Notes under the pieces: model-generated
What the model saw: only the letters and a program-made list of their open reading frames with translations
Database searches by the model: none
What the model was told of the DNA's origin: nothing
In this document: piece by piece, positions 1 to 64,000 of the stretch
Layout: each line of letters begins with the position of its first letter
Numbering within the stretch: position 1 is the first letter of the stretch
Position numbers and translations under genes: made by a program
Origin: Sulfurospirillum arcachonense DSM 9755
Lineage (GTDB): Bacteria; Campylobacterota; Campylobacteria; Campylobacterales; Sulfurospirillaceae
Length of the DNA: 64,000 nucleotides
Reading direction: 5' to 3'
Assembly (NCBI RefSeq): GCF_000597725.1
Contig: NZ_JFBL01000005.1
Coordinates: forward strand, 1-64,000

Positions 1-8
1 CTCTCCAT
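1..8 (-). CDS. 5' end of a gene running off the left edge
   Basis: Only the first codons (ATG GAG ...) of a leftward gene are inside the window, so the product cannot be named. A GGAG ribosome binding site (complement of 17-20) lies eight bases upstream of the ATG at 8-6. A promoter-like TATAAT sits at 289-284. The roughly 270-nt leader between them is packed with inverted repeats and shares an element with the typA leader. The start is inferred from the ribosome binding site and leader architecture; no coding sequence is available to confirm it. Confidence 0.5.
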
Positions 9-277
9 AAAATTGTCTCCTTTAACTTGAACTAAGTCCAAGTTAAATTCCTCTCACTAAAGCTTACTCTTCGAGTAGACTTTAGTTTGAATCTAGACTA
101 ACACTATGAAGTGTTGATTGTTAACTTATTTAGAGATAGTTAATCTCTTTTTATAAGTTATCCCTGACCTGTAAAGTCGCTTATTTAGATTTCAAAGTTT
201 GATTTAACATTTATAATTTTAATGAACTTGATAACCCCTAAAATAGGGACTCTCTTACGCCCGTTCTCTCAAACGAG
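9..277 (-). ncRNA. Long structured 5' leader RNA of the left-edge gene
   Basis: Read on the minus strand this stretch contains consecutive inverted repeats. Positions 261-265/272-277 form a 4-6 bp stem. 236-240/244-248 is a perfect CCCTA/TAGGG hairpin. 122-129/153-160 plus 132-137/143-148 form a 14-bp two-part stem. 100-105/110-115 is AACACT/AGTGTT. 56-62/80-86 plus 65-69/73-77 form a 12-bp two-part stem. 21-29/39-47 is a perfect 9-bp hairpin directly against the ribosome binding site. GTTATC at 157-162 can alternatively pair with GATAAC at 230-235, competing with the large stem. It has no tRNA, tmRNA, RNase P or riboswitch consensus that I recognise. Cis-regulatory function is an inference. 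Confidence 0.55.
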
Positions 278-283
278 GACGAA

Positions 284-289
284 ATTATA
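284..289 (-). promoter_or_regulatory. Predicted -10 box for the leftward leader
   Basis: TATAAT on the minus strand, followed about seven bases later by the start of the structured leader. Campylobacterota sigma-70 promoters often lack a clear -35 box, and none is obvious here. The predicted transcription start is near 277. Confidence 0.45.
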
Positions 290-448
290 TACAATACTTA
301 CTTAATACTTGCTTAGCTTTATTTATAGATATAATAATATTTTTTACTACCTATTTTAATGCTATTTTGTATTCCATTATAACTGTTACGATAGGAGACC
401 TAAAAAGTAAAATATATTTTAACTTTAAGAACTATTTATATAGATTAT

Positions 449-457
449 TGTTATACT
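449..457 (+). promoter_or_regulatory. Predicted extended -10 promoter of the 161-aa protein gene
   Basis: TG-T-TATACT at 449-457 matches an extended -10 element. It would place the transcript start near 464 and leave a 20-nt leader containing the ribosome binding site AAGGAG at 473-478. Confidence 0.45.
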
Positions 458-484
458 AATTATAATTTATTCAAGGAGTGTGCC

Positions 485-970
485 ATGAAAAAGATTATAA
501 TTACTCTATGTTTAACATGTTTAGTTCTTTTTGCTAGCGATACCGTATCTAGTGATGATAATAACTGTGTTGAAACTATAGAAAGTGAAGTTGTTAAAAT
601 TGTCCATTCTAAAGCAAATGGGGAAGAAAAACAAAAAGCAATTGACTTACTTAAAAAAAGAGTATCAACAAATAATCACGATACTTGTGAATCTCAACTG
701 CAAGAGGAGATAAAACGTCTTGTATTTGGTGATAAAAAAGTTGAACCTAATTCAATAGTAAAAAAACATATTAAAAAAATTAAAGCAAATGTAGATACAG
801 CTGACATGAATGCGCAAGATTGTATAGCTAACTTTGAAGCTGAAGTTATTAAAATAATAAATTCTAATCCTAATAACAGTGATAAAGAAAAAACGAAACA
901 AATAATGCATGAAATAATGCATGAAAGTGTAAAAGAAAATTGTGAATCTGAATTTAAATTAGTTAAATAA
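485..970 (+). CDS. Exported protein with a duplicated two-cysteine module
   Basis: 161 aa. Residues 1 to about 18 form a signal peptide (Lys-Lys then a hydrophobic stretch), so export to the periplasm is likely. The mature part contains two related segments. Each starts with Cys followed by an acidic helix of the type E-x-E-V-x-K-I and ends with C-E-S. The cysteines are C28 and C68 in the first copy and C113 and C153 in the second, exactly 40 residues apart in both. This suggests one disulfide per module, although no bonding can be shown. The linker is Lys-rich. It is a single gene with its own promoter and a following terminator. I do not recognise the family, and the function is unknown. 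Confidence 0.85.
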   Translation: MKKIIITLCLTCLVLFASDTVSSDDNNCVETIESEVVKIVHSKANGEEKQKAIDLLKKRVSTNNHDTCESQLQEEIKRLVFGDKKVEPNSIVKKHIKKIKANVDTADMNAQDCIANFEAEVIKIINSNPNNSDKEKTKQIMHEIMHESVKENCESEFKLVK

Positions 971-983
971 ATAATTTCAATGC

Positions 984-1028
984 AGAGTTATCACCTAATG
1001 ATGGTAACTCTAGCCTAATTTATTTTTT
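984..1028 (+). terminator. Rho-independent terminator after the 161-aa protein gene
   Basis: AGAGTTA at 984-990 pairs with TAACTCT at 1005-1011, with an inner ACC/GGT, and is followed by a T-rich stretch (1019-1028). Confidence 0.7.
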
Positions 1029-1044
1029 ATTAACTATACTTCTA

Positions 1045-1050
1045 TATAAT
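1045..1050 (+). promoter_or_regulatory. Predicted -10 box of the BI-1 family gene
   Basis: TATAAT at 1045-1050, about 30 bases upstream of the start codon at 1080, with AAGGAG in between. Confidence 0.5.
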
Positions 1051-1079
1051 AACACTAATTAAAGATATAAGGAGTGAAA

Positions 1080-1781
1080 ATGGGATTATACGATAGAAAT
1101 TACATAAGAAATAATGTACAAGAAAATACTTACGAAAAAACTCAAACAAGAAGTAATCAAGGTGTTTTTATAAAACAAACTTATCAACTTTTTGCAGCAT
1201 CTCTTTTAGCAGCAACTGTTGGTGCCTATATTGGTATAGGAATGGCTGGATTAATTGCAAGCTTTTATTGGGGCTTTGTCATTTTAGAATTCGGACTATT
1301 ATTTGGAGTATATGCAGCTAAGAAAAAAGCTGGGTTAAATCTAATTTTATTGTTCGGATTTACATTTATGAGTGGATTAACACTTGCACCTTTGCTAACA
1401 CACATACTAGGAATGGCTGGTGGTGCTTCTATCATAGCTAATGCCTTTATGTTAACAACTGTTTCATTTGGTGGGTTATCTCTATTTGCTATGAATACTA
1501 AAAGAGATTTTAGCGCAATGGGAAAAATGCTATTTATAACTTTAATAGTAGTTGTTGTAGCAAGTTTAATCAATATTTTCCTAGGTAGCCCTATAATGCA
1601 ATTAATCATTGCTAGCATAAGTTCTATTTTATTTAGTGCTTTTATCCTTTATGATACACAAAATATTATTAGAGGAGCTTATGAAACACCAATTGAAGGT
1701 GCTATAGCTTTATACCTAGACTTTTTAAATCTATTTATTTCACTTTTACAGATATTAGGTATTTTTGGAAGAGATGAATAA
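1080..1781 (+). CDS. BAX inhibitor-1 (BI-1/YbhL-type) membrane protein
   Basis: About 233 aa with a short hydrophilic N-terminus and seven predicted membrane segments from about residue 30 to the end. This matches the Bax-inhibitor-1/YccA family, including the conserved C-terminal region with DTQNII and an acidic LDFLNLF segment. Family members are calcium-leak or stress-related inner-membrane proteins; the bacterial physiological role is poorly defined. A GTG at 1074 also opens the frame but lies inside the ribosome binding site AAGGAG (1069-1074), so the ATG at 1080 is preferred. The stop overlaps the start of the next gene (ATGAATAA), which suggests translational coupling with the thiamin gene, though no functional link is known. 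Confidence 0.85.
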   Translation: MGLYDRNYIRNNVQENTYEKTQTRSNQGVFIKQTYQLFAASLLAATVGAYIGIGMAGLIASFYWGFVILEFGLLFGVYAAKKKAGLNLILLFGFTFMSGLTLAPLLTHILGMAGGASIIANAFMLTTVSFGGLSLFAMNTKRDFSAMGKMLFITLIVVVVASLINIFLGSPIMQLIIASISSILFSAFILYDTQNIIRGAYETPIEGAIALYLDFLNLFISLLQILGIFGRDE

Positions 1782-2184
1782 AACAAAAGAGGAGGTTTTA
1801 CCTCCTCAAACACTTCGTATCCTTGATGCTAATTTTAACCGTCTAAGAGAAGGTATAAGAGTTGTAGAAGATATTTGCAGATATTACAAAAACTCAAAAG
1901 AGTTATCTTCACAACTAAAAGAGTTAAGACACAAATCAAGAGTTGAAAACTACAAAAAATTGCTTACATGTAGAGATATAACAAATGATCCTTTAAAGCA
2001 AACTACTAATAGCGAAAAAACGAGAGAATCACTAGAAGCTGTAATACTATCAAATATAAAAAGGGCTCAAGAAAGTGCTAGAGTTTTAGAAGAAATTTTC
2101 AAGCTATTTGATACACAAAATGCTGAAAAATTTAAACAAATAAGATACGATTTATATAAATTAGAACAAGATATACTGATTTAA
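1774..2184 (+). CDS. thiD2: ThiD2-family hydroxymethylpyrimidine phosphate kinase
   Basis: 136 aa. The N-terminal segment LRILDANFNRLREGIRVVED and the later ARVLEEIFK are the signature of the ThiD2 family. This domain is often fused to thiamin-phosphate synthase, and characterised members phosphorylate HMP-P in thiamin biosynthesis. Here it stands alone with no ThiE domain. The ATG at 1774 overlaps the stop of the BI-1 gene. A TTG at 1765 is an alternative in-frame start with no better ribosome binding site. Codons 6-11 lie inside a perfect 8-bp inverted repeat (1789-1807) that could fold in the mRNA close to the start. The assignment rests on motif memory, not a profile search. Confidence 0.7.
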   Translation: MNKTKEEVLPPQTLRILDANFNRLREGIRVVEDICRYYKNSKELSSQLKELRHKSRVENYKKLLTCRDITNDPLKQTTNSEKTRESLEAVILSNIKRAQESARVLEEIFKLFDTQNAEKFKQIRYDLYKLEQDILI

Positions 2185-2215
2185 AAGACAGGAGAAAAAT
2201 CCCCTATCTTTTAAA
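2180..2215. terminator. Bidirectional terminator between thiD2 and the psrC-like gene
   Basis: TTTAAAAGA at 2180-2188 pairs with TCTTTTAAA at 2207-2215, with an inner GG/CC. It separates convergent genes, and the arms themselves supply a T-rich end in both directions. Confidence 0.65.
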
Positions 2216-2218
2216 TAT

Positions 2219-3481
2219 CTAATGCTCTCTTAAATCACCAATTGAAAATAAACTATCAAAAAGTTTATAAATAAGAAGACACACTCCAACAGAACCAAAA
2301 ACTATCAAAATTTCTCCAAGGTGTGGCTTTACATAATTAAAATGACTTGCAATATCGTAAAAATCATACGTTTCATAGCCAGTACCAAATCTATTTGACA
2401 TTGGATTCGCATTTCCTCCATAAACAAAAAGAAATCTTCCTACATACCCACCAATAACAACACTTATAGACGAGATAAGAGTCCAAATTGGTTTTCCTGG
2501 TTTAATGACAAGTAAAAAAGGTAAAGCAAGTGCTAATAATATATATCCCAAAAAGTAAACATATTTAAATGGTCCAAACAAAATTAAAAATGTCCAATCT
2601 TTATCTACTGCCATATATCCAAAAACTTCATATATTGCTAAAATAGAGATAAAAAACAACATTGCTTTTCTAATTTTCTCCATAAGTTCTTTGTATTCAA
2701 ATTTATTTTTGTGAACTAAATAAGAATAAACCCCCATAATACCTAAAGAAGAAACGAAAGCGGAAATAATAAAATAAAACATCAATACTGGAAATTCTGT
2801 CCATAAATGGCGTGCTGTATTCATTGAAAAAAGTTTTGCTTGAATAAAGTATTCAACTAAATCAACACCAATACTTAATACAAGAATAGGAAGTGCTAAT
2901 CTTTTAGCTAATTCTCTTTTATTTGTCAGAATTAAATAAATTTCAAATAAAACAAAAGGTATATAGGTACAATATAACGGTAACATAAGCCACATTCCAG
3001 TGTTAACATTTGGAGTCAATATCATCCATAACATATTAAGCATATTTAAATCTGTTGCGATTGTAAACAACCCTGCAAATACCATAGAAATACCTGTAAC
3101 CATGAAACCTGCAGCTACCTTTGCAACTAAATGCATATTCATGAGTTCTGCAAGAGCTACTAAAAATATAATTCCACTGCCTGTATAAATCATATACATG
3201 TAATTAACAATAAAAAGGGTCCAAGGAACTTCTCTACTCACTTCTCCAACAGTTCCAAATACTGCTAATTTCATAGCTTCTTTAAGAGCTGGATTTGTAG
3301 GATCCATACCAGATGCATGTGCAGTTGCAGCTTCGCTAAAATATCTAAGATCAAATATTTCCAAAATACCTACACATGCAAGCCCTAACAAAATATACGA
3401 TAAAAGCATTACTTTATTAAATAAAAGGTCTTTAATACTCACTTTATTTATTGTAAGTCCTGCAAAGATTATCTTTTCCAT
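2219..3481 (-). CDS. psrC: PsrC/NrfD-like membrane subunit, second operon
   Basis: 420 aa, polytopic, with about ten hydrophobic segments, of the NrfD/PsrC type. This subunit is the membrane anchor and quinone-reactive site of polysulfide or thiosulfate reductases. It lies directly downstream of psrB- and psrA-like genes on the same strand, and its start overlaps the end of the ferredoxin gene by 13 bases, so the three are surely one transcript. It is longer than the paralogue at 8535-9701 and only loosely similar, so the two complexes may differ in quinone coupling. Substrate (polysulfide, thiosulfate or sulfur) cannot be read from the sequence. Confidence 0.85.
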   Translation of the reverse strand: MEKIIFAGLTINKVSIKDLLFNKVMLLSYILLGLACVGILEIFDLRYFSEAATAHASGMDPTNPALKEAMKLAVFGTVGEVSREVPWTLFIVNYMYMIYTGSGIIFLVALAELMNMHLVAKVAAGFMVTGISMVFAGLFTIATDLNMLNMLWMILTPNVNTGMWLMLPLYCTYIPFVLFEIYLILTNKRELAKRLALPILVLSIGVDLVEYFIQAKLFSMNTARHLWTEFPVLMFYFIISAFVSSLGIMGVYSYLVHKNKFEYKELMEKIRKAMLFFISILAIYEVFGYMAVDKDWTFLILFGPFKYVYFLGYILLALALPFLLVIKPGKPIWTLISSISVVIGGYVGRFLFVYGGNANPMSNRFGTGYETYDFYDIASHFNYVKPHLGEILIVFGSVGVCLLIYKLFDSLFSIGDLREH

Positions 3482-4131
3482 TCTATACTCCTTAAATCTC
3501 TTGCATAATTATATACTGGCTTAAAATCATCCCATGTATGTATAATAGTATCGTGTGAAATACTCTGCTTTGCATAATGCTCATCGTCTGGTACTATATA
3601 AAATAATTTTGGTAAAGTACCTGACTTTTCTTTTTGAAAAAAGAATCTTTTTGTTTTAAGAAGTTGTACTAAATCACTTTCTTCATCATCTAAATCACCA
3701 AAAAGTCTTACTTTTGTTGGACAAGTTGCTTGGCAAGCGGTTGTTCCATATTCTTCTATTCTATGATCACAAAAAGTACACTTATCTACAGCAACCATCG
3801 TATCATCTATAAACCTTGCATCATAAGGACATGCTTCCATACACCCTTTACATAATATGCACATGCTTGGATCTACTTTTACAATACCACCTGCGACAAC
3901 ATGACTCGCATGCGTAGGACACACATTTACACAAGGTGCATTAATACAGTGATTACATTGGGATGGATATAAGTTCATATATGGTTTGCCAAATATAGTA
4001 CCTTCAACTGCTCCTACCCAAATTCGTTGTTTGTGAGCTCCTAATTGAACACCATTTTCTTCCTTACATGCTGTTTCACATGCTTTACAATTTATACAAT
4101 TTTGATAATTAAGTGCCATTGCATAGTTCAT
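3469..4131 (-). CDS. psrB: PsrB-like four-cluster ferredoxin subunit, second operon
   Basis: 220 aa. Four cysteine groups are visible (CINCKACETAC, CNHCINAPCVNVC, CILCKGCMEAC and CTFC...CQATC), the pattern of four [4Fe-4S] clusters in the PhsB/PsrB/DmsB electron-transfer subunit. It carries electrons between the molybdenum subunit and the membrane subunit. It has no signal peptide of its own; such subunits are exported with the Tat-targeted catalytic partner. Two bases separate it from psrA, and it overlaps psrC. The C-terminal extension after residue 170 is longer than in the paralogue at 9711-10274. Confidence 0.9.
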   Translation of the reverse strand: MNYAMALNYQNCINCKACETACKEENGVQLGAHKQRIWVGAVEGTIFGKPYMNLYPSQCNHCINAPCVNVCPTHASHVVAGGIVKVDPSMCILCKGCMEACPYDARFIDDTMVAVDKCTFCDHRIEEYGTTACQATCPTKVRLFGDLDDEESDLVQLLKTKRFFFQKEKSGTLPKLFYIVPDDEHYAKQSISHDTIIHTWDDFKPVYNYARDLRSIEWKR

Positions 4132-4133
4132 AA

Positions 4134-6569
4134 TTACACCTTTCTTAACGATACGATAGTATCATGCATAATTGCACTACCAAATACTGGTTCAATCCTA
4201 TCTTCAATAATTTCATTGTCACTCGCTCCATTTCTATGAGCAAATGTCAAACCTGTAGATTTTGCACCAAAACCATGAATATAAAAAACAGTATTAGGAA
4301 CAATTTTTGCCGTAGGATACGCTTTAATCTTTACCTGCCCCACTTTACTTGTTACTTCAATCATATCACCAAATTTAATATCAAGTAGCTTTGCATCTTT
4401 GTCATTAATCCAAATAAAATTTTCATTCATTAACTCTAAAAGCATAATATTATTCTGCGTTGCATTTTGCGTAAATTGAGCATGCCTTCCACTAATAAAT
4501 TTAAACTTACCTTTTGGAACTTCTACATAATCTGTATCAATCCATGTTGGCATTGTAGCAATTCCTTTCTTCTGCATACTTGCTAACACACACTCTATTT
4601 TTGTACTTGGAGTAGAAAATAGCCTTCTTACTTCTGCGATATCTCGAGGATTTACACAAGTATCTATCTCTTCTGCCTCGTTTTCATTTTCTAATTTAAC
4701 TACTGTATAGTTTTTCTTATCTTCAGGATAGTAGTTATAGCTATTATTATCCAATTTTTCAAAATTTTTCATCATATTTGGATAAAAAATACCTTTTTGA
4801 CGGAGTAAAGTCCATGCTTCTTTGCCATATTGCTTAGTGAATATCTCCTCATTGATATGTTCTTGATTTTCTTCAAAGCTATCAGCAAGGTTAAATCCAT
4901 TTTCTTCATAATAATCTTCTTCACTCTCATCTTTTTCTAAACCTTCAAGCTCTTCTTGAACATCTTCATCATATTTTTTAGTAATTTCCCATAAAGGTTT
5001 AGATAACTTTGTAGCTAATCCCTTCATAATCTCCAAGACAGGTTTACTTTCATACATAGGATCTATGACTTTTTGACGTAAAGCAATTGAAGGTTCAACT
5101 CCAGCAAATGATTTTATAGGATCTTCTCTTTCTAAATAAGTACATTCTGGTAAAATGACATCTGCATACATGGCTGTATCACTTGGCATAGTGTCTATCA
5201 CAACCACTAAATCCAATTTTTCTAACATTTGTTTTGTTTTGGCAGTGTTTGGAACACAAAGCATAGGATTTTGTTTATAAACAAATAATCCTCTTATAGG
5301 ATAGGGTGTTGTACCTTCTACTACCATATTCCTCCAAGCTATCCAAGAACCACTTCCACCAATAATAGCAGCAGCTTTTTTATCTATCCTTCCTTTTGCA
5401 TTTGCATACATTGGTATATTTATTTCATGTCCATCTAATGGTAGTTTTTTACCAAAAACTATACCACCCTTGACATCAATACCACCACCAAGAGCTGTAA
5501 ATATAGCTTGAGCACGTCTTAGTTGAAAATCATTTTTGGCAAAAGTAGAACGACGACCTTGATAATAAATTGATTGAGGTGCATTTGCCATAAACTCTGT
5601 TGCAACTCGACAAATATCTTTTGCTGGAATTCCTGTAATTTTTTCAGCCCACTCAGGAGTATATCCACTTTCTATGATATGCTTTCTATACTCTTCAAAT
5701 CCATTAAAATTATTTTTGACATACGTTCTATTATATATCTCTTTAATCAATACTTGATAAGTTAAAGCTAAAACAAAAGCTAAATCAGTTCCAGGCTTAA
5801 TTGCCAAATAGGTATCTGCATGAGCTGCTGTATTTGTAAATCTTGGATCTACGACAATTAGTTTTGTCCCTCTCCCTCTTGTTCTTTTAAAAAGATCCAT
5901 TGTATCTGGTGTTACTATTGCCTCTGCACGATTTGCTCCACCCATAATGACATATTTTGCATTGTTTAAATCAGCTTGACCATATCCTCCAATAGTAAGA
6001 GCATATCCAGAAACTGCAGTTTGTAAACATATAGATGCATGGTTTATAAAATTTGTAGAACCAAATTTATCTGCCATAAAAGATTTATAGGTATGCTCTG
6101 CCATACCTTCACCAGCACAATACCCTATGCAAGAACGATTATCTTTCTCTTCATCTAAAATCTTTACCATTTTATCCTTGATATACTCATTTGCCTCATC
6201 CCAAGTTGCACGCCTAAATTTTCCATCTCCCCTTTCCCCGTCTCTTATAAGAGGATATTTAAGTCTGTCAGGGTCATATAAGGCATGAATACCTGCAGCC
6301 CCTCTTGCACATAACATATTTTTCGATTTTGGAAAATAGGGATTAGGATCTAATTTTACCACTACCCCATTTTGAACCTGAGCAATCACCGCACATTTGT
6401 TTACACACATTTCACAAATGGTAGGCACTTTCTTCATAAGTACATTATCTAGTTTCTCTTTTTGAGAGCTACTTGCCATAATGTCTGTTGAACTTAGCAC
6501 TGTTCCGCCAAGAACACTAAGTGCAACACTACTTTGAAGAAATCTACGTCTTGAGATCTCTACTTTCAT
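4134..6569 (-). CDS. psrA: PsrA/PhsA-like molybdopterin oxidoreductase, second operon
   Basis: 811 aa catalytic subunit of a polysulfide/thiosulfate-reductase-type enzyme. A Tat signal (SRRRFL, residues 6-11) directs export. C52, C55, C59 and C87 form the N-terminal [4Fe-4S] site. C181 in NHASIC sits where molybdenum ligands occur in this family. The domain that closes the cofactor is at the C-terminus. An acidic insertion around residues 530-575 (many Glu/Asp) is also present in the paralogue at 10277-12619. First gene of a psrABC operon with a perfect inverted repeat just upstream. The direction of catalysis (sulfur reduction or oxidation) is not determined by sequence alone. Confidence 0.9.
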   Translation of the reverse strand: MKVEISRRRFLQSSVALSVLGGTVLSSTDIMASSSQKEKLDNVLMKKVPTICEMCVNKCAVIAQVQNGVVVKLDPNPYFPKSKNMLCARGAAGIHALYDPDRLKYPLIRDGERGDGKFRRATWDEANEYIKDKMVKILDEEKDNRSCIGYCAGEGMAEHTYKSFMADKFGSTNFINHASICLQTAVSGYALTIGGYGQADLNNAKYVIMGGANRAEAIVTPDTMDLFKRTRGRGTKLIVVDPRFTNTAAHADTYLAIKPGTDLAFVLALTYQVLIKEIYNRTYVKNNFNGFEEYRKHIIESGYTPEWAEKITGIPAKDICRVATEFMANAPQSIYYQGRRSTFAKNDFQLRRAQAIFTALGGGIDVKGGIVFGKKLPLDGHEINIPMYANAKGRIDKKAAAIIGGSGSWIAWRNMVVEGTTPYPIRGLFVYKQNPMLCVPNTAKTKQMLEKLDLVVVIDTMPSDTAMYADVILPECTYLEREDPIKSFAGVEPSIALRQKVIDPMYESKPVLEIMKGLATKLSKPLWEITKKYDEDVQEELEGLEKDESEEDYYEENGFNLADSFEENQEHINEEIFTKQYGKEAWTLLRQKGIFYPNMMKNFEKLDNNSYNYYPEDKKNYTVVKLENENEAEEIDTCVNPRDIAEVRRLFSTPSTKIECVLASMQKKGIATMPTWIDTDYVEVPKGKFKFISGRHAQFTQNATQNNIMLLELMNENFIWINDKDAKLLDIKFGDMIEVTSKVGQVKIKAYPTAKIVPNTVFYIHGFGAKSTGLTFAHRNGASDNEIIEDRIEPVFGSAIMHDTIVSLRKV

Positions 6570-6591
6570 GTTTCTTCTCCATAATTTTATA

Positions 6592-6616
6592 ACTTATAAT
6601 AATGTAAATTATAAGT
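6592..6616. repeat. Perfect 9-bp inverted repeat upstream of psrA (second operon)
   Basis: ACTTATAAT at 6592-6600 and ATTATAAGT at 6608-6616 with a 7-base spacer, 23 bases upstream of the psrA start. It could be an operator or a leader hairpin. No regulator is identified. Confidence 0.6.
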
Positions 6617-6830
6617 AGATAATGTTATTGTAGAGTTAGTTTCTTTATATTATTATTAAAAAATATTTTACTTATAAGTTTAAATTATTTATATAGCATA
6701 TATATGCCTTTATAAAGGATTTTATAAAAAAGTAAAATTTATATAATTTGATAGAAAATTACTAAAAAAGTAAAATTTATTTTTATTAAAAAGAGATAAA
6801 AAGTATATTTTTTTGACTAAATGTGAGAAT
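6617..6830 (-). promoter_or_regulatory. AT-rich control region of the second psr operon
   Basis: No gene is visible between 6570 and 6899. The stretch is over 80% A+T and carries the octamer AAGTAAAA or its complement at 6666-6673, 6730-6737 and 6768-6775. The same octamer recurs upstream of the other psr operon. Because of the base composition, chance recurrence cannot be excluded. Confidence 0.35.
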
Positions 6831-6851
6831 ATGAGGAGTTTAACTCCTCAT
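6831..6851 (-). terminator. Hairpin downstream of the first psr operon
   Basis: ATGAGGAGT and ACTCCTCAT form a perfect 9-bp stem with a 3-base loop, about 50 bases after the stop of the 106-aa gene. There is no immediate T tract, so it may stabilise the 3' end more than terminate. Confidence 0.45.
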
Positions 6852-6899
6852 ACTATATAAAAGAACTCATCTGTTAGCAACAACCTGCTGCATTATTTT

Positions 6900-7220
6900 T
6901 TAACAAGATGGTACATTACCACTATCACTAGCGTAATTAAATAAAAATTCATATACATGAGGTACATATTTATCTTTTAATGGTTTAGCTTTAGGACAAA
7001 TTCTAATTAATTCATCATTAAGTTTGCCTGCATCTTGAAATGCTTTCCATTCTGATTGAGTATGTTTTTTTGCCATAGCTCCACCATCAAAACCACAAGG
7101 TTTTTTCATCTTCTTGATAAAAAGTTTTTGTCCTTTTGCCACTCCTGCAAATGCTGCTGTACTTATGAAACTTAATCCTACTACTGTTGCAAATAACAAT
7201 ACTAATAATTTTTTCAACAC
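6900..7220 (-). CDS. Exported cytochrome c-like protein without a haem motif
   Basis: 106 aa with a signal peptide (residues 1 to about 25). The mature part begins GQKLFIKKMKKPC and continues with AKKHTQSEWKAF, resembling the start of class I cytochrome c domains. The CxxCH haem site is absent; its place is taken by CGFDGG (C42). Further cysteines are C75 and C106, the last residue. It closes the first psr operon after the rhodanese gene. It may be a sulfur carrier or structural partner that lost haem, which is an inference. Comparable small proteins follow psrABC in some Campylobacterota; I have not verified which. Confidence 0.75.
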   Translation of the reverse strand: MLKKLLVLLFATVVGLSFISTAAFAGVAKGQKLFIKKMKKPCGFDGGAMAKKHTQSEWKAFQDAGKLNDELIRICPKAKPLKDKYVPHVYEFLFNYASDSGNVPSC

Positions 7221-7247
7221 TCCCCTTCTCCTTTGTCAATTTGATTC

Positions 7248-7279
7248 TCTACATGTAAAGGAAATCCTTTACATGTAGA
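7248..7279. repeat. Inverted pair of the TTTACATGTA motif between two psr-operon genes
   Basis: Positions 7248-7262 and 7265-7279 are 15-bp perfect complementary arms with a 2-base spacer, each carrying the dispersed TACATGTA core. It lies between the rhodanese gene and the 106-aa gene on the same transcript. No T tract follows on the minus strand, so it may act as an intra-operon attenuator or mRNA stabiliser. Confidence 0.7.
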
Positions 7280-7287
7280 AGTGTAAA

Positions 7288-8487
7288 TTAACCTAATGGC
7301 TCATTTACTTCTATTTTACATTTTGTCCCTTGACAATCTATATTTGCATCAAAATAAAATATTTTTGAAACATCCATTTTTGCATCATTTAATTTCATCC
7401 ATGCTTCCATTGCTCTACCACCACTTGCACAATTTATTACAATTGTTTTATTTTTAGGTAATTTTGCATAAAATGCTACGGCATTTAGTTTTTCAGCTTC
7501 AATGTTTATAGCACCCGGTAAATGTCCTACTTTAAACTCACTTGGACTTCTTACATCTACTATTTGTACATGTGATAAGCTTTTCATATTTGCTTTAAAC
7601 CACTCACCATCTACTGTACCATCATCTTCACCAAGTTTTATACCGCTTACCATTTTTGAAGCTTTTGGTGCTACCTTAGCTGGTGCTTTTTTTGCTTTAG
7701 AACCACCTGTTGTTGCCATACCCTCTTTTTTCCATACTGGCACACCACCAGCATATACTTTTACATTGGTATAACCTAAAGATAGTAATTTATCTGCAAC
7801 TGCATGAGATTTATGACAATTATATCCACCACAAAAAGTGATAATTGGAGTAGTTTTATCTGCTGGAAATCTTCCTGCTAATTTATCCATTGCTGTATCT
7901 GGGATAGAAACTGCACTTGGAATTGTTGCTCCTAAGTACTTTTTATATGGTCTTGCATCAATTAGTACTGCTGAGCCTTTTTTATATGCTGCTGCTACTA
8001 CTGGTGTTCCTACTTCTACATATGTCATTTTTTTCCACTCAGGCTCACCTGCTTGGTAAAGTTTTACATTTTTAAAACCTTTTTTCTTTAACATTCCTGC
8101 AACTTTTGGACTCTTACCACAATTCCAACCACCACAATAAACAATAATCTCTTTATCTTTAGCTACTTTATCTAATTGACCTACATATTTATCAAATGCA
8201 GTATCTGGGATATTTATACTTGATGGAATAGTAGAACTCGCATATTTTTTCGCTGGACGAGCATCAATTAAAAGTGCTTTTGCACCTTTTCTAGTTCCAT
8301 TTCCAATAGCTTTTTTTGTATATTCATAATTAACTACTTTTAAGTTAAACTTTTTAATCAATCCTGCTACTTTTGCAGATGGTTTACTCATTGACTTTTG
8401 TGCTGGTGTAGTTGGTTTAGTTTCCACACATCCTGTAAATAACAATGCTGCACTCACCGCAAGTGCCCCCAATAGTTTATATCTCAT
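7288..8487 (-). CDS. Three-domain rhodanese lipoprotein
   Basis: About 399 aa. A lipoprotein signal (hydrophobic stretch then LFTGC) anchors it outside the cytoplasm. Three rhodanese-like domains follow. The first two carry the loop CGGWNCGKS or CGGYNCHKS after the strand IIVY or IITF, and the third ends in CASGGRA. Each domain therefore has a candidate persulfide-forming cysteine, and the first two have a second cysteine five residues on. Lying directly behind psrABC, it probably binds and delivers polysulfide sulfur to the reductase in the periplasm. An upstream ATG at 8514 is in frame, but AGGAGGAG precedes the ATG at 8487, which is chosen. Confidence 0.85.
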   Translation of the reverse strand: MRYKLLGALAVSAALLFTGCVETKPTTPAQKSMSKPSAKVAGLIKKFNLKVVNYEYTKKAIGNGTRKGAKALLIDARPAKKYASSTIPSSINIPDTAFDKYVGQLDKVAKDKEIIVYCGGWNCGKSPKVAGMLKKKGFKNVKLYQAGEPEWKKMTYVEVGTPVVAAAYKKGSAVLIDARPYKKYLGATIPSAVSIPDTAMDKLAGRFPADKTTPIITFCGGYNCHKSHAVADKLLSLGYTNVKVYAGGVPVWKKEGMATTGGSKAKKAPAKVAPKASKMVSGIKLGEDDGTVDGEWFKANMKSLSHVQIVDVRSPSEFKVGHLPGAINIEAEKLNAVAFYAKLPKNKTIVINCASGGRAMEAWMKLNDAKMDVSKIFYFDANIDCQGTKCKIEVNEPLG

Positions 8488-8534
8488 CTTCTCCTCCTTT
8501 TTTAAATAAGGCACTAGGTGCCTTGATTTTGTTG

Positions 8535-9701
8535 TTAATGTTCCCTATCTGGATCTAAATTAAATACTTTTTCTGCTACATAAAATAAAAATATCGTTAT
8601 ACCAATTCCACCAAAACCTATAGCAAACTCTGTTGCTGAAGGAAAGTACTCTAAAAATGTTGGAGGCAATTGATACTCACTTCTTTTTAACATCGTCATA
8701 GGATAGATTAAAGTATCATGTACTAAATCATATCTCATAAAGAAAATTCCTATCATACCAGTTAATGATGCATAAACCATTGGTTTAATAGCTTGCCCAT
8801 TTGTGAACAATATTATAGCAAAAGGTATTAACATTCCCAATAAAACTTCACCAAATATAAATGTTGGACTTGAAATTACATGTAAAATTGTCTCTGCACG
8901 CTCTGGCATTGTTCCATATAGTGCCGTAATAATTTTCCATGCTTCAAAAAATATAAGAATTCCAAGTAACATACCTAATATCTTGTTAAGTTTTAAAAAC
9001 ATCGCTTTTAGTTGTTCTGGATAATCGTTTCTATATTTAAACCCATAAATAATATACAGTAAATAACAACCTGTAATCATCGCTGAAAGGATAAAGTATA
9101 CTGGATAAAATACCCCATTAGCTGTAGGACGAGAAATAAGAAAACCAAAAACAGCTCCAAGATTACTATGAGCTGCAAGACCTGATAAAAGTCCGCCTAT
9201 ACCAAATATTTTAGACCATTTATGATCCACTTTTATTGTTAAAAAGAAAAACTCAATAGTAATAAATACTAAATAAATCCCGTATAACGTTCCCATCCAC
9301 CAAATTGCTGATGTAAAACCTGGCGTTAAAACATTGTAAATTATCATAGTAACAGGATGTCCAACTTCAAGAGCAATTACAGCAAAACCTGAAAGAAGAG
9401 TTATTATTGCACCAGCAATTGCACGCTTTCCAATTTGTTGAAACTCTTCCACCCCAAAGACATGCCCTATCGAAGAGATAATACAAAGTCCAGTTGAGCT
9501 AACAACAAAAAACACATACATAGCAATTAACAATCCCCAAGGATGTTGGCGTGTTACATTAAAAGCATGATGCCCATGTAAAATATAATATGCAGCCCCT
9601 GCTAAAAAAGCCCCTAGCAAAACTATACCTAAAACAGCTACTAACAAATTTAGTGGTGTTTTATTAAATTCAAATAAATTTTTAATAGAAAAATTGTTCA
9701 T
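8535..9701 (-). CDS. psrC: PsrC/NrfD-like membrane subunit, first operon
   Basis: 388 aa with about nine to ten membrane spans of the NrfD family, the quinone-interacting anchor of PsrABC-type complexes. It follows psrB by nine bases and precedes the rhodanese gene by 47 bases, so it belongs to the operon starting at 12619. A charged C-terminus follows the last span (NLDPDREH). Its paralogue at 2219-3481 is longer and less similar than the catalytic subunits are to each other. That is consistent with the two complexes using different membrane electron carriers, though this is inference. Confidence 0.87.
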   Translation of the reverse strand: MNNFSIKNLFEFNKTPLNLLVAVLGIVLLGAFLAGAAYYILHGHHAFNVTRQHPWGLLIAMYVFFVVSSTGLCIISSIGHVFGVEEFQQIGKRAIAGAIITLLSGFAVIALEVGHPVTMIIYNVLTPGFTSAIWWMGTLYGIYLVFITIEFFFLTIKVDHKWSKIFGIGGLLSGLAAHSNLGAVFGFLISRPTANGVFYPVYFILSAMITGCYLLYIIYGFKYRNDYPEQLKAMFLKLNKILGMLLGILIFFEAWKIITALYGTMPERAETILHVISSPTFIFGEVLLGMLIPFAIILFTNGQAIKPMVYASLTGMIGIFFMRYDLVHDTLIYPMTMLKRSEYQLPPTFLEYFPSATEFAIGFGGIGITIFLFYVAEKVFNLDPDREH

Positions 9702-9710
9702 AATAACCCT

Positions 9711-10274
9711 CTATAGTAAGTAAAATAATTTTGGTTTAGTGCCAAGGTGTTCTTTCACTTGCTTATACTCTCTCTTAGCTATCAGCTGTGAAATATCACT
9801 ATTAGGATCATCTAAATCACCAAAAGTTCTAACTTTTGTTGGACAAGTTGCTTGACAAGCTGTTGTTGTCTCTCCATTTGCCAATCTTGTATCAGAACAA
9901 AAGTTACATTTATCTACAGTAACTGTTCTATCATCAACATATCTTGCATCGTAAGGACACGCATTGATACAATACGTGCATAAAATACATTTTTCAATGT
10001 CAACTCTCACTACGCCATTATCGTCATAATATGTTGCATTTGTCGGACATACTTGCTGACAAGGTGCATTATCACAATGCTGACATTGACTTGGATGATA
10101 TGTCATCGATGCAATCGATATATTTGGGAATTCTCCCTCAGCCTCTTTTTGCCCTACCCAGATTCTATAATTATCACGACCAGGAAGAACTCCATTTTCT
10201 GCCTTACATGCACTCTCACATGCACGACAATTTATACAACTTTTATAGTCTAATGCCATTCCATAACGTGCCAT
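9711..10274 (-). CDS. psrB: PsrB-like four-cluster ferredoxin subunit, first operon
   Basis: 187 aa. Cysteine groups CINCRACESAC, CQHCDNAPCQQVC, CILCTYCINAC and CNFC...CQATC give four [4Fe-4S] sites, the hallmark of the PsrB/PhsB electron-transfer subunit. It shares the start MxYxMAL and the ending TKVR(L/T)FGDLDD with its paralogue at 3469-4131 but lacks the extra C-terminal 30 residues. It is separated by two bases from the catalytic subunit gene and by nine bases from the membrane subunit gene, so translation is likely coupled. Confidence 0.92.
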   Translation of the reverse strand: MARYGMALDYKSCINCRACESACKAENGVLPGRDNYRIWVGQKEAEGEFPNISIASMTYHPSQCQHCDNAPCQQVCPTNATYYDDNGVVRVDIEKCILCTYCINACPYDARYVDDRTVTVDKCNFCSDTRLANGETTTACQATCPTKVRTFGDLDDPNSDISQLIAKREYKQVKEHLGTKPKLFYLL

Positions 10275-10276
10275 TA

Positions 10277-12619
10277 TTAAACCTTTCTAATTTCAACAAT
10301 TGTGTCGTGTAGACATGTTGCACCATGCATAGGTTCAATGGAATCTTCGATAATATTCGCATCATTTCCACCATTACCACTTGCTAGTGTTAACTCTTGA
10401 GATTTGTTACCAAATCCATGTATAAAAAATATTGTATCTAAGCCGATTTTTTCTGTTGGATATGCTTTTATGGTAGTTTTACCAACCTTACTGGCTACTT
10501 CAACTTCATCTCCAAATTTAATTCCCATTCTACTTGCTACTCTTTTATTAATCCACATGTAATTTGTTGGAACTAAATCTAAAAGCATTTTATTATTTGA
10601 TGAACCTGATTGTGTAAATTGAGCATGACGACCAGTAATAAATCTAAACTGTCCATCAGGCACTGCTATTTCATACTCTTTTTTCCAAGTTGGCATAGCA
10701 TCAATTCCACGCTTAGTCAATGAAGATAAATTACACTCAATTTTTCCAGAAGGAGTTTTAAACTTTTTATTCATTACTGAATAGTATTTTTTACTTTCAG
10801 GATAGTATTCATACTCATTTACATTTAACTTTTTAAAGTATTTATCCATATTTGGGTAAAAAACACCTTTTGCATGTAAAGATTCTGCAGCCCCTGCATA
10901 TTTTGCAACAGCATGGTGATTTAAATCTTCTTGGGACTCTTCAAAAGCCTTTGTTAAATCAAACTCTTCATAAGTAGCTTCTTCTCCATCCTCTTCTATT
11001 GTATCTTGTACTTCTTCATCATATTTTTTAGTAATTTCAAAAAGTGGTTTAGACACTTTTTTACTTAACCCTCTCATTATTTCAATAACTGGTTTACTCT
11101 CATACATTGGCTCAACAACTTTGTTTCTTTGAACAATTGCAGGCTCAATCCCACCATACACTTTTGCAGGATCTGTTCTTTCTAAATATGTACACTCAGG
11201 AAGAATTACATCACTTAGCATAACAGTATCACTTGGCATAGTATCTATAGTTACAACTAAATCAAGCTTCTTTAAAAAAGCTTCTGTTTTTGCACTATTT
11301 GGCATATTTGCCATGGGATTATGTTTATAATTAAAAAGTGCTCTTATAGGATATGGATTTCTGCCTTCTAAAACCATATTTCTAAACCCTACCCATGTCC
11401 CACTTCCACCAACTACTGCTGCTTCTTTAGCATCAATTCTTGATTTTGCTTGATCATAAATAGGAGCAGATACTTCATGTCCTTCCATAGCTATACTTTT
11501 GCCAAAGCAAATACCACCTTTGATATCTATTCCTCCACCAAGAGCAGAAAAGATTGCCTGCGCACGTCTTAATTGAAAATCATTTTTACTCCAAGTTGTC
11601 CTACGACCTTGATAATAAATTGATTGTGGAGCATGATGCATAAAATCTCTAGCAACTTGATAGATATCTTCTGCTTTTATCCCTGTTATTTTTTCAGCCC
11701 ATTCTGGTGTATATTCGTTCTGAAGTACATGTTTTTTGTATGTTGCAAAATCATTAAAATGATTTTCTACAAACTCTTTATTATAAATATCTTCTTTTAT
11801 GACAACATAAGTCAAAGCTAAAACAAATGCTAAATCTGTTCCTACATTAATACCAAGCCACTTATCACTTTTAGCTGCAGTATTTGTAAATCTAGGATCA
11901 ACAACAACAAGTTTTGCTCCACGTCCCGTAGTTCTTTTAAAAAAATCCATACTATCAGGGGTAACTATAGCTTCCGCACGATTTGCCCCAGCCATAACAA
12001 CATAATCAGCATTTTCTAAATCTGCTTGTCCATATCCACCAATAGTAAGAGAATATCCTGAAACTGTTGTAGCTAAACAAAGACTCGCATGATTTAAAAA
12101 ATGAGCAGAGCCAAAACCTGTATAAAAGTTTTTAAATGTATGCTCAGCCATCCCCTCACCTGCACAAAATGCGACAGTTGAGCGATTATCTTTTTCTTCA
12201 TCTAATATTTTTGTTAATTTTTCACTTATATAAGAATATGCTTCATCCCAAGTAGCACGTTTAAATTTACCACTTCCTTTTTCCCCATCTCGTATAAGTG
12301 GGTACTTAAGACGGTCCACATCATAAATAGCTGCTAATCCTGAGTTTCCTCTTGGGCACAGCATATTTCTTGATTTTGGGAAATATGGATTTGGATCCAA
12401 TTTTGTTACAATGCCATTTTTTACATATGCAAATGCAGCACACTTGTTTACACACATTTCACATAATGTAGCCACTTTTTTTGTTTTACCAATGTCTTCT
12501 GGTTTAGTAGATGCTGACGCACTTGCCATTATTGCTGAAGGACTCATACTAACTCCTCCTGCGATACTTAAAGCAACACTACCTTGAAGAAATCTCCTAC
12601 GTGAGATCTCTGCTTTCAT
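10277..12619 (-). CDS. psrA: PsrA/PhsA-like molybdopterin oxidoreductase, first operon
   Basis: 780 aa. Tat signal SRRRFL at residues 6-11; [4Fe-4S] ligands C53, C56, C60 and C88; putative molybdenum ligand C181 in NHASLC. Sequence and domain order match the paralogue at 4134-6569 closely through the first 500 residues, and the acidic linker around 540-570 is shared. It is the first gene of psrA-psrB-psrC-rhodanese-106 aa. The enzyme is expected on the periplasmic face, reducing polysulfide or a related sulfur compound with quinol-derived electrons; a reverse reaction is not excluded. The upstream region has its own promoter-like sequences and TTTTACT elements. Confidence 0.92.
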   Translation of the reverse strand: MKAEISRRRFLQGSVALSIAGGVSMSPSAIMASASASTKPEDIGKTKKVATLCEMCVNKCAAFAYVKNGIVTKLDPNPYFPKSRNMLCPRGNSGLAAIYDVDRLKYPLIRDGEKGSGKFKRATWDEAYSYISEKLTKILDEEKDNRSTVAFCAGEGMAEHTFKNFYTGFGSAHFLNHASLCLATTVSGYSLTIGGYGQADLENADYVVMAGANRAEAIVTPDSMDFFKRTTGRGAKLVVVDPRFTNTAAKSDKWLGINVGTDLAFVLALTYVVIKEDIYNKEFVENHFNDFATYKKHVLQNEYTPEWAEKITGIKAEDIYQVARDFMHHAPQSIYYQGRRTTWSKNDFQLRRAQAIFSALGGGIDIKGGICFGKSIAMEGHEVSAPIYDQAKSRIDAKEAAVVGGSGTWVGFRNMVLEGRNPYPIRALFNYKHNPMANMPNSAKTEAFLKKLDLVVTIDTMPSDTVMLSDVILPECTYLERTDPAKVYGGIEPAIVQRNKVVEPMYESKPVIEIMRGLSKKVSKPLFEITKKYDEEVQDTIEEDGEEATYEEFDLTKAFEESQEDLNHHAVAKYAGAAESLHAKGVFYPNMDKYFKKLNVNEYEYYPESKKYYSVMNKKFKTPSGKIECNLSSLTKRGIDAMPTWKKEYEIAVPDGQFRFITGRHAQFTQSGSSNNKMLLDLVPTNYMWINKRVASRMGIKFGDEVEVASKVGKTTIKAYPTEKIGLDTIFFIHGFGNKSQELTLASGNGGNDANIIEDSIEPMHGATCLHDTIVEIRKV

Positions 12620-12982
12620 TTCTTCTCCTTCTGCGTATTTAAGTTTTAAGCTTTATTAGAAAATATCCACTTTTAACGTCTATTTGTATCTTATATTGTA
12701 GATACGTATGCTTATATAAAACTTACAAAAATAGTAAAAATAACTTTTACTTAATTAAAGAGAGGGGAAAGCCCTAAAATAAGGGAATATTTTTTTTCGA
12801 AAAAAAGTTAAAAAGTTAAAAAAATAAGATAAAAGTTCATTTTATTTTACTTTTTTTCTTGATTTTTTGATAAATAAAGTAAAAATATTATATAAATAAT
12901 TAATTTTTTATTTTAAGAAAAAGCAATACTAGAAGAGATATATGGTAAATATTATAATTCTTTATTATGTTTATTATAACAT
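12620..12982 (-). promoter_or_regulatory. Control region of the first psr operon
   Basis: No gene is seen in these 363 bases. Near psrA, GTATC and GATAC flank TTATATTGTA (12687-12706 region), a candidate operator overlapping a -10-like TATAAG on the minus strand. AGTAAAA at 12733-12739 and TTTTACT at 12745-12751 form a 7-bp inverted repeat, and the same octamer recurs at 12845-12852 and 12877-12884. A CCCTA/TAGGG hairpin followed by eight T on the plus strand lies near 12773-12796, although no plus-strand gene ends there. Confidence 0.35.
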
Positions 12983-13678
12983 CTATACACTGGGAGAAAC
13001 TACATATAATACTTCGAACTCTAAATAGTCATGAGGATAATTTCTTATAAGATTTTTTGTTTGTGTAACAGTGAGTTTTTTCTTTCCTCCACTTACTCCA
13101 CTTTTTTTAATATATCTAAATATTGACATATTATCGTCAAAAACTACTTTATATGTTTTTATTTCATAGTTTATATCAAAATATTTTTTTATTATTGTTA
13201 CGAGTTCTTTTGCATCTGGTAAAAAAGTTTTGAGTCCACTTACATTATATATATCTTTAAAAGTATTACATGTAAAGATAGAAAATGCAATATTTTTACT
13301 CAATGATGCAGTAAACTTTATAAGTTCTTCTATATCATCTGACCATTGTAACGCTGATGAAGAAATAACAATATCAAAAGGAGCAAATTTTTGTATTTTT
13401 TTTTGAAAACTTTCTGATTCAAAGTTTTCATTTAAAACTAATATATTTGAAGACACTGGATGTTTTTCACACATACCCTTGGCACAATCAATACCAATAA
13501 AGTTCTCATATTGCCAAGTTATTTTTTTATTTATGTCCCCTGTACCACAACCTAAATCTAAAATTTTTTTTGGTTTTGATTTTATTTTAGATAACAAATA
13601 TTTTGCTACTTTTTTTTGAACGATAGTATTCGCATCATAACTATGCGACTGTTTTGAAAACTCTCTAATATGCTTCAA
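12983..13678 (-). CDS. bioC: Malonyl-ACP O-methyltransferase BioC
   Basis: 231 aa class I SAM-dependent methyltransferase. Motif I ILDLGCGTGD lies near residues 40-50, followed by IGID and the BioC-like SSSALQWSDD near residue 107. The C-terminal segment FRYIKKSGVSGG is typical of BioC proteins in Campylobacterota. BioC methylates malonyl-ACP so that the fatty-acid machinery can make the pimeloyl precursor of biotin. No other biotin gene is adjacent. It stands alone, divergent from secG across an 83-base gap. A different methyltransferase function remains possible, since only family motifs are visible. Confidence 0.75.
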   Translation of the reverse strand: MKHIREFSKQSHSYDANTIVQKKVAKYLLSKIKSKPKKILDLGCGTGDINKKITWQYENFIGIDCAKGMCEKHPVSSNILVLNENFESESFQKKIQKFAPFDIVISSSALQWSDDIEELIKFTASLSKNIAFSIFTCNTFKDIYNVSGLKTFLPDAKELVTIIKKYFDINYEIKTYKVVFDDNMSIFRYIKKSGVSGGKKKLTVTQTKNLIRNYPHDYLEFEVLYVVSPSV

Positions 13679-13712
13679 TAAATTCTCTTTTACCTAGTTT
13701 TTAATATTTTTG

Positions 13713-13720
13713 TGTATAAT
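13713..13720 (+). promoter_or_regulatory. Predicted promoter of the secG gene cluster
   Basis: TGTATAAT gives a -10 hexamer at 13715-13720 about 40 bases upstream of secG. A second TATACT-like element lies at 13729-13734. Confidence 0.45.
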
Positions 13721-13761
13721 GCGTAGATTATACTAAATATTTAATAAAAAGGACATTTGAT

Positions 13762-14094
13762 ATGACCGGAATTTTGTTGGTCTCACAATTTATTTTAGCT
13801 GCTGTTTTAACAGTTGCCGTACTTTTACAGAAAAGTTCATCTATAGGTTTAGGTGCTTATAGTGGAAGTAATGAATCACTTTTTGGCGCAAAAGGACCAG
13901 CTGGTTTTATGGCTAAATTTACATTTGTTGTGGGTCTTATTTTTGTAGTGAATACAATCTCATTGGGTTATTTTTATAACCAAGAAAAAAATGTTTCTAT
14001 CGCAGAAGATATCAAAATAGAAAAAAATGTAGTACCTGTAACACCAGAGTCTCCAAAAGCTCCAAGTGCACCAGCTGCTCCAAAAACTAAATAA
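13762..14094 (+). CDS. secG: Preprotein translocase subunit SecG
   Basis: 110 aa. Two membrane segments (about residues 2-22 and 52-70) flank a loop with the SecG-typical LLQKSSSIGLGAYSG and an FGAKGPAGF turn. The C-terminus is Ala/Pro-rich, as usual for this family in Campylobacterota. SecG is the small accessory subunit of the SecYEG export channel. It is the first gene of a compact same-strand run (secG, deacetylase, frr, pyrE, RDD, MFS) with spacings of eight bases or less or overlaps, suggesting one operon. Confidence 0.93.
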   Translation: MTGILLVSQFILAAVLTVAVLLQKSSSIGLGAYSGSNESLFGAKGPAGFMAKFTFVVGLIFVVNTISLGYFYNQEKNVSIAEDIKIEKNVVPVTPESPKAPSAPAAPKTK

Positions 14095-14102
14095 TTCAAT
14101 AA

Positions 14103-15059
14103 ATGAAATCTTTTCTACTATTGCTTCTCACAGCGGTAACTTTATGGGCGAATGCTCACATTTTTGTTTATCATAGATTTGGCGATAGTAGATATCCTAC
14201 AACGAATACAACCATAGAAGAGTTACAAAAAGAGTTTGAATACTTTAAAACAAATGGTTATAAAGTTGTTCCTCTTTCTCTTCTTGTAAAAACTCTTAAA
14301 GAAAAAAAAGATGTCCCTGATAATTGGATTGTTTTAACAATAGATGATAATTTTAAAAGTTTTTATACAAATGCTTTATCAGTTTTTAAAAAGTACAATT
14401 ATCCATTTTCTCTTTTTGTTTATGTACAAGCAACACAAGATAAATACAAAGATTATCTTACGTGGGAACAATTAAGAGAAATAGCAAAATATGGAAGTCT
14501 TGAATTTCACTCATATGGACATCCTCATATGACCTATTTAAGTGATGAAGAGTTAAAAAAAGATTTTGACAAAGGATTAGCACTTTTTAAAAAAGAGTTA
14601 AATTTAGTACCAAAAGTTTTTACTTATCCTTATGGTGAATATAATCAAAGAGTTCAAAAAGTAGTACGTTCATATGGATTTGATGCTATTATTAACCAAA
14701 ACATGGGTGCTGTATCAAAATCAAGTGATGTATACGATATGGATAGAACTGCTCTTGTAGGAAAAGTCAATCTCAAGCATTACCTTAAGTATAAATTTTT
14801 GGATGCAAAGTGGATTGAACCTACTATTTTTCCAAAAAATTCTATGCTAAAATCTTTACATGTAAAAACAAATGAAAAAGAAAAAAAAGGTAACTTGTAT
14901 ATAACAGGTCATGGCTGGTTACAAACTACATTAAACGATGGTAACTTTAACTTAAAACTAAACAAAAAGTTGACAAATAAGAGATCTCGCATCATGATAA
15001 CTGTGGGAAATAAGATTTCGTCAAAACTACTAATAAAGGACAAATATGGAATTAAATGA
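14103..15059 (+). CDS. Exported polysaccharide deacetylase (NodB family)
   Basis: 318 aa with a signal peptide (residues 1 to about 18). NodB-type motifs appear in order: TIDD near residue 80 (catalytic/metal Asp), HSYGHPH near 135 (metal His pair) and FTYPYGEYN near 175. These enzymes remove N- or O-acetyl groups from surface or peptidoglycan sugars; the substrate here is unknown. The last 100 residues lie outside the catalytic core. The gene starts eight bases after secG and its end overlaps frr by 14 bases. A copy of the dispersed TACATGTA motif lies inside it at 14857-14864. Confidence 0.85.
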
Positions 15060-15606
15060 AATTTACTCTAACCAAAAAGAACTTGTAGAAAAAACTCTTG
15101 AAGCACTTAAAAGAGATTTTCTTACTATTAGAAGTGGTGCTGTATCTACTTCTGTTTTAGATAATGTAAAAGTTGATTATTATGGAACTCCAACAGCACT
15201 AAATCAAGTAGCAACTATACTTGCAAGTGATGCAACAACTATAAATGTTACTCCTTGGGAAAAAAATCTTTTAAAAGATGTTGAAAGAGCTATTGGAGAA
15301 GCAAATATTGGTGTTAATCCTAATAATGATGGAGAGTGCATAAAACTATTTTTTCCACCAATGACAACTGAGCAGAGAAAAGAAAATGCAAAGCATGCTA
15401 AAGTTATGGGTGACAAAGCAAAAATATCTATAAGAAATATTAGAAAAGATGCTAATGATAAAATTAAAAAACTTGAAAAAGATAAAACGATAACTGAAGA
15501 TGAATCAAAAAAAGGTCATGATGAAGTACAAAAGATAACTGATGCTGGCGTTACTAGTGTAGAGACTCTAGTAAAAGCAAAAGAAGCTGAGTTATTAAAG
15601 ATATAA
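15046..15606 (+). CDS. frr: Ribosome recycling factor
   Basis: 186 aa, the usual length for RRF. The N-terminal helix ([14 protein letters not shown]), the [14 protein letters not shown] segment and the C-terminal [16 protein letters not shown] stretch are characteristic. RRF splits post-termination ribosomes together with EF-G. It overlaps the end of the deacetylase gene and is followed after one base by pyrE, an arrangement seen in related Campylobacterota. The start is supported by AAAGGA just upstream. Confidence 0.96.
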
Positions 15607-15607
15607 T

Positions 15608-16216
15608 ATGAATTTAGAAAAAATATATAGAGATGCACAGGCTTATTTAGAGGGACACTTTCTTTTAAGTAGTGGAAAACACTCACAATTCTATCTTCAA
15701 AGTGCAAAAGTTTTAGAAGACCCAAAAGTAGCAGAAATATTAGCAAAAAACTTAGCTGATATGATTAAAGAAAGTGGTATACATGTAGATACTGTTTGCT
15801 CACCTGCTCTTGGTGGAGTTTTAGCTGGATATGAACTAGCACGTGCACTTGGTGTAAGATTTATTTTTGCTGAGCGTGTTGATGGTAAAATGACTATTAG
15901 ACGTGGTTTTGAAGTAAAAAAAGATGAAAAAATACTTATGTGTGAAGATATCATTACAACTGGTGGCTCAGCACTTGAAGCAGCAAGCGAAGTAGAAAAC
16001 CAAGGTGGAGAGATAGTAGGATACGCAGCTCTTGCAAACAGAGGTTTTTGTAAACGTGTAGGAAGCAACAAAGACGCCAAACCTACATGTAAACTTCCAA
16101 ATGATGTTCCTTTCTTTGCTCTTGGAGATTTTGAATTTGAAATTTATGATGAGAAAGAGTGTCCTTTATGTAAAAATGGTACAAAAGCTTATAAACCTGG
16201 TAGTAGAGGAAACTAA
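15608..16216 (+). CDS. pyrE: Orotate phosphoribosyltransferase
   Basis: 202 aa. The PRPP-binding motif [17 protein letters not shown] lies near residues 113-129, and the N-terminal [16 protein letters not shown] is typical of PyrE. The enzyme converts orotate and PRPP to OMP in pyrimidine synthesis. The C-terminal CPLCKNG with two Cys is a feature of this subfamily. It sits one base after frr and abuts the RDD gene with no gap. Two TACATGTA copies fall in the coding sequence (15780-15787 and 16084-16091). Confidence 0.96.
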
Positions 16217-16687
16217 ATGAGATGGAGAGATGTAAAGCATGGTAAGATAACTCAAAAAAATATTACCCCAACAATACTAGACTTTACAATCTCTCCAATC
16301 TCAAATAGAATAAAGGCTTTTATAACCGATACATTTATGCTTTTAATGCCTCTTATGTATATGACTTTTTATCTTATTATGGGATCACGTGAAGTATTTG
16401 CTGAACGTATGCTAGAGGGTTGGGCTTTTATCTTTATTCCTCATTTTTTTATCATAATGGCATTTTATTTAATAAAGTCTCAAACTCCTGGTTATAAAGC
16501 ATATGATATGAAATTAGTTGATAAAAATTTGAAAAAGCCAACTATTTTGCAATTTACTATACGATATTTTACTTTTTTTCTCTCAACTATTTTTATTGCC
16601 GGTCTTGTTCTAGCAATTACAAGAAAAGATAAAAAAACACTTCACGATCTTATCTCTGGAACAATGCCTATTCAAATAGAGAAATAA
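16217..16687 (+). CDS. RDD family membrane protein
   Basis: 156 aa with an N-terminal ISNRIKAFITDTFML, the RDD signature region (here Arg, Ala and Asp spaced as in divergent members), and three to four membrane spans. The C-terminal KTLHDLISGT is the conserved RDD-family ending. RDD proteins are small membrane proteins of mostly unknown function; some affect ion tolerance. Its ATG follows directly on the pyrE stop, so it is translationally linked to that operon. Confidence 0.85.
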   Translation: MRWRDVKHGKITQKNITPTILDFTISPISNRIKAFITDTFMLLMPLMYMTFYLIMGSREVFAERMLEGWAFIFIPHFFIIMAFYLIKSQTPGYKAYDMKLVDKNLKKPTILQFTIRYFTFFLSTIFIAGLVLAITRKDKKTLHDLISGTMPIQIEK

Positions 16688-16688
16688 A

Positions 16689-17786
16689 TTGCTTTTTTTT
16701 AAAATATCTGCTTTTTTCTTTTCTTACTTTAGTGTAACTGCTGTATATGTTATATTTATGCCAAAAATCTTACAAATGATTGGTTATAGTTCTCTTCAAA
16801 TTGGTGTAGTATTTGCCTTAGCTCCTCTGATGCGTTTTCTTGTTCCTTTCTTATTTTTAAAACATATAGAACTTAATAAAAAAGTGTTTTATATCTCTTT
16901 AATATCTGTTTTTCTTAGTTCACTTCTATTTTATATAACTATTAAAAACTTTTATCTATTTATGATACCAAACTTAATTATTGGGGCTTCTTTGGGTCTA
17001 GTTTTACCTTATATTGAAACATATGCAATGGGGCATCTTCAAAAGGGCAATTTTGGTAAATGTAGGATGTTTGGCTCATTTGGTTTTATGATTACAGGTA
17101 TTCTTCTAGCAAAAGATTTAGATAGTTATATTATTGGTTTGAATTATTATCTATTTTTTGTCATCACAGTTTTACTATTTGGTTTTTGGATTACTCATAA
17201 TAACGAAGATTTTAAGCAAAAAGAAAAAAATCCAGATGAAGAAAAATTTGATTTGAAAAAAGTAACATATTTATGGGTAAGTCTATTTTTTATGCAGATA
17301 AGTTTTGGAGCATTTTACAACTTTTTTACTATTTATGAAACTGAAAGAGGTATTAGTTTAGAAATGACCAGTTATCTTTGGGCATTTGGTGTTATTTGTG
17401 AAATTGTATTTTTTTATTTTCAAGGTCCTCTTTTACAAAAAAATCTCTTAAGTGTTTTAAAATTTTCTGTATTTCTTACTATTTTAAGATGGTTGATTCT
17501 ATTTCTTTTTCCTCAATCACTTGTGATGTCTTTTGTATCACAATCATTTCACGCAGTAAGTTTTGCTTTACACCATACAGCTGCGATTAGTCTACTCTAT
17601 TCTATCTATCAAAATAAAAAACTTTCAGCTCAGTTTTATTATGGTTTTTCTTTTGGTTTAGGTGGATTTGTAGGGGCATTGCTTGCTGGATATTTTTATG
17701 GTGACTATCTCTATCTCTATGCTTCTTTTATGGCTCTACTCTCTTTTTTAGCACTATTTAAAGTCAAAAAAACAAATCTTATATAA
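16689..17786 (+). CDS. MFS transporter (MFS_1-like)
   Basis: 365 aa with about 12 hydrophobic segments and a short hydrophilic centre around residues 178-192 (EEKFDLKK). It resembles the MFS_1-like group (nucleoside or phenylpropionate permease type) and is shorter than typical 400-aa MFS proteins. TTG at 16689 is the only start that keeps the first membrane span, with a weak upstream AGAG as ribosome binding site. Last gene of the secG-pyrE run. The substrate cannot be inferred. Confidence 0.82.
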   Translation: MLFFKISAFFFSYFSVTAVYVIFMPKILQMIGYSSLQIGVVFALAPLMRFLVPFLFLKHIELNKKVFYISLISVFLSSLLFYITIKNFYLFMIPNLIIGASLGLVLPYIETYAMGHLQKGNFGKCRMFGSFGFMITGILLAKDLDSYIIGLNYYLFFVITVLLFGFWITHNNEDFKQKEKNPDEEKFDLKKVTYLWVSLFFMQISFGAFYNFFTIYETERGISLEMTSYLWAFGVICEIVFFYFQGPLLQKNLLSVLKFSVFLTILRWLILFLFPQSLVMSFVSQSFHAVSFALHHTAAISLLYSIYQNKKLSAQFYYGFSFGLGGFVGALLAGYFYGDYLYLYASFMALLSFLALFKVKKTNLI

Positions 17787-17789
17787 ACT

Positions 17790-18251
17790 CTATTTTGCTA
17801 AAACAAAATCACTAAAATACACATTTTCTATTTCTATACCAAAAGAATCATAAATTACATTTTGTAAATCTGCTTTATATTGTTGTTTCCCCTTATCAGT
17901 AGCTAATTGAGCACTATCTTGATTTGAAGAAAATCTAAGAACAGTATCTCTTATGTATGGCATCTTTTCTATCAACTCATCTCTACTGCTTTCATCCTTC
18001 ATTTTAAAAGCCATGTCAGCTTTCATATACTTATAAGGCCCCTTACTCATATTGATGAGAATTTTATCCATTGAAACTTCTAATTTATCAGTACTTTTTG
18101 TACTCATTGTACTTCCTGGTGCTACCATTTTTCCAAAACCACCAAAACTTGTATTAGTCTTGCTACTTTTCATAAAAAATGTACCAACAATAAGATACGT
18201 AAGAGCAACTAATATAATTACCAAAGCTGATATTTTTAATATTTTGTTCAT
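17790..18251 (-). CDS. fliL: Flagellar basal-body protein FliL
   Basis: 153 aa. One membrane anchor (residues 5-25) is followed by a Ser/Thr-rich linker and a C-terminal FliL domain with KADMAFKM, MPYIRDTVLRFSS, KADLQNVI and the ending VYFSDFVLAK. FliL surrounds the stator units of the flagellar motor and affects torque and stator assembly. The gene stands alone on the minus strand, converging with the MFS gene three bases away. It is distant from the other flagellar genes, as is common in Campylobacterota. Confidence 0.85.
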   Translation of the reverse strand: MNKILKISALVIILVALTYLIVGTFFMKSSKTNTSFGGFGKMVAPGSTMSTKSTDKLEVSMDKILINMSKGPYKYMKADMAFKMKDESSRDELIEKMPYIRDTVLRFSSNQDSAQLATDKGKQQYKADLQNVIYDSFGIEIENVYFSDFVLAK

Positions 18252-18370
18252 TCTCTATCCTAATATAATTGCTATTTTGAAAGTATACTATTTTTTAATA
18301 GATAAAATTCTTATCTTTTTGAGTATATTTACATCTAAATCGGTATTTTAAAATAAAATTTTATTGAGTG

Positions 18371-18404
18371 ATTCTCTACATGTAAAGCTTTACATGTAGA
18401 GAAT
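18371..18404. terminator. 34-bp perfect palindrome made of two TTTACATGTA motifs
   Basis: Positions 18371-18387 and 18388-18404 are exact reverse complements with no spacer (centre AAG/CTT). The palindrome lies seven bases beyond the typA stop. It is likely the typA terminator or 3' stem, built from two inverted copies of the dispersed TACATGTA motif. A weak T-rich stretch follows on the minus strand. Confidence 0.65.
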
Positions 18405-18410
18405 ATATAA

Positions 18411-20222
18411 TTATTTGTCTTTTTTAGTTTGTCTTTTTCTTTTAGTAGCGTCTAGTTCACGTTTTCTAATACGGATTCCAACAGGAGTTACTTCAACTAA
18501 CTCATCATTTTCAATCCACTCTAGTGCCGCTTCTAAGTTCATTTGACGAGGTGGAACAAGTTTAATTGCTTCATCTGCACCACTACTTCTTACATTACTT
18601 AACTGCTTTCCTTTAATAGGATTTACATCTAAATCATTTGGACGAGCATGCTCACCTAAAACCATTCCTATATAAACTTTTGTTTGAGGTTCAATAAAAA
18701 GTGCCCCTCTTTCTTGAAGATTAAATAGTGAATAACCAAGAGCTGTACCATCTTCCATAGAGATAAGTGCACCATTTTTACGAGTTTCAACACCACCACT
18801 ATGAGGTCTAAAATCTAAAAATGAGTGATTCATAACACCCTCACCTTTAGTATCTGTCAAAAACTGTCCTCTAAAACCGATAAGCCCACGAGCTGGAATT
18901 TCAAATTCGATTCTTGTTTGTCCATCACCCGTTGGGTTCATAGTTGTCATTTGTGCTTTTTTCTTTCCAAGCTTTTCAATTACAGTTCCTGTAAATTCAT
19001 CTGGAACGTCAACTACTAAATGCTCATACGGCTCAAGTTTAACGCCATTTTCTTCTTTGATAATTACTTCTGGACGACCAAGAGAAAATTCAAAACCTTC
19101 ACGTCTCATATTTTCAGCTAAGATAGTAATTTGAAGTTCACCACGACCTGAAACTTTAAACTTACCCTCACCAACATTGTCATATCTCATTGCAATGTTT
19201 GTTTTCATTTCAGCTTCTAATCTCTCATCAATCTTATTTGATGTTACATACTTCCCTTCAAGACCAGCAAGAGGAGAATCATTTACTGCAAAAACAACAG
19301 AAAGTGTAGGTTCTTCAATATGTAATGGATCAAGAGGCATAGGATTTGCAGGATCAACAACACTATCACCAACGTCTAACGTTTCAAAACCAGCGATTGC
19401 TACAATATCACCACTTCCAGCTTCTTCAATATCTATTCTATCAAGTCCTTTAAAACCGATTAGTTTTGAAATACGACCTTTTAGTTGTTCTCCATCAGCT
19501 TTTGCAAGCATAACATTTTGGTTTTTCTTTACTGTTCCATTAAAAATTCTCGCAACACCAATTTTTCCAACATAGTTATCATAATCAAGTGTAAAAACTT
19601 GAAGTTGCAGAGGATTATCAACTGAACCTGTTGGAGATGGTACATTTTTCAAAATTGTATCAAAAAGAGGTATTAAATTTTCATTCGCATCTTCCATTTC
19701 ATATTTTGCATAACCATCTCTTGCAGCTGCATAAACTACAGGAAACTCTAATTGTTCTTCATTTGCATCTAATGCAACAAAAAGATCAAAAAGTTCATCA
19801 ATTACACGCTCTGGATCTGCTGAATCTTTATCAATTTTATTGATAACAACAATAGGGCGAAGACCCAAAGAAAGTGCTTTTTTTACAACAAACTTAGTTT
19901 GAGGCATAACACCTTCATAAGCATCTACTAAAAGTAAAACACCATCTACCATTTTTAAAACACGTTCAACTTCTCCACCAAAGTCAGCATGGCCTGGAGT
20001 ATCTATAATATTAATTTTTGTATCTTTATAGTGTATCGCTGTATTTTTAGAAAGGATTGTAATCCCTCTTTCTTTTTCTAAATCATTACTATCCATCATA
20101 CGCTCATCTGTTTGAGTATGTGCATCAAATGTACCTGATTGTTTTAGTAATTCATCAACAAGTGTAGTTTTACCGTGGTCAACGTGAGCGATAACTGCGA
20201 TATTTCTGTAATCTATATTCAT
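18411..20222 (-). CDS. typA: Ribosome-associated GTPase TypA/BipA
   Basis: 603 aa, full length. The GTPase domain has the P-loop [10 protein letters not shown] near residue 12, switch [17 protein letters not shown], and NKID near 127. The EF-G-like domains and the TypA-specific C-terminus ([25 protein letters not shown]) follow. TypA is a ribosome-binding GTPase needed for ribosome assembly and stress growth. A leader with a hairpin abutting the ribosome binding site and a 21-base element shared with the left-edge gene precedes it. The palindrome at 18371-18404 follows. Confidence 0.97.
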
Positions 20223-20230
20223 CTTTTTTT

Positions 20231-20320
20231 TCTCCTTTTTAATGGGCGAAGCCCATCAAAAATTCCTCTCACTGAAGTTTCGCACTTGGCGAGAATCACT
20301 AGTGAAAAAAATATCTATTT
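20231..20320 (-). promoter_or_regulatory. typA 5' leader element with ribosome-binding-site-proximal hairpin
   Basis: On the minus strand: a shared 21-base element (plus positions 20260-20280, starting AAATTCCTCTCACT), then a perfect ATGGGC/GCCCAT hairpin (20242-20256), then AAAAAGGAGA and the typA ATG. Plus positions 45-65 hold the same element with two mismatches, also followed by a hairpin and AAAGGAG. The conserved order suggests a common translational control element. Confidence 0.5.
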
Positions 20321-20396
20321 TAATTTTTAGGGTTTCTTTTTTAATAAGCTGGATATTATACCCAAAAATTCTTAAAATATCTACATCTAATATAGT

Positions 20397-20411
20397 GGAA
20401 CGTCTTTTGCT
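20397..20411 (+). promoter_or_regulatory. Sigma-54 promoter of the fliK-flgD-flgE operon
   Basis: GGAACGTCTTTTGCT has the -24 GG (20397-20398) and -12 GC (20409-20410) separated by exactly ten bases. It matches the GGAA-N6-TTGC type used by Campylobacterota for rod and hook genes. Confidence 0.8.
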
Positions 20412-20487
20412 TTGTAATCGTAAGATAGTTTTCTCATATGAAAATATAGCTAAAAATTTTATATGAGCATTGGTTAAAGGATAAAAA

Positions 20488-22071
20488 ATGAAAGAGATGT
20501 TTTCTATATCATCTGGTGCAAATATAGCAAAAACAAAACCTGTAGAAACAGCTTCATCAAAAGAAGTTCTTAGTGATGATAAATCTTCTTCAAAAGATTT
20601 TTTATCTATACTTTTTTCTCAAATTAAAGAATCAATTGATATGGGTAAAGACAATGGAAAACTTGCTATAGACATACCTACTGAAGAAGTCAAAATAGAT
20701 TTAAGTAATGATACTGCTGAAAAATCTATTGATGAGCATCTTTTAGAAGATATCTTAAAAGTTATAACCCTATTAAAAAATCCTGATGATAAAAATGTAT
20801 CATTTCCATCATTTTCAAATAAACTAGAAAAAATTATCAATAATGAAACTGCATTAAAAGAGTTAAAAGAAGTAAGTAACATAACTGACTTGCTAAAGCT
20901 ATCTAAAAAATATGACTTAGGATTAGAAAAAATATCTATTAAAAGCCTCGATGTTGAAACTTTTAAAAAAGAGTTTCCTACTCTTGATAAAAAACAGTTT
21001 TTTGAACTGCCTAAAGAGACAAATACTAAAACTAATACCACTCCCATTCAAGCAAAAAAAGAATCTGATATAAAGGCAACTATAATTAATGTCAGAGATA
21101 TGGAAAAATCTACAACGCAAATTAAAAAAGAACCTAGTATATTAGAAAAGATGATGAGTTCTCCTACAAAAGATATAAAAGAAGTTTCTAAACCAAAATC
21201 TGAAGCTTTACATGTAGATAAAGAAATCATAAAAGAAAAAATTATAGAAGATAAAAAAGAAATTACTACAAAAATAACTGAAGAAGTTAAAAAATCTGAA
21301 AAAACTATACAAGAAGTTACTCCCAAAGTTGTTGTAAAATCAGAAGAAAAAGATATTAAAGTAAAAACTATAAAAGAAGATTTAGATACTAAAATAAGTA
21401 AAGAAATAAAAACTCCAGATACTACAAGAGTAAATGAACCTAAAGTAGAATCAAATATACCTAAACAAGGCTCATTTGAAAATATACTACAAGGTATAAA
21501 ACAGACTAAAACTACAATTGAAACTAAACCTACAAATGAAACCAATTTAAAAACTGAAAATTCAAAAGTAGAGAAGCTTCCAAGTGAAACAAATGAAGTT
21601 AAAACAGAACCAGTTACTAATAAAACAGATTTAAAACCTCAGATGAAAGCTGAAACACAATTTGCTAAACAAAACACTACGGCAAAAGAGACTTTTAACA
21701 ACTTTGCAAATGATTTAAGAGAAAAAATAGAAAATTATAAACCACCTATTATGAAAGTACAAATGCTACTTAACCCTAAAGGTTTAGGTGAAGTTGATGT
21801 GGTAGTGGTTAACAGAGGAAATAATTTACATGTAAACATTTCTTCAAATACAAATACCATGTCTTTATTTACACAAAATCAAGCAGAATTTAAAAACTCT
21901 CTTGTGAACATGGGTTTTACAAACTTAGAAATGAATTTTTCAGATCAAAGAGAAAATAAAGAGCAACAGAACAACAATAAGTCGTCAAAAAGTTTTAATG
22001 ATAACTTTGAAGATGAAAATTTAGAAGAAGAGACAACTGCTATAGAATTAGTTGTCCCTCAATATGTATAA
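20488..22071 (+). CDS. fliK: Flagellar hook-length control protein FliK
   Basis: 527 aa. Residues 1-170 are moderately structured. Residues 180-390 are a Lys/Thr/Glu-rich low-complexity stretch, as expected for the molecular ruler part of FliK. Residues about 410-490 form the hook-length control domain (MKVQMLLNPKGLGEVDVVV ... NSLVNMGFTNLEMNFSD). FliK is secreted through the flagellar export apparatus and switches its specificity when the hook is complete. First gene behind a sigma-54 promoter, followed after ten bases by flgD. Two TACATGTA copies lie inside (21209-21216, 21827-21834). Confidence 0.88.
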   Translation: MKEMFSISSGANIAKTKPVETASSKEVLSDDKSSSKDFLSILFSQIKESIDMGKDNGKLAIDIPTEEVKIDLSNDTAEKSIDEHLLEDILKVITLLKNPDDKNVSFPSFSNKLEKIINNETALKELKEVSNITDLLKLSKKYDLGLEKISIKSLDVETFKKEFPTLDKKQFFELPKETNTKTNTTPIQAKKESDIKATIINVRDMEKSTTQIKKEPSILEKMMSSPTKDIKEVSKPKSEALHVDKEIIKEKIIEDKKEITTKITEEVKKSEKTIQEVTPKVVVKSEEKDIKVKTIKEDLDTKISKEIKTPDTTRVNEPKVESNIPKQGSFENILQGIKQTKTTIETKPTNETNLKTENSKVEKLPSETNEVKTEPVTNKTDLKPQMKAETQFAKQNTTAKETFNNFANDLREKIENYKPPIMKVQMLLNPKGLGEVDVVVVNRGNNLHVNISSNTNTMSLFTQNQAEFKNSLVNMGFTNLEMNFSDQRENKEQQNNNKSSKSFNDNFEDENLEEETTAIELVVPQYV

Positions 22072-22081
22072 AGGATAAATT

Positions 22082-22771
22082 ATGAGTACTATAAATAGTG
22101 GAATAACACAAGATTTAAATACAATAGCAAATGGAACAAATTCTACTGCTTCAAGCGTAATAGAAAACCCTGATGGAGTTTTAGGCAAAGACTCTTTTAT
22201 GAAGCTACTTTTAGTTGAACTTCAATACCAAGACCCAACAGAACCTATGGATAGTGAAAAAATTCTTACCCAAACTTCGCAACTCGCATCTCTTGAATCA
22301 GCCACTAATACAAATAAAACTATGGAAAAATTAGCTAGTAGATTAGATAGTAATGGAGATTTACAAGCACTCTCAGCCATAGGGAAAATGGCATCTTTAG
22401 GCTCTAATGCAATTACTCTCCAAGAAAAAGGAAATGCTCAATTTGAAATATATTTTGAAAATGAAATAAAATCAGGGGAACTAATCATTACTGATGTAAA
22501 TGGTGAGAAAGTAAGAACAATATCACTCGATGAACAAGTTGGTGAAAGTGGTGTTTTAGCATTTGAATGGGATGGTACAGATAATAATGGGGAGAAATTA
22601 GACGCAGGATATTATAGTGTAACATCTGAATATCTTGATGCAAATGATGAACAGCAAGCAACTCAATTTGGTATTTACCCTGTTGAATCTGTCAGATACC
22701 AAGATGGTGAAGCTTTTATAAAACTTGGTTCTTCTTATGTTCCTATGAATTATATTCTAGAATTTTTCTAA
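22082..22771 (+). CDS. flgD: Flagellar hook assembly protein FlgD
   Basis: 229 aa. The conserved N-terminal region (GKDSFMKLLLVELQYQDPTEPMDSEKI...QTSQLASLES, residues 38-80) is the FlgD signature. The C-terminal half holds the FlgD Ig-like domain (ITDVNGEKVRTI ... FEWDGTDNNGEKLDAGYYSV). FlgD caps the growing hook and is later lost. It lies between fliK and flgE in the same operon, 15 bases before flgE. Confidence 0.95.
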   Translation: MSTINSGITQDLNTIANGTNSTASSVIENPDGVLGKDSFMKLLLVELQYQDPTEPMDSEKILTQTSQLASLESATNTNKTMEKLASRLDSNGDLQALSAIGKMASLGSNAITLQEKGNAQFEIYFENEIKSGELIITDVNGEKVRTISLDEQVGESGVLAFEWDGTDNNGEKLDAGYYSVTSEYLDANDEQQATQFGIYPVESVRYQDGEAFIKLGSSYVPMNYILEFF

Positions 22772-22786
22772 TAAGGAGAAGATAAT

Positions 22787-24484
22787 ATGAATGCATCATT
22801 TTATAATGGTATTTCTGGTATAGTTTCTTCCCAATATGGAATGGATGTTACTTCTAATAATATTTCTAATATAAGTACTATTGGATTTAAAGGGAGTTCT
22901 ACAGAATTTTCATCACATTTTTCAAGTGCTCTATCTGATTCTTATTTTGATTCTACAACAAATGATATAGGATATGGTAGTAAAGCGAGTGGAACTGCAC
23001 TAGATATGTCCCAAGGTATTTTTCAAGATACAGATAATGTTTTTGATTTAGCATTAGGTGCAGAAGGTTGGTTTGGTATACAAAGTCAAAACAACGAAAC
23101 ACTCTATACACGAGCAGGAAATTTTTCTTTAGATAAAAATGGTGATATGGTTGATGCAAATGGAAATTATCTTTTGGGTACATCTGCAGGTAATATCACT
23201 CCAACAACTCTTCCACCTGCTACAATGGAGGAATTTGGAAGATATTATAATAAAAATACTAATGAACTAGGACAAGCAAATCAAATAGCAAGTGTTACTA
23301 ATATTACACTCAGTAGTGTTGAAGGACAAACAAAAATAAACCTTCCTGAAATCTTATATTATCCAGCTGAAGCTACATCAGCTGTTTCATTCTATGCAAA
23401 TCTTGATCCTGAAATAATAATAGGTGGAACACAAATAGATTTAAACAGTATAGATATAACAAGTACTATTGATACAATAAATCAAACAATAACCATAAAT
23501 GGGACTACTTTAAATACCCCTGAACTTCAAAATCCAAAACAATTAGATGTTGTTTTAATTACTATAACTGATATAAATGGTAAAGCAGTTGAAGCAAGGG
23601 CTTCATTGGATGTAAATTTAAATTGGGTAGTTAATAATGAAGATATTAGTTCTTTAGATACAACAAATCCTTTGGTTACAACAGCAAAACTTCAAACTAC
23701 GCAAGAAATACCTAATGTGGAACATTTTAGTTCTACTGTTATATCACCAGAAGGTAAAAAAGATATTTTAGATATGACTTATACAAAAAGAGTTCCCCAA
23801 TCTGATACTGAAAATATTTGGGATGGAGTTATACAAATCTTATCATTATATGAAACATATGATCCTAGTAAAACATATGACCCAACCTTATATAAAGTAG
23901 ATGAATCTGCTGGAAAAGTTTATAAAATTTTAGATCAACAAGACTCTGTACTAGAGTTTGCCGGAAGTGGAGCAATTTTAAACGCAACAATGCCAACAAT
24001 GTCAAATGGTGGAACTTTTCTTGAAATTAATGTAGGTGAACCAGATACATTTACTGGTTTTACGTCAAATGTAGCTTTAGATAGAACTAGAAGTTCAACA
24101 TATAACGGTTATGTAGAAGGATATTTAAAAGATTATGGAATGGATGGTAATGGAAATGTCATAGCAGAATTTAGTAATGGAAGAAGTACTCCTGTTGCAA
24201 AAATTGCTGTGTATCATTTTCAAAATGACCAAGGACTTGAATCTATGGGTTCTACTATATTTAAAGCTACTCGTAATAGTGGTGATCCAATCTTTTATAC
24301 AAATGAAAATGGTGAAACCATTCAAGGTAGCAAAATTTATTCAAATAAATTAGAAAATAGCAATGTCAATTTAGCTACAGCTTTGACAGAGCTAATTATA
24401 ATGCAAAAATCGTTTGATTCAAATTCAAAAAGCATAACAACAAGTGATCAAATGATTCAAAATGCTATTAATATGAAAGTATAG
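22787..24484 (+). CDS. flgE: Flagellar hook protein FlgE, first copy
   Basis: 565 aa. The N-terminus (SFYNGISGIVSSQYGMDVTSNNISNISTIGFK) is the rod/hook domain, and the C-terminus (NVNLATALTELIIMQKSFDSNSK...) is the matching D0 helix. The centre is a FlgE-type D1-D2 region without close family motifs. It is the third gene of the fliK-flgD-flgE operon and is much shorter than the second hook protein encoded just downstream. In Campylobacterota with two FlgE-like proteins, one is the main hook subunit and the other a minor or junction component. Which is which cannot be decided here. Confidence 0.88.
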   Translation: MNASFYNGISGIVSSQYGMDVTSNNISNISTIGFKGSSTEFSSHFSSALSDSYFDSTTNDIGYGSKASGTALDMSQGIFQDTDNVFDLALGAEGWFGIQSQNNETLYTRAGNFSLDKNGDMVDANGNYLLGTSAGNITPTTLPPATMEEFGRYYNKNTNELGQANQIASVTNITLSSVEGQTKINLPEILYYPAEATSAVSFYANLDPEIIIGGTQIDLNSIDITSTIDTINQTITINGTTLNTPELQNPKQLDVVLITITDINGKAVEARASLDVNLNWVVNNEDISSLDTTNPLVTTAKLQTTQEIPNVEHFSSTVISPEGKKDILDMTYTKRVPQSDTENIWDGVIQILSLYETYDPSKTYDPTLYKVDESAGKVYKILDQQDSVLEFAGSGAILNATMPTMSNGGTFLEINVGEPDTFTGFTSNVALDRTRSSTYNGYVEGYLKDYGMDGNGNVIAEFSNGRSTPVAKIAVYHFQNDQGLESMGSTIFKATRNSGDPIFYTNENGETIQGSKIYSNKLENSNVNLATALTELIIMQKSFDSNSKSITTSDQMIQNAINMKV

Positions 24485-24498
24485 GAACACTTTTTGCT
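24484..24498 (+). promoter_or_regulatory. Sigma-54 promoter of the second hook gene
   Basis: GGAACACTTTTTGCT: GG at 24484-24485 and GC at 24496-24497, ten bases between, overlapping the stop of the preceding gene. It agrees with the sigma-54 site upstream of fliK at nearly every consensus position and lies about 60 bases before the ATG. Confidence 0.82.
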
Positions 24499-24558
24499 TT
24501 AATTTAACTACAACAAATAGAATAATAACTAAGATTATTATCTGTAAAGGATTTTAAA

Positions 24559-27195
24559 ATGATGAGATCACTATGGGCCGGCGTTTCCGGACTACAAGCA
24601 CATCAACTTGCAATGGATGTTGAAGGTAATAATATTGCCAATGTAAATACAGCAGGATTTAAATACTCAAGAGTAAATTTTTCAGATATGTTAAGTCAGA
24701 CTTCAAAAATAGCAACTGCTCCCCAAGGTGAACTTGGTGGTAAAAATGCAATGCAAATAGGTCTTGGAACTCAGGCAAATTCTATTACAAGAATATTTAA
24801 ACAAGGATCAACTGAATCGACCGATAAAAATACAGATCTTGCCCTTCAAGGGGATGGTTTTTTTGTAGTATCACCTGATGGAGGTAATACTTATAAATAT
24901 ACTCGTAATGGTGATTTTTCATTTGATGCTAATGGTAATTTTACTGATAATAGTGGATATATTGTTCAAGGTTGGGTAAGAGATCCCGACACTGGAATCA
25001 TTGATGCAACAGCCCCAATAGGAAATATTACAGTCCTTCCTGGACTTACAACTCCTGCATTTGCTACAGAATATATAACATTAGGTGGAAATCTAAACTC
25101 AGGTGATACTATCGATGTAACAAATTCAATTCCTATGTATAGTTTAGATTCAAATTCTGGATGGGTAGATACAGATGGTGATGGAATTATGAATAATACA
25201 GAAATGCATAACGAAAATGATTTATCAGATTATGAATTTGATCAAAACAAAGAAATAATTGAAAGAGGCCAAGATATGGGTTCTCTTTTTGATGATTCAG
25301 GTAACGCTTTAAGGCTACAAGATGATGAAGGTATATGGGTGAGTTACACCGATGCTGTAACAGAATCTCAAACTATTACAGCCGCAGCTGGTGTTAATGA
25401 TATTGATATAGTAGTAAATGGAATTAATATTACAGGAAGTATAACTACATCATCTGCAATTGCATCTGAAAATGATAATGCACTTGCCACTTATATACAA
25501 GACTTAATTGATGCAGAAAGTACAAAAACAGGTGTTACTGCTAAAGTGAACAATAATAATGAACTAGTATTATCAAACACTAATAATAATGGTACAGAAG
25601 CAAGTGCAAAAAATATAAATTTAATTGTAAATACTGGTGCTGGTGTGGGATTGACTACAACTGAAGTAATAACAGCCTTTAAATATACTTATACATCATC
25701 TTCTGCTTCATCAAATCCAACGGTGAGAACTTCTGCTCGATCTTTTCATACAACTGAAGATTTAAGAGATGCTATACAAACAGATGCTCGTCTCTATACT
25801 GATTATCTAGGAAATGGTATGGATAATACAGCAGAAGTAGAATTAAATAAAAATGATGGGGTAAAAGTAATAGTCAATGCTGCAGGTAAATTTGAAATAA
25901 GTAATGAAGCTGGAGATGCTTTTAATGCTCAAGATGGGGATATTGTAGATTCTACAGTTTTACATACCTTAGCAGAAGTAACTGCTGTAACTGCTGCTCC
26001 TGCTGGTGCTTTAACTAACGATGTATATTTTCCTGTTGGAACTGCTTGGGGAACAGGAGCAACTACCCCTGTTGCTCCTGCAAATACTATAACCCTTCCT
26101 GCATCACCTGCTGGTGATGTTACACTTCCTGAAGGAACTGTTTATAATATCGGTGGTGGATCATTAACTGCTCCTGTTGGTGGTGTAGTTATAGCAGGTG
26201 GTAATACATTTAGTTCATTAGTTCTTCCTAATACAGCAGGATTAATTTTACCAACAGGTACAACATTTACAAATACAGCAGAACTTGTTTTAGCAGGAAC
26301 AAATGTTAAATCAACAAACGATCATAATCTTAATTTAAAAAGTACTGCATATACTGATGAAGCTAATAAAATTGGTGAAAATGAAGGTTTAAAAAATGTA
26401 ATGGGCCAATTTTCAGGAACAATACCAAGTGGTATTGGAACAAAAGCATCAGGAGGTCTTAAAGCTGCACATAATGGCTCAAGCATTGATATATTTGATT
26501 CACTTGGATCAAAACATACAGTAAAAGTTGAATTTACAAAAATAGGTTACACAACAGATGGTGGAACAGAATGGTCTATGCTTATAAGCGTACCAGAGCC
26601 TGGTGATATTAATTTAGGTGTTTATCCTAAAAATATAGTAACAGGAACTATGAGTTTTAATAGTGATGGTTCTCTTGCTTCATACAGTCCATCAAATATA
26701 TCGTTTACTGCAAATAATGGTTCTACTCCAAATCAAAGTGTTTCTTTTAACTTTGGTACTCTTGGAAAATCTGATGGTATGAATAGTACTTCTGGTCCTT
26801 CTAAAGTTAAAAACCTCTCACAAGATGGTTATCCTGGTGGTGATTTAGCAGGTATAAGAGTTGATGAAACAGGAACACTTATAGGAACATTTTCAAACGG
26901 TAGAAGTTTTGGTTTAGCGCAAGTTTCAACAGCTAAATTTGCTAATAATGGTGGTTTAGAAAGTGATGGTGGAAATGCTTTTGTACAAACATCAAATTCA
27001 GGTGATCCATTAATCGGACAAGCTGGTATTGGTGGTCGTGGATCTATTCAAGCGAGTTCATTAGAGATGAGTAATGTTGATCTTTCTCGTTCTTTAACCC
27101 AACTTATTATAATCCAACGTGGTTATCAAGCAAACTCAAAAACTATTACTACCTCTGATCAACTGTTAAATACTCTTCTTCAACTAAAACAATAA
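24559..27195 (+). CDS. flgE: Flagellar hook protein FlgE, second and larger copy
   Basis: 878 aa. Residues 1-60 (MRSLWAGVSGLQAHQLAMD...NNIANVNTAGFKYSR) and the last 40 (VDLSRSLTQLIIIQRGYQANSK...) are the conserved hook D0/D1 ends. LQGDGFFVVSPDG near 95 and the FNSDGSLASYSPSNI region near 705 are typical of the long Campylobacterota hook protein. Between about 470 and 590 lies an Ala/Thr/Pro/Gly-rich stretch with repeated L-P-x-G-T units, probably a surface-exposed variable domain. It has its own sigma-54 promoter and is followed by a strong terminator. An ATGATG start gives two equivalent initiators. Confidence 0.92.
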   Translation: MMRSLWAGVSGLQAHQLAMDVEGNNIANVNTAGFKYSRVNFSDMLSQTSKIATAPQGELGGKNAMQIGLGTQANSITRIFKQGSTESTDKNTDLALQGDGFFVVSPDGGNTYKYTRNGDFSFDANGNFTDNSGYIVQGWVRDPDTGIIDATAPIGNITVLPGLTTPAFATEYITLGGNLNSGDTIDVTNSIPMYSLDSNSGWVDTDGDGIMNNTEMHNENDLSDYEFDQNKEIIERGQDMGSLFDDSGNALRLQDDEGIWVSYTDAVTESQTITAAAGVNDIDIVVNGINITGSITTSSAIASENDNALATYIQDLIDAESTKTGVTAKVNNNNELVLSNTNNNGTEASAKNINLIVNTGAGVGLTTTEVITAFKYTYTSSSASSNPTVRTSARSFHTTEDLRDAIQTDARLYTDYLGNGMDNTAEVELNKNDGVKVIVNAAGKFEISNEAGDAFNAQDGDIVDSTVLHTLAEVTAVTAAPAGALTNDVYFPVGTAWGTGATTPVAPANTITLPASPAGDVTLPEGTVYNIGGGSLTAPVGGVVIAGGNTFSSLVLPNTAGLILPTGTTFTNTAELVLAGTNVKSTNDHNLNLKSTAYTDEANKIGENEGLKNVMGQFSGTIPSGIGTKASGGLKAAHNGSSIDIFDSLGSKHTVKVEFTKIGYTTDGGTEWSMLISVPEPGDINLGVYPKNIVTGTMSFNSDGSLASYSPSNISFTANNGSTPNQSVSFNFGTLGKSDGMNSTSGPSKVKNLSQDGYPGGDLAGIRVDETGTLIGTFSNGRSFGLAQVSTAKFANNGGLESDGGNAFVQTSNSGDPLIGQAGIGGRGSIQASSLEMSNVDLSRSLTQLIIIQRGYQANSKTITTSDQLLNTLLQLKQ

Positions 27196-27205
27196 TTATT
27201 TTAAC

Positions 27206-27237
27206 ACACTATAATAGGCTTTTGCCTATTATAGTGT
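27206..27237 (+). terminator. Strong terminator hairpin after the second flgE
   Basis: ACACTATAATAGGC at 27206-27219 and GCCTATTATAGTGT at 27224-27237 form a perfect 14-bp stem with loop TTTT. No long T tract follows immediately, but the stem is among the most stable in the window. Confidence 0.75.
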
Positions 27238-27288
27238 CATAGACTTAAATTTTTAAAACTTCAAAAGTTATTTTTGAGAATATTTAGA

Positions 27289-27294
27289 TATAAT
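27289..27294 (+). promoter_or_regulatory. Predicted -10 box of thyX
   Basis: TATAAT preceded by an A/T-rich stretch, about 26 bases before the thyX ATG. Confidence 0.5.
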
Positions 27295-27320
27295 CTTTCA
27301 TAAAAATAATAGGGTTTATT

Positions 27321-27935
27321 ATGAACATTACTCTGCAACAACACACATCATTAGAAGTCTGTGCAAGTGCTATACGAACTTGCTGGCAAAGTTTTGATAA
27401 AAGCGATAATGGTGGAGAAAAAGATAAAGAACTCATAGATAGAGTTGGCAATAAATTTAAACATGCTTCTACATTAGAACACTTAGTTTATACATTTTAT
27501 ATACAAGGTATTAGTAGGGCTTTACTTCAAGAATTAGCACGTCACAGAATAGCTAGTTTGAGTGTTAAATCTACTAGATATACTCTTAAAGAGTTAAAAA
27601 ATGAAGAACCCTTCACATGTAGAGATTTTCAAAGAGCCGAAAAATACCTAGTAATGACAGATTCTGAAATTACAAATGAGATGAGTATTAAAGCACTTGA
27701 AAATTTAAGAATAGTACTTACTAAAGGAGTAAGCAATGACAAGGCAAAATATTGTCTTCCTGAGAGTTATAAAAGTGAATTAACATGGACAATTAATGCA
27801 AGAAGCCTTCAAAATTTTATAACTCTAAGAAGTGATAAATCTGCTCTTTGGGAAATAAGAGATTTAGCTCACAATCTTTATAATAATCTTCCTAAAGAAC
27901 ACAAATATCTTTTTGACATCAAAACATACGAATAA
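27321..27935 (+). CDS. thyX: FAD-dependent thymidylate synthase ThyX
   Basis: 204 aa. The ThyX motif RHRx7S is present as R74-H75-R76 to S84 (RHRIASLSVKS), followed by TRY. The C-terminal part has the conserved SLQNFITLR for dUMP/FAD binding. ThyX makes dTMP from dUMP using methylene-tetrahydrofolate and reduced flavin, replacing ThyA. It is a single gene converging on ruvC with one base between the stops. A TACATGTA-like element (TCACATGTAGAGA) lies in the FTCRDF codons near 27615. Confidence 0.96.
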   Translation: MNITLQQHTSLEVCASAIRTCWQSFDKSDNGGEKDKELIDRVGNKFKHASTLEHLVYTFYIQGISRALLQELARHRIASLSVKSTRYTLKELKNEEPFTCRDFQRAEKYLVMTDSEITNEMSIKALENLRIVLTKGVSNDKAKYCLPESYKSELTWTINARSLQNFITLRSDKSALWEIRDLAHNLYNNLPKEHKYLFDIKTYE

Positions 27936-27936
27936 A

Positions 27937-28407
27937 CTATAATCTAACTCTTTGGGCATGAGTAAGTGCAATCGCAATTGCATCTGTTATGTCCAAAGGT
28001 TTTATCTCTTTTTTTATACCTAAAATTCTTTTTACCATGAAAGCAACTTGCTCTTTTGCCGCTTTTCCATTACCTGTAACTGCTTTTTTTACTTGAAGTG
28101 GAGTATACTCATGGAAGTTTCCAAATACTTGTAAAACCTTTAAACTAAGTGCTCCTCTAAATTGAGCTAATTTTAAAACAGTTTTTGGATTAAATGCATA
28201 AAATATATCTTCTATAGAAACTTCATCAATTTTATGATTTTTAAATATAACATCTAAACCTTCACATAACTCAACTATCTGGTATTGCAGTACTTTCTCT
28301 TTTATTTTAATTAAACCAGCTTCAATTAAAACAGTAGAATTTCTCTCTTTTTTTATAATAGCATAACCACAATTTCTTGTTCCTGGATCAATTCCTAAAA
28401 TTATCAA
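27937..28407 (-). CDS. ruvC: Holliday junction resolvase RuvC
   Basis: 156 aa. The RNase-H-like fold shows [14 protein letters not shown] at the N-terminus (catalytic Asp7), [11 protein letters not shown] in the middle (catalytic Glu), [15 protein letters not shown], and the C-terminal [13 protein letters not shown] (catalytic Asp). RuvC cleaves recombination intermediates with RuvAB. It is divergent from dnaA, so the oriC region lies between their starts, a common arrangement in Campylobacterota. Confidence 0.96.
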
Positions 28408-28550
28408 TATTCACCCTCTATTCACATCTTATTCACATGGTGAAAAACTATTTTCACATAATAGTTTAACATATATTTCAAGTGATTTTAGATAAAATAA
28501 AGATGTTATTCACATTTTATTCACATTGTGACAAACCTTAAGGAGTATAT
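28408..28550. other. Replication origin, upstream part (oriC1) with DnaA boxes
   Basis: Between ruvC and dnaA, TATTCACAT occurs at 28419-28427, 28430-28438, 28507-28515 and 28518-28526. These form two pairs, each with an 11-base spacing. TTTTCACAT at 28451-28459 lies in the loop of an ACTATT/AATAGT inverted repeat (28447-28465). The core TTCACA agrees with Campylobacterota DnaA boxes. The dnaA ribosome binding site AAGGAG is at 28539-28544. Confidence 0.8.
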
Positions 28551-29876
28551 TTGTTAGCAGATAACGTTTTAGACCTTTTAAAATCAGAAATTTCTGAATT
28601 GGAATATAATCGCTATATTAAACAATTAAAATTTCATGAAAAAGGCTCACGTTCTGATTATGTTGTTTTTATTGCTCCAAATATTCTTATTGCAAATTGG
28701 GTAAAAACAAAATATACAGATAAAATAGCCCATCTTTTTGAAGTCAAAACAGGTAAAAAACCTACTGTAAATATTATGCTTAAAGATCAAATTATAACAA
28801 CAAGAAAAAAATCTGTTCCAATTGAACTCAATGAGCTTAATAAAAGTGCAAAAAATACAATTTTAAACCCTTCTTATACTTTTGATAGTTTTGTAGTAGG
28901 TAGTTCTAACCAATACGCTTATACTATTGCAAAAAGTGTTGCACAAAAACCAGGTATTATGTATAACCCTGCTTTTATATATGGACCAACTGGTCTTGGT
29001 AAAACTCATCTCATACATGCTATTGGTAATTATTCTCAAGCAAATGATAAAACTGTTATATATGCAACAATAGAACAGTTTATGAATGACTTTACATATA
29101 ATTTAAGAAATCAATCCATGGAAAGATTTAGAGAAAAATATAGAAGCTGTGATATTTTACTTATTGATGATGCTCAATTTTTATCTAATAAAATTCAAAC
29201 ACAAGAAGAGTTTTTTCATACATTTAATGAACTTCACTCTGCAGGAAAACAGATAATTTTAACTTCTGATAAACCGCCAAAAAGTATAAATGGACTAGAA
29301 GATAGACTACAAAGTCGTTTTGAATGGGGACTGATAGCCGATATTGGTTTACCAGAACTAGAAACAAAAATAGCAATTATTAGAAAAAAATGTGAATTAG
29401 ATGGTATCGATTTAAATACAGATATAATAAACTATATTGCATCAAATATGGGAGATAATATCCGTGAGATAGAAAGCGCTATTATAAACCTCAATGCATA
29501 TGCTTCTTTAATGCGACAAGAAATTACTTTTGAATTTGCAAAAAATGTAATGAAAGAACAAATCAAAGAAAAAAAAGAAAATATAACTTTAGAAGATATA
29601 ATCGCTATAATATCAAAAGAATTAAATATAAAACCAAGTGAAATAAAATCTAAAAAAAGAAGTAAAAATATCGTTGAAGCAAGAAGAATTGGAATTTATT
29701 TAGCAAGAACTTTAACGCCAAATTCTATGCCTGCTTTAGCATCATTTTTTGGTATGAAAGACCATACAGCTGTTTCACATAATATGAAAAAAATCAATGA
29801 ACTAATAGAAACAAGTGAAACATTTAAATTAAAAGTAGACGAATTAAAAAATAGAGTTTTAACAAAGGATGAGTAA
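28551..29876 (+). CDS. dnaA: Chromosomal replication initiator DnaA
   Basis: 441 aa. Walker A GPTGLGKTH (near residue 145), Walker B ILLIDDAQFL (near 205), sensor regions, and the C-terminal domain IV signature (ARRIGIYLAR ... FGMKDHTAVSHNMKKI) are intact. DnaA binds the boxes at 28419-28526 and 29892-29931 and opens the origin. The start codon is TTG, supported by AAGGAG at 28539-28544 and by the family-typical N-terminus. It is flanked on both sides by origin sequences. Confidence 0.98.
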   Translation: MLADNVLDLLKSEISELEYNRYIKQLKFHEKGSRSDYVVFIAPNILIANWVKTKYTDKIAHLFEVKTGKKPTVNIMLKDQIITTRKKSVPIELNELNKSAKNTILNPSYTFDSFVVGSSNQYAYTIAKSVAQKPGIMYNPAFIYGPTGLGKTHLIHAIGNYSQANDKTVIYATIEQFMNDFTYNLRNQSMERFREKYRSCDILLIDDAQFLSNKIQTQEEFFHTFNELHSAGKQIILTSDKPPKSINGLEDRLQSRFEWGLIADIGLPELETKIAIIRKKCELDGIDLNTDIINYIASNMGDNIREIESAIINLNAYASLMRQEITFEFAKNVMKEQIKEKKENITLEDIIAIISKELNIKPSEIKSKKRSKNIVEARRIGIYLARTLTPNSMPALASFFGMKDHTAVSHNMKKINELIETSETFKLKVDELKNRVLTKDE

Positions 29877-30030
29877 AAGTTTGTAACAAATATGTGAATG
29901 AATGTGAAAAACTAAATTTTTATTTTCACAGAGTTTAAGACCTATACGTAGGAACTTAAACTACTATTTCACTATTTCAATGCAAACTACTACTTTTACT
30001 ATATTTATATAATATAATAAAGGAAAAAAA
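29877..30030. other. Replication origin, downstream part (oriC2) and AT-rich unwinding region
   Basis: Between dnaA and dnaN: DnaA-box-like ATGTGAATG (29892-29900) and ATGTGAAAA (29902-29910), both inverted relative to the upstream set, and TTTTCACAG (29923-29931). AAACTACTA then occurs twice (near 29957 and 29983), giving TAG triplet runs on the other strand that resemble a DnaA-trio. An all A/T stretch of about 25 bases precedes dnaN. This is the bipartite origin layout known from other Campylobacterota. Confidence 0.7.
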
Positions 30031-31098
30031 ATGAAAATATCAATTAATAAAAATGTACTAGAAACAGTTTTATTAAATACACAACCATATTTAGAAAAAA
30101 AAGATTTAAGTCAAATTACCTCTCATTTATATATATCTTCTTTAGAAGATACTTTTGTAGTAAAAGCAACTGATTATGAAATCGGATTAGAATATACTAC
30201 AAAAAATATAAAAATTATAGATTCTGGAATAGCTACTGCTAATGGTAAAAAATTATTAGATATAGTAAAAATACTTAAAGACGAAGAAGTCATACTCGAA
30301 ACAATAAATGATTATCTTTATATAAAACAAAATAATTCAAAATTTAAACTTCCTATGTTTAATCCAAATGAATTTCCAGAATTTCCAAAAATTGAAGACA
30401 AACCAAAATTTGAATTAAATAGTACTCTCTTAGTAAGATCACTTAAAAAAATAGCAAATGCTATAGATACAAATAATCCAAAATTTGAATTAAATGGAGC
30501 GTTAATTGATATAAAAGAAGGATTTTTAAATCTTGTTGCAACAGATACAAGAAGATTAGCTTTAGTAAAATTAGAAAATCAAATAGAAGATAATTTTTCA
30601 CTTATTATTCCTAAAAAAGCTATAAGTGAAATACAAAAACTTTTTTTTGATGATATAGAAATGTTTTATGATGAAAATACTTTAATAGCTAAATCAAATA
30701 ATTTTCAATTTTTTACAAAACTTATTAATGGAAAATTTCCAGATTATGAAAGAATTATTCCAAAAGAAAAAAATTATAGATTACTTTTAAATAGAGAAAA
30801 AATGATAGATGCTATTAAACAAATATCAATAGTATCAAACGAAATGAAAATTACATTTAAATCAAATTCTATTTTATTTGAAAGTTTAAATGATGATAAT
30901 ATTGAAGCAAAAACAGAAATAGAATTTACAACAGGTTTAGATAATGAAATATTTTTAGCAGTTAATTCTCGATATCTTATTGATTTTCTTTCAAATATCG
31001 AAGATAGTAATTTTACTTTAGGTTTTAATGATACAGGATTACCTTTTTCACTTGAAAGTGAAAATTTTATGACAATTGTTATGCCTATTATGATATAA
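30031..31098 (+). CDS. dnaN: DNA polymerase III beta subunit (sliding clamp)
   Basis: 355 aa, the usual length. Clamp-family motifs include FVVKATDYEIGLE near 45, FELNGALIDIKEGFLNLVATDTRRLALVKL near 150-180, NGKFPDYERIIP near 240, and the C-terminal IVMPIMI replacing the typical VMPM(R/K)L ending. It forms the ring that tethers the replicase to DNA. The gene follows the origin and precedes gyrB by 70 bases in the conserved dnaA-dnaN-gyrB order. Confidence 0.97.
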   Translation: MKISINKNVLETVLLNTQPYLEKKDLSQITSHLYISSLEDTFVVKATDYEIGLEYTTKNIKIIDSGIATANGKKLLDIVKILKDEEVILETINDYLYIKQNNSKFKLPMFNPNEFPEFPKIEDKPKFELNSTLLVRSLKKIANAIDTNNPKFELNGALIDIKEGFLNLVATDTRRLALVKLENQIEDNFSLIIPKKAISEIQKLFFDDIEMFYDENTLIAKSNNFQFFTKLINGKFPDYERIIPKEKNYRLLLNREKMIDAIKQISIVSNEMKITFKSNSILFESLNDDNIEAKTEIEFTTGLDNEIFLAVNSRYLIDFLSNIEDSNFTLGFNDTGLPFSLESENFMTIVMPIMI

Positions 31099-31150
31099 CT
31101 TAAATGATACAAAATTTAAATAAAAGAAATTTAGTTTGGACAAGTTCTAA

Positions 31151-33481
<2,331 letters not shown>

Positions 33482-33487
33482 TAATAT

Positions 33488-34894
33488 ATGTTATATTCAG
33501 AGTCAAAAGAGAGAGAAAATCGATTTATAATATCTTTAAAAATAGGTTTTCCTTTTGCTATTTTGACTCTAATTCTTTTTTATATATTTAAAATTTCTAC
33601 AAGTGATATTGAAGTTTTTATATTATTGGTATTGTTAATACCAATTTATATATATTATATATTTTATTTAATTTATACTGGTTTTAAAACTACAGTTATT
33701 GATCCTACAACAAGAACATTTACAAGAAAAGAGATTCTAGAAAAAATTAATACTATCAAAAATAAAAGTTATGAATCAACAGTTATACTTATAAAAGTTG
33801 ATAATATAATGGATATAAATGAAAGATATGGTATTACTAATGCTGATAACATATTAAAAATTTTTACTAAAAAACTTGATAAATTTTTAAAAAATTATAA
33901 CTTTAAAAATATATCAATAGGAAAATATACAGGTGGTCATTTTTTATTGATTTTAAAAGGAAGAGAAAAAGAGTTAAAACATCTTATAACTATTTTTTCA
34001 AAAGAGTTAAAAAATATAGGTATAAATAATATAGAAATAAAAATAGATTATTCATTAATCAATTCTAATTATGATGAAAATGTAAATAACATAATAAAAA
34101 AATTAATTTCTTTATTAGAAGAGCATAAAAATAACATAGTTCCAAATATAAAACCAAATGAGTTTGAAAAAATAATATGTAACGCAATTGATGAAGAAAA
34201 ATTTATTTTAAAATATCAACCATCTTATAATAAAAATACAAATACAAAGATTTTAGAGGTATTAGCAAAAATATACTCTAAAAGTGAAGGAATGCTTTCA
34301 AAAACACAAATACAAAGAGTAGTTAATCATATGGGATATGAAACTATATTTGATAAAAAAATATTTTCTATTTTATTAAAACAATTAGAAAATGAAGATT
34401 TATCGAATAAAAAAGTAAGTGTTAAAATTTCTCCTGTTACATTAAGAAATACTGAATTTAGGCAGTATTTAAATCAACTTTTTTTTAAAAGTCCTTTGAA
34501 AGAAGAAAATTTTATACTTGAATTTTCAGAAGACAAGAGTTATAAAGAGATAAAAAGATTTAAAGAAATTTTGAATCAATATAAAAAAAGTGGTTTTAAA
34601 ATAGGATTAGATAATTTTGGAGGAGATAATTGTAGTTTAGAATACATTAAAAATCTTCCAATTGATATAGTAAAATTTGACATAGAATATACAAAAAATA
34701 TTGATGATAAAAGATATAAAATAATAATGAATGCATATAAAAATTTATTAAAAGATTTAGGTATAGAAGTTATGATAAAATTCGTGGATAAAAAAGAGTT
34801 ATTAGAAAAAGTAGAAAAATTTGAGTTTGATTATATTCAAGGTTTTATTATTTCTAAACCAAAAAGTTTAAAACAATTAGAGGAATCGTTATGA
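33488..34894 (+). CDS. Membrane GGDEF-EAL protein with degenerate catalytic motifs
   Basis: 468 aa. Two membrane spans (about residues 18-36 and 42-62) are followed by a GGDEF-like domain whose signature is TGGHFLLIL (no DEF), then an EAL-like domain. The EAL part has EVLAK for ExLxR, LDNFG for DDFG, and IKFVDKKE where the active Glu of EGVE is expected. It keeps VKFDIEY and IQGFIISKP. Both enzymatic activities are probably lost, so a c-di-GMP-binding or scaffold role is more likely. It lies six bases after gyrB, and its stop overlaps the queF start (ATGA). Confidence 0.82.
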   Translation: MLYSESKERENRFIISLKIGFPFAILTLILFYIFKISTSDIEVFILLVLLIPIYIYYIFYLIYTGFKTTVIDPTTRTFTRKEILEKINTIKNKSYESTVILIKVDNIMDINERYGITNADNILKIFTKKLDKFLKNYNFKNISIGKYTGGHFLLILKGREKELKHLITIFSKELKNIGINNIEIKIDYSLINSNYDENVNNIIKKLISLLEEHKNNIVPNIKPNEFEKIICNAIDEEKFILKYQPSYNKNTNTKILEVLAKIYSKSEGMLSKTQIQRVVNHMGYETIFDKKIFSILLKQLENEDLSNKKVSVKISPVTLRNTEFRQYLNQLFFKSPLKEENFILEFSEDKSYKEIKRFKEILNQYKKSGFKIGLDNFGGDNCSLEYIKNLPIDIVKFDIEYTKNIDDKRYKIIMNAYKNLLKDLGIEVMIKFVDKKELLEKVEKFEFDYIQGFIISKPKSLKQLEESL

Positions 34895-35274
34895 AATATG
34901 GAGAAAAAGAAATTAAAGAATTTGATGTTGATAAAGATTTAGAAATTTGGCCAAATAAACATAAGAAAAATTATCTGATAAAACTTACTTTGCCAGAATT
35001 TTGTTGTTTGTGCCCAAGAAGTGGATATCCTGATTTTGCAACTATTTATATTGATTATACTCCAAATGATTTAGTAGTAGAATTAAAAGCGATAAAACTT
35101 TACATTAATAGTTTTATGAATAGAAATATTTCGCATGAAGATAGTGCAAATGAAATTTATGATGTTTTAGATAATAAATTAAAACCAAAATATTTAAAAG
35201 TAGTTGCAGATTATAATCCTAGAGGAAATGTTCACACAGTTATAGAATTAGATTCAGAAAAAATTAGAAAATAA
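34891..35274 (+). CDS. queF: NADPH-dependent preQ0 reductase QueF
   Basis: 127 aa, the short single-domain form. The active-site cysteine lies in EFCCLCPRSGYPDFA near residues 36-50. The conserved VELKAIKLYINSFMNRNISHE and the C-terminal YNPRGN agree with the family. QueF reduces 7-cyano-7-deazaguanine to preQ1 in queuosine synthesis. Its ATG overlaps the stop of the preceding GGDEF-EAL gene, so translation is coupled although the functions are unrelated. Confidence 0.95.
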   Translation: MKYGEKEIKEFDVDKDLEIWPNKHKKNYLIKLTLPEFCCLCPRSGYPDFATIYIDYTPNDLVVELKAIKLYINSFMNRNISHEDSANEIYDVLDNKLKPKYLKVVADYNPRGNVHTVIELDSEKIRK

Positions 35275-35318
35275 ATAATATTTTTAAAGAAGTAGTTCTT
35301 TAAACAGGGGAGTTTGAT

Positions 35319-36527
35319 ATGTTATCACCAAAATTAATAGAACACTTATTTACATCAGCATCTATTCAAAGATGGAATGATTATCCAAGAATGGTAGAAT
35401 TGGTAGAATTGGATAAACAAGCTCATAAATTTATAATTGCATTTTTTTTAGCAAATATGGAAGAAGATAAAATAAATCATGTACACATGATTGAAGCTGG
35501 GATATTTGAATTTTTAAGAAGAGGTGTTGTTACTGATATTCGTCCTGATGTTTTTAGAAAAGCATTGCAAAAAAAAGAACATGAAATAAATAAATGGGTT
35601 TTAGCAAAACTTCATGATCAACTCATAGATATTGAAAATGGAGATTTTTATAAAAGATTTGAAAAATATCTTAGTGATTCAACTATGTATAAAAAAGAGC
35701 GTTTTATATTAAAAGCGGCTTCTTATCTTGCTACTAAATGGGAATTTTCTATTGTATATCAAACAAGTAAATTTTTAAGTGGGATTGATAAAGTAAAAGA
35801 AGAAGTAGAAGAAGAGATAGAAGATTATTATGAGTTGATTGGTGTAAGAAAAATAGCACTCAATAAAAAATTAGCAAAAGTGATAGACTTAAGTGGTAGA
35901 CTTAGATTTCAAAAAAGATGGGCACAAACTCCAAGAATTCCTGAAACGTCAGTTTTAGGACATATGTTAATTGTTGCAATTTTAGGTTATTTTTATTCAA
36001 CACATATAAAAGCGTGTGAAAAAAGAGTTGAAAATAATTTTTATTGTGCATTATTTCATGATTTACCTGAAGCTTTAACAAGAGATATAATAAGCCCTGT
36101 TAAATACTCTGTAAATGGTCTAGATGATATTATAAGCGAGTATGAGATAAATATGATTGAGGACGAAATATTACCGTATATACCCTCTCATATAATAAAA
36201 AATTTTAAATATCTTTTAGGATTATATGGTGAGAATGAAAAAGATGAATTTTTAAATAAAATAAATGAAAATAATATAATTATAGTTGATACTCTTTCTA
36301 CTTATAATGAAAATAAATATAATGCTATAGACGGAGTAGCACTTAAAAATTGTGATAGATTATCTGCTTTTATAGAAGCAATACTTTCTATATCTCATGG
36401 TGTTAAATCAAAAGAATTAATACAAGGAAAAGAGTTTATTAAAAAAGCATTGAAAGAAAAAGGTAAAGTTGATGGTGTTAATTTTTATCAATGGGCATTA
36501 GAAATAGAAAAATTTGTAATGGAGTAG
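35319..36527 (+). CDS. HD-domain phosphohydrolase, YfbR-like
   Basis: 402 aa. HD-superfamily motifs appear as SVLGHML (first His, near 215), ALFHDLPEALTRD (His-Asp, near 247) and a later Asp in CDRLSAFIEA. This order fits the YfbR/HD_3 type, whose members include 5'-nucleotidases. The N-terminal 190 residues are largely helical and charged, longer than in stand-alone YfbR, so an extra regulatory part is likely. A good GGGGAG ribosome binding site precedes it. The substrate is unknown. Confidence 0.8.
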   Translation: MLSPKLIEHLFTSASIQRWNDYPRMVELVELDKQAHKFIIAFFLANMEEDKINHVHMIEAGIFEFLRRGVVTDIRPDVFRKALQKKEHEINKWVLAKLHDQLIDIENGDFYKRFEKYLSDSTMYKKERFILKAASYLATKWEFSIVYQTSKFLSGIDKVKEEVEEEIEDYYELIGVRKIALNKKLAKVIDLSGRLRFQKRWAQTPRIPETSVLGHMLIVAILGYFYSTHIKACEKRVENNFYCALFHDLPEALTRDIISPVKYSVNGLDDIISEYEINMIEDEILPYIPSHIIKNFKYLLGLYGENEKDEFLNKINENNIIIVDTLSTYNENKYNAIDGVALKNCDRLSAFIEAILSISHGVKSKELIQGKEFIKKALKEKGKVDGVNFYQWALEIEKFVME

Positions 36528-36531
36528 TTAT

Positions 36532-36642
36532 AAAAACCCCTCTTCAGATGACTGCGGCACATACTCAATAAGAGTGCTCTGCTGTGTTCCCACCCTGAAG
36601 CGTTGTTCTTAAAAAGACATTGCACAGGTCTAAAGAGGAGCG
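36532..36642 (-). ncRNA. ffs: Signal recognition particle RNA (small bacterial 4.5S type)
   Basis: Read on the minus strand, the helix-8 signature is complete: TTCAGG, a GTG/CAC stem with GGAA tetraloop, then AGCAGA. The ends pair (CCTCTTTAGA with TCTGAAGAGG) to form the long closing helix. A TG-G-TATAAT extended -10 promoter lies at 36657-36649, and the RNA ends in a run of U (complement of 36532-36536). Length is about 110 nt, as in other small SRP RNAs. It binds Ffh for co-translational targeting. Confidence 0.92.
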
Positions 36643-36662
36643 AGCGGTATTATACCAAAAAA

Positions 36663-37079
36663 TTACTGCCAAGGCAATAGTTTTGCGCCTTTTATAAAAT
36701 CTATAATAAAAAAAATATTTTCTTCATCATTAATAACTTTTGGAAGAGTTTTAAAGTTGGTTTTTTTATCTTTTTTATATCCATATAAATATACTATGGG
36801 TTCATAATCTTCTAAATCAAATTTATAGGATTTAAATTCTATAGAATCATCTTCATCATCAAAATATTCTTTTATTCTATTTTGTATTAAGTTTGATACA
36901 AATTGTAATTTTTTATTTATTTGTGTACATATTAAAATATCATCTTCATAACTTTTATCAAAAAATTCAGGATCTATATATGAAAATAATTCATTTGTTT
37001 TCATAATAAGTATCTCTTTTTCTTTAAAAATATTTTTTAAAATATCTTCAATTTCAGACTTTTTTTCTTTAAAATTCAT
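36663..37079 (-). CDS. Small conserved-looking protein of unknown function
   Basis: 138 aa, acidic, mostly helical at the N-terminus (residues 1-70) and with beta-type segments after 90. It has no signal peptide, no membrane span and no motif I recognise. It starts two bases after the histidine kinase stop, so both are on one transcript and it may be an accessory of that kinase. Codon use resembles the neighbours. Function unknown. Confidence 0.7.
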   Translation of the reverse strand: MNFKEKKSEIEDILKNIFKEKEILIMKTNELFSYIDPEFFDKSYEDDILICTQINKKLQFVSNLIQNRIKEYFDDEDDSIEFKSYKFDLEDYEPIVYLYGYKKDKKTNFKTLPKVINDEENIFFIIDFIKGAKLLPWQ

Positions 37080-37081
37080 AT

Positions 37082-39238
37082 TTAATCCTCAATTGGAAAT
37101 GTTATTTTATAAGTAACACCTTCATTTATCTTACTATATACTTCTATATTACCATGTAAAGCATTTTTAATTATATTATAAACTATATTTAAACCTAAAC
37201 CAGAACCACCACCTTCTCTATTTGTAGTAAAAAAAGGATCAAAAATTTTATTTATATATTCTTTTTCTATTCCTTTACCATCATCTTTATAAATTAATTC
37301 AATATTATTATCTATTTTTTTTGCATATATATCAATGTGACCTATTGTATTTTTATCAAAGCCATGTATTAAAGAGTTCATTATAAAGTTAGTTAATATT
37401 TGAGAAAGAGAACCAGGATAACCATTTATTGTAATATCATTTTCACAATGTATAGTTATAACATGTTTAGTTTTTTTAATTCTGTTGTGTAAACTTAAGA
37501 GAATTTCTTCTATATATTTTTTTATGTTAAAACTTCTAATATGTTCATTAGATTGATCTACTGCTACTTGTTTAAAACTTTTTATTTGTTCTGCAGCACG
37601 TTTGATTGAATTATAAATAGAGTCTGAAATTTCATCTGAAATATTTATATAATTTTCAAATTCTTCTTGACTTAAATTATCTTTTTCATAAAGTTTTTTT
37701 AATTCTTTTGTAATATGTTGGAAATGAGTAATCCCTGTCAAGCTAATACCAATAGGAGTGTTTATTTCATGAGCAACGCCTGCTACAAGACCTCCTAAAC
37801 TTGCCATTTTTTCACTTTCAACTAGTTGTTTTTGTGTAATTTGTAAATTATGTATATTATTTTTTAACTCTTTTGTTCTTTTTTCTACAGTTTTTTCAAG
37901 ACTATTGTTTAATTCTAATATCTCTTTTTGTGCTTTTTTCCATTCACTTATTGTAAGTAAATTGCTTATTAAATCACTTATTCTACTTACAAATAGTATC
38001 TCATCTTGTGTCCACATTTTTTGTTTTTCAATGGTTTCAAAATATATTAATCCATACATTTCATTATGAAAAAGTACACTTACTTTTAAAAGAGATTTTA
38101 TATTATCTTCTTTCATGACTTCTTGATTAAATTCTTTAATTCTACTATCTGTATATACGTCCATTATATCTATAACGCCATTTTCTTTTACAGTATTTAA
38201 AAAGTTTGGTAATTTGACTAAATCAATAGTATTCTTTGTTTCTAGATATTTATCTTCACTTTTTAAATATCTACATAAACATTTTATTTTTTTATCATTT
38301 TGTAATTTCCAAAAGCTTACTCTGTCAGCATCAAATGTTAAAATACATTTTTTAAGTAAAAAATTAAGAGCATCTTCAAAAGTTTTTTCAAATAGATTAT
38401 TATCAGTTGTAAGTTCAATTATGGTGTTATATTGATTTTGTATTCTTTCTTTTTTAGCAAGGGCATCTTTTTCTATAGCTTTTCTTATTTTTATTTCTTC
38501 TTCAAGCTTTTTATTTGTTAATTCTAAATTTGTCTTGTATTTTGCTTGTTTTTGAATATCATTGATAAGATTTGTTCTCATAGTATTAATAGCATCTGCA
38601 ACTATATCTATTGAATCAGGATTACTTTTAGAGTATTTTTTATCTAATATAAGTGGTATTGAAAGTTTTTTTGTATCTAAATCAATAGTATATTTTGCCA
38701 TTGTAATAAGATGTTTAATTATCAGTTTGTGTACAACAAAAATAAGAAGGAAAGCTATAGAAAAAACTTTAAAAATTTCAATAAAGATTTTTTCTATAAT
38801 TTTTTTGAATAATTTATCTACACTCTTTTCATAAGAACCTTGGATATAAATAGTACCTAATTTAGTATTTTCAAGATTTTTATGAATTAAATTGAATGTA
38901 TTTTCTATAGTATATTTATTGTTTTTTTTACCAGCTTTTATAACATCAGAATTATTTTCATTAATTTGTACATATATGATACCAGGAAGTTTTAAAATAC
39001 CATCTATGAGAATATCTAATTGTTTATTATCAAGTTGCCAAATTGCCATACTTATAGAATCTATTCGTGTATTTTTGATTTGATTTATACTGTCATTTAC
39101 AGTTTTAATAGAGTCATCATAATCATTTTTTAATATAAAAATAGTTTGTATTAAAGTGAAAATTATACTAATTAAGAGTAAAAAACCTATAAGAGTAAAT
39201 GTTAGTTTTTTATCGTTAAGTATTTTATTTTTATTCAC
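37082..39238 (-). CDS. Membrane sensor histidine kinase with GAF domain
   Basis: 718 aa. Membrane spans at about residues 12-34 and 150-175 enclose a periplasmic sensor region. A GAF domain covers about 265-430, then a coiled coil. The phosphoacceptor helix is SLGGLVAGVAHEINTP near 480, and the ATPase domain shows NSLIHGF, DDGKGIEKEYINKIFDPFFTTN and GSGLGLNIVYNI. Start is GTG with an upstream AAGG. No response regulator is adjacent; the 138-aa protein follows in the operon. The signal is unknown. Confidence 0.88.
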   Translation of the reverse strand: MNKNKILNDKKLTFTLIGFLLLISIIFTLIQTIFILKNDYDDSIKTVNDSINQIKNTRIDSISMAIWQLDNKQLDILIDGILKLPGIIYVQINENNSDVIKAGKKNNKYTIENTFNLIHKNLENTKLGTIYIQGSYEKSVDKLFKKIIEKIFIEIFKVFSIAFLLIFVVHKLIIKHLITMAKYTIDLDTKKLSIPLILDKKYSKSNPDSIDIVADAINTMRTNLINDIQKQAKYKTNLELTNKKLEEEIKIRKAIEKDALAKKERIQNQYNTIIELTTDNNLFEKTFEDALNFLLKKCILTFDADRVSFWKLQNDKKIKCLCRYLKSEDKYLETKNTIDLVKLPNFLNTVKENGVIDIMDVYTDSRIKEFNQEVMKEDNIKSLLKVSVLFHNEMYGLIYFETIEKQKMWTQDEILFVSRISDLISNLLTISEWKKAQKEILELNNSLEKTVEKRTKELKNNIHNLQITQKQLVESEKMASLGGLVAGVAHEINTPIGISLTGITHFQHITKELKKLYEKDNLSQEEFENYINISDEISDSIYNSIKRAAEQIKSFKQVAVDQSNEHIRSFNIKKYIEEILLSLHNRIKKTKHVITIHCENDITINGYPGSLSQILTNFIMNSLIHGFDKNTIGHIDIYAKKIDNNIELIYKDDGKGIEKEYINKIFDPFFTTNREGGGSGLGLNIVYNIIKNALHGNIEVYSKINEGVTYKITFPIED

Positions 39239-39338
39239 AAGAATACCTTCAATTATGTGTATGCTTTTGTAATTGACTTAAAACTGATATAATTATACCA
39301 AATATTAGATGAAATAATTTCATCGCTAGGATTAGTAG

Positions 39339-39785
39339 ATGTCTTTTAAAAGTGCTAAAACTTTTTTTCTTTCTTTTTTTAGAGAACTTTTTGTATATCA
39401 TCATACATCATTAGAGTTTAGGGCAAAATTATTTGCAGCAATGATTGCTACAAATAAAATTGATGATATTGGTGAATATAAAATTTTAAAAAAAATTGCA
39501 AAAGATATATATGAAGATGATGAATACCGTGTTGATGTTCTTGTTCATACTACAAAAGAGTATGTAAATAAAATTATTTTAAATGATTCATTAGATATTG
39601 ATTGTTTATTACTAGATATTGATAAAGAGATAAAAAAGAATAAAAGATTTGTTGAAAAAATAAATATGGATCATCTTCGTCGTTTTTATGCTTTTAATGG
39701 AGATGAAGATACTATGTTACTTCAAACAAGAGTTTTAGAATTTTTTGAAAATGAAATAGAAAATAGAAAAAAATATCTTACTTAG
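39339..39785 (+). CDS. Small helical protein, possibly TerB-like
   Basis: 148 aa, all-helical by appearance. The segment EFRAKLFAAMIATNKIDDIGEYKILKKIAKDIYE resembles the start of TerB/DUF533-type domains, where acidic residues bind metal, but the match is weak. It has no export signal. It is divergent from the histidine kinase gene, and its 3' end overlaps the convergent DUF302 gene by eight bases. Function unknown. Confidence 0.65.
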   Translation: MSFKSAKTFFLSFFRELFVYHHTSLEFRAKLFAAMIATNKIDDIGEYKILKKIAKDIYEDDEYRVDVLVHTTKEYVNKIILNDSLDIDCLLLDIDKEIKKNKRFVEKINMDHLRRFYAFNGDEDTMLLQTRVLEFFENEIENRKKYLT

Positions 39786-40239
39786 CAGCTATAGTTGTAC
39801 ATTCATCAAGAATTTTGCTCATTTTTAAAGCTATTTGTGTATTACCTAAATTGTATATATTTTTTAAAAACTTAGGGTCTCTATATTTTATATATACTTT
39901 TTTGTCTTCTGCAACATAGACTAACACTTTAAGAGGTAAATCTAAACCGACTGCAGGATCAGTTTTTAAAAGATTTAGACATATATTTGATTCTGAAAAT
40001 ATAATAAGTTTTGCTTCACCTATAATAAAATTACCACGTTTAAGTGCATTTTTTTTATGGTCGATTATAGTAAATTTTTTTGAGCCACGTTTTTCTGCTA
40101 GTTTGGTTAAAATATTGATAGTTTTAGTCACACTATTGTGACTAAGTTTAGTCACAATACCATTTTTATTCATAGATGCACTAAACAGTGATAAGGGAAG
40201 TATAAAAAGCAAAATATATATAATTTTTTTCATAACCAC
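39778..40239 (-). CDS. Exported DUF302-domain protein
   Basis: 153 aa with a signal peptide (residues 1 to about 21). The body carries the DUF302 pattern: SVTKTINILTKLAEKRGSKKF, HKKNAL, IFSESNICLNLLKTDPAVGLDLPLKVLVY and the terminal IALKMSKILDECT. DUF302 proteins bind small ligands or metals in the periplasm, but their reaction is unknown. It is a single gene on the minus strand, upstream of the ZnuB-like gene on the same strand by position but not obviously cotranscribed. Two Cys are at about 84 and 147. Confidence 0.8.
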   Translation of the reverse strand: MVMKKIIYILLFILPLSLFSASMNKNGIVTKLSHNSVTKTINILTKLAEKRGSKKFTIIDHKKNALKRGNFIIGEAKLIIFSESNICLNLLKTDPAVGLDLPLKVLVYVAEDKKVYIKYRDPKFLKNIYNLGNTQIALKMSKILDECTTIAAK

Positions 40240-40342
40240 ATCGTAGCAAAATAAACATTTAAGTTAAATTAAATTAACTATTCTATAAAAAAGTTAATTT
40301 TAAATTAATTTTATAGGTCAAAAAATAATAAAATTTTCCCTT

Positions 40343-41155
40343 TTAATTATTATATTTAATAATTTTTGATAAAATTAAAAATACTATAAGTGCTAATGCT
40401 GATACTAAAATAATAGATGCTCCAGAAGTAATATCAAAACTATACGAAACTAATAATCCAGTTAGTGTAAATATAGTTGAAATAATAGCAGATAAAATCA
40501 TCATACTATAAAGTGAATTAGATAAATTTTCAGCGATATAAATAGGTATAGTAAGTAAAGCAATAACCAATATTAGTCCCACAATTTTGATAGCTATAAC
40601 AACAGTTAATGCAGATAAAACAAGTATTATAGTATAAAAAGTTTTAACACTTACACCTCTTAAACGTGCATATTCACTATCGTATGAAACTGCCAATATA
40701 TCTCTGTACCAAAATGTTACAACTGTTATAATAATCAAAACTAAGGCAGCCATAAACCATAGATCTTCTTTGCTTACTGCCAAAATTGATCCAAATAGGT
40801 AACTCATTAAATCAACATTATATCCTGGAGTTAAATCAACAAATAAAATACCTATAGCCATACCAACGGCCCAAATAAGGCCTATAAAAGTATCTGAACG
40901 ATGCTTTTGATTTAATGTGATAAAAGCTATTAAAAGTGCAGCAAATACAGCAAATAATGATGCTCCTAAAAAGATAGGAATACCAAAATAAACCGCTAAC
41001 CCAATACCTCCATATGAAGTATGTGCAATACCTCCAGCTAAAAAAACCATTCTGTTAACTACAATCAGTGAACCTATAATACCTGAAGCTATACTTACTA
41101 AAATACCAGCTATAAGTGCATTTTGTATAAACTCATAGGAAAGAGCTTCAAACAT
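40343..41155 (-). CDS. znuB: ZnuB-type metal ABC transporter permease
   Basis: 270 aa with about eight membrane spans and family motifs GGIAHTSYGGIGLAVYFGIP and the C-terminal TSGASIILVSALALI. It belongs to the ABC-3 family of Zn/Mn permeases. Its start overlaps the ATPase gene by eight bases, so both are cotranslated. No ZnuA substrate-binding gene is present in the window, although a 23-codon remnant lies upstream. Metal specificity cannot be read directly; the adjacent CZB chemoreceptor points to zinc (inference). Confidence 0.88.
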   Translation of the reverse strand: MFEALSYEFIQNALIAGILVSIASGIIGSLIVVNRMVFLAGGIAHTSYGGIGLAVYFGIPIFLGASLFAVFAALLIAFITLNQKHRSDTFIGLIWAVGMAIGILFVDLTPGYNVDLMSYLFGSILAVSKEDLWFMAALVLIIITVVTFWYRDILAVSYDSEYARLRGVSVKTFYTIILVLSALTVVIAIKIVGLILVIALLTIPIYIAENLSNSLYSMMILSAIISTIFTLTGLLVSYSFDITSGASIILVSALALIVFLILSKIIKYNN

Positions 41156-41882
41156 GTTTTTCTCCTAGCATTTGTAAAAGTTCAACTTCACAAAAATGCC
41201 CATCATTTGCATGAAATTTTCGTTTTTTACTCACATCATGAAAAGCCAAATTTTTATTAACGTGAGCAACACTTGAAGCATATTCTAAAATTATAGAGAT
41301 ATCATGGCTTACTACAACTATAGTTATATATTTATTTAATTCTTTTAAAAGATTATATATCTCTTTTTGCCCTTTTATATCAATGTTTGATGTGGGTTCA
41401 TCTAAAAGAAGTATTTTAGGATGTGAACAAAGTGCACGTGCTATCATAACTCTTTGTCTTTGTCCTCCTGAGAGAGAACCAATTTTGTTTTGTGCAAACT
41501 CTTTCATCCCTACTTGTTCTAATACACCCAATGCACAATTTATTTCTTCTTTTTTATATCCAATTAAAGGTTTTTTATGTCCTACATGGCCCATCATAAC
41601 AACTTCTATTACTTTAATAGGAAAGTTTGTATTTACATTTGTATTTTGTGGAACATATCCTATGGAAGTTAAATTTTTTGATGGGTTTTCTCCAAATATT
41701 TTTATAGATGGAATTTTTGGTTTTTCAAGAGCAATAATGAGCTTTAAAAGAGTACTTTTTCCACCACCATTTGGCCCTATTATGGCTAAAAATTCTTTTT
41801 CTTTTACATGTAAATTTACATTTTCTAATATAATGTCTTTTTCATAAGAAAAAGAGAGATTTTTTATTTCTATAACATTCAT
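41148..41882 (-). CDS. znuC: ZnuC-type metal ABC transporter ATPase
   Basis: 244 aa. Walker A GPNGGGKST near residue 36, Q-loop VPQNTNVN, signature LSGGQRQRVMIARAL, Walker B ILLLDEPTSNID and the switch His in VVSHD are all intact. It energises the permease encoded by the overlapping next gene. Its ATG overlaps the stop of a 23-codon reading frame (ATGA), implying translational coupling. One TACATGTA copy lies inside at 41805-41812. Confidence 0.92.
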   Translation of the reverse strand: MNVIEIKNLSFSYEKDIILENVNLHVKEKEFLAIIGPNGGGKSTLLKLIIALEKPKIPSIKIFGENPSKNLTSIGYVPQNTNVNTNFPIKVIEVVMMGHVGHKKPLIGYKKEEINCALGVLEQVGMKEFAQNKIGSLSGGQRQRVMIARALCSHPKILLLDEPTSNIDIKGQKEIYNLLKELNKYITIVVVSHDISIILEYASSVAHVNKNLAFHDVSKKRKFHANDGHFCEVELLQMLGEKHV

Positions 41883-41950
41883 TTAATAGCTTTTTGGTGC
41901 TCTTTTATAAAGAGTAAACATAAAGTAACAATTTGAAACAACTTATTCAT
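41879..41950 (-). pseudogene. 23-codon frame before znuC, possible remnant of a znuA signal peptide
   Basis: Reads MNKLFQIVTLCLLF followed by nine polar residues, stopping at a TGA that overlaps the znuC ATG. The start looks like the signal peptide of an exported protein cut off after about 14 residues. In metal transporter operons the substrate-binding gene znuA often precedes znuC, and none is present here. An internal deletion of znuA that left a leader peptide is one explanation; a genuine coupling peptide is another. Confidence 0.35.
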
Positions 41951-42034
41951 ATTCAATCCGTATCTAGTTTTAATTACATAATATATACTTGTTTTATTAT
42001 ATCATAGAATTATACTGCATAAGAGGAGTGTGAA

Positions 42035-43135
42035 ATGTTTGGTGTAAAAAAGCATGTAAAAGAGACAAGCTATTTAGCTTTAGAAGAAGAAAATAGAGAG
42101 TTGAAAGATCAACTTTATCGTTATGAAGAAGAGATAAAAAAACTTAAAAGTAAAGATGAAGGTAATCAAAAATTTTTAGCAGAAAACAAATTAAAAAATG
42201 CGTTAATTGAAAATTTGATGGAAGGCTGTGATGTTGGGACAAAAAATATTCAAGATAGTATGAGTGCAAATTTAAATGGTTTAGATGAAATTAATAATTT
42301 AAATGAAAATACATCAGCAGTTATACATAATTTACAAAATGAAGCAAATGAACTTTTTGTAGATATGGAACAAATATTAGAAAATTCAAATAGTTCAAAA
42401 AATAATGCAAATCATTTAAATGATAGTGTTGAAGAAATTTCAAAAGTTATAGAGCTTATCAAAGATATATCTGACCAAACAAATCTTTTGGCTTTGAATG
42501 CTGCTATTGAAGCAGCACGTGCAGGAGAACATGGTAGAGGTTTTGCTGTAGTTGCAGATGAAGTACGAAGCTTGGCAGAAAGAACACAAAAGGCTACATC
42601 AGAAGTTGAAATTAGTATTAATCAATTAAAACAAAATTCCAATGATATGTATTCTCAAAGTGAGGGTATGGAAGAAATAGCAAATAAATCAAATGAAAAA
42701 ATTAATAATTTTAAAGTAGAATTTGATTCTTTGGTAAATGGGGCAAAAGATATTAAGATAGATACACAAAATATAACATATGAAGTGTTTGCATCATTGG
42801 CCAAATTAGATCATATACTCTTTAAAGTCAAAGGGTATAAATCAGTATTTGAACACAAAAATTTTGATGTAACCTGTTCTACAGATTGTAGATTTGGTCT
42901 TTGGTATGGGGATATAGGTAAAAAGCTATTTTCTACAACACCATCGTATTCAAAGATAGATGGACCTCATGAAACAGTACATAGAAGTATAAAAGAAGCA
43001 CTTACTTGTGTTGAAAATGGAACCTGTTTAGATGATATAAATTTTGTCATATCAAAATTTCAAGCTTCAGAAAATGCTAGTTTAGAACTTTTTACTTTAT
43101 TAAATAGTATGTTAGAAGAAGCTAAGAATAAATAG
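42035..43135 (+). CDS. Cytoplasmic chemoreceptor with CZB zinc-binding domain
   Basis: 366 aa without membrane spans. Residues 5-45 form a coiled coil. The signalling hairpin contains [23 protein letters not shown] and [16 protein letters not shown] (near 145-190). A C-terminal chemoreceptor zinc-binding domain carries [21 protein letters not shown] and [13 protein letters not shown] (about 275-330), supplying the His and Cys ligands. CZB receptors sense zinc or hypochlorite-type oxidation of zinc-bound Cys. A TATACT -10 near 42013 and GAGGAG precede it, divergent from znuCB. Confidence 0.92.
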
Positions 43136-43149
43136 TTATAGTAGTCAAG

Positions 43150-43237
43150 TGGCAGAGAGGATGGGATTCGAACCCACGGTGAGTTACCCCACACACGCTT
43201 TCCAAGCGTGCTCCTTAAGCCACTCGGACACCTCTCT
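43150..43237 (-). tRNA. tRNA-Ser(GGA)
   Basis: Minus strand: acceptor AGAGAGG pairs with CCTCTCT, then G and an encoded CCA (43152-43150). The anticodon stem ACGCT/AGCGT encloses loop TTGGAAA, anticodon GGA, reading serine UCC/UCU. A long variable arm (GTGTGGGGTAACTCAC) is typical of class II tRNA-Ser. T-loop GGTTCGAATCC is present. Length 88. Confidence 0.97.
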
Positions 43238-43260
43238 ACAAAATTAAGTACGAAGTATAT

Positions 43261-43668
43261 CTATTTTGTACTTAAACACTCTTTGCAGATAATATCAAAT
43301 GATACTGTAGCACTAAGAATTTTGTTAGATGTTAGAGTCTCAATCTGTTCTACTAATTCATCCGTTTGAATTGTATAGTCTTCTATTTTTCCACATTCTT
43401 TACATATCAGATGGCTATGTTTCTCTTTTTTGATTTCAAAGTAATCTTTTTTGTTTACTAATTTTACTTCACTTAATAAGTCTTTTTTTAACATCTCATT
43501 TAAATTTCTATATATAGTTGATAAAGATAGAGTTGGAAATTTTACTTTTGTATATTTTTCAATATCATCAAGAGTAGCATGTCCGTATTTTTCTAAAACA
43601 CCAAGTACACATAGTCTTTGAGGTGTAGCTTTTAATTCATATTGTTTTAATAGTTCTACATGTGACAT
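43261..43668 (-). CDS. Fur-family transcription regulator (PerR- or Zur-like)
   Basis: 135 aa. The N-terminal winged helix includes TPQRLCVLGVLEKYGHATLDDIEKY and TLSLSTIYRNLNEML, the Fur recognition helix. The C-terminal half has KHSHLICKECGKIEDY and IICKECLS, two CxxC pairs for the structural zinc site. It could be a peroxide sensor (PerR), iron (Fur) or zinc (Zur) regulator; residues for metal sensing are not distinctive enough to decide. It lies near the zinc-transporter-like genes. AAAGGA precedes the ATG. Confidence 0.85.
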   Translation of the reverse strand: MSHVELLKQYELKATPQRLCVLGVLEKYGHATLDDIEKYTKVKFPTLSLSTIYRNLNEMLKKDLLSEVKLVNKKDYFEIKKEKHSHLICKECGKIEDYTIQTDELVEQIETLTSNKILSATVSFDIICKECLSTK

Positions 43669-43887
43669 AAATGTTCCTTTTTTATAATCATTATATCACA
43701 AATAAGAATTTTTTGCAAATAATTAATTTTATTCCAAATAGTTCTCATAATTTTTAAATTGAACAATAAATATGTATTTATAAAAAAGGGAGTAAATGGC
43801 ATTATAATAAATACAAAAGTTATAAAATACAGATGCATATGATGTAAAAAATGTCATTATCTAATATATAGAAGAGGTTTTTTATAA

Positions 43888-44051
43888 GTGTGGATATTGG
43901 AAATCAGTTTTTTATGGTGAGAAACCCGCATAGGAGTGTGTGTGATAAGAATGACAGATTATCTCAAAAAACAAATTTCCACTTATCCAATAAAACTAGA
44001 CTTTTCGGAGAAGATGAAAAGTAAAATTTCACAGAATTTTACCTTAACTAG
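43888..44051 (+). ncRNA. Unclassified structured element between a Fur-family gene and cyuA
   Basis: TGGATA (43891-43896) pairs with TATCCA (43984-43989). TGGAAAT (43898-43904) pairs with ATTTCCA (43975-43981). GTTTTTT (43907-43913) pairs with AAAAAAC (43966-43972). Together they form a three-part closing helix of 20 pairs. Inside are a GATAA/TTATC hairpin (43944-43963) and a smaller GGT/ACC one. A second unit follows: CTAG/CTAG (43996-43999/44048-44051) enclosing CTTTTC/GAAAAG and the perfect 8-bp GTAAAATT/AATTTTAC (44021-44042). The strand is assigned tentatively. The last hairpin is followed by TTTT on the minus strand, so it may also end the cyuA transcript. Confidence 0.45.
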
Positions 44052-44081
44052 AATATAAAAAATTGTCCTAAGTCAAGAAAA

Positions 44082-45371
44082 TTAGCTTTTATTCATAATA
44101 TTAATTATCACTTTATCAGTGAGATTCATACCATCTTGAGAGAGTTTTCCTATGTTTTTAAGGGTTTCTTCTACATTTTTTGCAATGATTCCATCACCAC
44201 CTTGAAGAAATCTTCCCTCTTTTGCTAAGATATAAGAGTCAAATGCTGCATTTGTAGTAGTAGATATTTTCATTGCACACGATGATTTTGCTCCATCACA
44301 AATAATTCCTGAAACATTACCAAGTGTATTTATTACAGAGTTTGCAACTACTTCATATCTTTCATCATTTAAAAAAGCTAATGCTCCTGCCACAGCTGCG
44401 GCAGAACAGATAACACCACAGTATGCAGAAAGTCTTCCTACATTTGTTTTTATATGAATTGTTGCTAGATGTGAGAAAAATAGTGCTCTTATGAGTTTTT
44501 CTTGTGAAATTTTATTGATGCGGGCATATTCAATGAGGGGTAATGAAGAAGTCATCCCTTGATTGCCACTTCCACTTGTTGTCATAACAGGTAAAGAACA
44601 ACCACTCATTCTAGCATCACTCCCCGCACTTGCAAAACTAGATGCTCTATTTCTTGCATCATCACCATAAAAACCTTTTTCTATATTATCACTTATGATT
44701 TTACCTATGTTTACACCATAGTGTCCCATAAGACCTTCACGAGCTATTTGTGAGTTTAAAGCAATCACTTTTGTAAATAGGGGTTCTATTTTATTTAGTT
44801 CTATTGTTTTTGCTAAAGAGTAAATGAGGTTTATGTTGAGTATTTTTCTATCTGTTAGGGCTGAGTTAAAATCTGCATCATTACATGGACGATCTAGTAT
44901 AATTTCACCATTTTTTTCAATATGAGTTATATTTGTATGTAAATGTTTGATTTCAACAGAGGCTTTTTTCTCTTTTGATTCTAATGTTATTTTTGCATAG
45001 AGTTTTACATCAGTGTCTTCGTGGATAACTTCTATTTTTTTTGTTTGTAAAAACTCTTGTACTTTTTGCATATCTTCTTTAGTAATATCGCTTATAACCA
45101 TCAAATCTTTTTTAGCATCTCCTGCTATGATTCCCATAACAACAGAAGTTTCAATACCTATCTTACCGCCACTATTTGGTATGACTACGCTTTTTACATT
45201 TTTTATCATATTGCCAGATACTTTTATGGTTACTTTTTCTATATCATCATCAAGTATATCTCTTACTTTTGCACCTACATAAGCCAATGCAATAGGTTCA
45301 GTACAGCCTTCAGCGACCACTACCTCTTCTTCTAAAATATTTAAAATTTTTTCTGTTATTTGTGTATCCAT
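44082..45371 (-). CDS. cyuA: L-cysteine desulfidase CyuA-like (UPF0597)
   Basis: About 429 aa. VVVAEGCTEPIALAYVGAK near residue 17 and the glycine-rich MTTSGSGNQGMTSSLP near 262 are signatures of the UPF0597/SDH-alpha group, which includes E. coli CyuA (YhaM). Cysteines for an iron-sulfur cluster are conserved (C23 and several after 280). Characterised members break cysteine to pyruvate, ammonia and sulfide; serine dehydratase activity is the alternative. The ATG at 45371 has GGGAG six bases upstream; a longer start at 45392 lacks one. Single gene. Confidence 0.85.
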   Translation of the reverse strand: MDTQITEKILNILEEEVVVAEGCTEPIALAYVGAKVRDILDDDIEKVTIKVSGNMIKNVKSVVIPNSGGKIGIETSVVMGIIAGDAKKDLMVISDITKEDMQKVQEFLQTKKIEVIHEDTDVKLYAKITLESKEKKASVEIKHLHTNITHIEKNGEIILDRPCNDADFNSALTDRKILNINLIYSLAKTIELNKIEPLFTKVIALNSQIAREGLMGHYGVNIGKIISDNIEKGFYGDDARNRASSFASAGSDARMSGCSLPVMTTSGSGNQGMTSSLPLIEYARINKISQEKLIRALFFSHLATIHIKTNVGRLSAYCGVICSAAAVAGALAFLNDERYEVVANSVINTLGNVSGIICDGAKSSCAMKISTTTNAAFDSYILAKEGRFLQGGDGIIAKNVEETLKNIGKLSQDGMNLTDKVIINIMNKS

Positions 45372-45463
45372 AAATGACTCCCAATTTAGCATAACTCTAT
45401 TATAGAAGATTTTTTTTTAAAGATATAGAAAAAAATTGCTATACTTACATGTAAAGGATAAGA

Positions 45464-45565
45464 ATGGACAAAAGATATAGAAACTTTTATATTCGTTTGG
45501 TAGTTGGGATTACATTTTTATTGGCAATATTGGTTAGTAGTATCCTAAACACATTTCAGAACTGA
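45464..45565 (+). CDS. Candidate 33-aa single-span membrane peptide
   Basis: MDKRYRNFYIRLVV... has a basic N-terminus, then a hydrophobic helix of about 17 residues and a short polar tail. AAAGGA (45453-45458) precedes the ATG by five bases. TGC-TATACT (45437-45445), an extended -10 element, gives a short leader. The end overlaps the 3' end of the convergent gene at 45534. Small hydrophobic peptides of this form include assembly factors and type I toxins; no antisense RNA was identified. A real gene is plausible, not proven. Confidence 0.45.
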   Translation: MDKRYRNFYIRLVVGITFLLAILVSSILNTFQN

Positions 45566-46010
45566 GTTTGATTTTCTTTTCAAATGGAGATGGCCCAAAG
45601 TACTTGCACTTTTCAACATAAATATTATACTTATAATCAAGATTCAGATCATCGTAAAATTTTTTTAGATTGACGAGTTTTATACCATATAAGTCTATTA
45701 TCTCCAATTTTTTATATATAACAGAGTTGTTTTTTTCAATAAGATGAGATGGAGCAATACCCGTGTATTTGCAAAATGCTTGAGACTGAACAAAACCTGT
45801 TAAATCTTTACATGTAAGGACTATATCTTTGTACTTTTCTAAGATAGTTCTTTTGTCTAAAAACACAGCTCTACAACCATCATATTTTACAGCTTTTACA
45901 TTTTTCCAAAATCGATAAGCATTCGAAGATATTCCCACTAGTTCACATAATTCTTTATTTAAAATATAGTTATCTAAAAATTCGTTATTTGAAAGTACAT
46001 CCATTTGCAT
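45534..46010 (-). CDS. Protein of unknown function
   Basis: 158 aa, cytoplasmic, with eight cysteines scattered (C22, C46, C67 and others) and no clear metal motif. The N-terminal stretch NKELCELVGISSNAYRFWKN could be a helix-turn-helix, and a second region TGFVQSQAFCKYTGIAPSHL has a similar pattern, so a DNA-binding role is possible but weak. Single gene, divergent from the FAD dehydrogenase. Contains one TACATGTA copy at 45809-45816. Confidence 0.65.
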   Translation of the reverse strand: MQMDVLSNNEFLDNYILNKELCELVGISSNAYRFWKNVKAVKYDGCRAVFLDKRTILEKYKDIVLTCKDLTGFVQSQAFCKYTGIAPSHLIEKNNSVIYKKLEIIDLYGIKLVNLKKFYDDLNLDYKYNIYVEKCKYFGPSPFEKKIKLSSEMCLGYY

Positions 46011-46095
46011 ATAAACACCTTTAAGAAATTATAGATAAATAAATATTAAAAGTAAAGTATTATTAGTTTAAGTTAGCGTTAGCTATACTTTTTTT

Positions 46096-47376
46096 ATGAC
46101 AAAAATAAAATCAAATTATGATGTAATTATTGTAGGCTCTGGTCCTGCTGGATTGGGTGCGGCTTTTAAGTTAGCCCAAAACTCAGATTGTTCAGTTTTG
46201 TTATTAGAAAAGAAGAAGATAAGTTCGGGAGGACTTAGAAATGATTGCAAACAAAACTATACATATCCTGTAGGATTTCCATATGAGCATTGGACTAAAG
46301 AAGATGCTGATATTTTACTTGAAGAAGTAAAACAACACTTAAATCCAAAATTTGAAAAAAGACTCAATATTGAGAAATACCAAAAACGAGCAAAAAAAAT
46401 AGGAGTTGAAATACTCTCTATAGACCAAGCCCACGTTGGAACAGACAAATCTTCAGAACTTATTGCGAGTCTTATTGAAAAACTCAAAGCTTTACATGTA
46501 GAGGTTGCTTTACATGTAGAAGTAAAAGAACTTGTGAAAAATACAAAAGAAATTATTTTAGAAGATGGACAAATAATATCGTTTAAGAATCTTGTTTTAG
46601 CACCTGGCCGTGCTGATTATGATTGGCTTCAAGAACAGATGCGTATTTTGGATATCAAATATAGTGATAATATAGTTGACATTGGCGTAAGAATAGAGAC
46701 TAAAGAGGAAAATTATCCAATAGTTAGAGACTATTATGACCCTAAAATTTTATTCCCAAATAAAGTAAGAACATTTTGTACAAATTCAGGCTGTGCTCAT
46801 ATAGTCAGAGAGAAGTATAAAGGGTACTATTCTGTTAATGGACACTCACTATCAAAAGAAAACGAACGAAATAATTTAGTAAATTTTGCAATGTTAAAAA
46901 CCATAAGATTAACCGAACCAGTAGTGAGCGGACAACAGTTTGGAAAGATACTTGGTGAGATGGTTATGCAACTTACTGGAGGTTCAGTTATCATGCAAAG
47001 AGTGGGTGATTTTAGGCTTGGAAGTAGAAGTAAAAAAGAGACTTTTAACTCTGATTTGTATGATTTTGAGCCAACGCTTAAACATGCAGTTGCTGCTGAT
47101 TTATCATTGAGTATGCCAGCAAAAATACTTCGCGATATTTGGAAATCTTTAAAAATGTTAGATACTATTATCCCTGGAGTTTTACATCCTTCTACAATTA
47201 TCTATTACCCCGAAATAAAGACATATTCCAATAAACCTATTTTTATAGATGATAATTTTATGGTTAAAGATGGTTACTACATCATAGGAGATGGAGCAGG
47301 AACAAGCAGAGGAATAACTGGAGCTTGGGCTTCAGGAATACGAGCAGCTAATGGAATATTAAAGAAAAAAAATTAG
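46096..47376 (+). CDS. FAD-dependent dehydrogenase (COG2509 type)
   Basis: 426 aa. The N-terminal dinucleotide-binding motif VIIVGSGPAGLGAAFKL (residues 10-26) and the C-terminal YYIIGDGAGTSRGITGAWASG (second FAD motif) mark a large flavoprotein of the uncharacterised COG2509 dehydrogenase group. Substrate unknown. Codons around residues 131-142 contain two direct copies of an 18-base unit carrying TACATGTA (46489-46524), giving a repeated ALHVEV. No strong ribosome binding site is visible before the ATG. Confidence 0.85.
   Translation: MTKIKSNYDVIIVGSGPAGLGAAFKLAQNSDCSVLLLEKKKISSGGLRNDCKQNYTYPVGFPYEHWTKEDADILLEEVKQHLNPKFEKRLNIEKYQKRAKKIGVEILSIDQAHVGTDKSSELIASLIEKLKALHVEVALHVEVKELVKNTKEIILEDGQIISFKNLVLAPGRADYDWLQEQMRILDIKYSDNIVDIGVRIETKEENYPIVRDYYDPKILFPNKVRTFCTNSGCAHIVREKYKGYYSVNGHSLSKENERNNLVNFAMLKTIRLTEPVVSGQQFGKILGEMVMQLTGGSVIMQRVGDFRLGSRSKKETFNSDLYDFEPTLKHAVAADLSLSMPAKILRDIWKSLKMLDTIIPGVLHPSTIIYYPEIKTYSNKPIFIDDNFMVKDGYYIIGDGAGTSRGITGAWASGIRAANGILKKKN
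46489..46524 (+). repeat. Two tandem 18-base units carrying the TACATGTA motif inside a gene
   Basis: GCTTTACATGTAGAGGTT (46489-46506) is followed directly by GCTTTACATGTAGAAGTA (46507-46524), differing at two bases. It encodes ALHVEV twice within the FAD dehydrogenase. Confidence 0.8.
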
Positions 47377-47382
47377 ATATTT

Positions 47383-47778
47383 TTATAGTTTTTTTTCTTT
47401 TATTATCTTAAATAAAATATCTTTCATAATATCTATTTCGATGGGTTTTAAAATATACATATTACTCAAGTGAGATAATTCTTTTTCAAATTTACGTGAG
47501 GCTGTCATAGCCACTATAAATATCTCTTTATTGATTTCTCTTATTTTATTAATTAATTCCCAACCATCCATTAAGGGCATTTTTATGTCAGTAAAAATGA
47601 TGTCATAGCTATTATCTTTAAACTTTTGTAGCCCCTCTTTACCATCTTTTGCAGTATCAACTTTAGCAAAAAGTTTTTTCATAAATCTAGAATTAACATC
47701 TCTAATCTCTTCTTCATCATCTATAATCAATACACTTAGATTCTCTACTTTACTTTTTATATCTTTTAAATTAGTCAT
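47383..47778 (-). CDS. Single-domain response regulator
   Basis: 131 aa receiver domain only. IIDDEEE (acidic pocket) lies near residue 17, the phospho-acceptor Asp in DIIFTDIKMPLMDG near 62, AMTAS near 92 and the Lys in LKPIE near 114. It has no output domain, so it likely acts by protein contact. It follows the histidine kinase gene by 13 bases, forming a two-gene signalling operon. Confidence 0.93.
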   Translation of the reverse strand: MTNLKDIKSKVENLSVLIIDDEEEIRDVNSRFMKKLFAKVDTAKDGKEGLQKFKDNSYDIIFTDIKMPLMDGWELINKIREINKEIFIVAMTASRKFEKELSHLSNMYILKPIEIDIMKDILFKIIKEKKL

Positions 47779-47791
47779 AATCCCTCTTTAT

Positions 47792-49564
47792 TTATTTTAT
47801 TAATACTATTTCAAAACAAGCGCCTTCACTTGTATTTTTGACACTGATATTTCCATTAAAGTGTTGCGTTACAATAGTTTTACACATATATAGACCAAGT
47901 CCTGTTCCATTTAAACTTTTTTTAGTGCTAAAATACGGGTCAAATATCTTATCTATAATATTTTCATCAATACCTCCACCATTATCACAAACTGTAATTT
48001 TTAGGGTATTTTCTTCCTCTTTAGCATTAATTTGGATTCTTTTTTCTACATCTTTTTTATGCTCTAAAAAAGCATCTTTAGCATTTGTTATTAAGTTAAT
48101 AAGAACTTGAACTAATTCACGTTTATTGATTATAATTTTTATATTTTTATCATATTGTATATCTAAAGATACAAAATGACTATTTAAACTTGCAGAAATT
48201 ATTTTTTGAGTATCTTCAAAAATGTCTTCTAGTAAAAACTCTTCTTTTGTGTTGTCTTTAATAAAAAAGTTTTTAAAATCTTCTATAGTATTTGATAGGT
48301 ATGTAATTTGGTGTAAGATACTGTAAGAGGTATTCGATAACTCTTTTTCTTTAATTTCATCTAATTCTAAATCAAGCAAAATATTATTTACATGCATAGA
48401 TATGACAGATAGTGGCTGTCTCCATTGATGGGCTATCATGCTCAACATTTCACCCATTGCTGCATAACGTGACTGTATAACGATAAGGTCATCTTTTTGC
48501 TTCAGTTCAGTAATATCCAATGCAGTACTAATAACGGTGCGTTTTCCATTAATCAAACCTAGCGGAGCTGCACTAAATCTCCAAATAATAGTACGACCAT
48601 CTTTGGTTTTAATATCGTATTTATCTTGATCTGCTTTTTCTTTTAAAGAGTATAAATTAGTAATTTTATTTTTGATTATATCTTGTTTATCTCCATAAGC
48701 TTTATTTACCCACTTATCAATAGTATTTATCTCGTTGTATGTATATCCTGTTAATTGTTCCCATACTTTATTTAGCATCATAATTTTTCCAGTTTCATTA
48801 TGAACCATGATTGGATTAGGGGCTTCCATAATAATTGTTTCAAGCTCATTTTGTTTATTGATGAGTTCATTTTGTTTGGATATAAGTTCTGTTGTTAGCT
48901 TATCACTATTTGACATATGTTTTGAAATCCTCTTTATTACAAAATATGTAACAAATACAAACATAGAGACGAGTACAAAACCAATTATAATCATCGAAGA
49001 TAAAAAATCATTGTATATCTCATCAGAATTTTTTTTAAAATCATCCGCTTTATTTTTAGCGTATAAATAAAGTTCTTTAGCTTGCATTGATAATTTTTTA
49101 AAATAAATAGTTGAATTATTTTTTATTTTTTCAATTGCATTGTTTGTTTTATTATTGTGAATTAGTGTAATAATTTGATTTCTCTTAAATTTGGAATATT
49201 TATATAATTGAAATACTTTTTTATATAAATTTTTACCCTCTTTCCCTAAAATATTTAATTCTATAATTTTAAAATTAGTATCAATAATTTTTTCACTTTC
49301 TTTGATTTCTTTAATGAGTGAGAGGATCTCTTTGTTATCTTGAATTAAAGATATATATTTTATATTATGGCGTATTTTGTATAATTCTAATTCGATAGTT
49401 AAAGAGGCATTAGAAACTTGTAAAGGGTGCGTGTAAATGTCTGTTATTAGAGTATTGATTGTATTGACTTTATATATATTATAAAATTTAGAAGCCAAAA
49501 CAAACATACCTAAAATAATAAAGGAAAATAGTATAAAAAGGATTTCTTTTTTCGATTTTTGCAT
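47792..49564 (-). CDS. Sensor histidine kinase with PAS domain
   Basis: About 590 aa. Membrane spans at about 8-28 and 185-210 enclose a helical periplasmic sensor. A coiled coil leads to a PAS domain (about 240-365, IMVHNETGKIMMLNKVWEQLTGYTYNE). The phosphoacceptor segment MGEMLSMIAHQWRQPL is the H-box characteristic of Campylobacterota kinases. The ATPase region has NLITNAKDAF, DNGGGIDENIIDKIFDPYFSTK and GTGLGLYMCKTI. The ATG at 49564 has AGGGA upstream, whereas the one at 49579 has none. Partner of the following receiver protein. Confidence 0.9.
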   Translation of the reverse strand: MQKSKKEILFILFSFIILGMFVLASKFYNIYKVNTINTLITDIYTHPLQVSNASLTIELELYKIRHNIKYISLIQDNKEILSLIKEIKESEKIIDTNFKIIELNILGKEGKNLYKKVFQLYKYSKFKRNQIITLIHNNKTNNAIEKIKNNSTIYFKKLSMQAKELYLYAKNKADDFKKNSDEIYNDFLSSMIIIGFVLVSMFVFVTYFVIKRISKHMSNSDKLTTELISKQNELINKQNELETIIMEAPNPIMVHNETGKIMMLNKVWEQLTGYTYNEINTIDKWVNKAYGDKQDIIKNKITNLYSLKEKADQDKYDIKTKDGRTIIWRFSAAPLGLINGKRTVISTALDITELKQKDDLIVIQSRYAAMGEMLSMIAHQWRQPLSVISMHVNNILLDLELDEIKEKELSNTSYSILHQITYLSNTIEDFKNFFIKDNTKEEFLLEDIFEDTQKIISASLNSHFVSLDIQYDKNIKIIINKRELVQVLINLITNAKDAFLEHKKDVEKRIQINAKEEENTLKITVCDNGGGIDENIIDKIFDPYFSTKKSLNGTGLGLYMCKTIVTQHFNGNISVKNTSEGACFEIVLIK

Positions 49565-49626
49565 TTTTAATCCCTTCATAATAATATTAGGATATATTAA
49601 TTTTAATATTAATTAGGTAAATATTA

Positions 49627-49671
49627 TATTAAGTCTATAAATATAATATTAAGTCTATAAATATAATATTA
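49627..49671. repeat. Two and a quarter copies of a 20-bp tandem repeat
   Basis: The unit TATTAAGTCTATAAATATAA occurs at 49627-49646 and 49647-49666, followed by a partial third copy. It lies in the intergenic space upstream of the PAS histidine kinase, where the promoter should be. Confidence 0.85.
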
Positions 49672-49720
49672 TTTATTTTAAGCAAGTATGAATTTGGTAA
49701 AATTGAAAGTGTTTTTTTCA

Positions 49721-50839
49721 CTATAATCCGAGTTTTATTTTATTTCTACCACTTTTTTTAGCAGCATATAAAGCATTATCTGCTTTAATAAAAACATCAT
49801 CAAAATTATCTGATTCTTTCATCTCAACTATTCCAAAACTAGCAGTAATTTTTATGTTTTTTTCTTTATATATAGAACTCATTTCTTCTAAACTAATCCT
49901 CATTCTTTCAACTATGTTTTTTGCTTTTTTTATATCCACACCAAATAATAAAATTGCAAATTCTTCACCACCAAAACGACCAAATAAATCACTTTCTCGA
50001 AGTTTTTCTTTAATTTGTTGAGCACATTTTTTTAAGATAATATCACCTGCTTTATGTCCATGTGCATCATTGACATTTTTAAAATGGTCTAAGTCAAATA
50101 AAACTAAAGAAAGTTGTTCATTTGCATTCCACGCTTTTTTTGTTTTAATTTTTAGAGCACTAAAAAAACCTCGGCGATTTAAAACACCAGTGAGAGAGTC
50201 AGTAATAGATTCTATTTTAAGTTTGTCTTGAGCTTCTTCTGTAAAGCTTAAAAATGAAAAAACGCCAATTGCAACACAAAAAACAGGCCAAAGAAATTGT
50301 GAGGAAACACTAGTAATAGAAAATATTTCAGGGGATATTTTAAGTATAATTGAACGGGCTATAAGAAATATTGACATAATTAAAAATATATAAACAAGAA
50401 CAGTATCCGATGAGTTTTTTTCTTTTTTGACTTTAAAAAAGAGATAACTAGCAATCAAAAAAGCAAAAGGTATAAGTACACCATTGAGATACAAAACAGC
50501 ATTGAAATTATCTAAAAAAGTGAAATAGCTTTGTATAATAGAGTGAATAGTAAATATGCTAATAATAAATATCCAAGGAACTTTTTTTTCACAGCGTTTA
50601 GAACTAAATACAATAATTCCCCAAATAAAGAGTACCGCAAATATTGCTGAGACTATCTTCATAAAAGTACTAGGTTCAAATACATATATAAACCAGCTTA
50701 TAGAGAATGCAAAAAATGCTCCTGTTAAAAAGTAAACAGAGTTGGGTTTACCCTCTAAATCTTTTATGCGTGTTCCAGCTAAGGCTAATACTATATTTAA
50801 CAATGCTAAAGTTAGAAAGTAAGTCTGTTCAGATGTCAT
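49721..50839 (-). CDS. Membrane diguanylate cyclase
   Basis: 372 aa. Residues 5-200 contain seven to eight hydrophobic spans forming a membrane sensor module. The GGDEF domain starts near 215 (DSLTGVLNRRGFF), keeps the active motif GRFGGEEFAILLFG and the RESD inhibitory-site sequence four residues before, and ends with ADNALYAAKKSGRNKI. It should make c-di-GMP in response to a membrane signal and be product-inhibited. Single gene, 23 bases after the ADP-ribosylglycohydrolase gene on the same strand, possibly cotranscribed. Confidence 0.93.
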   Translation of the reverse strand: MTSEQTYFLTLALLNIVLALAGTRIKDLEGKPNSVYFLTGAFFAFSISWFIYVFEPSTFMKIVSAIFAVLFIWGIIVFSSKRCEKKVPWIFIISIFTIHSIIQSYFTFLDNFNAVLYLNGVLIPFAFLIASYLFFKVKKEKNSSDTVLVYIFLIMSIFLIARSIILKISPEIFSITSVSSQFLWPVFCVAIGVFSFLSFTEEAQDKLKIESITDSLTGVLNRRGFFSALKIKTKKAWNANEQLSLVLFDLDHFKNVNDAHGHKAGDIILKKCAQQIKEKLRESDLFGRFGGEEFAILLFGVDIKKAKNIVERMRISLEEMSSIYKEKNIKITASFGIVEMKESDNFDDVFIKADNALYAAKKSGRNKIKLGL

Positions 50840-50862
50840 TTTTACTATTTCCTAAATAATGT

Positions 50863-51936
50863 TTATTTCACTATATCGGCCAAACTATTTGCAAGAGCTA
50901 AAAGTTCATCTTTTTCATTGAGGCCATCAATAAATCTTTTAGGAATATTTTTTATGCCAACTTGTGCTCCTACTAAGGCTCCAGTGAGTATTGACCTTGC
51001 TTGGTTTTGTCCCCCGCCATTGAGTGCATGTAAAATAGCAGATTCAAAATCATCATGAAATCTTACCGCTAAATAATAACTTGCTGGTAACATATGATAT
51101 ATTGCACATGGCATACCATAAACAAGTGAAACTTTCCATGCAGGTTCTATTTTTATATTTGGATCAACAGCAGCTTGAGCCATAAATGAAGGAGATAATA
51201 GTGCATCTGGAGAAGCAAATAAACCTATATTTGAAGGGTCTTTACTTCCTGCTTTTGGTGGTTGTAAATTATCTGAGGTGACTGCGTGAAAAGGAAGCTC
51301 TCCTTTTTTGACCAATTTCATCAATTTAGTAGAAATGTCTTTATCTAGTTTTTCACCTTGTATAAGTTGTCCTAAAACAGCAGCATAAGCAACACTCATG
51401 GAGCCTACTATATCATCAACTTGAGTTAAAAATGTATTGTGTGAAACAGCTTTTGCAAGTTCTTTTGGATTAAAAGCATATTTTACAGCTAAAGCTAGAG
51501 TTCTTTCGATAGCTTCCGTTGTATCGGCTCTACTTCCTACTTCATCCCATGATAATTTTTGCTCAACTCTTTGTCTGTATACTTCTCTGATAGATTGTGA
51601 GGTATAACCTCCTGGGCCATTTGTTGGTGTTCCATCTATTTTTGTAAAAAGGTCTTCATCTAATTTTTTGCAAAAATCTTCTTGATTGTAACCATCGTTT
51701 TGAATAATCGATTGAATCATCAATTTTAAAATAAAACCTGATTGCGATAGATTTCCAGCTTTTTCATTTTCATGATACCTACCTTTTTTAGGAATTGTGT
51801 AAGTGGTAATCCAAGTTCCATAATCTTTATGCTGTTGTGCTAAATCATAGTACCAGTGTGGACCTAATGCGATAGCATCACCTATAAATGCTCCTATAAT
51901 GGCACCTATTGCCCTATCTTTAGTTGTAATTGACAT
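50863..51936 (-). CDS. ADP-ribosylglycohydrolase family protein
   Basis: 357 aa. GAFIGDAIALGPHWYYD at the N-terminus and the later HALNGGGQNQARSILTGALVGAQVG are the metal-binding signatures of the DraG/ADP-ribosylglycohydrolase fold. Such enzymes remove ADP-ribose from proteins or small molecules. No nitrogenase or DraT gene is present here, so the substrate is open. It is upstream of the diguanylate cyclase on the same strand. Confidence 0.87.
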   Translation of the reverse strand: MSITTKDRAIGAIIGAFIGDAIALGPHWYYDLAQQHKDYGTWITTYTIPKKGRYHENEKAGNLSQSGFILKLMIQSIIQNDGYNQEDFCKKLDEDLFTKIDGTPTNGPGGYTSQSIREVYRQRVEQKLSWDEVGSRADTTEAIERTLALAVKYAFNPKELAKAVSHNTFLTQVDDIVGSMSVAYAAVLGQLIQGEKLDKDISTKLMKLVKKGELPFHAVTSDNLQPPKAGSKDPSNIGLFASPDALLSPSFMAQAAVDPNIKIEPAWKVSLVYGMPCAIYHMLPASYYLAVRFHDDFESAILHALNGGGQNQARSILTGALVGAQVGIKNIPKRFIDGLNEKDELLALANSLADIVK

Positions 51937-52106
51937 GGATTTCCTTAATAAAATTTATTGTTTGTTAGATATATTACCATATATGAATAAAAAAGTTTTA
52001 AATATATTTGTATTATACTTTGGCTAGTATTCTATTTTTTAGCGAATTATATAAGATACCCCAAACATTTAGATATACTGATTGTAACTCAAATAAAGGA
52101 GATACA

Positions 52107-52211
52107 ATGGCTAAAGGTAAAGATGTTCAAAAAGCAGTTAAAACAAAATCTGAAAAATCGTTAAAAGAAAAAAGAGCTGATAAAAAAGCAAAAAAAGCTT
52201 TAAATAAATAA
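52107..52211 (+). CDS. 34-aa lysine-rich small protein
   Basis: Starts MAKGKDVQKAVKTKSEKS and ends KAKKALNK; about 40% Lys, no hydrophobic stretch, predicted helical. AAGGAG (52096-52101) stands five bases before the ATG, and a terminator follows. Upstream in-frame ATG codons would add an unlikely hydrophobic extension without a ribosome binding site. Similar Lys-rich miniproteins are common in proteobacteria; nucleic-acid or ribosome binding is a guess. Confidence 0.75.
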   Translation: MAKGKDVQKAVKTKSEKSLKEKRADKKAKKALNK

Positions 52212-52218
52212 TTGGTTT

Positions 52219-52246
52219 AGCCACAACCGAAAATATATCGGTTTGT
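52219..52246. terminator. Bidirectional terminator
   Basis: CCACAACCGA and CGGTTTGTGG form a stem with an 8-base loop and one bulge, followed by a T-rich stretch. It lies between the 34-aa gene and the convergent dehydrogenase gene. Confidence 0.65.
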
Positions 52247-52257
52247 GGTGATTATTT

Positions 52258-53430
52258 TTATTTACAATACTCATGAGGATAACTAGATTCGCGATTTTGA
52301 AATGATAGAATAGAAGATTTCTGAATCACTCCTTTTTCAATATTAATAGCTTTTCGTATGGTCTCATTTTGTTTCCAACTTTTACGACCTGCAAGAACAG
52401 TTGATAAATAAACAATTAAAGCTGCAGATATAGATCTTGTTGCACTTTCCCAAAGATAACTTGGAGTGTGATCAACTGCATAATAGTTTATAGTTTCATA
52501 TTTAACTATAGGATTTTTGAATGTTGTTGGTTTTGCAAAAAAGAATCCCATTCCTTCGTCACAACTTACATCTATAATCAAACTATTGGGTTTGAGGCAT
52601 GAACTTTCTTCTTTAATTACAAAGTTTGTAGGGTCTTGGGTATCTTGAAAGATTCCGTTTACGATAATATCTGCTTTACTAATAAAATCAGTAAGTGGTT
52701 GCTTAGATCCATCGTGCTCGACGACTAGCATTCTTTTTTCTCCTTCTTTTCCTTTTCGAATCTTTACGTAGTGACAATCAAGAACTTCTTCTCTGACTTC
52801 ATGGTCTGGACGCTGAATACAGATAGTTATATCTCTAAAACCATGGGCTTTGAGCGCATATATCGCCCCACGACTAACCGCTCCAAAACCAAAAATGACT
52901 ATCTTTCGTTGATTTCCATAATGACCATCGATACCGTTGAGCTGTAAAGCATGTATAACTGCACAATAACCAGCCATTTCGTTGTTTTTATAAAATGTAT
53001 GACGACCAATATGACCTTCAGGAGACCAAACAAACATATCTTCAAAAGCAATAAGTGTTTGTTTACGCTCCAGTGCCGCTTGAGTAATATCTGTTTGTTG
53101 TACACAATGTACATAACCCCAAAGTGTTCCACCTTCTTGAAGTTCTTCTAAGTCAGCTAATACTGGTTTACTAATAATCACAGTACCAATATCTGCTAAT
53201 ATCTCATGACGTGAAGCTATGCCTCCTGAAAGCTTGGCAATTTGAGTATCAGAGATACCAAAAGGTATTCCATAACCTTCTTCAAATACAAGCTGGTGTC
53301 GAAGTTTTTCAGGAATACGAGATAAATGTGCAGGATGGATAGGGAAGCGTCGCTCATCTTCTTTTTTTGAAGTTCCAATGACTCCTACTTTTAATTTCTC
53401 ATTTAGAATTGTAGCTATTTCGGCGTTCAT
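52258..53430 (-). CDS. Carboxyethyl-ornithine synthase / alanine dehydrogenase family enzyme
   Basis: 390 aa. The N-terminal AlaDH/PNT domain (KVGVIGTSKKEDERRFPIHPAHLSRIP) and the Rossmann motif VIFGFGAVSRGAIYAL near 187 place it in the alanine dehydrogenase/lysine-oxoglutarate group. The overall pattern resembles N5-(carboxyethyl)ornithine synthase, which joins pyruvate and ornithine reductively. The exact amino acid substrate is unconfirmed. Single gene, divergent from the predicted small RNA at 53488. Confidence 0.75.
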   Translation of the reverse strand: MNAEIATILNEKLKVGVIGTSKKEDERRFPIHPAHLSRIPEKLRHQLVFEEGYGIPFGISDTQIAKLSGGIASRHEILADIGTVIISKPVLADLEELQEGGTLWGYVHCVQQTDITQAALERKQTLIAFEDMFVWSPEGHIGRHTFYKNNEMAGYCAVIHALQLNGIDGHYGNQRKIVIFGFGAVSRGAIYALKAHGFRDITICIQRPDHEVREEVLDCHYVKIRKGKEGEKRMLVVEHDGSKQPLTDFISKADIIVNGIFQDTQDPTNFVIKEESSCLKPNSLIIDVSCDEGMGFFFAKPTTFKNPIVKYETINYYAVDHTPSYLWESATRSISAALIVYLSTVLAGRKSWKQNETIRKAINIEKGVIQKSSILSFQNRESSYPHEYCK

Positions 53431-53487
53431 TAATAATTTTCCTTAGGTGCATGCATCAATTTTTTATTGGTGTAATATAAAATAAAA

Positions 53488-53646
53488 GTGCATTGAAGAC
53501 AAGCCTAACAAAAATTAGCGAGTGTTAATTAATGCGGATCTAGGCTTAGAAATGGGTTGTATGTATACTTTTGAAGGGTTGCAAAAGCATTATTATAATA
53601 CAGATCGAGTATTATTGATATTGTCTTCAGTATAGCTGAATTTTTA
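53488..53646 (+). ncRNA. Predicted stand-alone structured small RNA
   Basis: A TATAAA at 53476-53481 predicts a start near 53488. The ends pair over 11 bases (53492-53502 with 53621-53631, one G-U). Inside are AGCCTA/TAGGCT (53502-53507/53541-53546), CTTTTG/CAAAAG (53568-53573/53582-53587) and the perfect 7-bp ATAATAC/GTATTAT (53595-53601/53609-53615). TTCAG-TATAG-CTGAA followed by TTTTT (53626-53645) is a short terminator whose left arm overlaps the closing helix, so the two structures exclude each other. It contains no convincing open frame and matches no RNA family I recognise. Confidence 0.5.
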
Positions 53647-53893
53647 CTAAATATGTAAAAGCGTTAATTTATTAGTAATATGTTTTTATAATAAACCTCT
53701 TCTTAAAAATCAGTCTTTATAAATCATATGCCAAATTGGATAATAGTAGGGTATGTCTTTTTTCCTTTGTTAATAAAAAAATTAATTTAATCTGAGAGAA
53801 TTTTGCAAGCTTTTATTATTAAGATTATAAACAGTAATTTAGTAAAACTTAAGTAAAACTTAATTTTATTTTAAAGCTAAATAATAGGAGGCA
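53647..53893 (+). promoter_or_regulatory. Upstream region of the DASS transporter with 11-bp direct repeats
   Basis: No gene is seen. AGTAAAACTTA occurs twice in direct tandem (53841-53851 and 53852-53862), one helical turn apart, 30 bases before the ribosome binding site AGGAGG. Such spacing suits an OmpR-type regulator, and one is encoded at 57806-58468. The link is an inference. Confidence 0.4.
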
Positions 53894-55303
53894 ATGATGA
53901 GTAAGACAGCAAAAATGATAATACCATTAGTAATTGGTATTGTAGTAGCAATATGTCCAACACCAGAAGGGTTGAGTACAGATGCGCAATATTTCTTTGC
54001 AATATTTTTAGGGCTTGTAGCAGCTTTAGTTTTGGAACCAATACCAGGTCCTCTACTTGGTCTAATAAGTGTAATGCTTGTAGCAGGTTTTGGACTGATA
54101 GGTGAAACTGCAAAAGCAAGTCGTTCTTGGGCTTTAAGTGGTTTTTCAAGTGGAACAGTTTGGTTGATTTTTGCAGCATTTATGTTTGCACTTGGTTATA
54201 AAAAAAGTGGTTTGGGAAAAAGAATAGCCTTAATTCTCATAAAATTATTTGGTAAAACTTCATTAGGTTTAGGATATGCAGTGGCTTTCGCTGACTTATT
54301 GTTATCTCCATTTATACCATCTAATACAGCAAGAAGTGGTGGTACTATTTTCCCAATTGCTGTAAATATACCAGAGTTATTTGATTCTACTCCTGATAAT
54401 AATCCAGAAAAAATTGGTTCTTATATCTCATGGGTTGCACTTGCTACTACATGTGTTACTAGTTCAATGTTTCTAACAGCATTAGCTCCTAATATATTGG
54501 CTATAGCTTTAGTAGAAAAAGGTACAGGTATACTCATAAATTGGAATCAATGGTTTACTTCTTTAGCCATGATTACAATACCACTATTTTTAGCTGTTCC
54601 ATTAATAACGTATCTTATTTATCCACCTGAACAAAAGCATTCACCAGAAGCTCCAATTTGGGCAGATAAAGAATTAAAAAAAATAGGTAAAATTACACAA
54701 AAAGAATTCTTTATGTTAGGACTTGGCTTTTTAGCCGTATTGATGTGGGTCTTTAGTGATTTAATTGGAATCAATGGGACAATTTCTGCAATTATTATTT
54801 TATGTCTTTTGATACTCACTAATGTATTTACATGGGAAGATGTTATCTCAAATAAAGGTGCTTTTCATGTATTTATTTTTGTTGCAACATTGGTAACAAT
54901 GGCGGGAGGATTAAAGAAAGTTGGATTTTTAAAATGGATTTCAGGACTTGTTGCTGGAAATTTAACGGGTATGGAACCATTATCAGTAGCTATTACGTTG
55001 TTAGTATTGTTTTTTGTATTTCATTACTTTTTTGCAAGTATAACAGCCCATACTGTGGCATTATTGCCTCTGTTTTTAGGAATTTCTTTACAGCTATTAC
55101 CTACTGAAATGATACAACCATTGGCTATGTTACTTGTTGGTTCATTAGGTTTTATGGGTGTTTTAACACCATATACAACAGGACCTGCTCAAATTTGGTA
55201 TGGTGCAGGATATATACGTTCTGCAACATGGTGGAAACTAGGAGCAATTTTTGGAGCTATTTATTTAGCATCTATTATTATCTTAGCATATTCAATTTTA
55301 TAA
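53894..55303 (+). CDS. DASS-family dicarboxylate transporter
   Basis: 469 aa with about 12 membrane spans. SNTARSGGTIFPI (near 138) is one of the two SNT signatures that bind sodium and substrate in the DASS/SLC13 family, and the second region is TPYTTGPAQIWYG near 418. It is closest in look to the malate/2-oxoglutarate translocator subgroup. Two adjacent ATGs exist; the one at 53897 is better spaced from AGGAGG. A strong terminator follows, so the next gene has separate transcription. Malate dehydrogenase and a TctDE-like system lie nearby. Confidence 0.9.
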   Translation: MMSKTAKMIIPLVIGIVVAICPTPEGLSTDAQYFFAIFLGLVAALVLEPIPGPLLGLISVMLVAGFGLIGETAKASRSWALSGFSSGTVWLIFAAFMFALGYKKSGLGKRIALILIKLFGKTSLGLGYAVAFADLLLSPFIPSNTARSGGTIFPIAVNIPELFDSTPDNNPEKIGSYISWVALATTCVTSSMFLTALAPNILAIALVEKGTGILINWNQWFTSLAMITIPLFLAVPLITYLIYPPEQKHSPEAPIWADKELKKIGKITQKEFFMLGLGFLAVLMWVFSDLIGINGTISAIIILCLLILTNVFTWEDVISNKGAFHVFIFVATLVTMAGGLKKVGFLKWISGLVAGNLTGMEPLSVAITLLVLFFVFHYFFASITAHTVALLPLFLGISLQLLPTEMIQPLAMLLVGSLGFMGVLTPYTTGPAQIWYGAGYIRSATWWKLGAIFGAIYLASIIILAYSIL

Positions 55304-55333
55304 AAGAGGGAGCTATTTTAGCTCTCTCTTTTT
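55302..55333 (+). terminator. Strong terminator after the DASS transporter gene
   Basis: AGAGGGAGCTA (55305-55315) pairs with TAGCTCTCTCT (55319-55329), one G-U, followed by TTTT. It is the clearest intrinsic terminator in the window. Confidence 0.9.
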
Positions 55334-55401
55334 GATAGTATAGGGGTAAGATGATATAATAATATTCGCTTTTAATTTTTAAGAAAGGGAAAATATATTG
55401 A

Positions 55402-56415
55402 ATGATTTTTGAACAAAGATTAGATTGGAATTTTTTTGTAATTAAAGGATTAATATGTTTTTTTATTATCTCTTTTTTAGTAATATCTCTTAAGGCAGAA
55501 GAATCTTACCCAAATAAACCTATTGAAATGATTGTTGGTTTTGGTAAAGGTGGCAATAGTGATACGTTAGCTCGTTCTATGGCTCCTTATTTATCTAAAT
55601 TATTAAATATCCCCATTCATATACAAAATATACCAGGACGTGGTTCTGCTTCTGCTATTGAAGCTTTTTTAGAAAAAAAAGCTGATGGATATACTCTCCT
55701 TTGTTCCTCTTTTTCACCTTATTTAGCAGCGGCTATTTTGAGACAAGATACTAGTTTCTCTATGAAAGATCTAGATTTTCTTAATATCCAATCATATGGA
55801 TATGATCTTGTGGCTGTAAATGAAAAAAGTAAAATTACATCTCTTTCTGAGCTGTTAAAAGAGATCAAAAGTAAGAAAAAAAAGTTTAAATTTGCTGTAG
55901 TTGAAAATTCAAATGGATATTTACTTTTAGGATTAATATTTGAAGCTATGAATATTTCTCTAAACAATATTGAAATTCATAAATACAATAGTGGAGGTGA
56001 TGCTAAACAGGCTATGGCTCAAGGTGTTGTAGATGTCATGATTGTTAGCTCAAATAGATCAGAACTTATACGAGAGTATATTACACCTCTTGCTATTCAT
56101 GCAAAAGAGAGACAAGCTGAGTGGGATATACCTACAGTTGATGAGGCACTTATACCTCTAGGAATTAAAGTTCCAGATCTTCCTGAGTATATGAGAGGAT
56201 TTGCGGTTCAAAAATCTTTGAAACATAATTATCCTTTACGTTATGAAAAACTTAGCAATGCTTTTATGTTTCTTATGGCTAAAAAAAGCGTGCAAAGAGA
56301 TTTGAAAAAAAATAAAATAGGTGGGGCTTGGACAAATCCTGAAAATTCTACTCAAATTCTTAATAAAGCATATAGGATTTTTAAAAAATATAATTATTTA
56401 TTAGATGATAAATAA
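55402..56415 (+). CDS. TctC/Bug-type extracytoplasmic solute-binding protein
   Basis: 337 aa. A hydrophobic signal segment (about residues 12-32, ending SLKAEESYP) is followed by the Bug fold: YPNKPIEMIVGFGKGGNSDTLAR, NIPGRGSASAIEAF, ADGYTLL and SGGDAKQAMAQGVVD. Bug proteins bind carboxylates for tripartite tricarboxylate transporters, but no tctA or tctB is present. The convergent two-component genes are TctDE-like, so this protein may act as a periplasmic ligand sensor, as reported for Bordetella BctC. Stands eight bases from the kinase gene end. Confidence 0.87.
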   Translation: MIFEQRLDWNFFVIKGLICFFIISFLVISLKAEESYPNKPIEMIVGFGKGGNSDTLARSMAPYLSKLLNIPIHIQNIPGRGSASAIEAFLEKKADGYTLLCSSFSPYLAAAILRQDTSFSMKDLDFLNIQSYGYDLVAVNEKSKITSLSELLKEIKSKKKKFKFAVVENSNGYLLLGLIFEAMNISLNNIEIHKYNSGGDAKQAMAQGVVDVMIVSSNRSELIREYITPLAIHAKERQAEWDIPTVDEALIPLGIKVPDLPEYMRGFAVQKSLKHNYPLRYEKLSNAFMFLMAKKSVQRDLKKNKIGGAWTNPENSTQILNKAYRIFKKYNYLLDDK

Positions 56416-56423
56416 TTTTTTGA

Positions 56424-57800
56424 TTAAACTGGTACATCAACTTTTGGAAAGGTAATACTTATATTTAGTCCATGAGGTTTTATGTTTGTCAGTTCGATAG
56501 AACCATTATGTAATTCAACGATTTGTTTTACGATAGCTAATCCTAAACCAGTTCCTTGTTTTTTGGTATCAAGCCTAAAAAAGCGATTAAATATTTTTTT
56601 TAAATACTCTTTAGGAATACCAGGGCCATTATCTGAAATACTCATAGTGATGGTATTTTGATTTTCATGAATAGAAATTGTTAGGGTGTTTTTTTCTGTT
56701 GTATTTTCACTGAGGGCATATTTTTGTGCATTATTGATAAGATTATTTAATAGACTTTCAATAATGACATCTACACCATTAATCCAAAGGCTTTTTTTTG
56801 CTTCAAATATGATGTCAAACCCATCAGCATAAAGTATTGGTGCTTTAAGAAGTGCTACTTTTTTACATAGTTCAGTTAAATCAAATGGTTTAAAATTGAT
56901 GCGATCATATACATCAGGATTTGTGTGGGCATGAAGTAAGAGTTGTTCTGATGTATGTACCATATTTCGGATGCTTTCAAGATAAAATTCTTTTTGTTCT
57001 TCATTGATAGAATCATCTGTTTCAATCATAATTCTTAATTCTGCTAGAGGTGTTCTAAGTTGATGTGAAACATCTTCATTAAATTGGGCTACATGTAAAA
57101 AACTTTTTTTAAGTCTTTTGAGTAGTTGGTTAATGCTTTGTACAAGTGCTATTACTTCAATAGGTGTTCGGTCTTCTTTGATAGGAGCAAGGTCATGCAT
57201 ATCTCGTCGTTTAATAGAGTATTGTAGTGCTACAAGAGGACTTAAACCTTTATTTACGGAATAAAAAGTACAAATAAGGGTACTTATAATGATTAAAAGA
57301 GTAATCAGCGCAAGCATGAAATATATTTTATAACGCATTGCATGTCTATCTTCTAGAGTTTCTGCAATAGTAATTACAACATTATAAGATTTTTTATTGC
57401 GTCTCATAGTATGTAAAGTTCTAAGGGCTCTAATTTCTTGACCAAAAAATATCGCATTATAGTAAGTTTGATTAGAATCAGATTTTGTTGTTTTAGGAAT
57501 ATTTCTAAATCCAGCAATCAAGTTTCCTGACAAATCTTCTATGCTATAAAAAAGGCTGCTATCTCCTGATGATGTTTGTAGATTGATGCCAAGATGACGT
57601 TGCTTAAATATAATTTTTGATTTATTCACGTAGAGGCGATCGATAATACTATTGCTTTCATGTTTTAAGATATCATCAAAATATTGGTTAATTTCATGGT
57701 TACTAAATAAATAAACAGCAATAATAGCCAAAAGCGTAATCAATAAAAATGAGTAACCAAGCCATCCAATTAATTGCCGTTTTATAGAAATATAATACAT
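56424..57800 (-). CDS. TctE-like sensor histidine kinase
   Basis: 458 aa. Membrane spans at about 12-32 and 160-185 flank a periplasmic domain of the TctE/2CSK_N type (YSIEDLSGNLIAGF...). The phosphoacceptor is FNEDVSHQLRTPLAELRI near 238, and the ATPase boxes are LLNNLINNAQKYA, SDNGPGIP and GTGLGLAIVKQI. It follows its response regulator gene by five bases on the same strand. Likely senses carboxylates, perhaps through the adjacent Bug protein. Confidence 0.9.
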   Translation of the reverse strand: MYYISIKRQLIGWLGYSFLLITLLAIIAVYLFSNHEINQYFDDILKHESNSIIDRLYVNKSKIIFKQRHLGINLQTSSGDSSLFYSIEDLSGNLIAGFRNIPKTTKSDSNQTYYNAIFFGQEIRALRTLHTMRRNKKSYNVVITIAETLEDRHAMRYKIYFMLALITLLIIISTLICTFYSVNKGLSPLVALQYSIKRRDMHDLAPIKEDRTPIEVIALVQSINQLLKRLKKSFLHVAQFNEDVSHQLRTPLAELRIMIETDDSINEEQKEFYLESIRNMVHTSEQLLLHAHTNPDVYDRINFKPFDLTELCKKVALLKAPILYADGFDIIFEAKKSLWINGVDVIIESLLNNLINNAQKYALSENTTEKNTLTISIHENQNTITMSISDNGPGIPKEYLKKIFNRFFRLDTKKQGTGLGLAIVKQIVELHNGSIELTNIKPHGLNISITFPKVDVPV

Positions 57801-57805
57801 GTAAG

Positions 57806-58468
57806 TTACTTTGTAGAAATCATGTAGCCTAGGCCTGGAAATGTTTTAATTTGAACGTTTGAGCCCAATTTTTTTCGAATTCTTGAGATATATGTTTCAA
57901 TTGCATGAGGGGTGAAGGTATTATCAAAGTTTCCTACATGGTTAGAAATATTTTCTTTGCTAAGTACTACATTGACTTGAGATATTAAGTATTCAAAAAC
58001 ACTGAGTTCTCTGTTACTAAGATGGATATGTTCATCTCCTTTTGTTAACATTCTAGTTAATACATTAAAAGTTAGATCTCCTAGTTGAATCGTAGTTTGT
58101 CCTTTTTGTTGAGAGCGACGAAGGAGTGCGTGAACTCTTGCAACAATCTCTTTAAGATCAAAAGGCTTTGCAATATAATCATCTGCGCCTGCTTCAAGCC
58201 CTAATATTTTTTGATCTAATTTAAAACGAGCGGAAGTGATTAATACAGGCATAGTTTTATTGTTTTTTCTCATTTTTTTAAGAATATCAATACCATCCAT
58301 ACCAGGTAAACCCAAGTCTAAGATGAGTAAATCATACTCTTGATAGTCTAGTACACTAGCCCCTTCTTCTCCATCATGTAAAACATCTATAGCATAGCCT
58401 TCTTGGGAAAGTCTTTTTTTTAGACCTGTAGCTAAACGAATATTGTCTTCTAGTATTAAAATACGCAT
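57806..58468 (-). CDS. OmpR-family response regulator, TctD-like
   Basis: About 220 aa. The receiver domain starts MRILILEDNIRLATGLKK and has the phospho-Asp in YDLLILDLGLPGMDG and the Lys in YIAKPFDLKE. A winged-helix DNA-binding domain follows (LSNRELSVFEYLI ... ETYISRIRKKLG). The ATG at 58468 has AAAGGA eight bases upstream. Longer in-frame starts up to 58531 add residues unlike the family and are rejected. Partner of the kinase encoded next. Candidate target: the direct repeats before the DASS gene. Confidence 0.92.
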   Translation of the reverse strand: MRILILEDNIRLATGLKKRLSQEGYAIDVLHDGEEGASVLDYQEYDLLILDLGLPGMDGIDILKKMRKNNKTMPVLITSARFKLDQKILGLEAGADDYIAKPFDLKEIVARVHALLRRSQQKGQTTIQLGDLTFNVLTRMLTKGDEHIHLSNRELSVFEYLISQVNVVLSKENISNHVGNFDNTFTPHAIETYISRIRKKLGSNVQIKTFPGLGYMISTK

Positions 58469-58714
58469 GATGTTCCTTTTCAATATTTGAGTTAATAGTA
58501 TCATATGCTCTAACGAAAATAATTGTAACATTGTACAATGCTGTTATAAATATTTTACTTATTTGTCTTCTCAAAACCCTGACAAAATATAATAGGGATT
58601 TAAATTTTTTCTATATTTTTTTTAGTATATCATTTGACAGTGAAATGAGAGTTTTAATCGTTAAAATACTTAGAATCAAATACCTTTATATGTAAAGAGA
58701 GAAAAGGATAGATT

Positions 58715-59668
58715 ATGCTAAATAACCAAAAAGTTTCTGTTATAGGTACGGGTAATGTAGGTACAGCTATCGCATATCAATTAGCTATGCGTAACCTTTG
58801 TCGTCAAGTAGTGTTGATTGGTCGAACGTATGATAAAGCAAAAGGTAAAGCTCTTGATATCACACAAGCTTCGGCGACAATACAGTCAACGACACAAGTC
58901 CTTGGAAGTGCTAGTTTTTCTGATATGAAAGATAGTAAAATTGTTATAATTACTTCAGGAAGTCCAAGAAAACCTGGTATGAGTCGTGATGATCTTCTTA
59001 TTAGTAACGCAGATATCACAAAAGATTTAGCACATAAAGTTAAAGAGTTTGCACCAGAATCAATTGTGATAGCAGTAGCAAATCCCCTTGATGCAATGAC
59101 ATATGTTGTTTTTCGTGAAACGGGATTCCCTAGAGAAAGAGTTTTAGGAATGGCAGGAGTGCTTGATAGTTCTCGTATGGAGGCATTAATCGCTCAAAAA
59201 ACGGGTATGGGCTGTGGACAAGTACAAGCAATAGTTTTAGGTGGACATGGTGATGAGATGGTACCACTTCCTCGTTTTAGTACTGTTAATGGTGTGTCTG
59301 TTCAAGAGTTATTAAGTAAAAAAACCATAGATCAAGTGATAGAAAAAACACGTCGTGGTGGTGCGCAAATCGTAGATCTTTTAGGAACATCAGGCTATTT
59401 TGCACCAGCAAATAGTGCGGTTGTTATGGCTGAGGCCATTTTGAGAAACAGTGAGGCATTATTGCCGTGTGCTGTTCTTCTTGATGGAGAGTATGGATAC
59501 CACGATGTTGTTACAGGTGTTCCTATTGTTTTGGGTGCTGATGGTATGAAAGATATCATTGAATTTTCACTAAATGAAAAGGAAAAAGAGGCATTCAAGC
59601 GTAGTATTGCAACAGTACAGTCAATGCTTAATATCCTTGAAAAACAAAATTTTTATGAATATGCCTAA
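58715..59668 (+). CDS. mdh: Malate dehydrogenase (LDH-like type)
   Basis: 317 aa. The NAD-binding motif VIGTGNVGTAIAY is at residues 9-21, the substrate loop SPRKPGMSRDDLL near 92, and the catalytic His in LGGHGDEMVPL near 177. The arginine in the substrate loop fits malate over lactate. Converts malate and oxaloacetate. A GAGAGAAAAGGA ribosome binding site precedes the ATG. A palindromic terminator follows. Position next to the DASS transporter and its regulators suggests use of imported C4-dicarboxylates. Confidence 0.93.
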   Translation: MLNNQKVSVIGTGNVGTAIAYQLAMRNLCRQVVLIGRTYDKAKGKALDITQASATIQSTTQVLGSASFSDMKDSKIVIITSGSPRKPGMSRDDLLISNADITKDLAHKVKEFAPESIVIAVANPLDAMTYVVFRETGFPRERVLGMAGVLDSSRMEALIAQKTGMGCGQVQAIVLGGHGDEMVPLPRFSTVNGVSVQELLSKKTIDQVIEKTRRGGAQIVDLLGTSGYFAPANSAVVMAEAILRNSEALLPCAVLLDGEYGYHDVVTGVPIVLGADGMKDIIEFSLNEKEKEAFKRSIATVQSMLNILEKQNFYEYA

Positions 59669-59684
59669 TTAAGTTCGAATGACC

Positions 59685-59711
59685 AAAATACTTTACATGT
59701 AAAGCTATTTT
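59685..59711. terminator. Bidirectional terminator built on a TTTACATGTA palindrome
   Basis: CTTTACATGTAAAG (59691-59704) is a perfect palindrome, extended by AAAATA/TATTTT on the outside with one bulged C. It lies between convergent mdh and the methyltransferase gene. Confidence 0.7.
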
Positions 59712-59722
59712 AGTCTAACTAT

Positions 59723-60295
59723 CTAGAGTTTTTTGATTTCTATAGACTGTTTTTTCATCCTAAATAGTTCATAGTCTTCATTTTCAAATTCATCATAATC
59801 CAAAATTTCAAATTGATTATCAAAAAAACTTTTAAGTTCATCTTTTTGTAACAAAAAATCAGGGTTTGAGGGTGGCTTTTCATTTATCTTATCATGCATG
59901 TATGTTTCAATAAAAAGTATACCGCCTTTTTTAAGTCCGGCTGATAACTTAGGTATTAAATCTCTATCGAGAAAATTTGCCATAATGATTAGGTCATAAG
60001 AGTTTTTAGGCACTTCATATTCATCTAAATCAACTAATTTACAAGTGATGTTTTGAAAAGCTTTTTTATCAAGTTCATCCAGTGCTATTTGCGAAATATC
60101 TATTGCTTCAACTTCAAAACCATTTAAAGCTAGATAAATCGAGTTTCTTCCAGCTCCTGAAGCTACATCAAGAGCTTTTTTACCTTTTACTTTATGGAGT
60201 ATTTGAGTCAGTTTTTTACTAGGCTCTTTTTTCTCAAGTAAAGAGGGTGTTTCTTTGTACTTTTTATTCCATTTTATTTTATCTTTTTGTGCCAT
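59723..60295 (-). CDS. Class I SAM-dependent methyltransferase
   Basis: 190 aa. The SAM site ALDVASGAGRNSIYLALNGF lies near residues 41-60, with IDIS next and LIIMANFLDRDLIP near 100. It resembles the TehB/thiopurine-type small methyltransferases that act on tellurite, selenium or small thiols. The substrate is not determinable. Starts one base before the stop of the upstream lipoprotein gene, so both share a transcript. Confidence 0.85.
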   Translation of the reverse strand: MAQKDKIKWNKKYKETPSLLEKKEPSKKLTQILHKVKGKKALDVASGAGRNSIYLALNGFEVEAIDISQIALDELDKKAFQNITCKLVDLDEYEVPKNSYDLIIMANFLDRDLIPKLSAGLKKGGILFIETYMHDKINEKPPSNPDFLLQKDELKSFFDNQFEILDYDEFENEDYELFRMKKQSIEIKKL

Positions 60296-61513
60296 TTAAT
60301 TACTTTTTATTTGATTTCTAAATTTTTTGAGTTTTTTGTTCCAACCATCTTTATCAAATCCGTCTTTATCGTAGCCATCTTTGTCAAAAGATCTTGTAAC
60401 TTTTTTATCTAAAATAAGTCTTTGTTTCATTATAGATTGTTTTGGTTTATCAAAATCTAATAGTTTTTTTCTTGCTGATTTAAAATAATATTGCACTATC
60501 TTTGTGGGTTTTGATTTTTTACCATAGATTTTTTTACCTACTAAATCAAAGCCAGTTTGCGTTTTTATATAGCGTACATCATCATAAAAACTTCTATTAT
60601 ATAATTCATCTTTCATTTGTGAACTTAGTTTTATTACATCAAAAGAGTAAGGTCTGCTTTCTTTCCCTTTTTTAACAAATTTCTTTAGTTTAGGACTCCA
60701 TCCATCTTTATCCACACCATCTTTATGCAGTTTATGTATGTCAAGCCCATCAACGTCATACTTTGTTTTAGTGATTTTATTGATGCCATCTTTATTCCAG
60801 CCTTTATAGTCATATCCTTTTAAATCATAGATAGAATCTGTAAGTATATTGTGTCCTAAGTCGTTGAAGCCATCGGTGTTGTATCCTTGTTTACTTCTCC
60901 ATGCATCATCTAAGTTATCTTTGTTAAAATACTTTTTAAATTTATTAAAACATTTTTGGCCTGTTTGAACCATGTACTTTTTATAAATCTTTTGGTTATT
61001 TGAAAATGAAAGTTCCATAAAATAGCTTTTTTCGTTTTTCCCGCAAGTTAAAAAATTGATACCGTCTATAGTATCAACTAAACAGTTGTGATCAAAATGT
61101 TTCAAAAGTTGATTTTTATAAGTAGATTTAAAAGAGACTTTGTCATCTAGCTTTGAACCACTTGCTTTAGAAATAACAATATCGGGACAAGAACTATTTT
61201 CAAGTTTGTAAAACGTTTGGATACTTATAGCATTTAACATAGATAATTTTTGACTTTTTACTCTGCTTTTAACATCTATAAATGATAGCTTACCTAAGCA
61301 CATAGCTTTAACTTTAGAAGAGTAACCAGTATCAAATCTATCTGCGATGTTAGAGCACTTTATATAAGATAGTTTTTTAGCTGGGCTAAGCTTCTTTTTG
61401 ATTTGTTTTTTTTCAGAGGTATTTGCTTGAGCGGAATTATTCTGACTTGTATTTGCACAAGCAGTAAATAAAATGGATATAACCACTAAAACAATAATAT
61501 TTTTTATTTTCAC
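60296..61513 (-). CDS. Lipoprotein with DG-rich (YDxDGxDKDGW) repeats
   Basis: 405 aa. The lipobox is LFTAC at about 16-20, so the protein is membrane-anchored outside the cytoplasm. Two clusters of short repeats based on Y/F-D-x-D-G-x appear: one around 215-270 (GYNTDGF, GYDYKGWNKDG, YDVDGLDIHKLHKDGVDKDGW) and one near the C-terminus (FDKDGYDKDGFDKDGW). Both end in a LKKF segment. Asp/Gly spacing is compatible with calcium binding or with a repeat-fold adhesin, but neither is shown. Seven Cys lie in the N-terminal half. Family not recognised. Confidence 0.75.
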   Translation of the reverse strand: MKIKNIIVLVVISILFTACANTSQNNSAQANTSEKKQIKKKLSPAKKLSYIKCSNIADRFDTGYSSKVKAMCLGKLSFIDVKSRVKSQKLSMLNAISIQTFYKLENSSCPDIVISKASGSKLDDKVSFKSTYKNQLLKHFDHNCLVDTIDGINFLTCGKNEKSYFMELSFSNNQKIYKKYMVQTGQKCFNKFKKYFNKDNLDDAWRSKQGYNTDGFNDLGHNILTDSIYDLKGYDYKGWNKDGINKITKTKYDVDGLDIHKLHKDGVDKDGWSPKLKKFVKKGKESRPYSFDVIKLSSQMKDELYNRSFYDDVRYIKTQTGFDLVGKKIYGKKSKPTKIVQYYFKSARKKLLDFDKPKQSIMKQRLILDKKVTRSFDKDGYDKDGFDKDGWNKKLKKFRNQIKSN

Positions 61514-61595
61514 ATTTGACCTTATTATAGTTTTATAAAGTCACTATTATATCTTTTTATAATATTAAATAAAAATTAGTGAGGTTGATTTTTGA

Positions 61596-62399
61596 TTAGT
61601 TGGCATTTAATTTTCCTTTTAAATGATTTAGATTATTAATTATTAAGTTATTACATGTAAGAAATAATAAAGAGAATAAAAAAACAAGGGAAAAACTATT
61701 TAAAAGAAAATATATTCCATAGGAGTAGATATAATTATAAAATATTCTTTTTGTATAAAACCCTGGTTGACTATCATTAAAAAACAAGTAACTTAAATAA
61801 ATCCCTAAGAAACATATAGTTAGGTTAATAATAATATCTTTTAGAGAATATTTATTCTTTAAATTTAAACTTTTATCTTTAGGGGTTTTAATATAATAAA
61901 TTGTAAATATTGAAAATAATATAACACTAAAAACAAAAATCCAAGAAAAACATACTTTAAAAGATAAAGGATTGAAAGTATATTTTTCAAAGTTGTGATA
62001 AAATACTTTAAAATATGGTTCTACATAAGGATATAAAGAGCTTATAAATTCATCTTTGTAAAGTCCTGTCATAGTAAAGATAAAGCCAAATAAAATAGAA
62101 ATAAAAAATCCATAATAAAAAAGTCTAGCTTCAAATCTAAAAGCATCTAAGCTTTTATATTTATTTTTATCTTTCATTTTTTGTAGTTCTGGGTCTTTTA
62201 GATTATTATCAAGATAATACTTGTGAGTTAAACTTTTTTTATACTCTTCTATCTCTTTTCTTCTCTCAACTCTTTCAGCTCGAGTTTTATGTCTATATTT
62301 ATGTGCTCTTTTTATTAAATACTTTGATGCAATTATTTTTTGCTCTAATTTTATAACAATCATTGCCATTAAAACAAAAAACACAATAAGATAAATCAT
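61596..62399 (-). CDS. Membrane protein of unknown function
   Basis: 267 aa. Four to five hydrophobic spans: an N-terminal anchor (3-18), then pairs near 90-115 and 145-170 and two near 190-205 and 225-250. Between the first two is a very basic stretch (KRAHKYRHKTRAERVERRKEIEEYKKS), which is cytoplasmic by the positive-inside rule. No conserved motif is recognised. Single gene upstream of the DG-repeat lipoprotein gene, 80 bases away on the same strand. One TACATGTA copy falls near its end. Confidence 0.65.
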   Translation of the reverse strand: MIYLIVFFVLMAMIVIKLEQKIIASKYLIKRAHKYRHKTRAERVERRKEIEEYKKSLTHKYYLDNNLKDPELQKMKDKNKYKSLDAFRFEARLFYYGFFISILFGFIFTMTGLYKDEFISSLYPYVEPYFKVFYHNFEKYTFNPLSFKVCFSWIFVFSVILFSIFTIYYIKTPKDKSLNLKNKYSLKDIIINLTICFLGIYLSYLFFNDSQPGFYTKRIFYNYIYSYGIYFLLNSFSLVFLFSLLFLTCNNLIINNLNHLKGKLNAN

Positions 62400-62545
62400 T
62401 TTATGTTACCAGTACTGATTGATCTTGTTCTCTTTTTCAAGTTTTCCCTAACATAAATTATAATTTTTTTAACATGTAAATTTCGCATAATGATACCTGA
62501 TAATTTATTAAAAAATTTTTTAAAAAGTCAACTAAGGAAGATATA

Positions 62546-62701
62546 TTATGATTGTGGGGTTTGGGATGTATCTGAAGGTGTTTCTTCATCTTGTGGTTCG
62601 GTACTGTTTTGAGCTTGTTTTTTCTTACGCTTTTCTTCTTTTTTCTTCTGTTTTTCTAGTTCACGACTTCGTTTTTCATAACTGTAGTTTGTTTTTGCCA
62701 T
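62546..62701 (-). CDS. 51-aa small charged protein
   Basis: Begins MAKTNYSYEKRSRELEKQ and continues with a Lys/Arg/Glu-rich helix and a Thr/Pro/Gln tail. AGAGG lies seven bases upstream of the ATG at 62701. It has no hydrophobic span. Similar short charged proteins starting MAKTNYSYEKR are widespread in proteobacteria without known function. The plus-strand frame over the same stretch has no ribosome binding site. Confidence 0.75.
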   Translation of the reverse strand: MAKTNYSYEKRSRELEKQKKKEEKRKKKQAQNSTEPQDEETPSDTSQTPQS

Positions 62702-62844
62702 TAGTAAACCTCTTTTGTATTGATATTTTAGATGTTGTATAGATTATAGCGTAGTTTTTTTGATATCTATTTTTTAAGTAAATTTTGTCTATATTTTATA
62801 CATTAAACTTCAAAAAAACTCTATAATATACCCTATAATAGGCT

Positions 62845-64000
62845 ATGGAAAATCTATTATTAATCATATTTTTAACAATCGCAATTGCAACTGTTCTCAA
62901 CATTATTTTAAAAAGATTTGAAATATCCCATATTATCGGTTATATCATAACGGGTACTATAATCAGTGATATTTTTGGATTTAATGGGCTCAATATCTAC
63001 TCTTTGGAGCTTATCGGAGAGTTTGGAATAGTCTTTTTAATGTTTACAATAGGACTAGAACTCAGTCTGCATAAAATAAAAAAGATGAAAGATATCTTGC
63101 TTACCAATGGTCTGTTGCAAGTTTTATGTAGTGTTACGGTTATCTTTTTACTTGCGTATTATCTTTTCAAACTTGATTTAAATACATCACTTATCATCTC
63201 TTTTGCATTTTCACTTTCATCAACGGCTATTGTACTGACATATCTCAAAAAATCAAAAGATATTCTCACTCCTTATGGGCAAAAATCTATGGGGATACTT
63301 ATATTTCAGGATTTAGCTGTTATCCCTATCTTGTTGCTTATTACTTTTTTATCAAATGACACTTTGTCTATGGGTGAAGTTTTACTTCAAACAGTAGTAT
63401 CTGGTGTTTTGATACTTGCTTTTATGTTTACTATTGGTGAAAAAATAGTCGATGCCTTACTAAGATTTTCAGCAAAAACGCAACTAGAAGAGTTGTTTTT
63501 AGGCTCTGTTTTTTCTATCGTTATTGGAGCATCTTTACTTGCACATCAGTTTGGCTTTACTTACTCTTTAGGCGCATTTATAGCAGGTATGATTATAGCA
63601 GACACAAAATACAATGTAAAAGTAGAATCAGATATCTCTAGCTATAAAGATTTGTTGCTTGGTGTCTTTTTCTTTGGGGTGGGTACAAAGATAGATGTAA
63701 TCTACTTTATAGAAAATCTTCATATTATTGTTTTTATCTTTGCATTGGTGATGCTTTTTAAAGGGCTGGTTATATATGCGATTATAAGACGTAACTCAGA
63801 TAAAAATACCTCGGCAAAAACCGCTTTAGCTTTGGCTCAAATAGGTGAATTTTCTTTTGCAATCTTCGCCCTTGCTGGTTTAGAAAAACTCATAACACAA
63901 GAGATGGCTAGTCTTTTAATACTCACAAGTGTTATCTCTATGATCCTTACTCCGTTTATACTAAATCATATTTATAAACTCTCATCTTATTTTGAAAAAG
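62845..64000 (+). CDS. CPA2-family cation:proton antiporter (KefB-like), truncated by the window
   Basis: 385 codons to the window edge with no stop. Starts MENLLLIIFLTIAIATVLN and shows the CPA2 signatures ISHIIGYIITGTI, GLELSL and FQDLAVIPILLLI, with ten or more spans. It belongs to the KefB/KefC-type Na+ or K+/H+ antiporters. Any C-terminal TrkA-N regulatory domain would lie beyond the window. TATAAT boxes at 62822-62827 and 62834-62839 precede it; the ribosome binding site is weak (AGG close to the ATG). Confidence 0.9.
   Translation, partial: MENLLLIIFLTIAIATVLNIILKRFEISHIIGYIITGTIISDIFGFNGLNIYSLELIGEFGIVFLMFTIGLELSLHKIKKMKDILLTNGLLQVLCSVTVIFLLAYYLFKLDLNTSLIISFAFSLSSTAIVLTYLKKSKDILTPYGQKSMGILIFQDLAVIPILLLITFLSNDTLSMGEVLLQTVVSGVLILAFMFTIGEKIVDALLRFSAKTQLEELFLGSVFSIVIGASLLAHQFGFTYSLGAFIAGMIIADTKYNVKVESDISSYKDLLLGVFFFGVGTKIDVIYFIENLHIIVFIFALVMLFKGLVIYAIIRRNSDKNTSAKTALALAQIGEFSFAIFALAGLEKLITQEMASLLILTSVISMILTPFILNHIYKLSSYFEK

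Follow-up and report, generated by a model that had tools for sequence, protein, structure and literature searches.

Copies of a palindrome in the window

The window, by which we mean the whole 64-kb stretch of DNA analyzed, contains 22 exact copies of the palindrome TACATGTA. Since 100 dinucleotide-preserving shuffles gave 1.80 copies on average (sd 1.29, maximum 7) and 22 in none of them, and Markov models of order 1–3 predict 1.5–1.9, the motif lies far above chance, as the initial annotation had claimed. The copy positions listed there were accurate apart from one, given as 13268 and properly 13267; the accompanying statement that most copies extend to CTTTACATGTAGA or TTTACATGTAAAG was too strong, as 7 and 2 of the 22 do so, jointly 9.

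Fifteen of the 22 copies lie wholly within a long ORF, those at 7250, 7270, 18377, 18391, 45446 and 59694 are intergenic, and the one at 57796 overlaps a start codon. Intergenic hairpins are formed by the inverted pairs at 7250/7270 and 18377/18391; neither is followed 3′ by a U run. For the per-site comparisons below, window copies were aligned against all 80 TypA loci.

1965–1972: TACATGTA copy within ORF 1765–2184 (+), ThiD2 family
3195–3202: TACATGTA copy within ORF 2219–3481 (−), NrfD family; same position in 3/3 aligned loci (L019, L021, L022)
7250–7277: inverted TACATGTA pair (7250, 7270) between ORFs; RNA hairpin of −21 kcal/mol, z −9.0
8877–8884: TACATGTA copy within ORF 8535–9701 (−), NrfD family
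13267–13274: TACATGTA copy within ORF 12983–13678 (−), general methyltransferase domain PF13649; among aligned loci kept only in L013 and L016
14857–14864: TACATGTA copy in TTTACATGTAAAG context within polysaccharide-deacetylase ORF 14103–15059; same position in 14/19 aligned Sulfurospirillum-like loci (our own grouping)
15780–15787: TACATGTA copy within phosphoribosyltransferase ORF 15608–16216; among aligned loci kept only in L016
16084–16091: TACATGTA copy within the same phosphoribosyltransferase ORF, 15608–16216; conserved in 16 of the aligned loci, replaced by GACATGTA in L027 and L087 (S. cavolei)
18377–18398: inverted TACATGTA pair (18377, 18391) directly 3′ of typA; hairpin of −19.1 kcal/mol, z −7.7
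21209–21216: CTTTACATGTAGA copy within ORF 20488–22071 (+)
21827–21834: TACATGTA copy within ORF 20488–22071 (+); conserved in 21 of the aligned loci, with TACATGTC instead in L023, L024 and L087 and a TTCATATT-like form in Campylobacter
41805–41812: TACATGTA copy within ORF 41148–41882 (−)
45446–45453: TACATGTA copy, intergenic
45809–45816: TACATGTA copy within ORF 45534–46010 (−), without Pfam match
46493–46518: two CTTTACATGTAGA copies in direct orientation within FAD-dependent oxidoreductase-like ORF 46096–47376 (+)
57090–57097: TACATGTA copy within sensor-kinase-like ORF 56424–57800 (−)
57796–57803: TACATGTA copy overlapping the ATG start of ORF 56424–57800 (−)
59694–59701: TTTACATGTAAAG copy between convergent ORFs 58715–59668 (+) and 59723–60295 (−)
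61652–61659: TACATGTA copy within ORF 61596–62399 (−), without Pfam match

Abundance, strictness and placement genome-wide

Across the whole genome (42 contigs, 2,656,384 bp), TACATGTA occurs 1124 times, about one site per 2.4 kb, and its reversed control ATGTACAT 54 times. This roughly 20-fold difference disposes of a genome-wide frequency near expectation, which would have told against the motif. The best form is CTTTACATGTAAAG; TTTACATGTAAA is found 283 times (control 0) and CTTTACATGTAGA 57 times forward and 47 times reverse (control 0). TACATGTA thus shows the extreme genome-wide over-representation of an uptake sequence, and it is also an 8-bp palindrome in very high copy number, as expected of a HIP-type repeat.

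The 8-bp core is strict and its flanks are graded. In a 464-kb sample, perfect sites numbered 216 against 6.8 expected, and one-mismatch sites stayed near expectation (290 versus 268). The named loci gave 195 perfect sites versus 3.3 and 187 one-mismatch sites versus 148, counted only in the TypA loci with at least three copies (25 of 80), a choice that favors motif-rich genomes. The clearest near-miss excess is at an outer position (CACATGTA, 17 versus 5.4 expected). The scarcity of near-misses was considered as an argument against an uptake sequence and dropped in light of passages in PMC1626085.

A preferred codon string, the other explanation that could have undone the initial annotation, is ruled out, since synonymous-codon shuffling within genes gave 45.5 copies versus 183 observed; the peptides LHVK and FTCK are encoded 25-fold and 33-fold over expectation. 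In the 464-kb sample 185 of the 216 sites are coding, and the coding sequence of the S. arcachonense genome carries 0.43 sites per kb. Sites are thus mostly genic, yet DNA between genes is twice as dense in them, with a peak where genes converge (6 sites in 3.8 kb). Five inverted pairs, chosen from those already seen in this placement survey, fold into strong RNA hairpins, giving the motif the intergenic inverted-pair hairpins looked for in an uptake sequence.

The absence of copies from 21.8 to 41.8 kb, which the initial annotation linked to the replication origin, is real in the window and is not upheld as origin avoidance by relatives. In each of the five complete relatives examined, whose dnaA lies near base 1, the motif-free part spans no more than some 4–5 kb from the dnaA start, with the usual density beyond, and one of the five has a copy upstream of dnaA. 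The 20-kb gap is local, apart from a dnaA–gyrB block of ~5 kb, past which these five relatives show no origin-avoiding pattern. The few stretches that we sampled showed no clear ori-to-terminus trend.

Conservation and dialects among relatives

In 43 of 44 Sulfurospirillaceae genomes, a set that includes incomplete assemblies, TACATGTA is more numerous than its control. Beyond these, a small number of genomes from a single further family (f17) also carry it frequently, in a survey that queried a 12-mer and would have let other flanks or dialects escape.

Individual sites are conserved far beyond chance. In blastn alignments (11-base seeds) of 65–75% identity, 60–62% of TACATGTA copies are shared, with one site counted in many pairs, versus 6–10% of 8-mers of the same letters; across 158 distinct sites, mean conservation is 60%. 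These counts come from the window and the TypA loci with at least three copies (25 of 80), and hence favor motif-rich genomes. The sites are conserved above their surroundings, as uptake sequences are. Uptake sequences also tend to lie in permissive parts of the core genome and to be rare in accessory DNA; here the flanks diverge barely more than random places in these alignments (1.2 versus 0.6 points below alignment identity), and a plasmid-like contig (G016:C2) carries six copies in 20 kb, both of which count against the uptake reading. Conservation in sister genomes, proposed earlier as a check, is thus confirmed.

Some clades carry dialects, namely GACATGTA, CTACATGTAG and ATCATGAT. S. 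cavolei has GACATGTA alongside TACATGTA, and G010 has ATCATGAT. The G010 copies seem newly arisen rather than placed at old positions: of 60 comparisons aligned at places where relatives have TACATGTA, none showed TCATGA. No clear further dialect emerged from a de novo word search in samples of 18–60 kb from G034, G001 and G040.

Competence genes and methyltransferases

ComEC is present in 41 of 44 family genomes, and pilin-like genes and one type II/IV secretion ATPase are found as well, as expected of a competence machinery. One locus has the gene order pilin-pilin-priA-...-comEC. A similar arrangement exists in C. jejuni, where passages of published work place Cj0683, a pilin-like competence protein, before priA.

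Both comEC and priA are motif-dense in most of 15 genomes each (1.70 and 1.41 copies per kb, versus 0.43 in S. arcachonense coding sequence); this survey deliberately excluded G010 and G021, and L202 (G160) yielded no recognizable member of the gene set. Within the control set, neither the gene for the type II secretion ATPase nor that for CinA contains a motif copy. The six densest genes of the sample include AddA-like, AddB-like and photoproduct-lyase-like genes, and four of these six are genome-maintenance genes, versus 1 to 3 of 40 random genes, in a class test set post hoc after the list had been seen. G010 and G021 have lost all or almost all motif copies yet keep comEC and pilins, so competence machinery and motif are not one-to-one, and loss of either gene type does not explain these motif-poor genomes.

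Three methyltransferase classes (PF01555, PF02086 and PF00145) are patchy across motif-rich genomes. G000 (1124 copies) is without PF01555 and PF02086, G016 (1372 copies) without PF01555 and PF00145, and G004, G029 and G033 (259, 342 and 671 copies) without all three, which argues against a single methyltransferase of these classes as driver. The earlier suggestion of a methylase site is weakened for these three classes only.

Discussion

From its abundance, strictness, conservation, clade distribution, dialects and gene bias, and from the presence of comEC and pilin genes, we propose that TACATGTA (best form CTTTACATGTAAAG) is a putative DNA uptake sequence of the Sulfurospirillaceae competence system, spread by uptake-biased recombination, and we put the probability of this reading at roughly 0.6. 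Among the readings first offered it is the best supported, if indirectly, by the hairpin pairs, the high motif density of genes for competence and recombination, and the Campylobacter palindrome discussed below as well as by abundance, conservation and dialects; the origin gap, once part of the argument, fails in relatives.

How might such copies accumulate? Uptake, receptor and molecular drive are the parts of the model that we infer. A pilin-like pseudopilus component, perhaps one of the two pilins adjacent to priA, would bind the palindrome on extracellular duplex DNA, so that fragments bearing a copy would be imported preferentially and then recombined into the chromosome. Over time, this import bias could spread and maintain copies across the genome. 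Changes in the receptor may give rise to new dialects such as GACATGTA, CTACATGTAG and ATCATGAT, and where specificity is lost, copies would decay. Inverted pairs may additionally have been co-opted as intergenic hairpins.

DUS and USS, the uptake sequences of Neisseriaceae and Pasteurellaceae, are asymmetric, whereas TACATGTA is a palindromic 8-bp core with AT-rich flanks and belongs to another bacterial group. As far as passages of the literature describe them, they otherwise share with TACATGTA hundreds to thousands of copies, a strict core, genic and intergenic placement, hairpins formed by inverted pairs, sites that are strongly conserved, dialects in which the center stays fixed and possibly a higher density in genome-maintenance genes, here seen in comEC and priA. 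Passages in PMC2397512 likewise describe neisserial DUS as far more conserved than their surroundings.

Campylobacter, which by grouping and names belongs to the same order, offers another parallel. According to portions of published work, RAATTY is the methylated uptake signal of C. jejuni, and uptake there requires methylation. A palindrome surrounding this core, TAAATTTA, is over-represented in Campylobacter loci, most strongly in C. concisus/showae (136 versus 4.5). The plan is the same, T-AAATTT-A there and T-ACATGT-A in TACATGTA, but the centers differ, being RAATTY in C. jejuni and ACATGT here, and the top words listed for our sample include no RAATTY form. Proteins of the PF02086 family in relatives are 26–31% identical to one C. 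jejuni PF02086 protein, which we take to be CtsM, and no match to this family at E ≤ 0.001 was found in G000, G033 or G160.

TACATGTA might instead be, like cyanobacterial HIP1, a highly iterated palindrome, made or used with an orphan DNA methyltransferase (for example, in methyl-directed repair) and with no uptake role. Like HIP1, as described in passages of PMC4390886, it is a dispersed, mainly genic 8-bp palindrome whose outer positions are most variable, which fits our clearest near-miss excess. However, Elhai reports that in every HIP-bearing genome a methyltransferase is predicted to act on part of the motif, and none of the three classes searched here is in all motif-rich genomes. TACATGTA is AT-rich and HIP1 GC-rich, and this explanation, which we consider unlikely, leaves the inverted-pair hairpins and the density in comEC and priA unaccounted for.

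If the motif were chiefly a terminator or RNA element that had spread, the strong folding of inverted pairs and the peak between convergent genes would fit, but this is very improbable given that most sites are coding, that coding strands carry CTTTACATGTA and TACATGTAAAG equally (54 and 52), and that the window hairpins lack a following U run. For a Chi-like recombination signal of an AddAB enzyme, the density is within range and AddA-like and AddB-like genes are present; Chi sites, however, are asymmetric and read from one side, and such a signal would not predict hairpin pairs or clade dialects, making this improbable. Binding sites of an abundant chromosome-organizing or global regulatory protein are likewise an unlikely explanation: a dimeric protein would suit palindromic sites, one per ~2.4 kb and strongly conserved singly, but one-mismatch sites are hardly enriched, unlike usual regulator sites as passages in PMC1626085 describe them, and the sites are mostly intragenic and show no evident ori-to-terminus trend in the few stretches sampled.

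Much of Campylobacterales may share a single uptake code based on an 8-bp palindrome. Its dialects would be TAAATTTA for Campylobacter, TACATGTA for Sulfurospirillaceae and some f17 genomes, GACATGTA beside it in S. cavolei and ATCATGAT in G010, and the code would be methylation-dependent in some lineages, methylation-free in others, and read by priA-linked competence pilins. We offer this wider proposal tentatively and think it somewhat less probable than its failure. In a limited search of the open-licence PMC literature, no uptake sequence was described for Sulfurospirillum, and the matches listed contained neither TACATGTA or its longer forms in these bacteria nor a mention of competence in Sulfurospirillum.

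Should the uptake reading be correct, self-recognition via an abundant genomic sequence, here a palindromic one, would extend past Neisseriaceae and Pasteurellaceae and be linked to the methylation-based Campylobacter system. How uptake dialects originate and switch could then be tested within one order. Sulfurospirillum includes organohalide- and arsenate-respiring members that are difficult to manipulate, and adding the motif to donor DNA could provide a practical route to transforming them.

Abundance and Placement of the Palindrome

The initial annotation placed TACATGTA, an 8-bp palindromic core, far above chance in the window. Counting bears this out, as 22 copies are present versus 1.80 expected, none of 100 shuffles reaches 22, and the coordinates listed for the copies are exact except for 13268, which should read 13267. 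The excess extends to the whole genome (G000; 42 contigs totaling 2,656,384 bp, of which the window is C5:1-64000), where TACATGTA occurs 1124 times and a reversed control word 54 times. The longer forms TTTACATGTAAA and CTTTACATGTAGA occur 283 and 104 times, each against a control count of 0. In a 464-kb sample made up of the window and 20 further 20-kb stretches, TACATGTA leads by far in over-representation, among all 8-mers as well as among palindromic ones. Around a strict core the flanks are graded, with C, T, T 5′ of it and the mirror image 3′. Under a model built after masking perfect copies, this sample contains 216 perfect sites versus 6.8 expected and 290 one-mismatch sites versus 268 expected, the clearest near-miss excess being that of CACATGTA (17 versus 5.4). 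Named TypA loci (relatives' stretches compared with the window) with at least three copies behave in the same way, with a small near-miss excess (187 versus 148, z 3.2).

As first noticed by eye, copies lie both in genes and in intergenic hairpins. A simple ORF caller assigns 185 copies in the sample to coding sequence (0.43 per kb) and 31 to intergenic DNA (0.92 per kb), with intergenic densities per kb of 1.57 in convergent (6 sites), 0.99 in tandem and 0.41 in divergent gaps. Neighboring copies are separated by 14–24 bp in 12 of 195 cases, versus about 3 expected if spacing were exponential at the measured mean (1795 bp), and several of these neighbors are inverted pairs. Five intergenic inverted pairs have folding energies of −17.9 to −21.5 kcal/mol, with z scores between −4.7 and −9.0. 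The dnaA-dnaN-gyrB block lacks the motif, both in the window (28551-33481) and at the C1 starts of 5/5 complete relatives examined (G013, G014, G017, G018 and G023). The first 20 kb of a 39,868-bp plasmid-like contig (G016:C2; stretch L223) contain six TACATGTA, including two pairs 38–39 bp apart.

A preferred codon string, named at the outset as what would refute the idea, does not account for the enrichment, since synonymous-codon shuffling within genes gives 45.5 copies versus 183 observed; for the control word ATGTACAT, 12 are observed versus 14.6. The CAT-GTA (114/184) and ACA-TGT (59/184) reading frames dominate in the genes of the sample, as expected given that the usual flanks produce a stop in the third frame. 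The peptides LHVK (37 versus 1.5 expected) and FTCK (12 versus 0.4) are frequent, while the reversed-peptide controls VHL and CTF occur at 0.94 and 1.76 times expectation. The DNA motif has shaped protein sequence.

Retention, Spread and Dialects

Conservation in relatives, another check suggested initially, is pronounced: in loci picked for having at least three copies, 60–62% of copies are retained exactly versus 6–10% of other same-letter 8-mers (alignments at 65–75% identity), with a mean retention of 60% across 158 distinct sites. Campylobacter loci, at the few positions that align, are without the motif.

G000 groups with Sulfurospirillum by its DnaA, its GyrB, an epsilon-type FlgE and a TypA that is 92–93% identical to Sulfurospirillum proteins, one of them from S. 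arcachonense. The core is present in all 44 genomes searched of the family, which we read as Sulfurospirillaceae, and exceeds the reversed control in 43, the exception being G010 (28 versus 25). Counts in these 43 range from 92 to 1727, and the lowest, with their controls, are those of G006 (92/22), G001 (104/25), G021 (109/50) and G040 (165/16). Across the order, TTTACATGTAAA was counted in 298 genomes, 29 in this family and 269 outside. At least eight copies were found in 4 of the 269 (86, 21, 14 and 8), every one in f17, another family of the order, and the remainder have 0–3 each. In two of these four, de novo word counts recover this core too, with 34 copies in 100 kb of G160 and 13 in 60 kb of G139.

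Some relatives use other words. Where other loci carry TACATGTA, the aligned position in L087 (S. cavolei), L023, L024 and L027 is often occupied by GACATGTA or TACATGTC, and this alternative word is enriched in L087 (8 versus 0.4) alongside TACATGTA. Loci L019–L022 prefer CTACATGTAG. G010 (stretches L135–L144 and L196) shows no TACATGTA excess and has ATCATGA(T) in its place; ATCATGAT occurs there 108 times versus 30, both strands counted, in 213 kb, at new positions. This dialect signal is weaker than the others. G021 retains a weak TACATGTA excess and shows no new word.

A Candidate Uptake Sequence

We favor the reading that TACATGTA is a palindromic DNA uptake sequence spread by uptake-biased recombination. 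At the level of sequence, the pattern fits several hallmarks of uptake sequences, among those described for Neisseria and Pasteurellaceae. For two further hallmarks, placement in permissive core regions and a bias toward genome-maintenance genes, the picture is mixed. Readings of TACATGTA as an HIP-like element, a nucleoid site, a regulator site or a Chi-like site are weaker. As to methylation, matches to PF01555 (23/44 family genomes), PF02086 (38/44) and PF00145 (30/44) are patchy: among these classes G000 has only PF00145 and G016 only PF02086, and G004, G029 and G033 have none. No PF02086 match was found in G000, G033 or G160, and a C. jejuni PF02086 protein, which we provisionally take to be CtsM, is 26–31% identical to those of three relatives. 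No single one of the three classes therefore explains the motif.

By analogy, an uptake sequence of this kind would have a mechanistic neighbor in Campylobacter. Uptake by C. jejuni is described as requiring a RAATTY site methylated by CtsM (PMC8468864, where it is printed RATTY; PMC10046745), and NCTC11168 has 27,280 RAATTY positions according to PMC4889913. The Campylobacter palindrome TAAATTTA has a plan in common with TACATGTA and is enriched in loci of the C. concisus/showae (136 versus 4.5), fetus-like (112 versus 15) and C. jejuni (72 versus 32) groups. In the last group the signal is non-specific, since TTTAAA and further AT-rich palindromes are equally enriched there. Small samples of groups other than Campylobacter and this family contained no such palindrome. 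Among the Campylobacter loci L043–L091, TAAATTTA and CAAATTTG, which are built around the RAATTY uptake core, are in strong excess in the C. concisus/showae and fetus-like groups.

Competence Genes

ComEC is matched in 41 of 44 family genomes, and the three without a match are 81–90% complete. Two or three pilin-like genes followed by priA, ispG, dnaB and comEC lie in a row in 7/9 loci with listed ORFs; L208 has one recognized pilin, and the f17 locus L204 has pilins and priA, then other genes. PriA domains, ComEC and pilin N-termini are supported by Pfam in G000, while ispG, dnaB and also priA in the other loci were assigned by reading of sequences. Efficient DNA uptake by C. jejuni is reported to require Cj0683, a pilin-like protein encoded 5′ of priA (PMC10046745).

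Motif density per kb is 1.70 in comEC and 1.41 in priA (15 genomes each), versus 0.14 in dnaB (13 genomes), 0.14 in uvrB (11) and 0 in ispG (12). In L200 and L208 each of comEC and priA has 0–1 copy, and in L204 neither has any. Positions in the two genes are largely common within the family and mostly different in G139, suggesting separate gain in the same genes; one comEC position is common to G139 and L208.

Six genes in the G000 sample have four copies each versus 0.9 expected: comEC, AddB-like, AddA-like, photoproduct-lyase-like, tilS and an iron-sulfur protein gene. Genome-maintenance genes make up 4 of these six versus 1 to 3 of 40 random genes of 0.9–3 kb, depending on the counting of DnaB, CinA and a type II secretion ATPase (Fisher P 0.0004 to 0.003, post hoc). 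In L200 (G022, S. cavolei-like), the DnaB-like reading frame at 7904-10351 is 815 amino acids long versus about 476 elsewhere, a length that suggests an intein.
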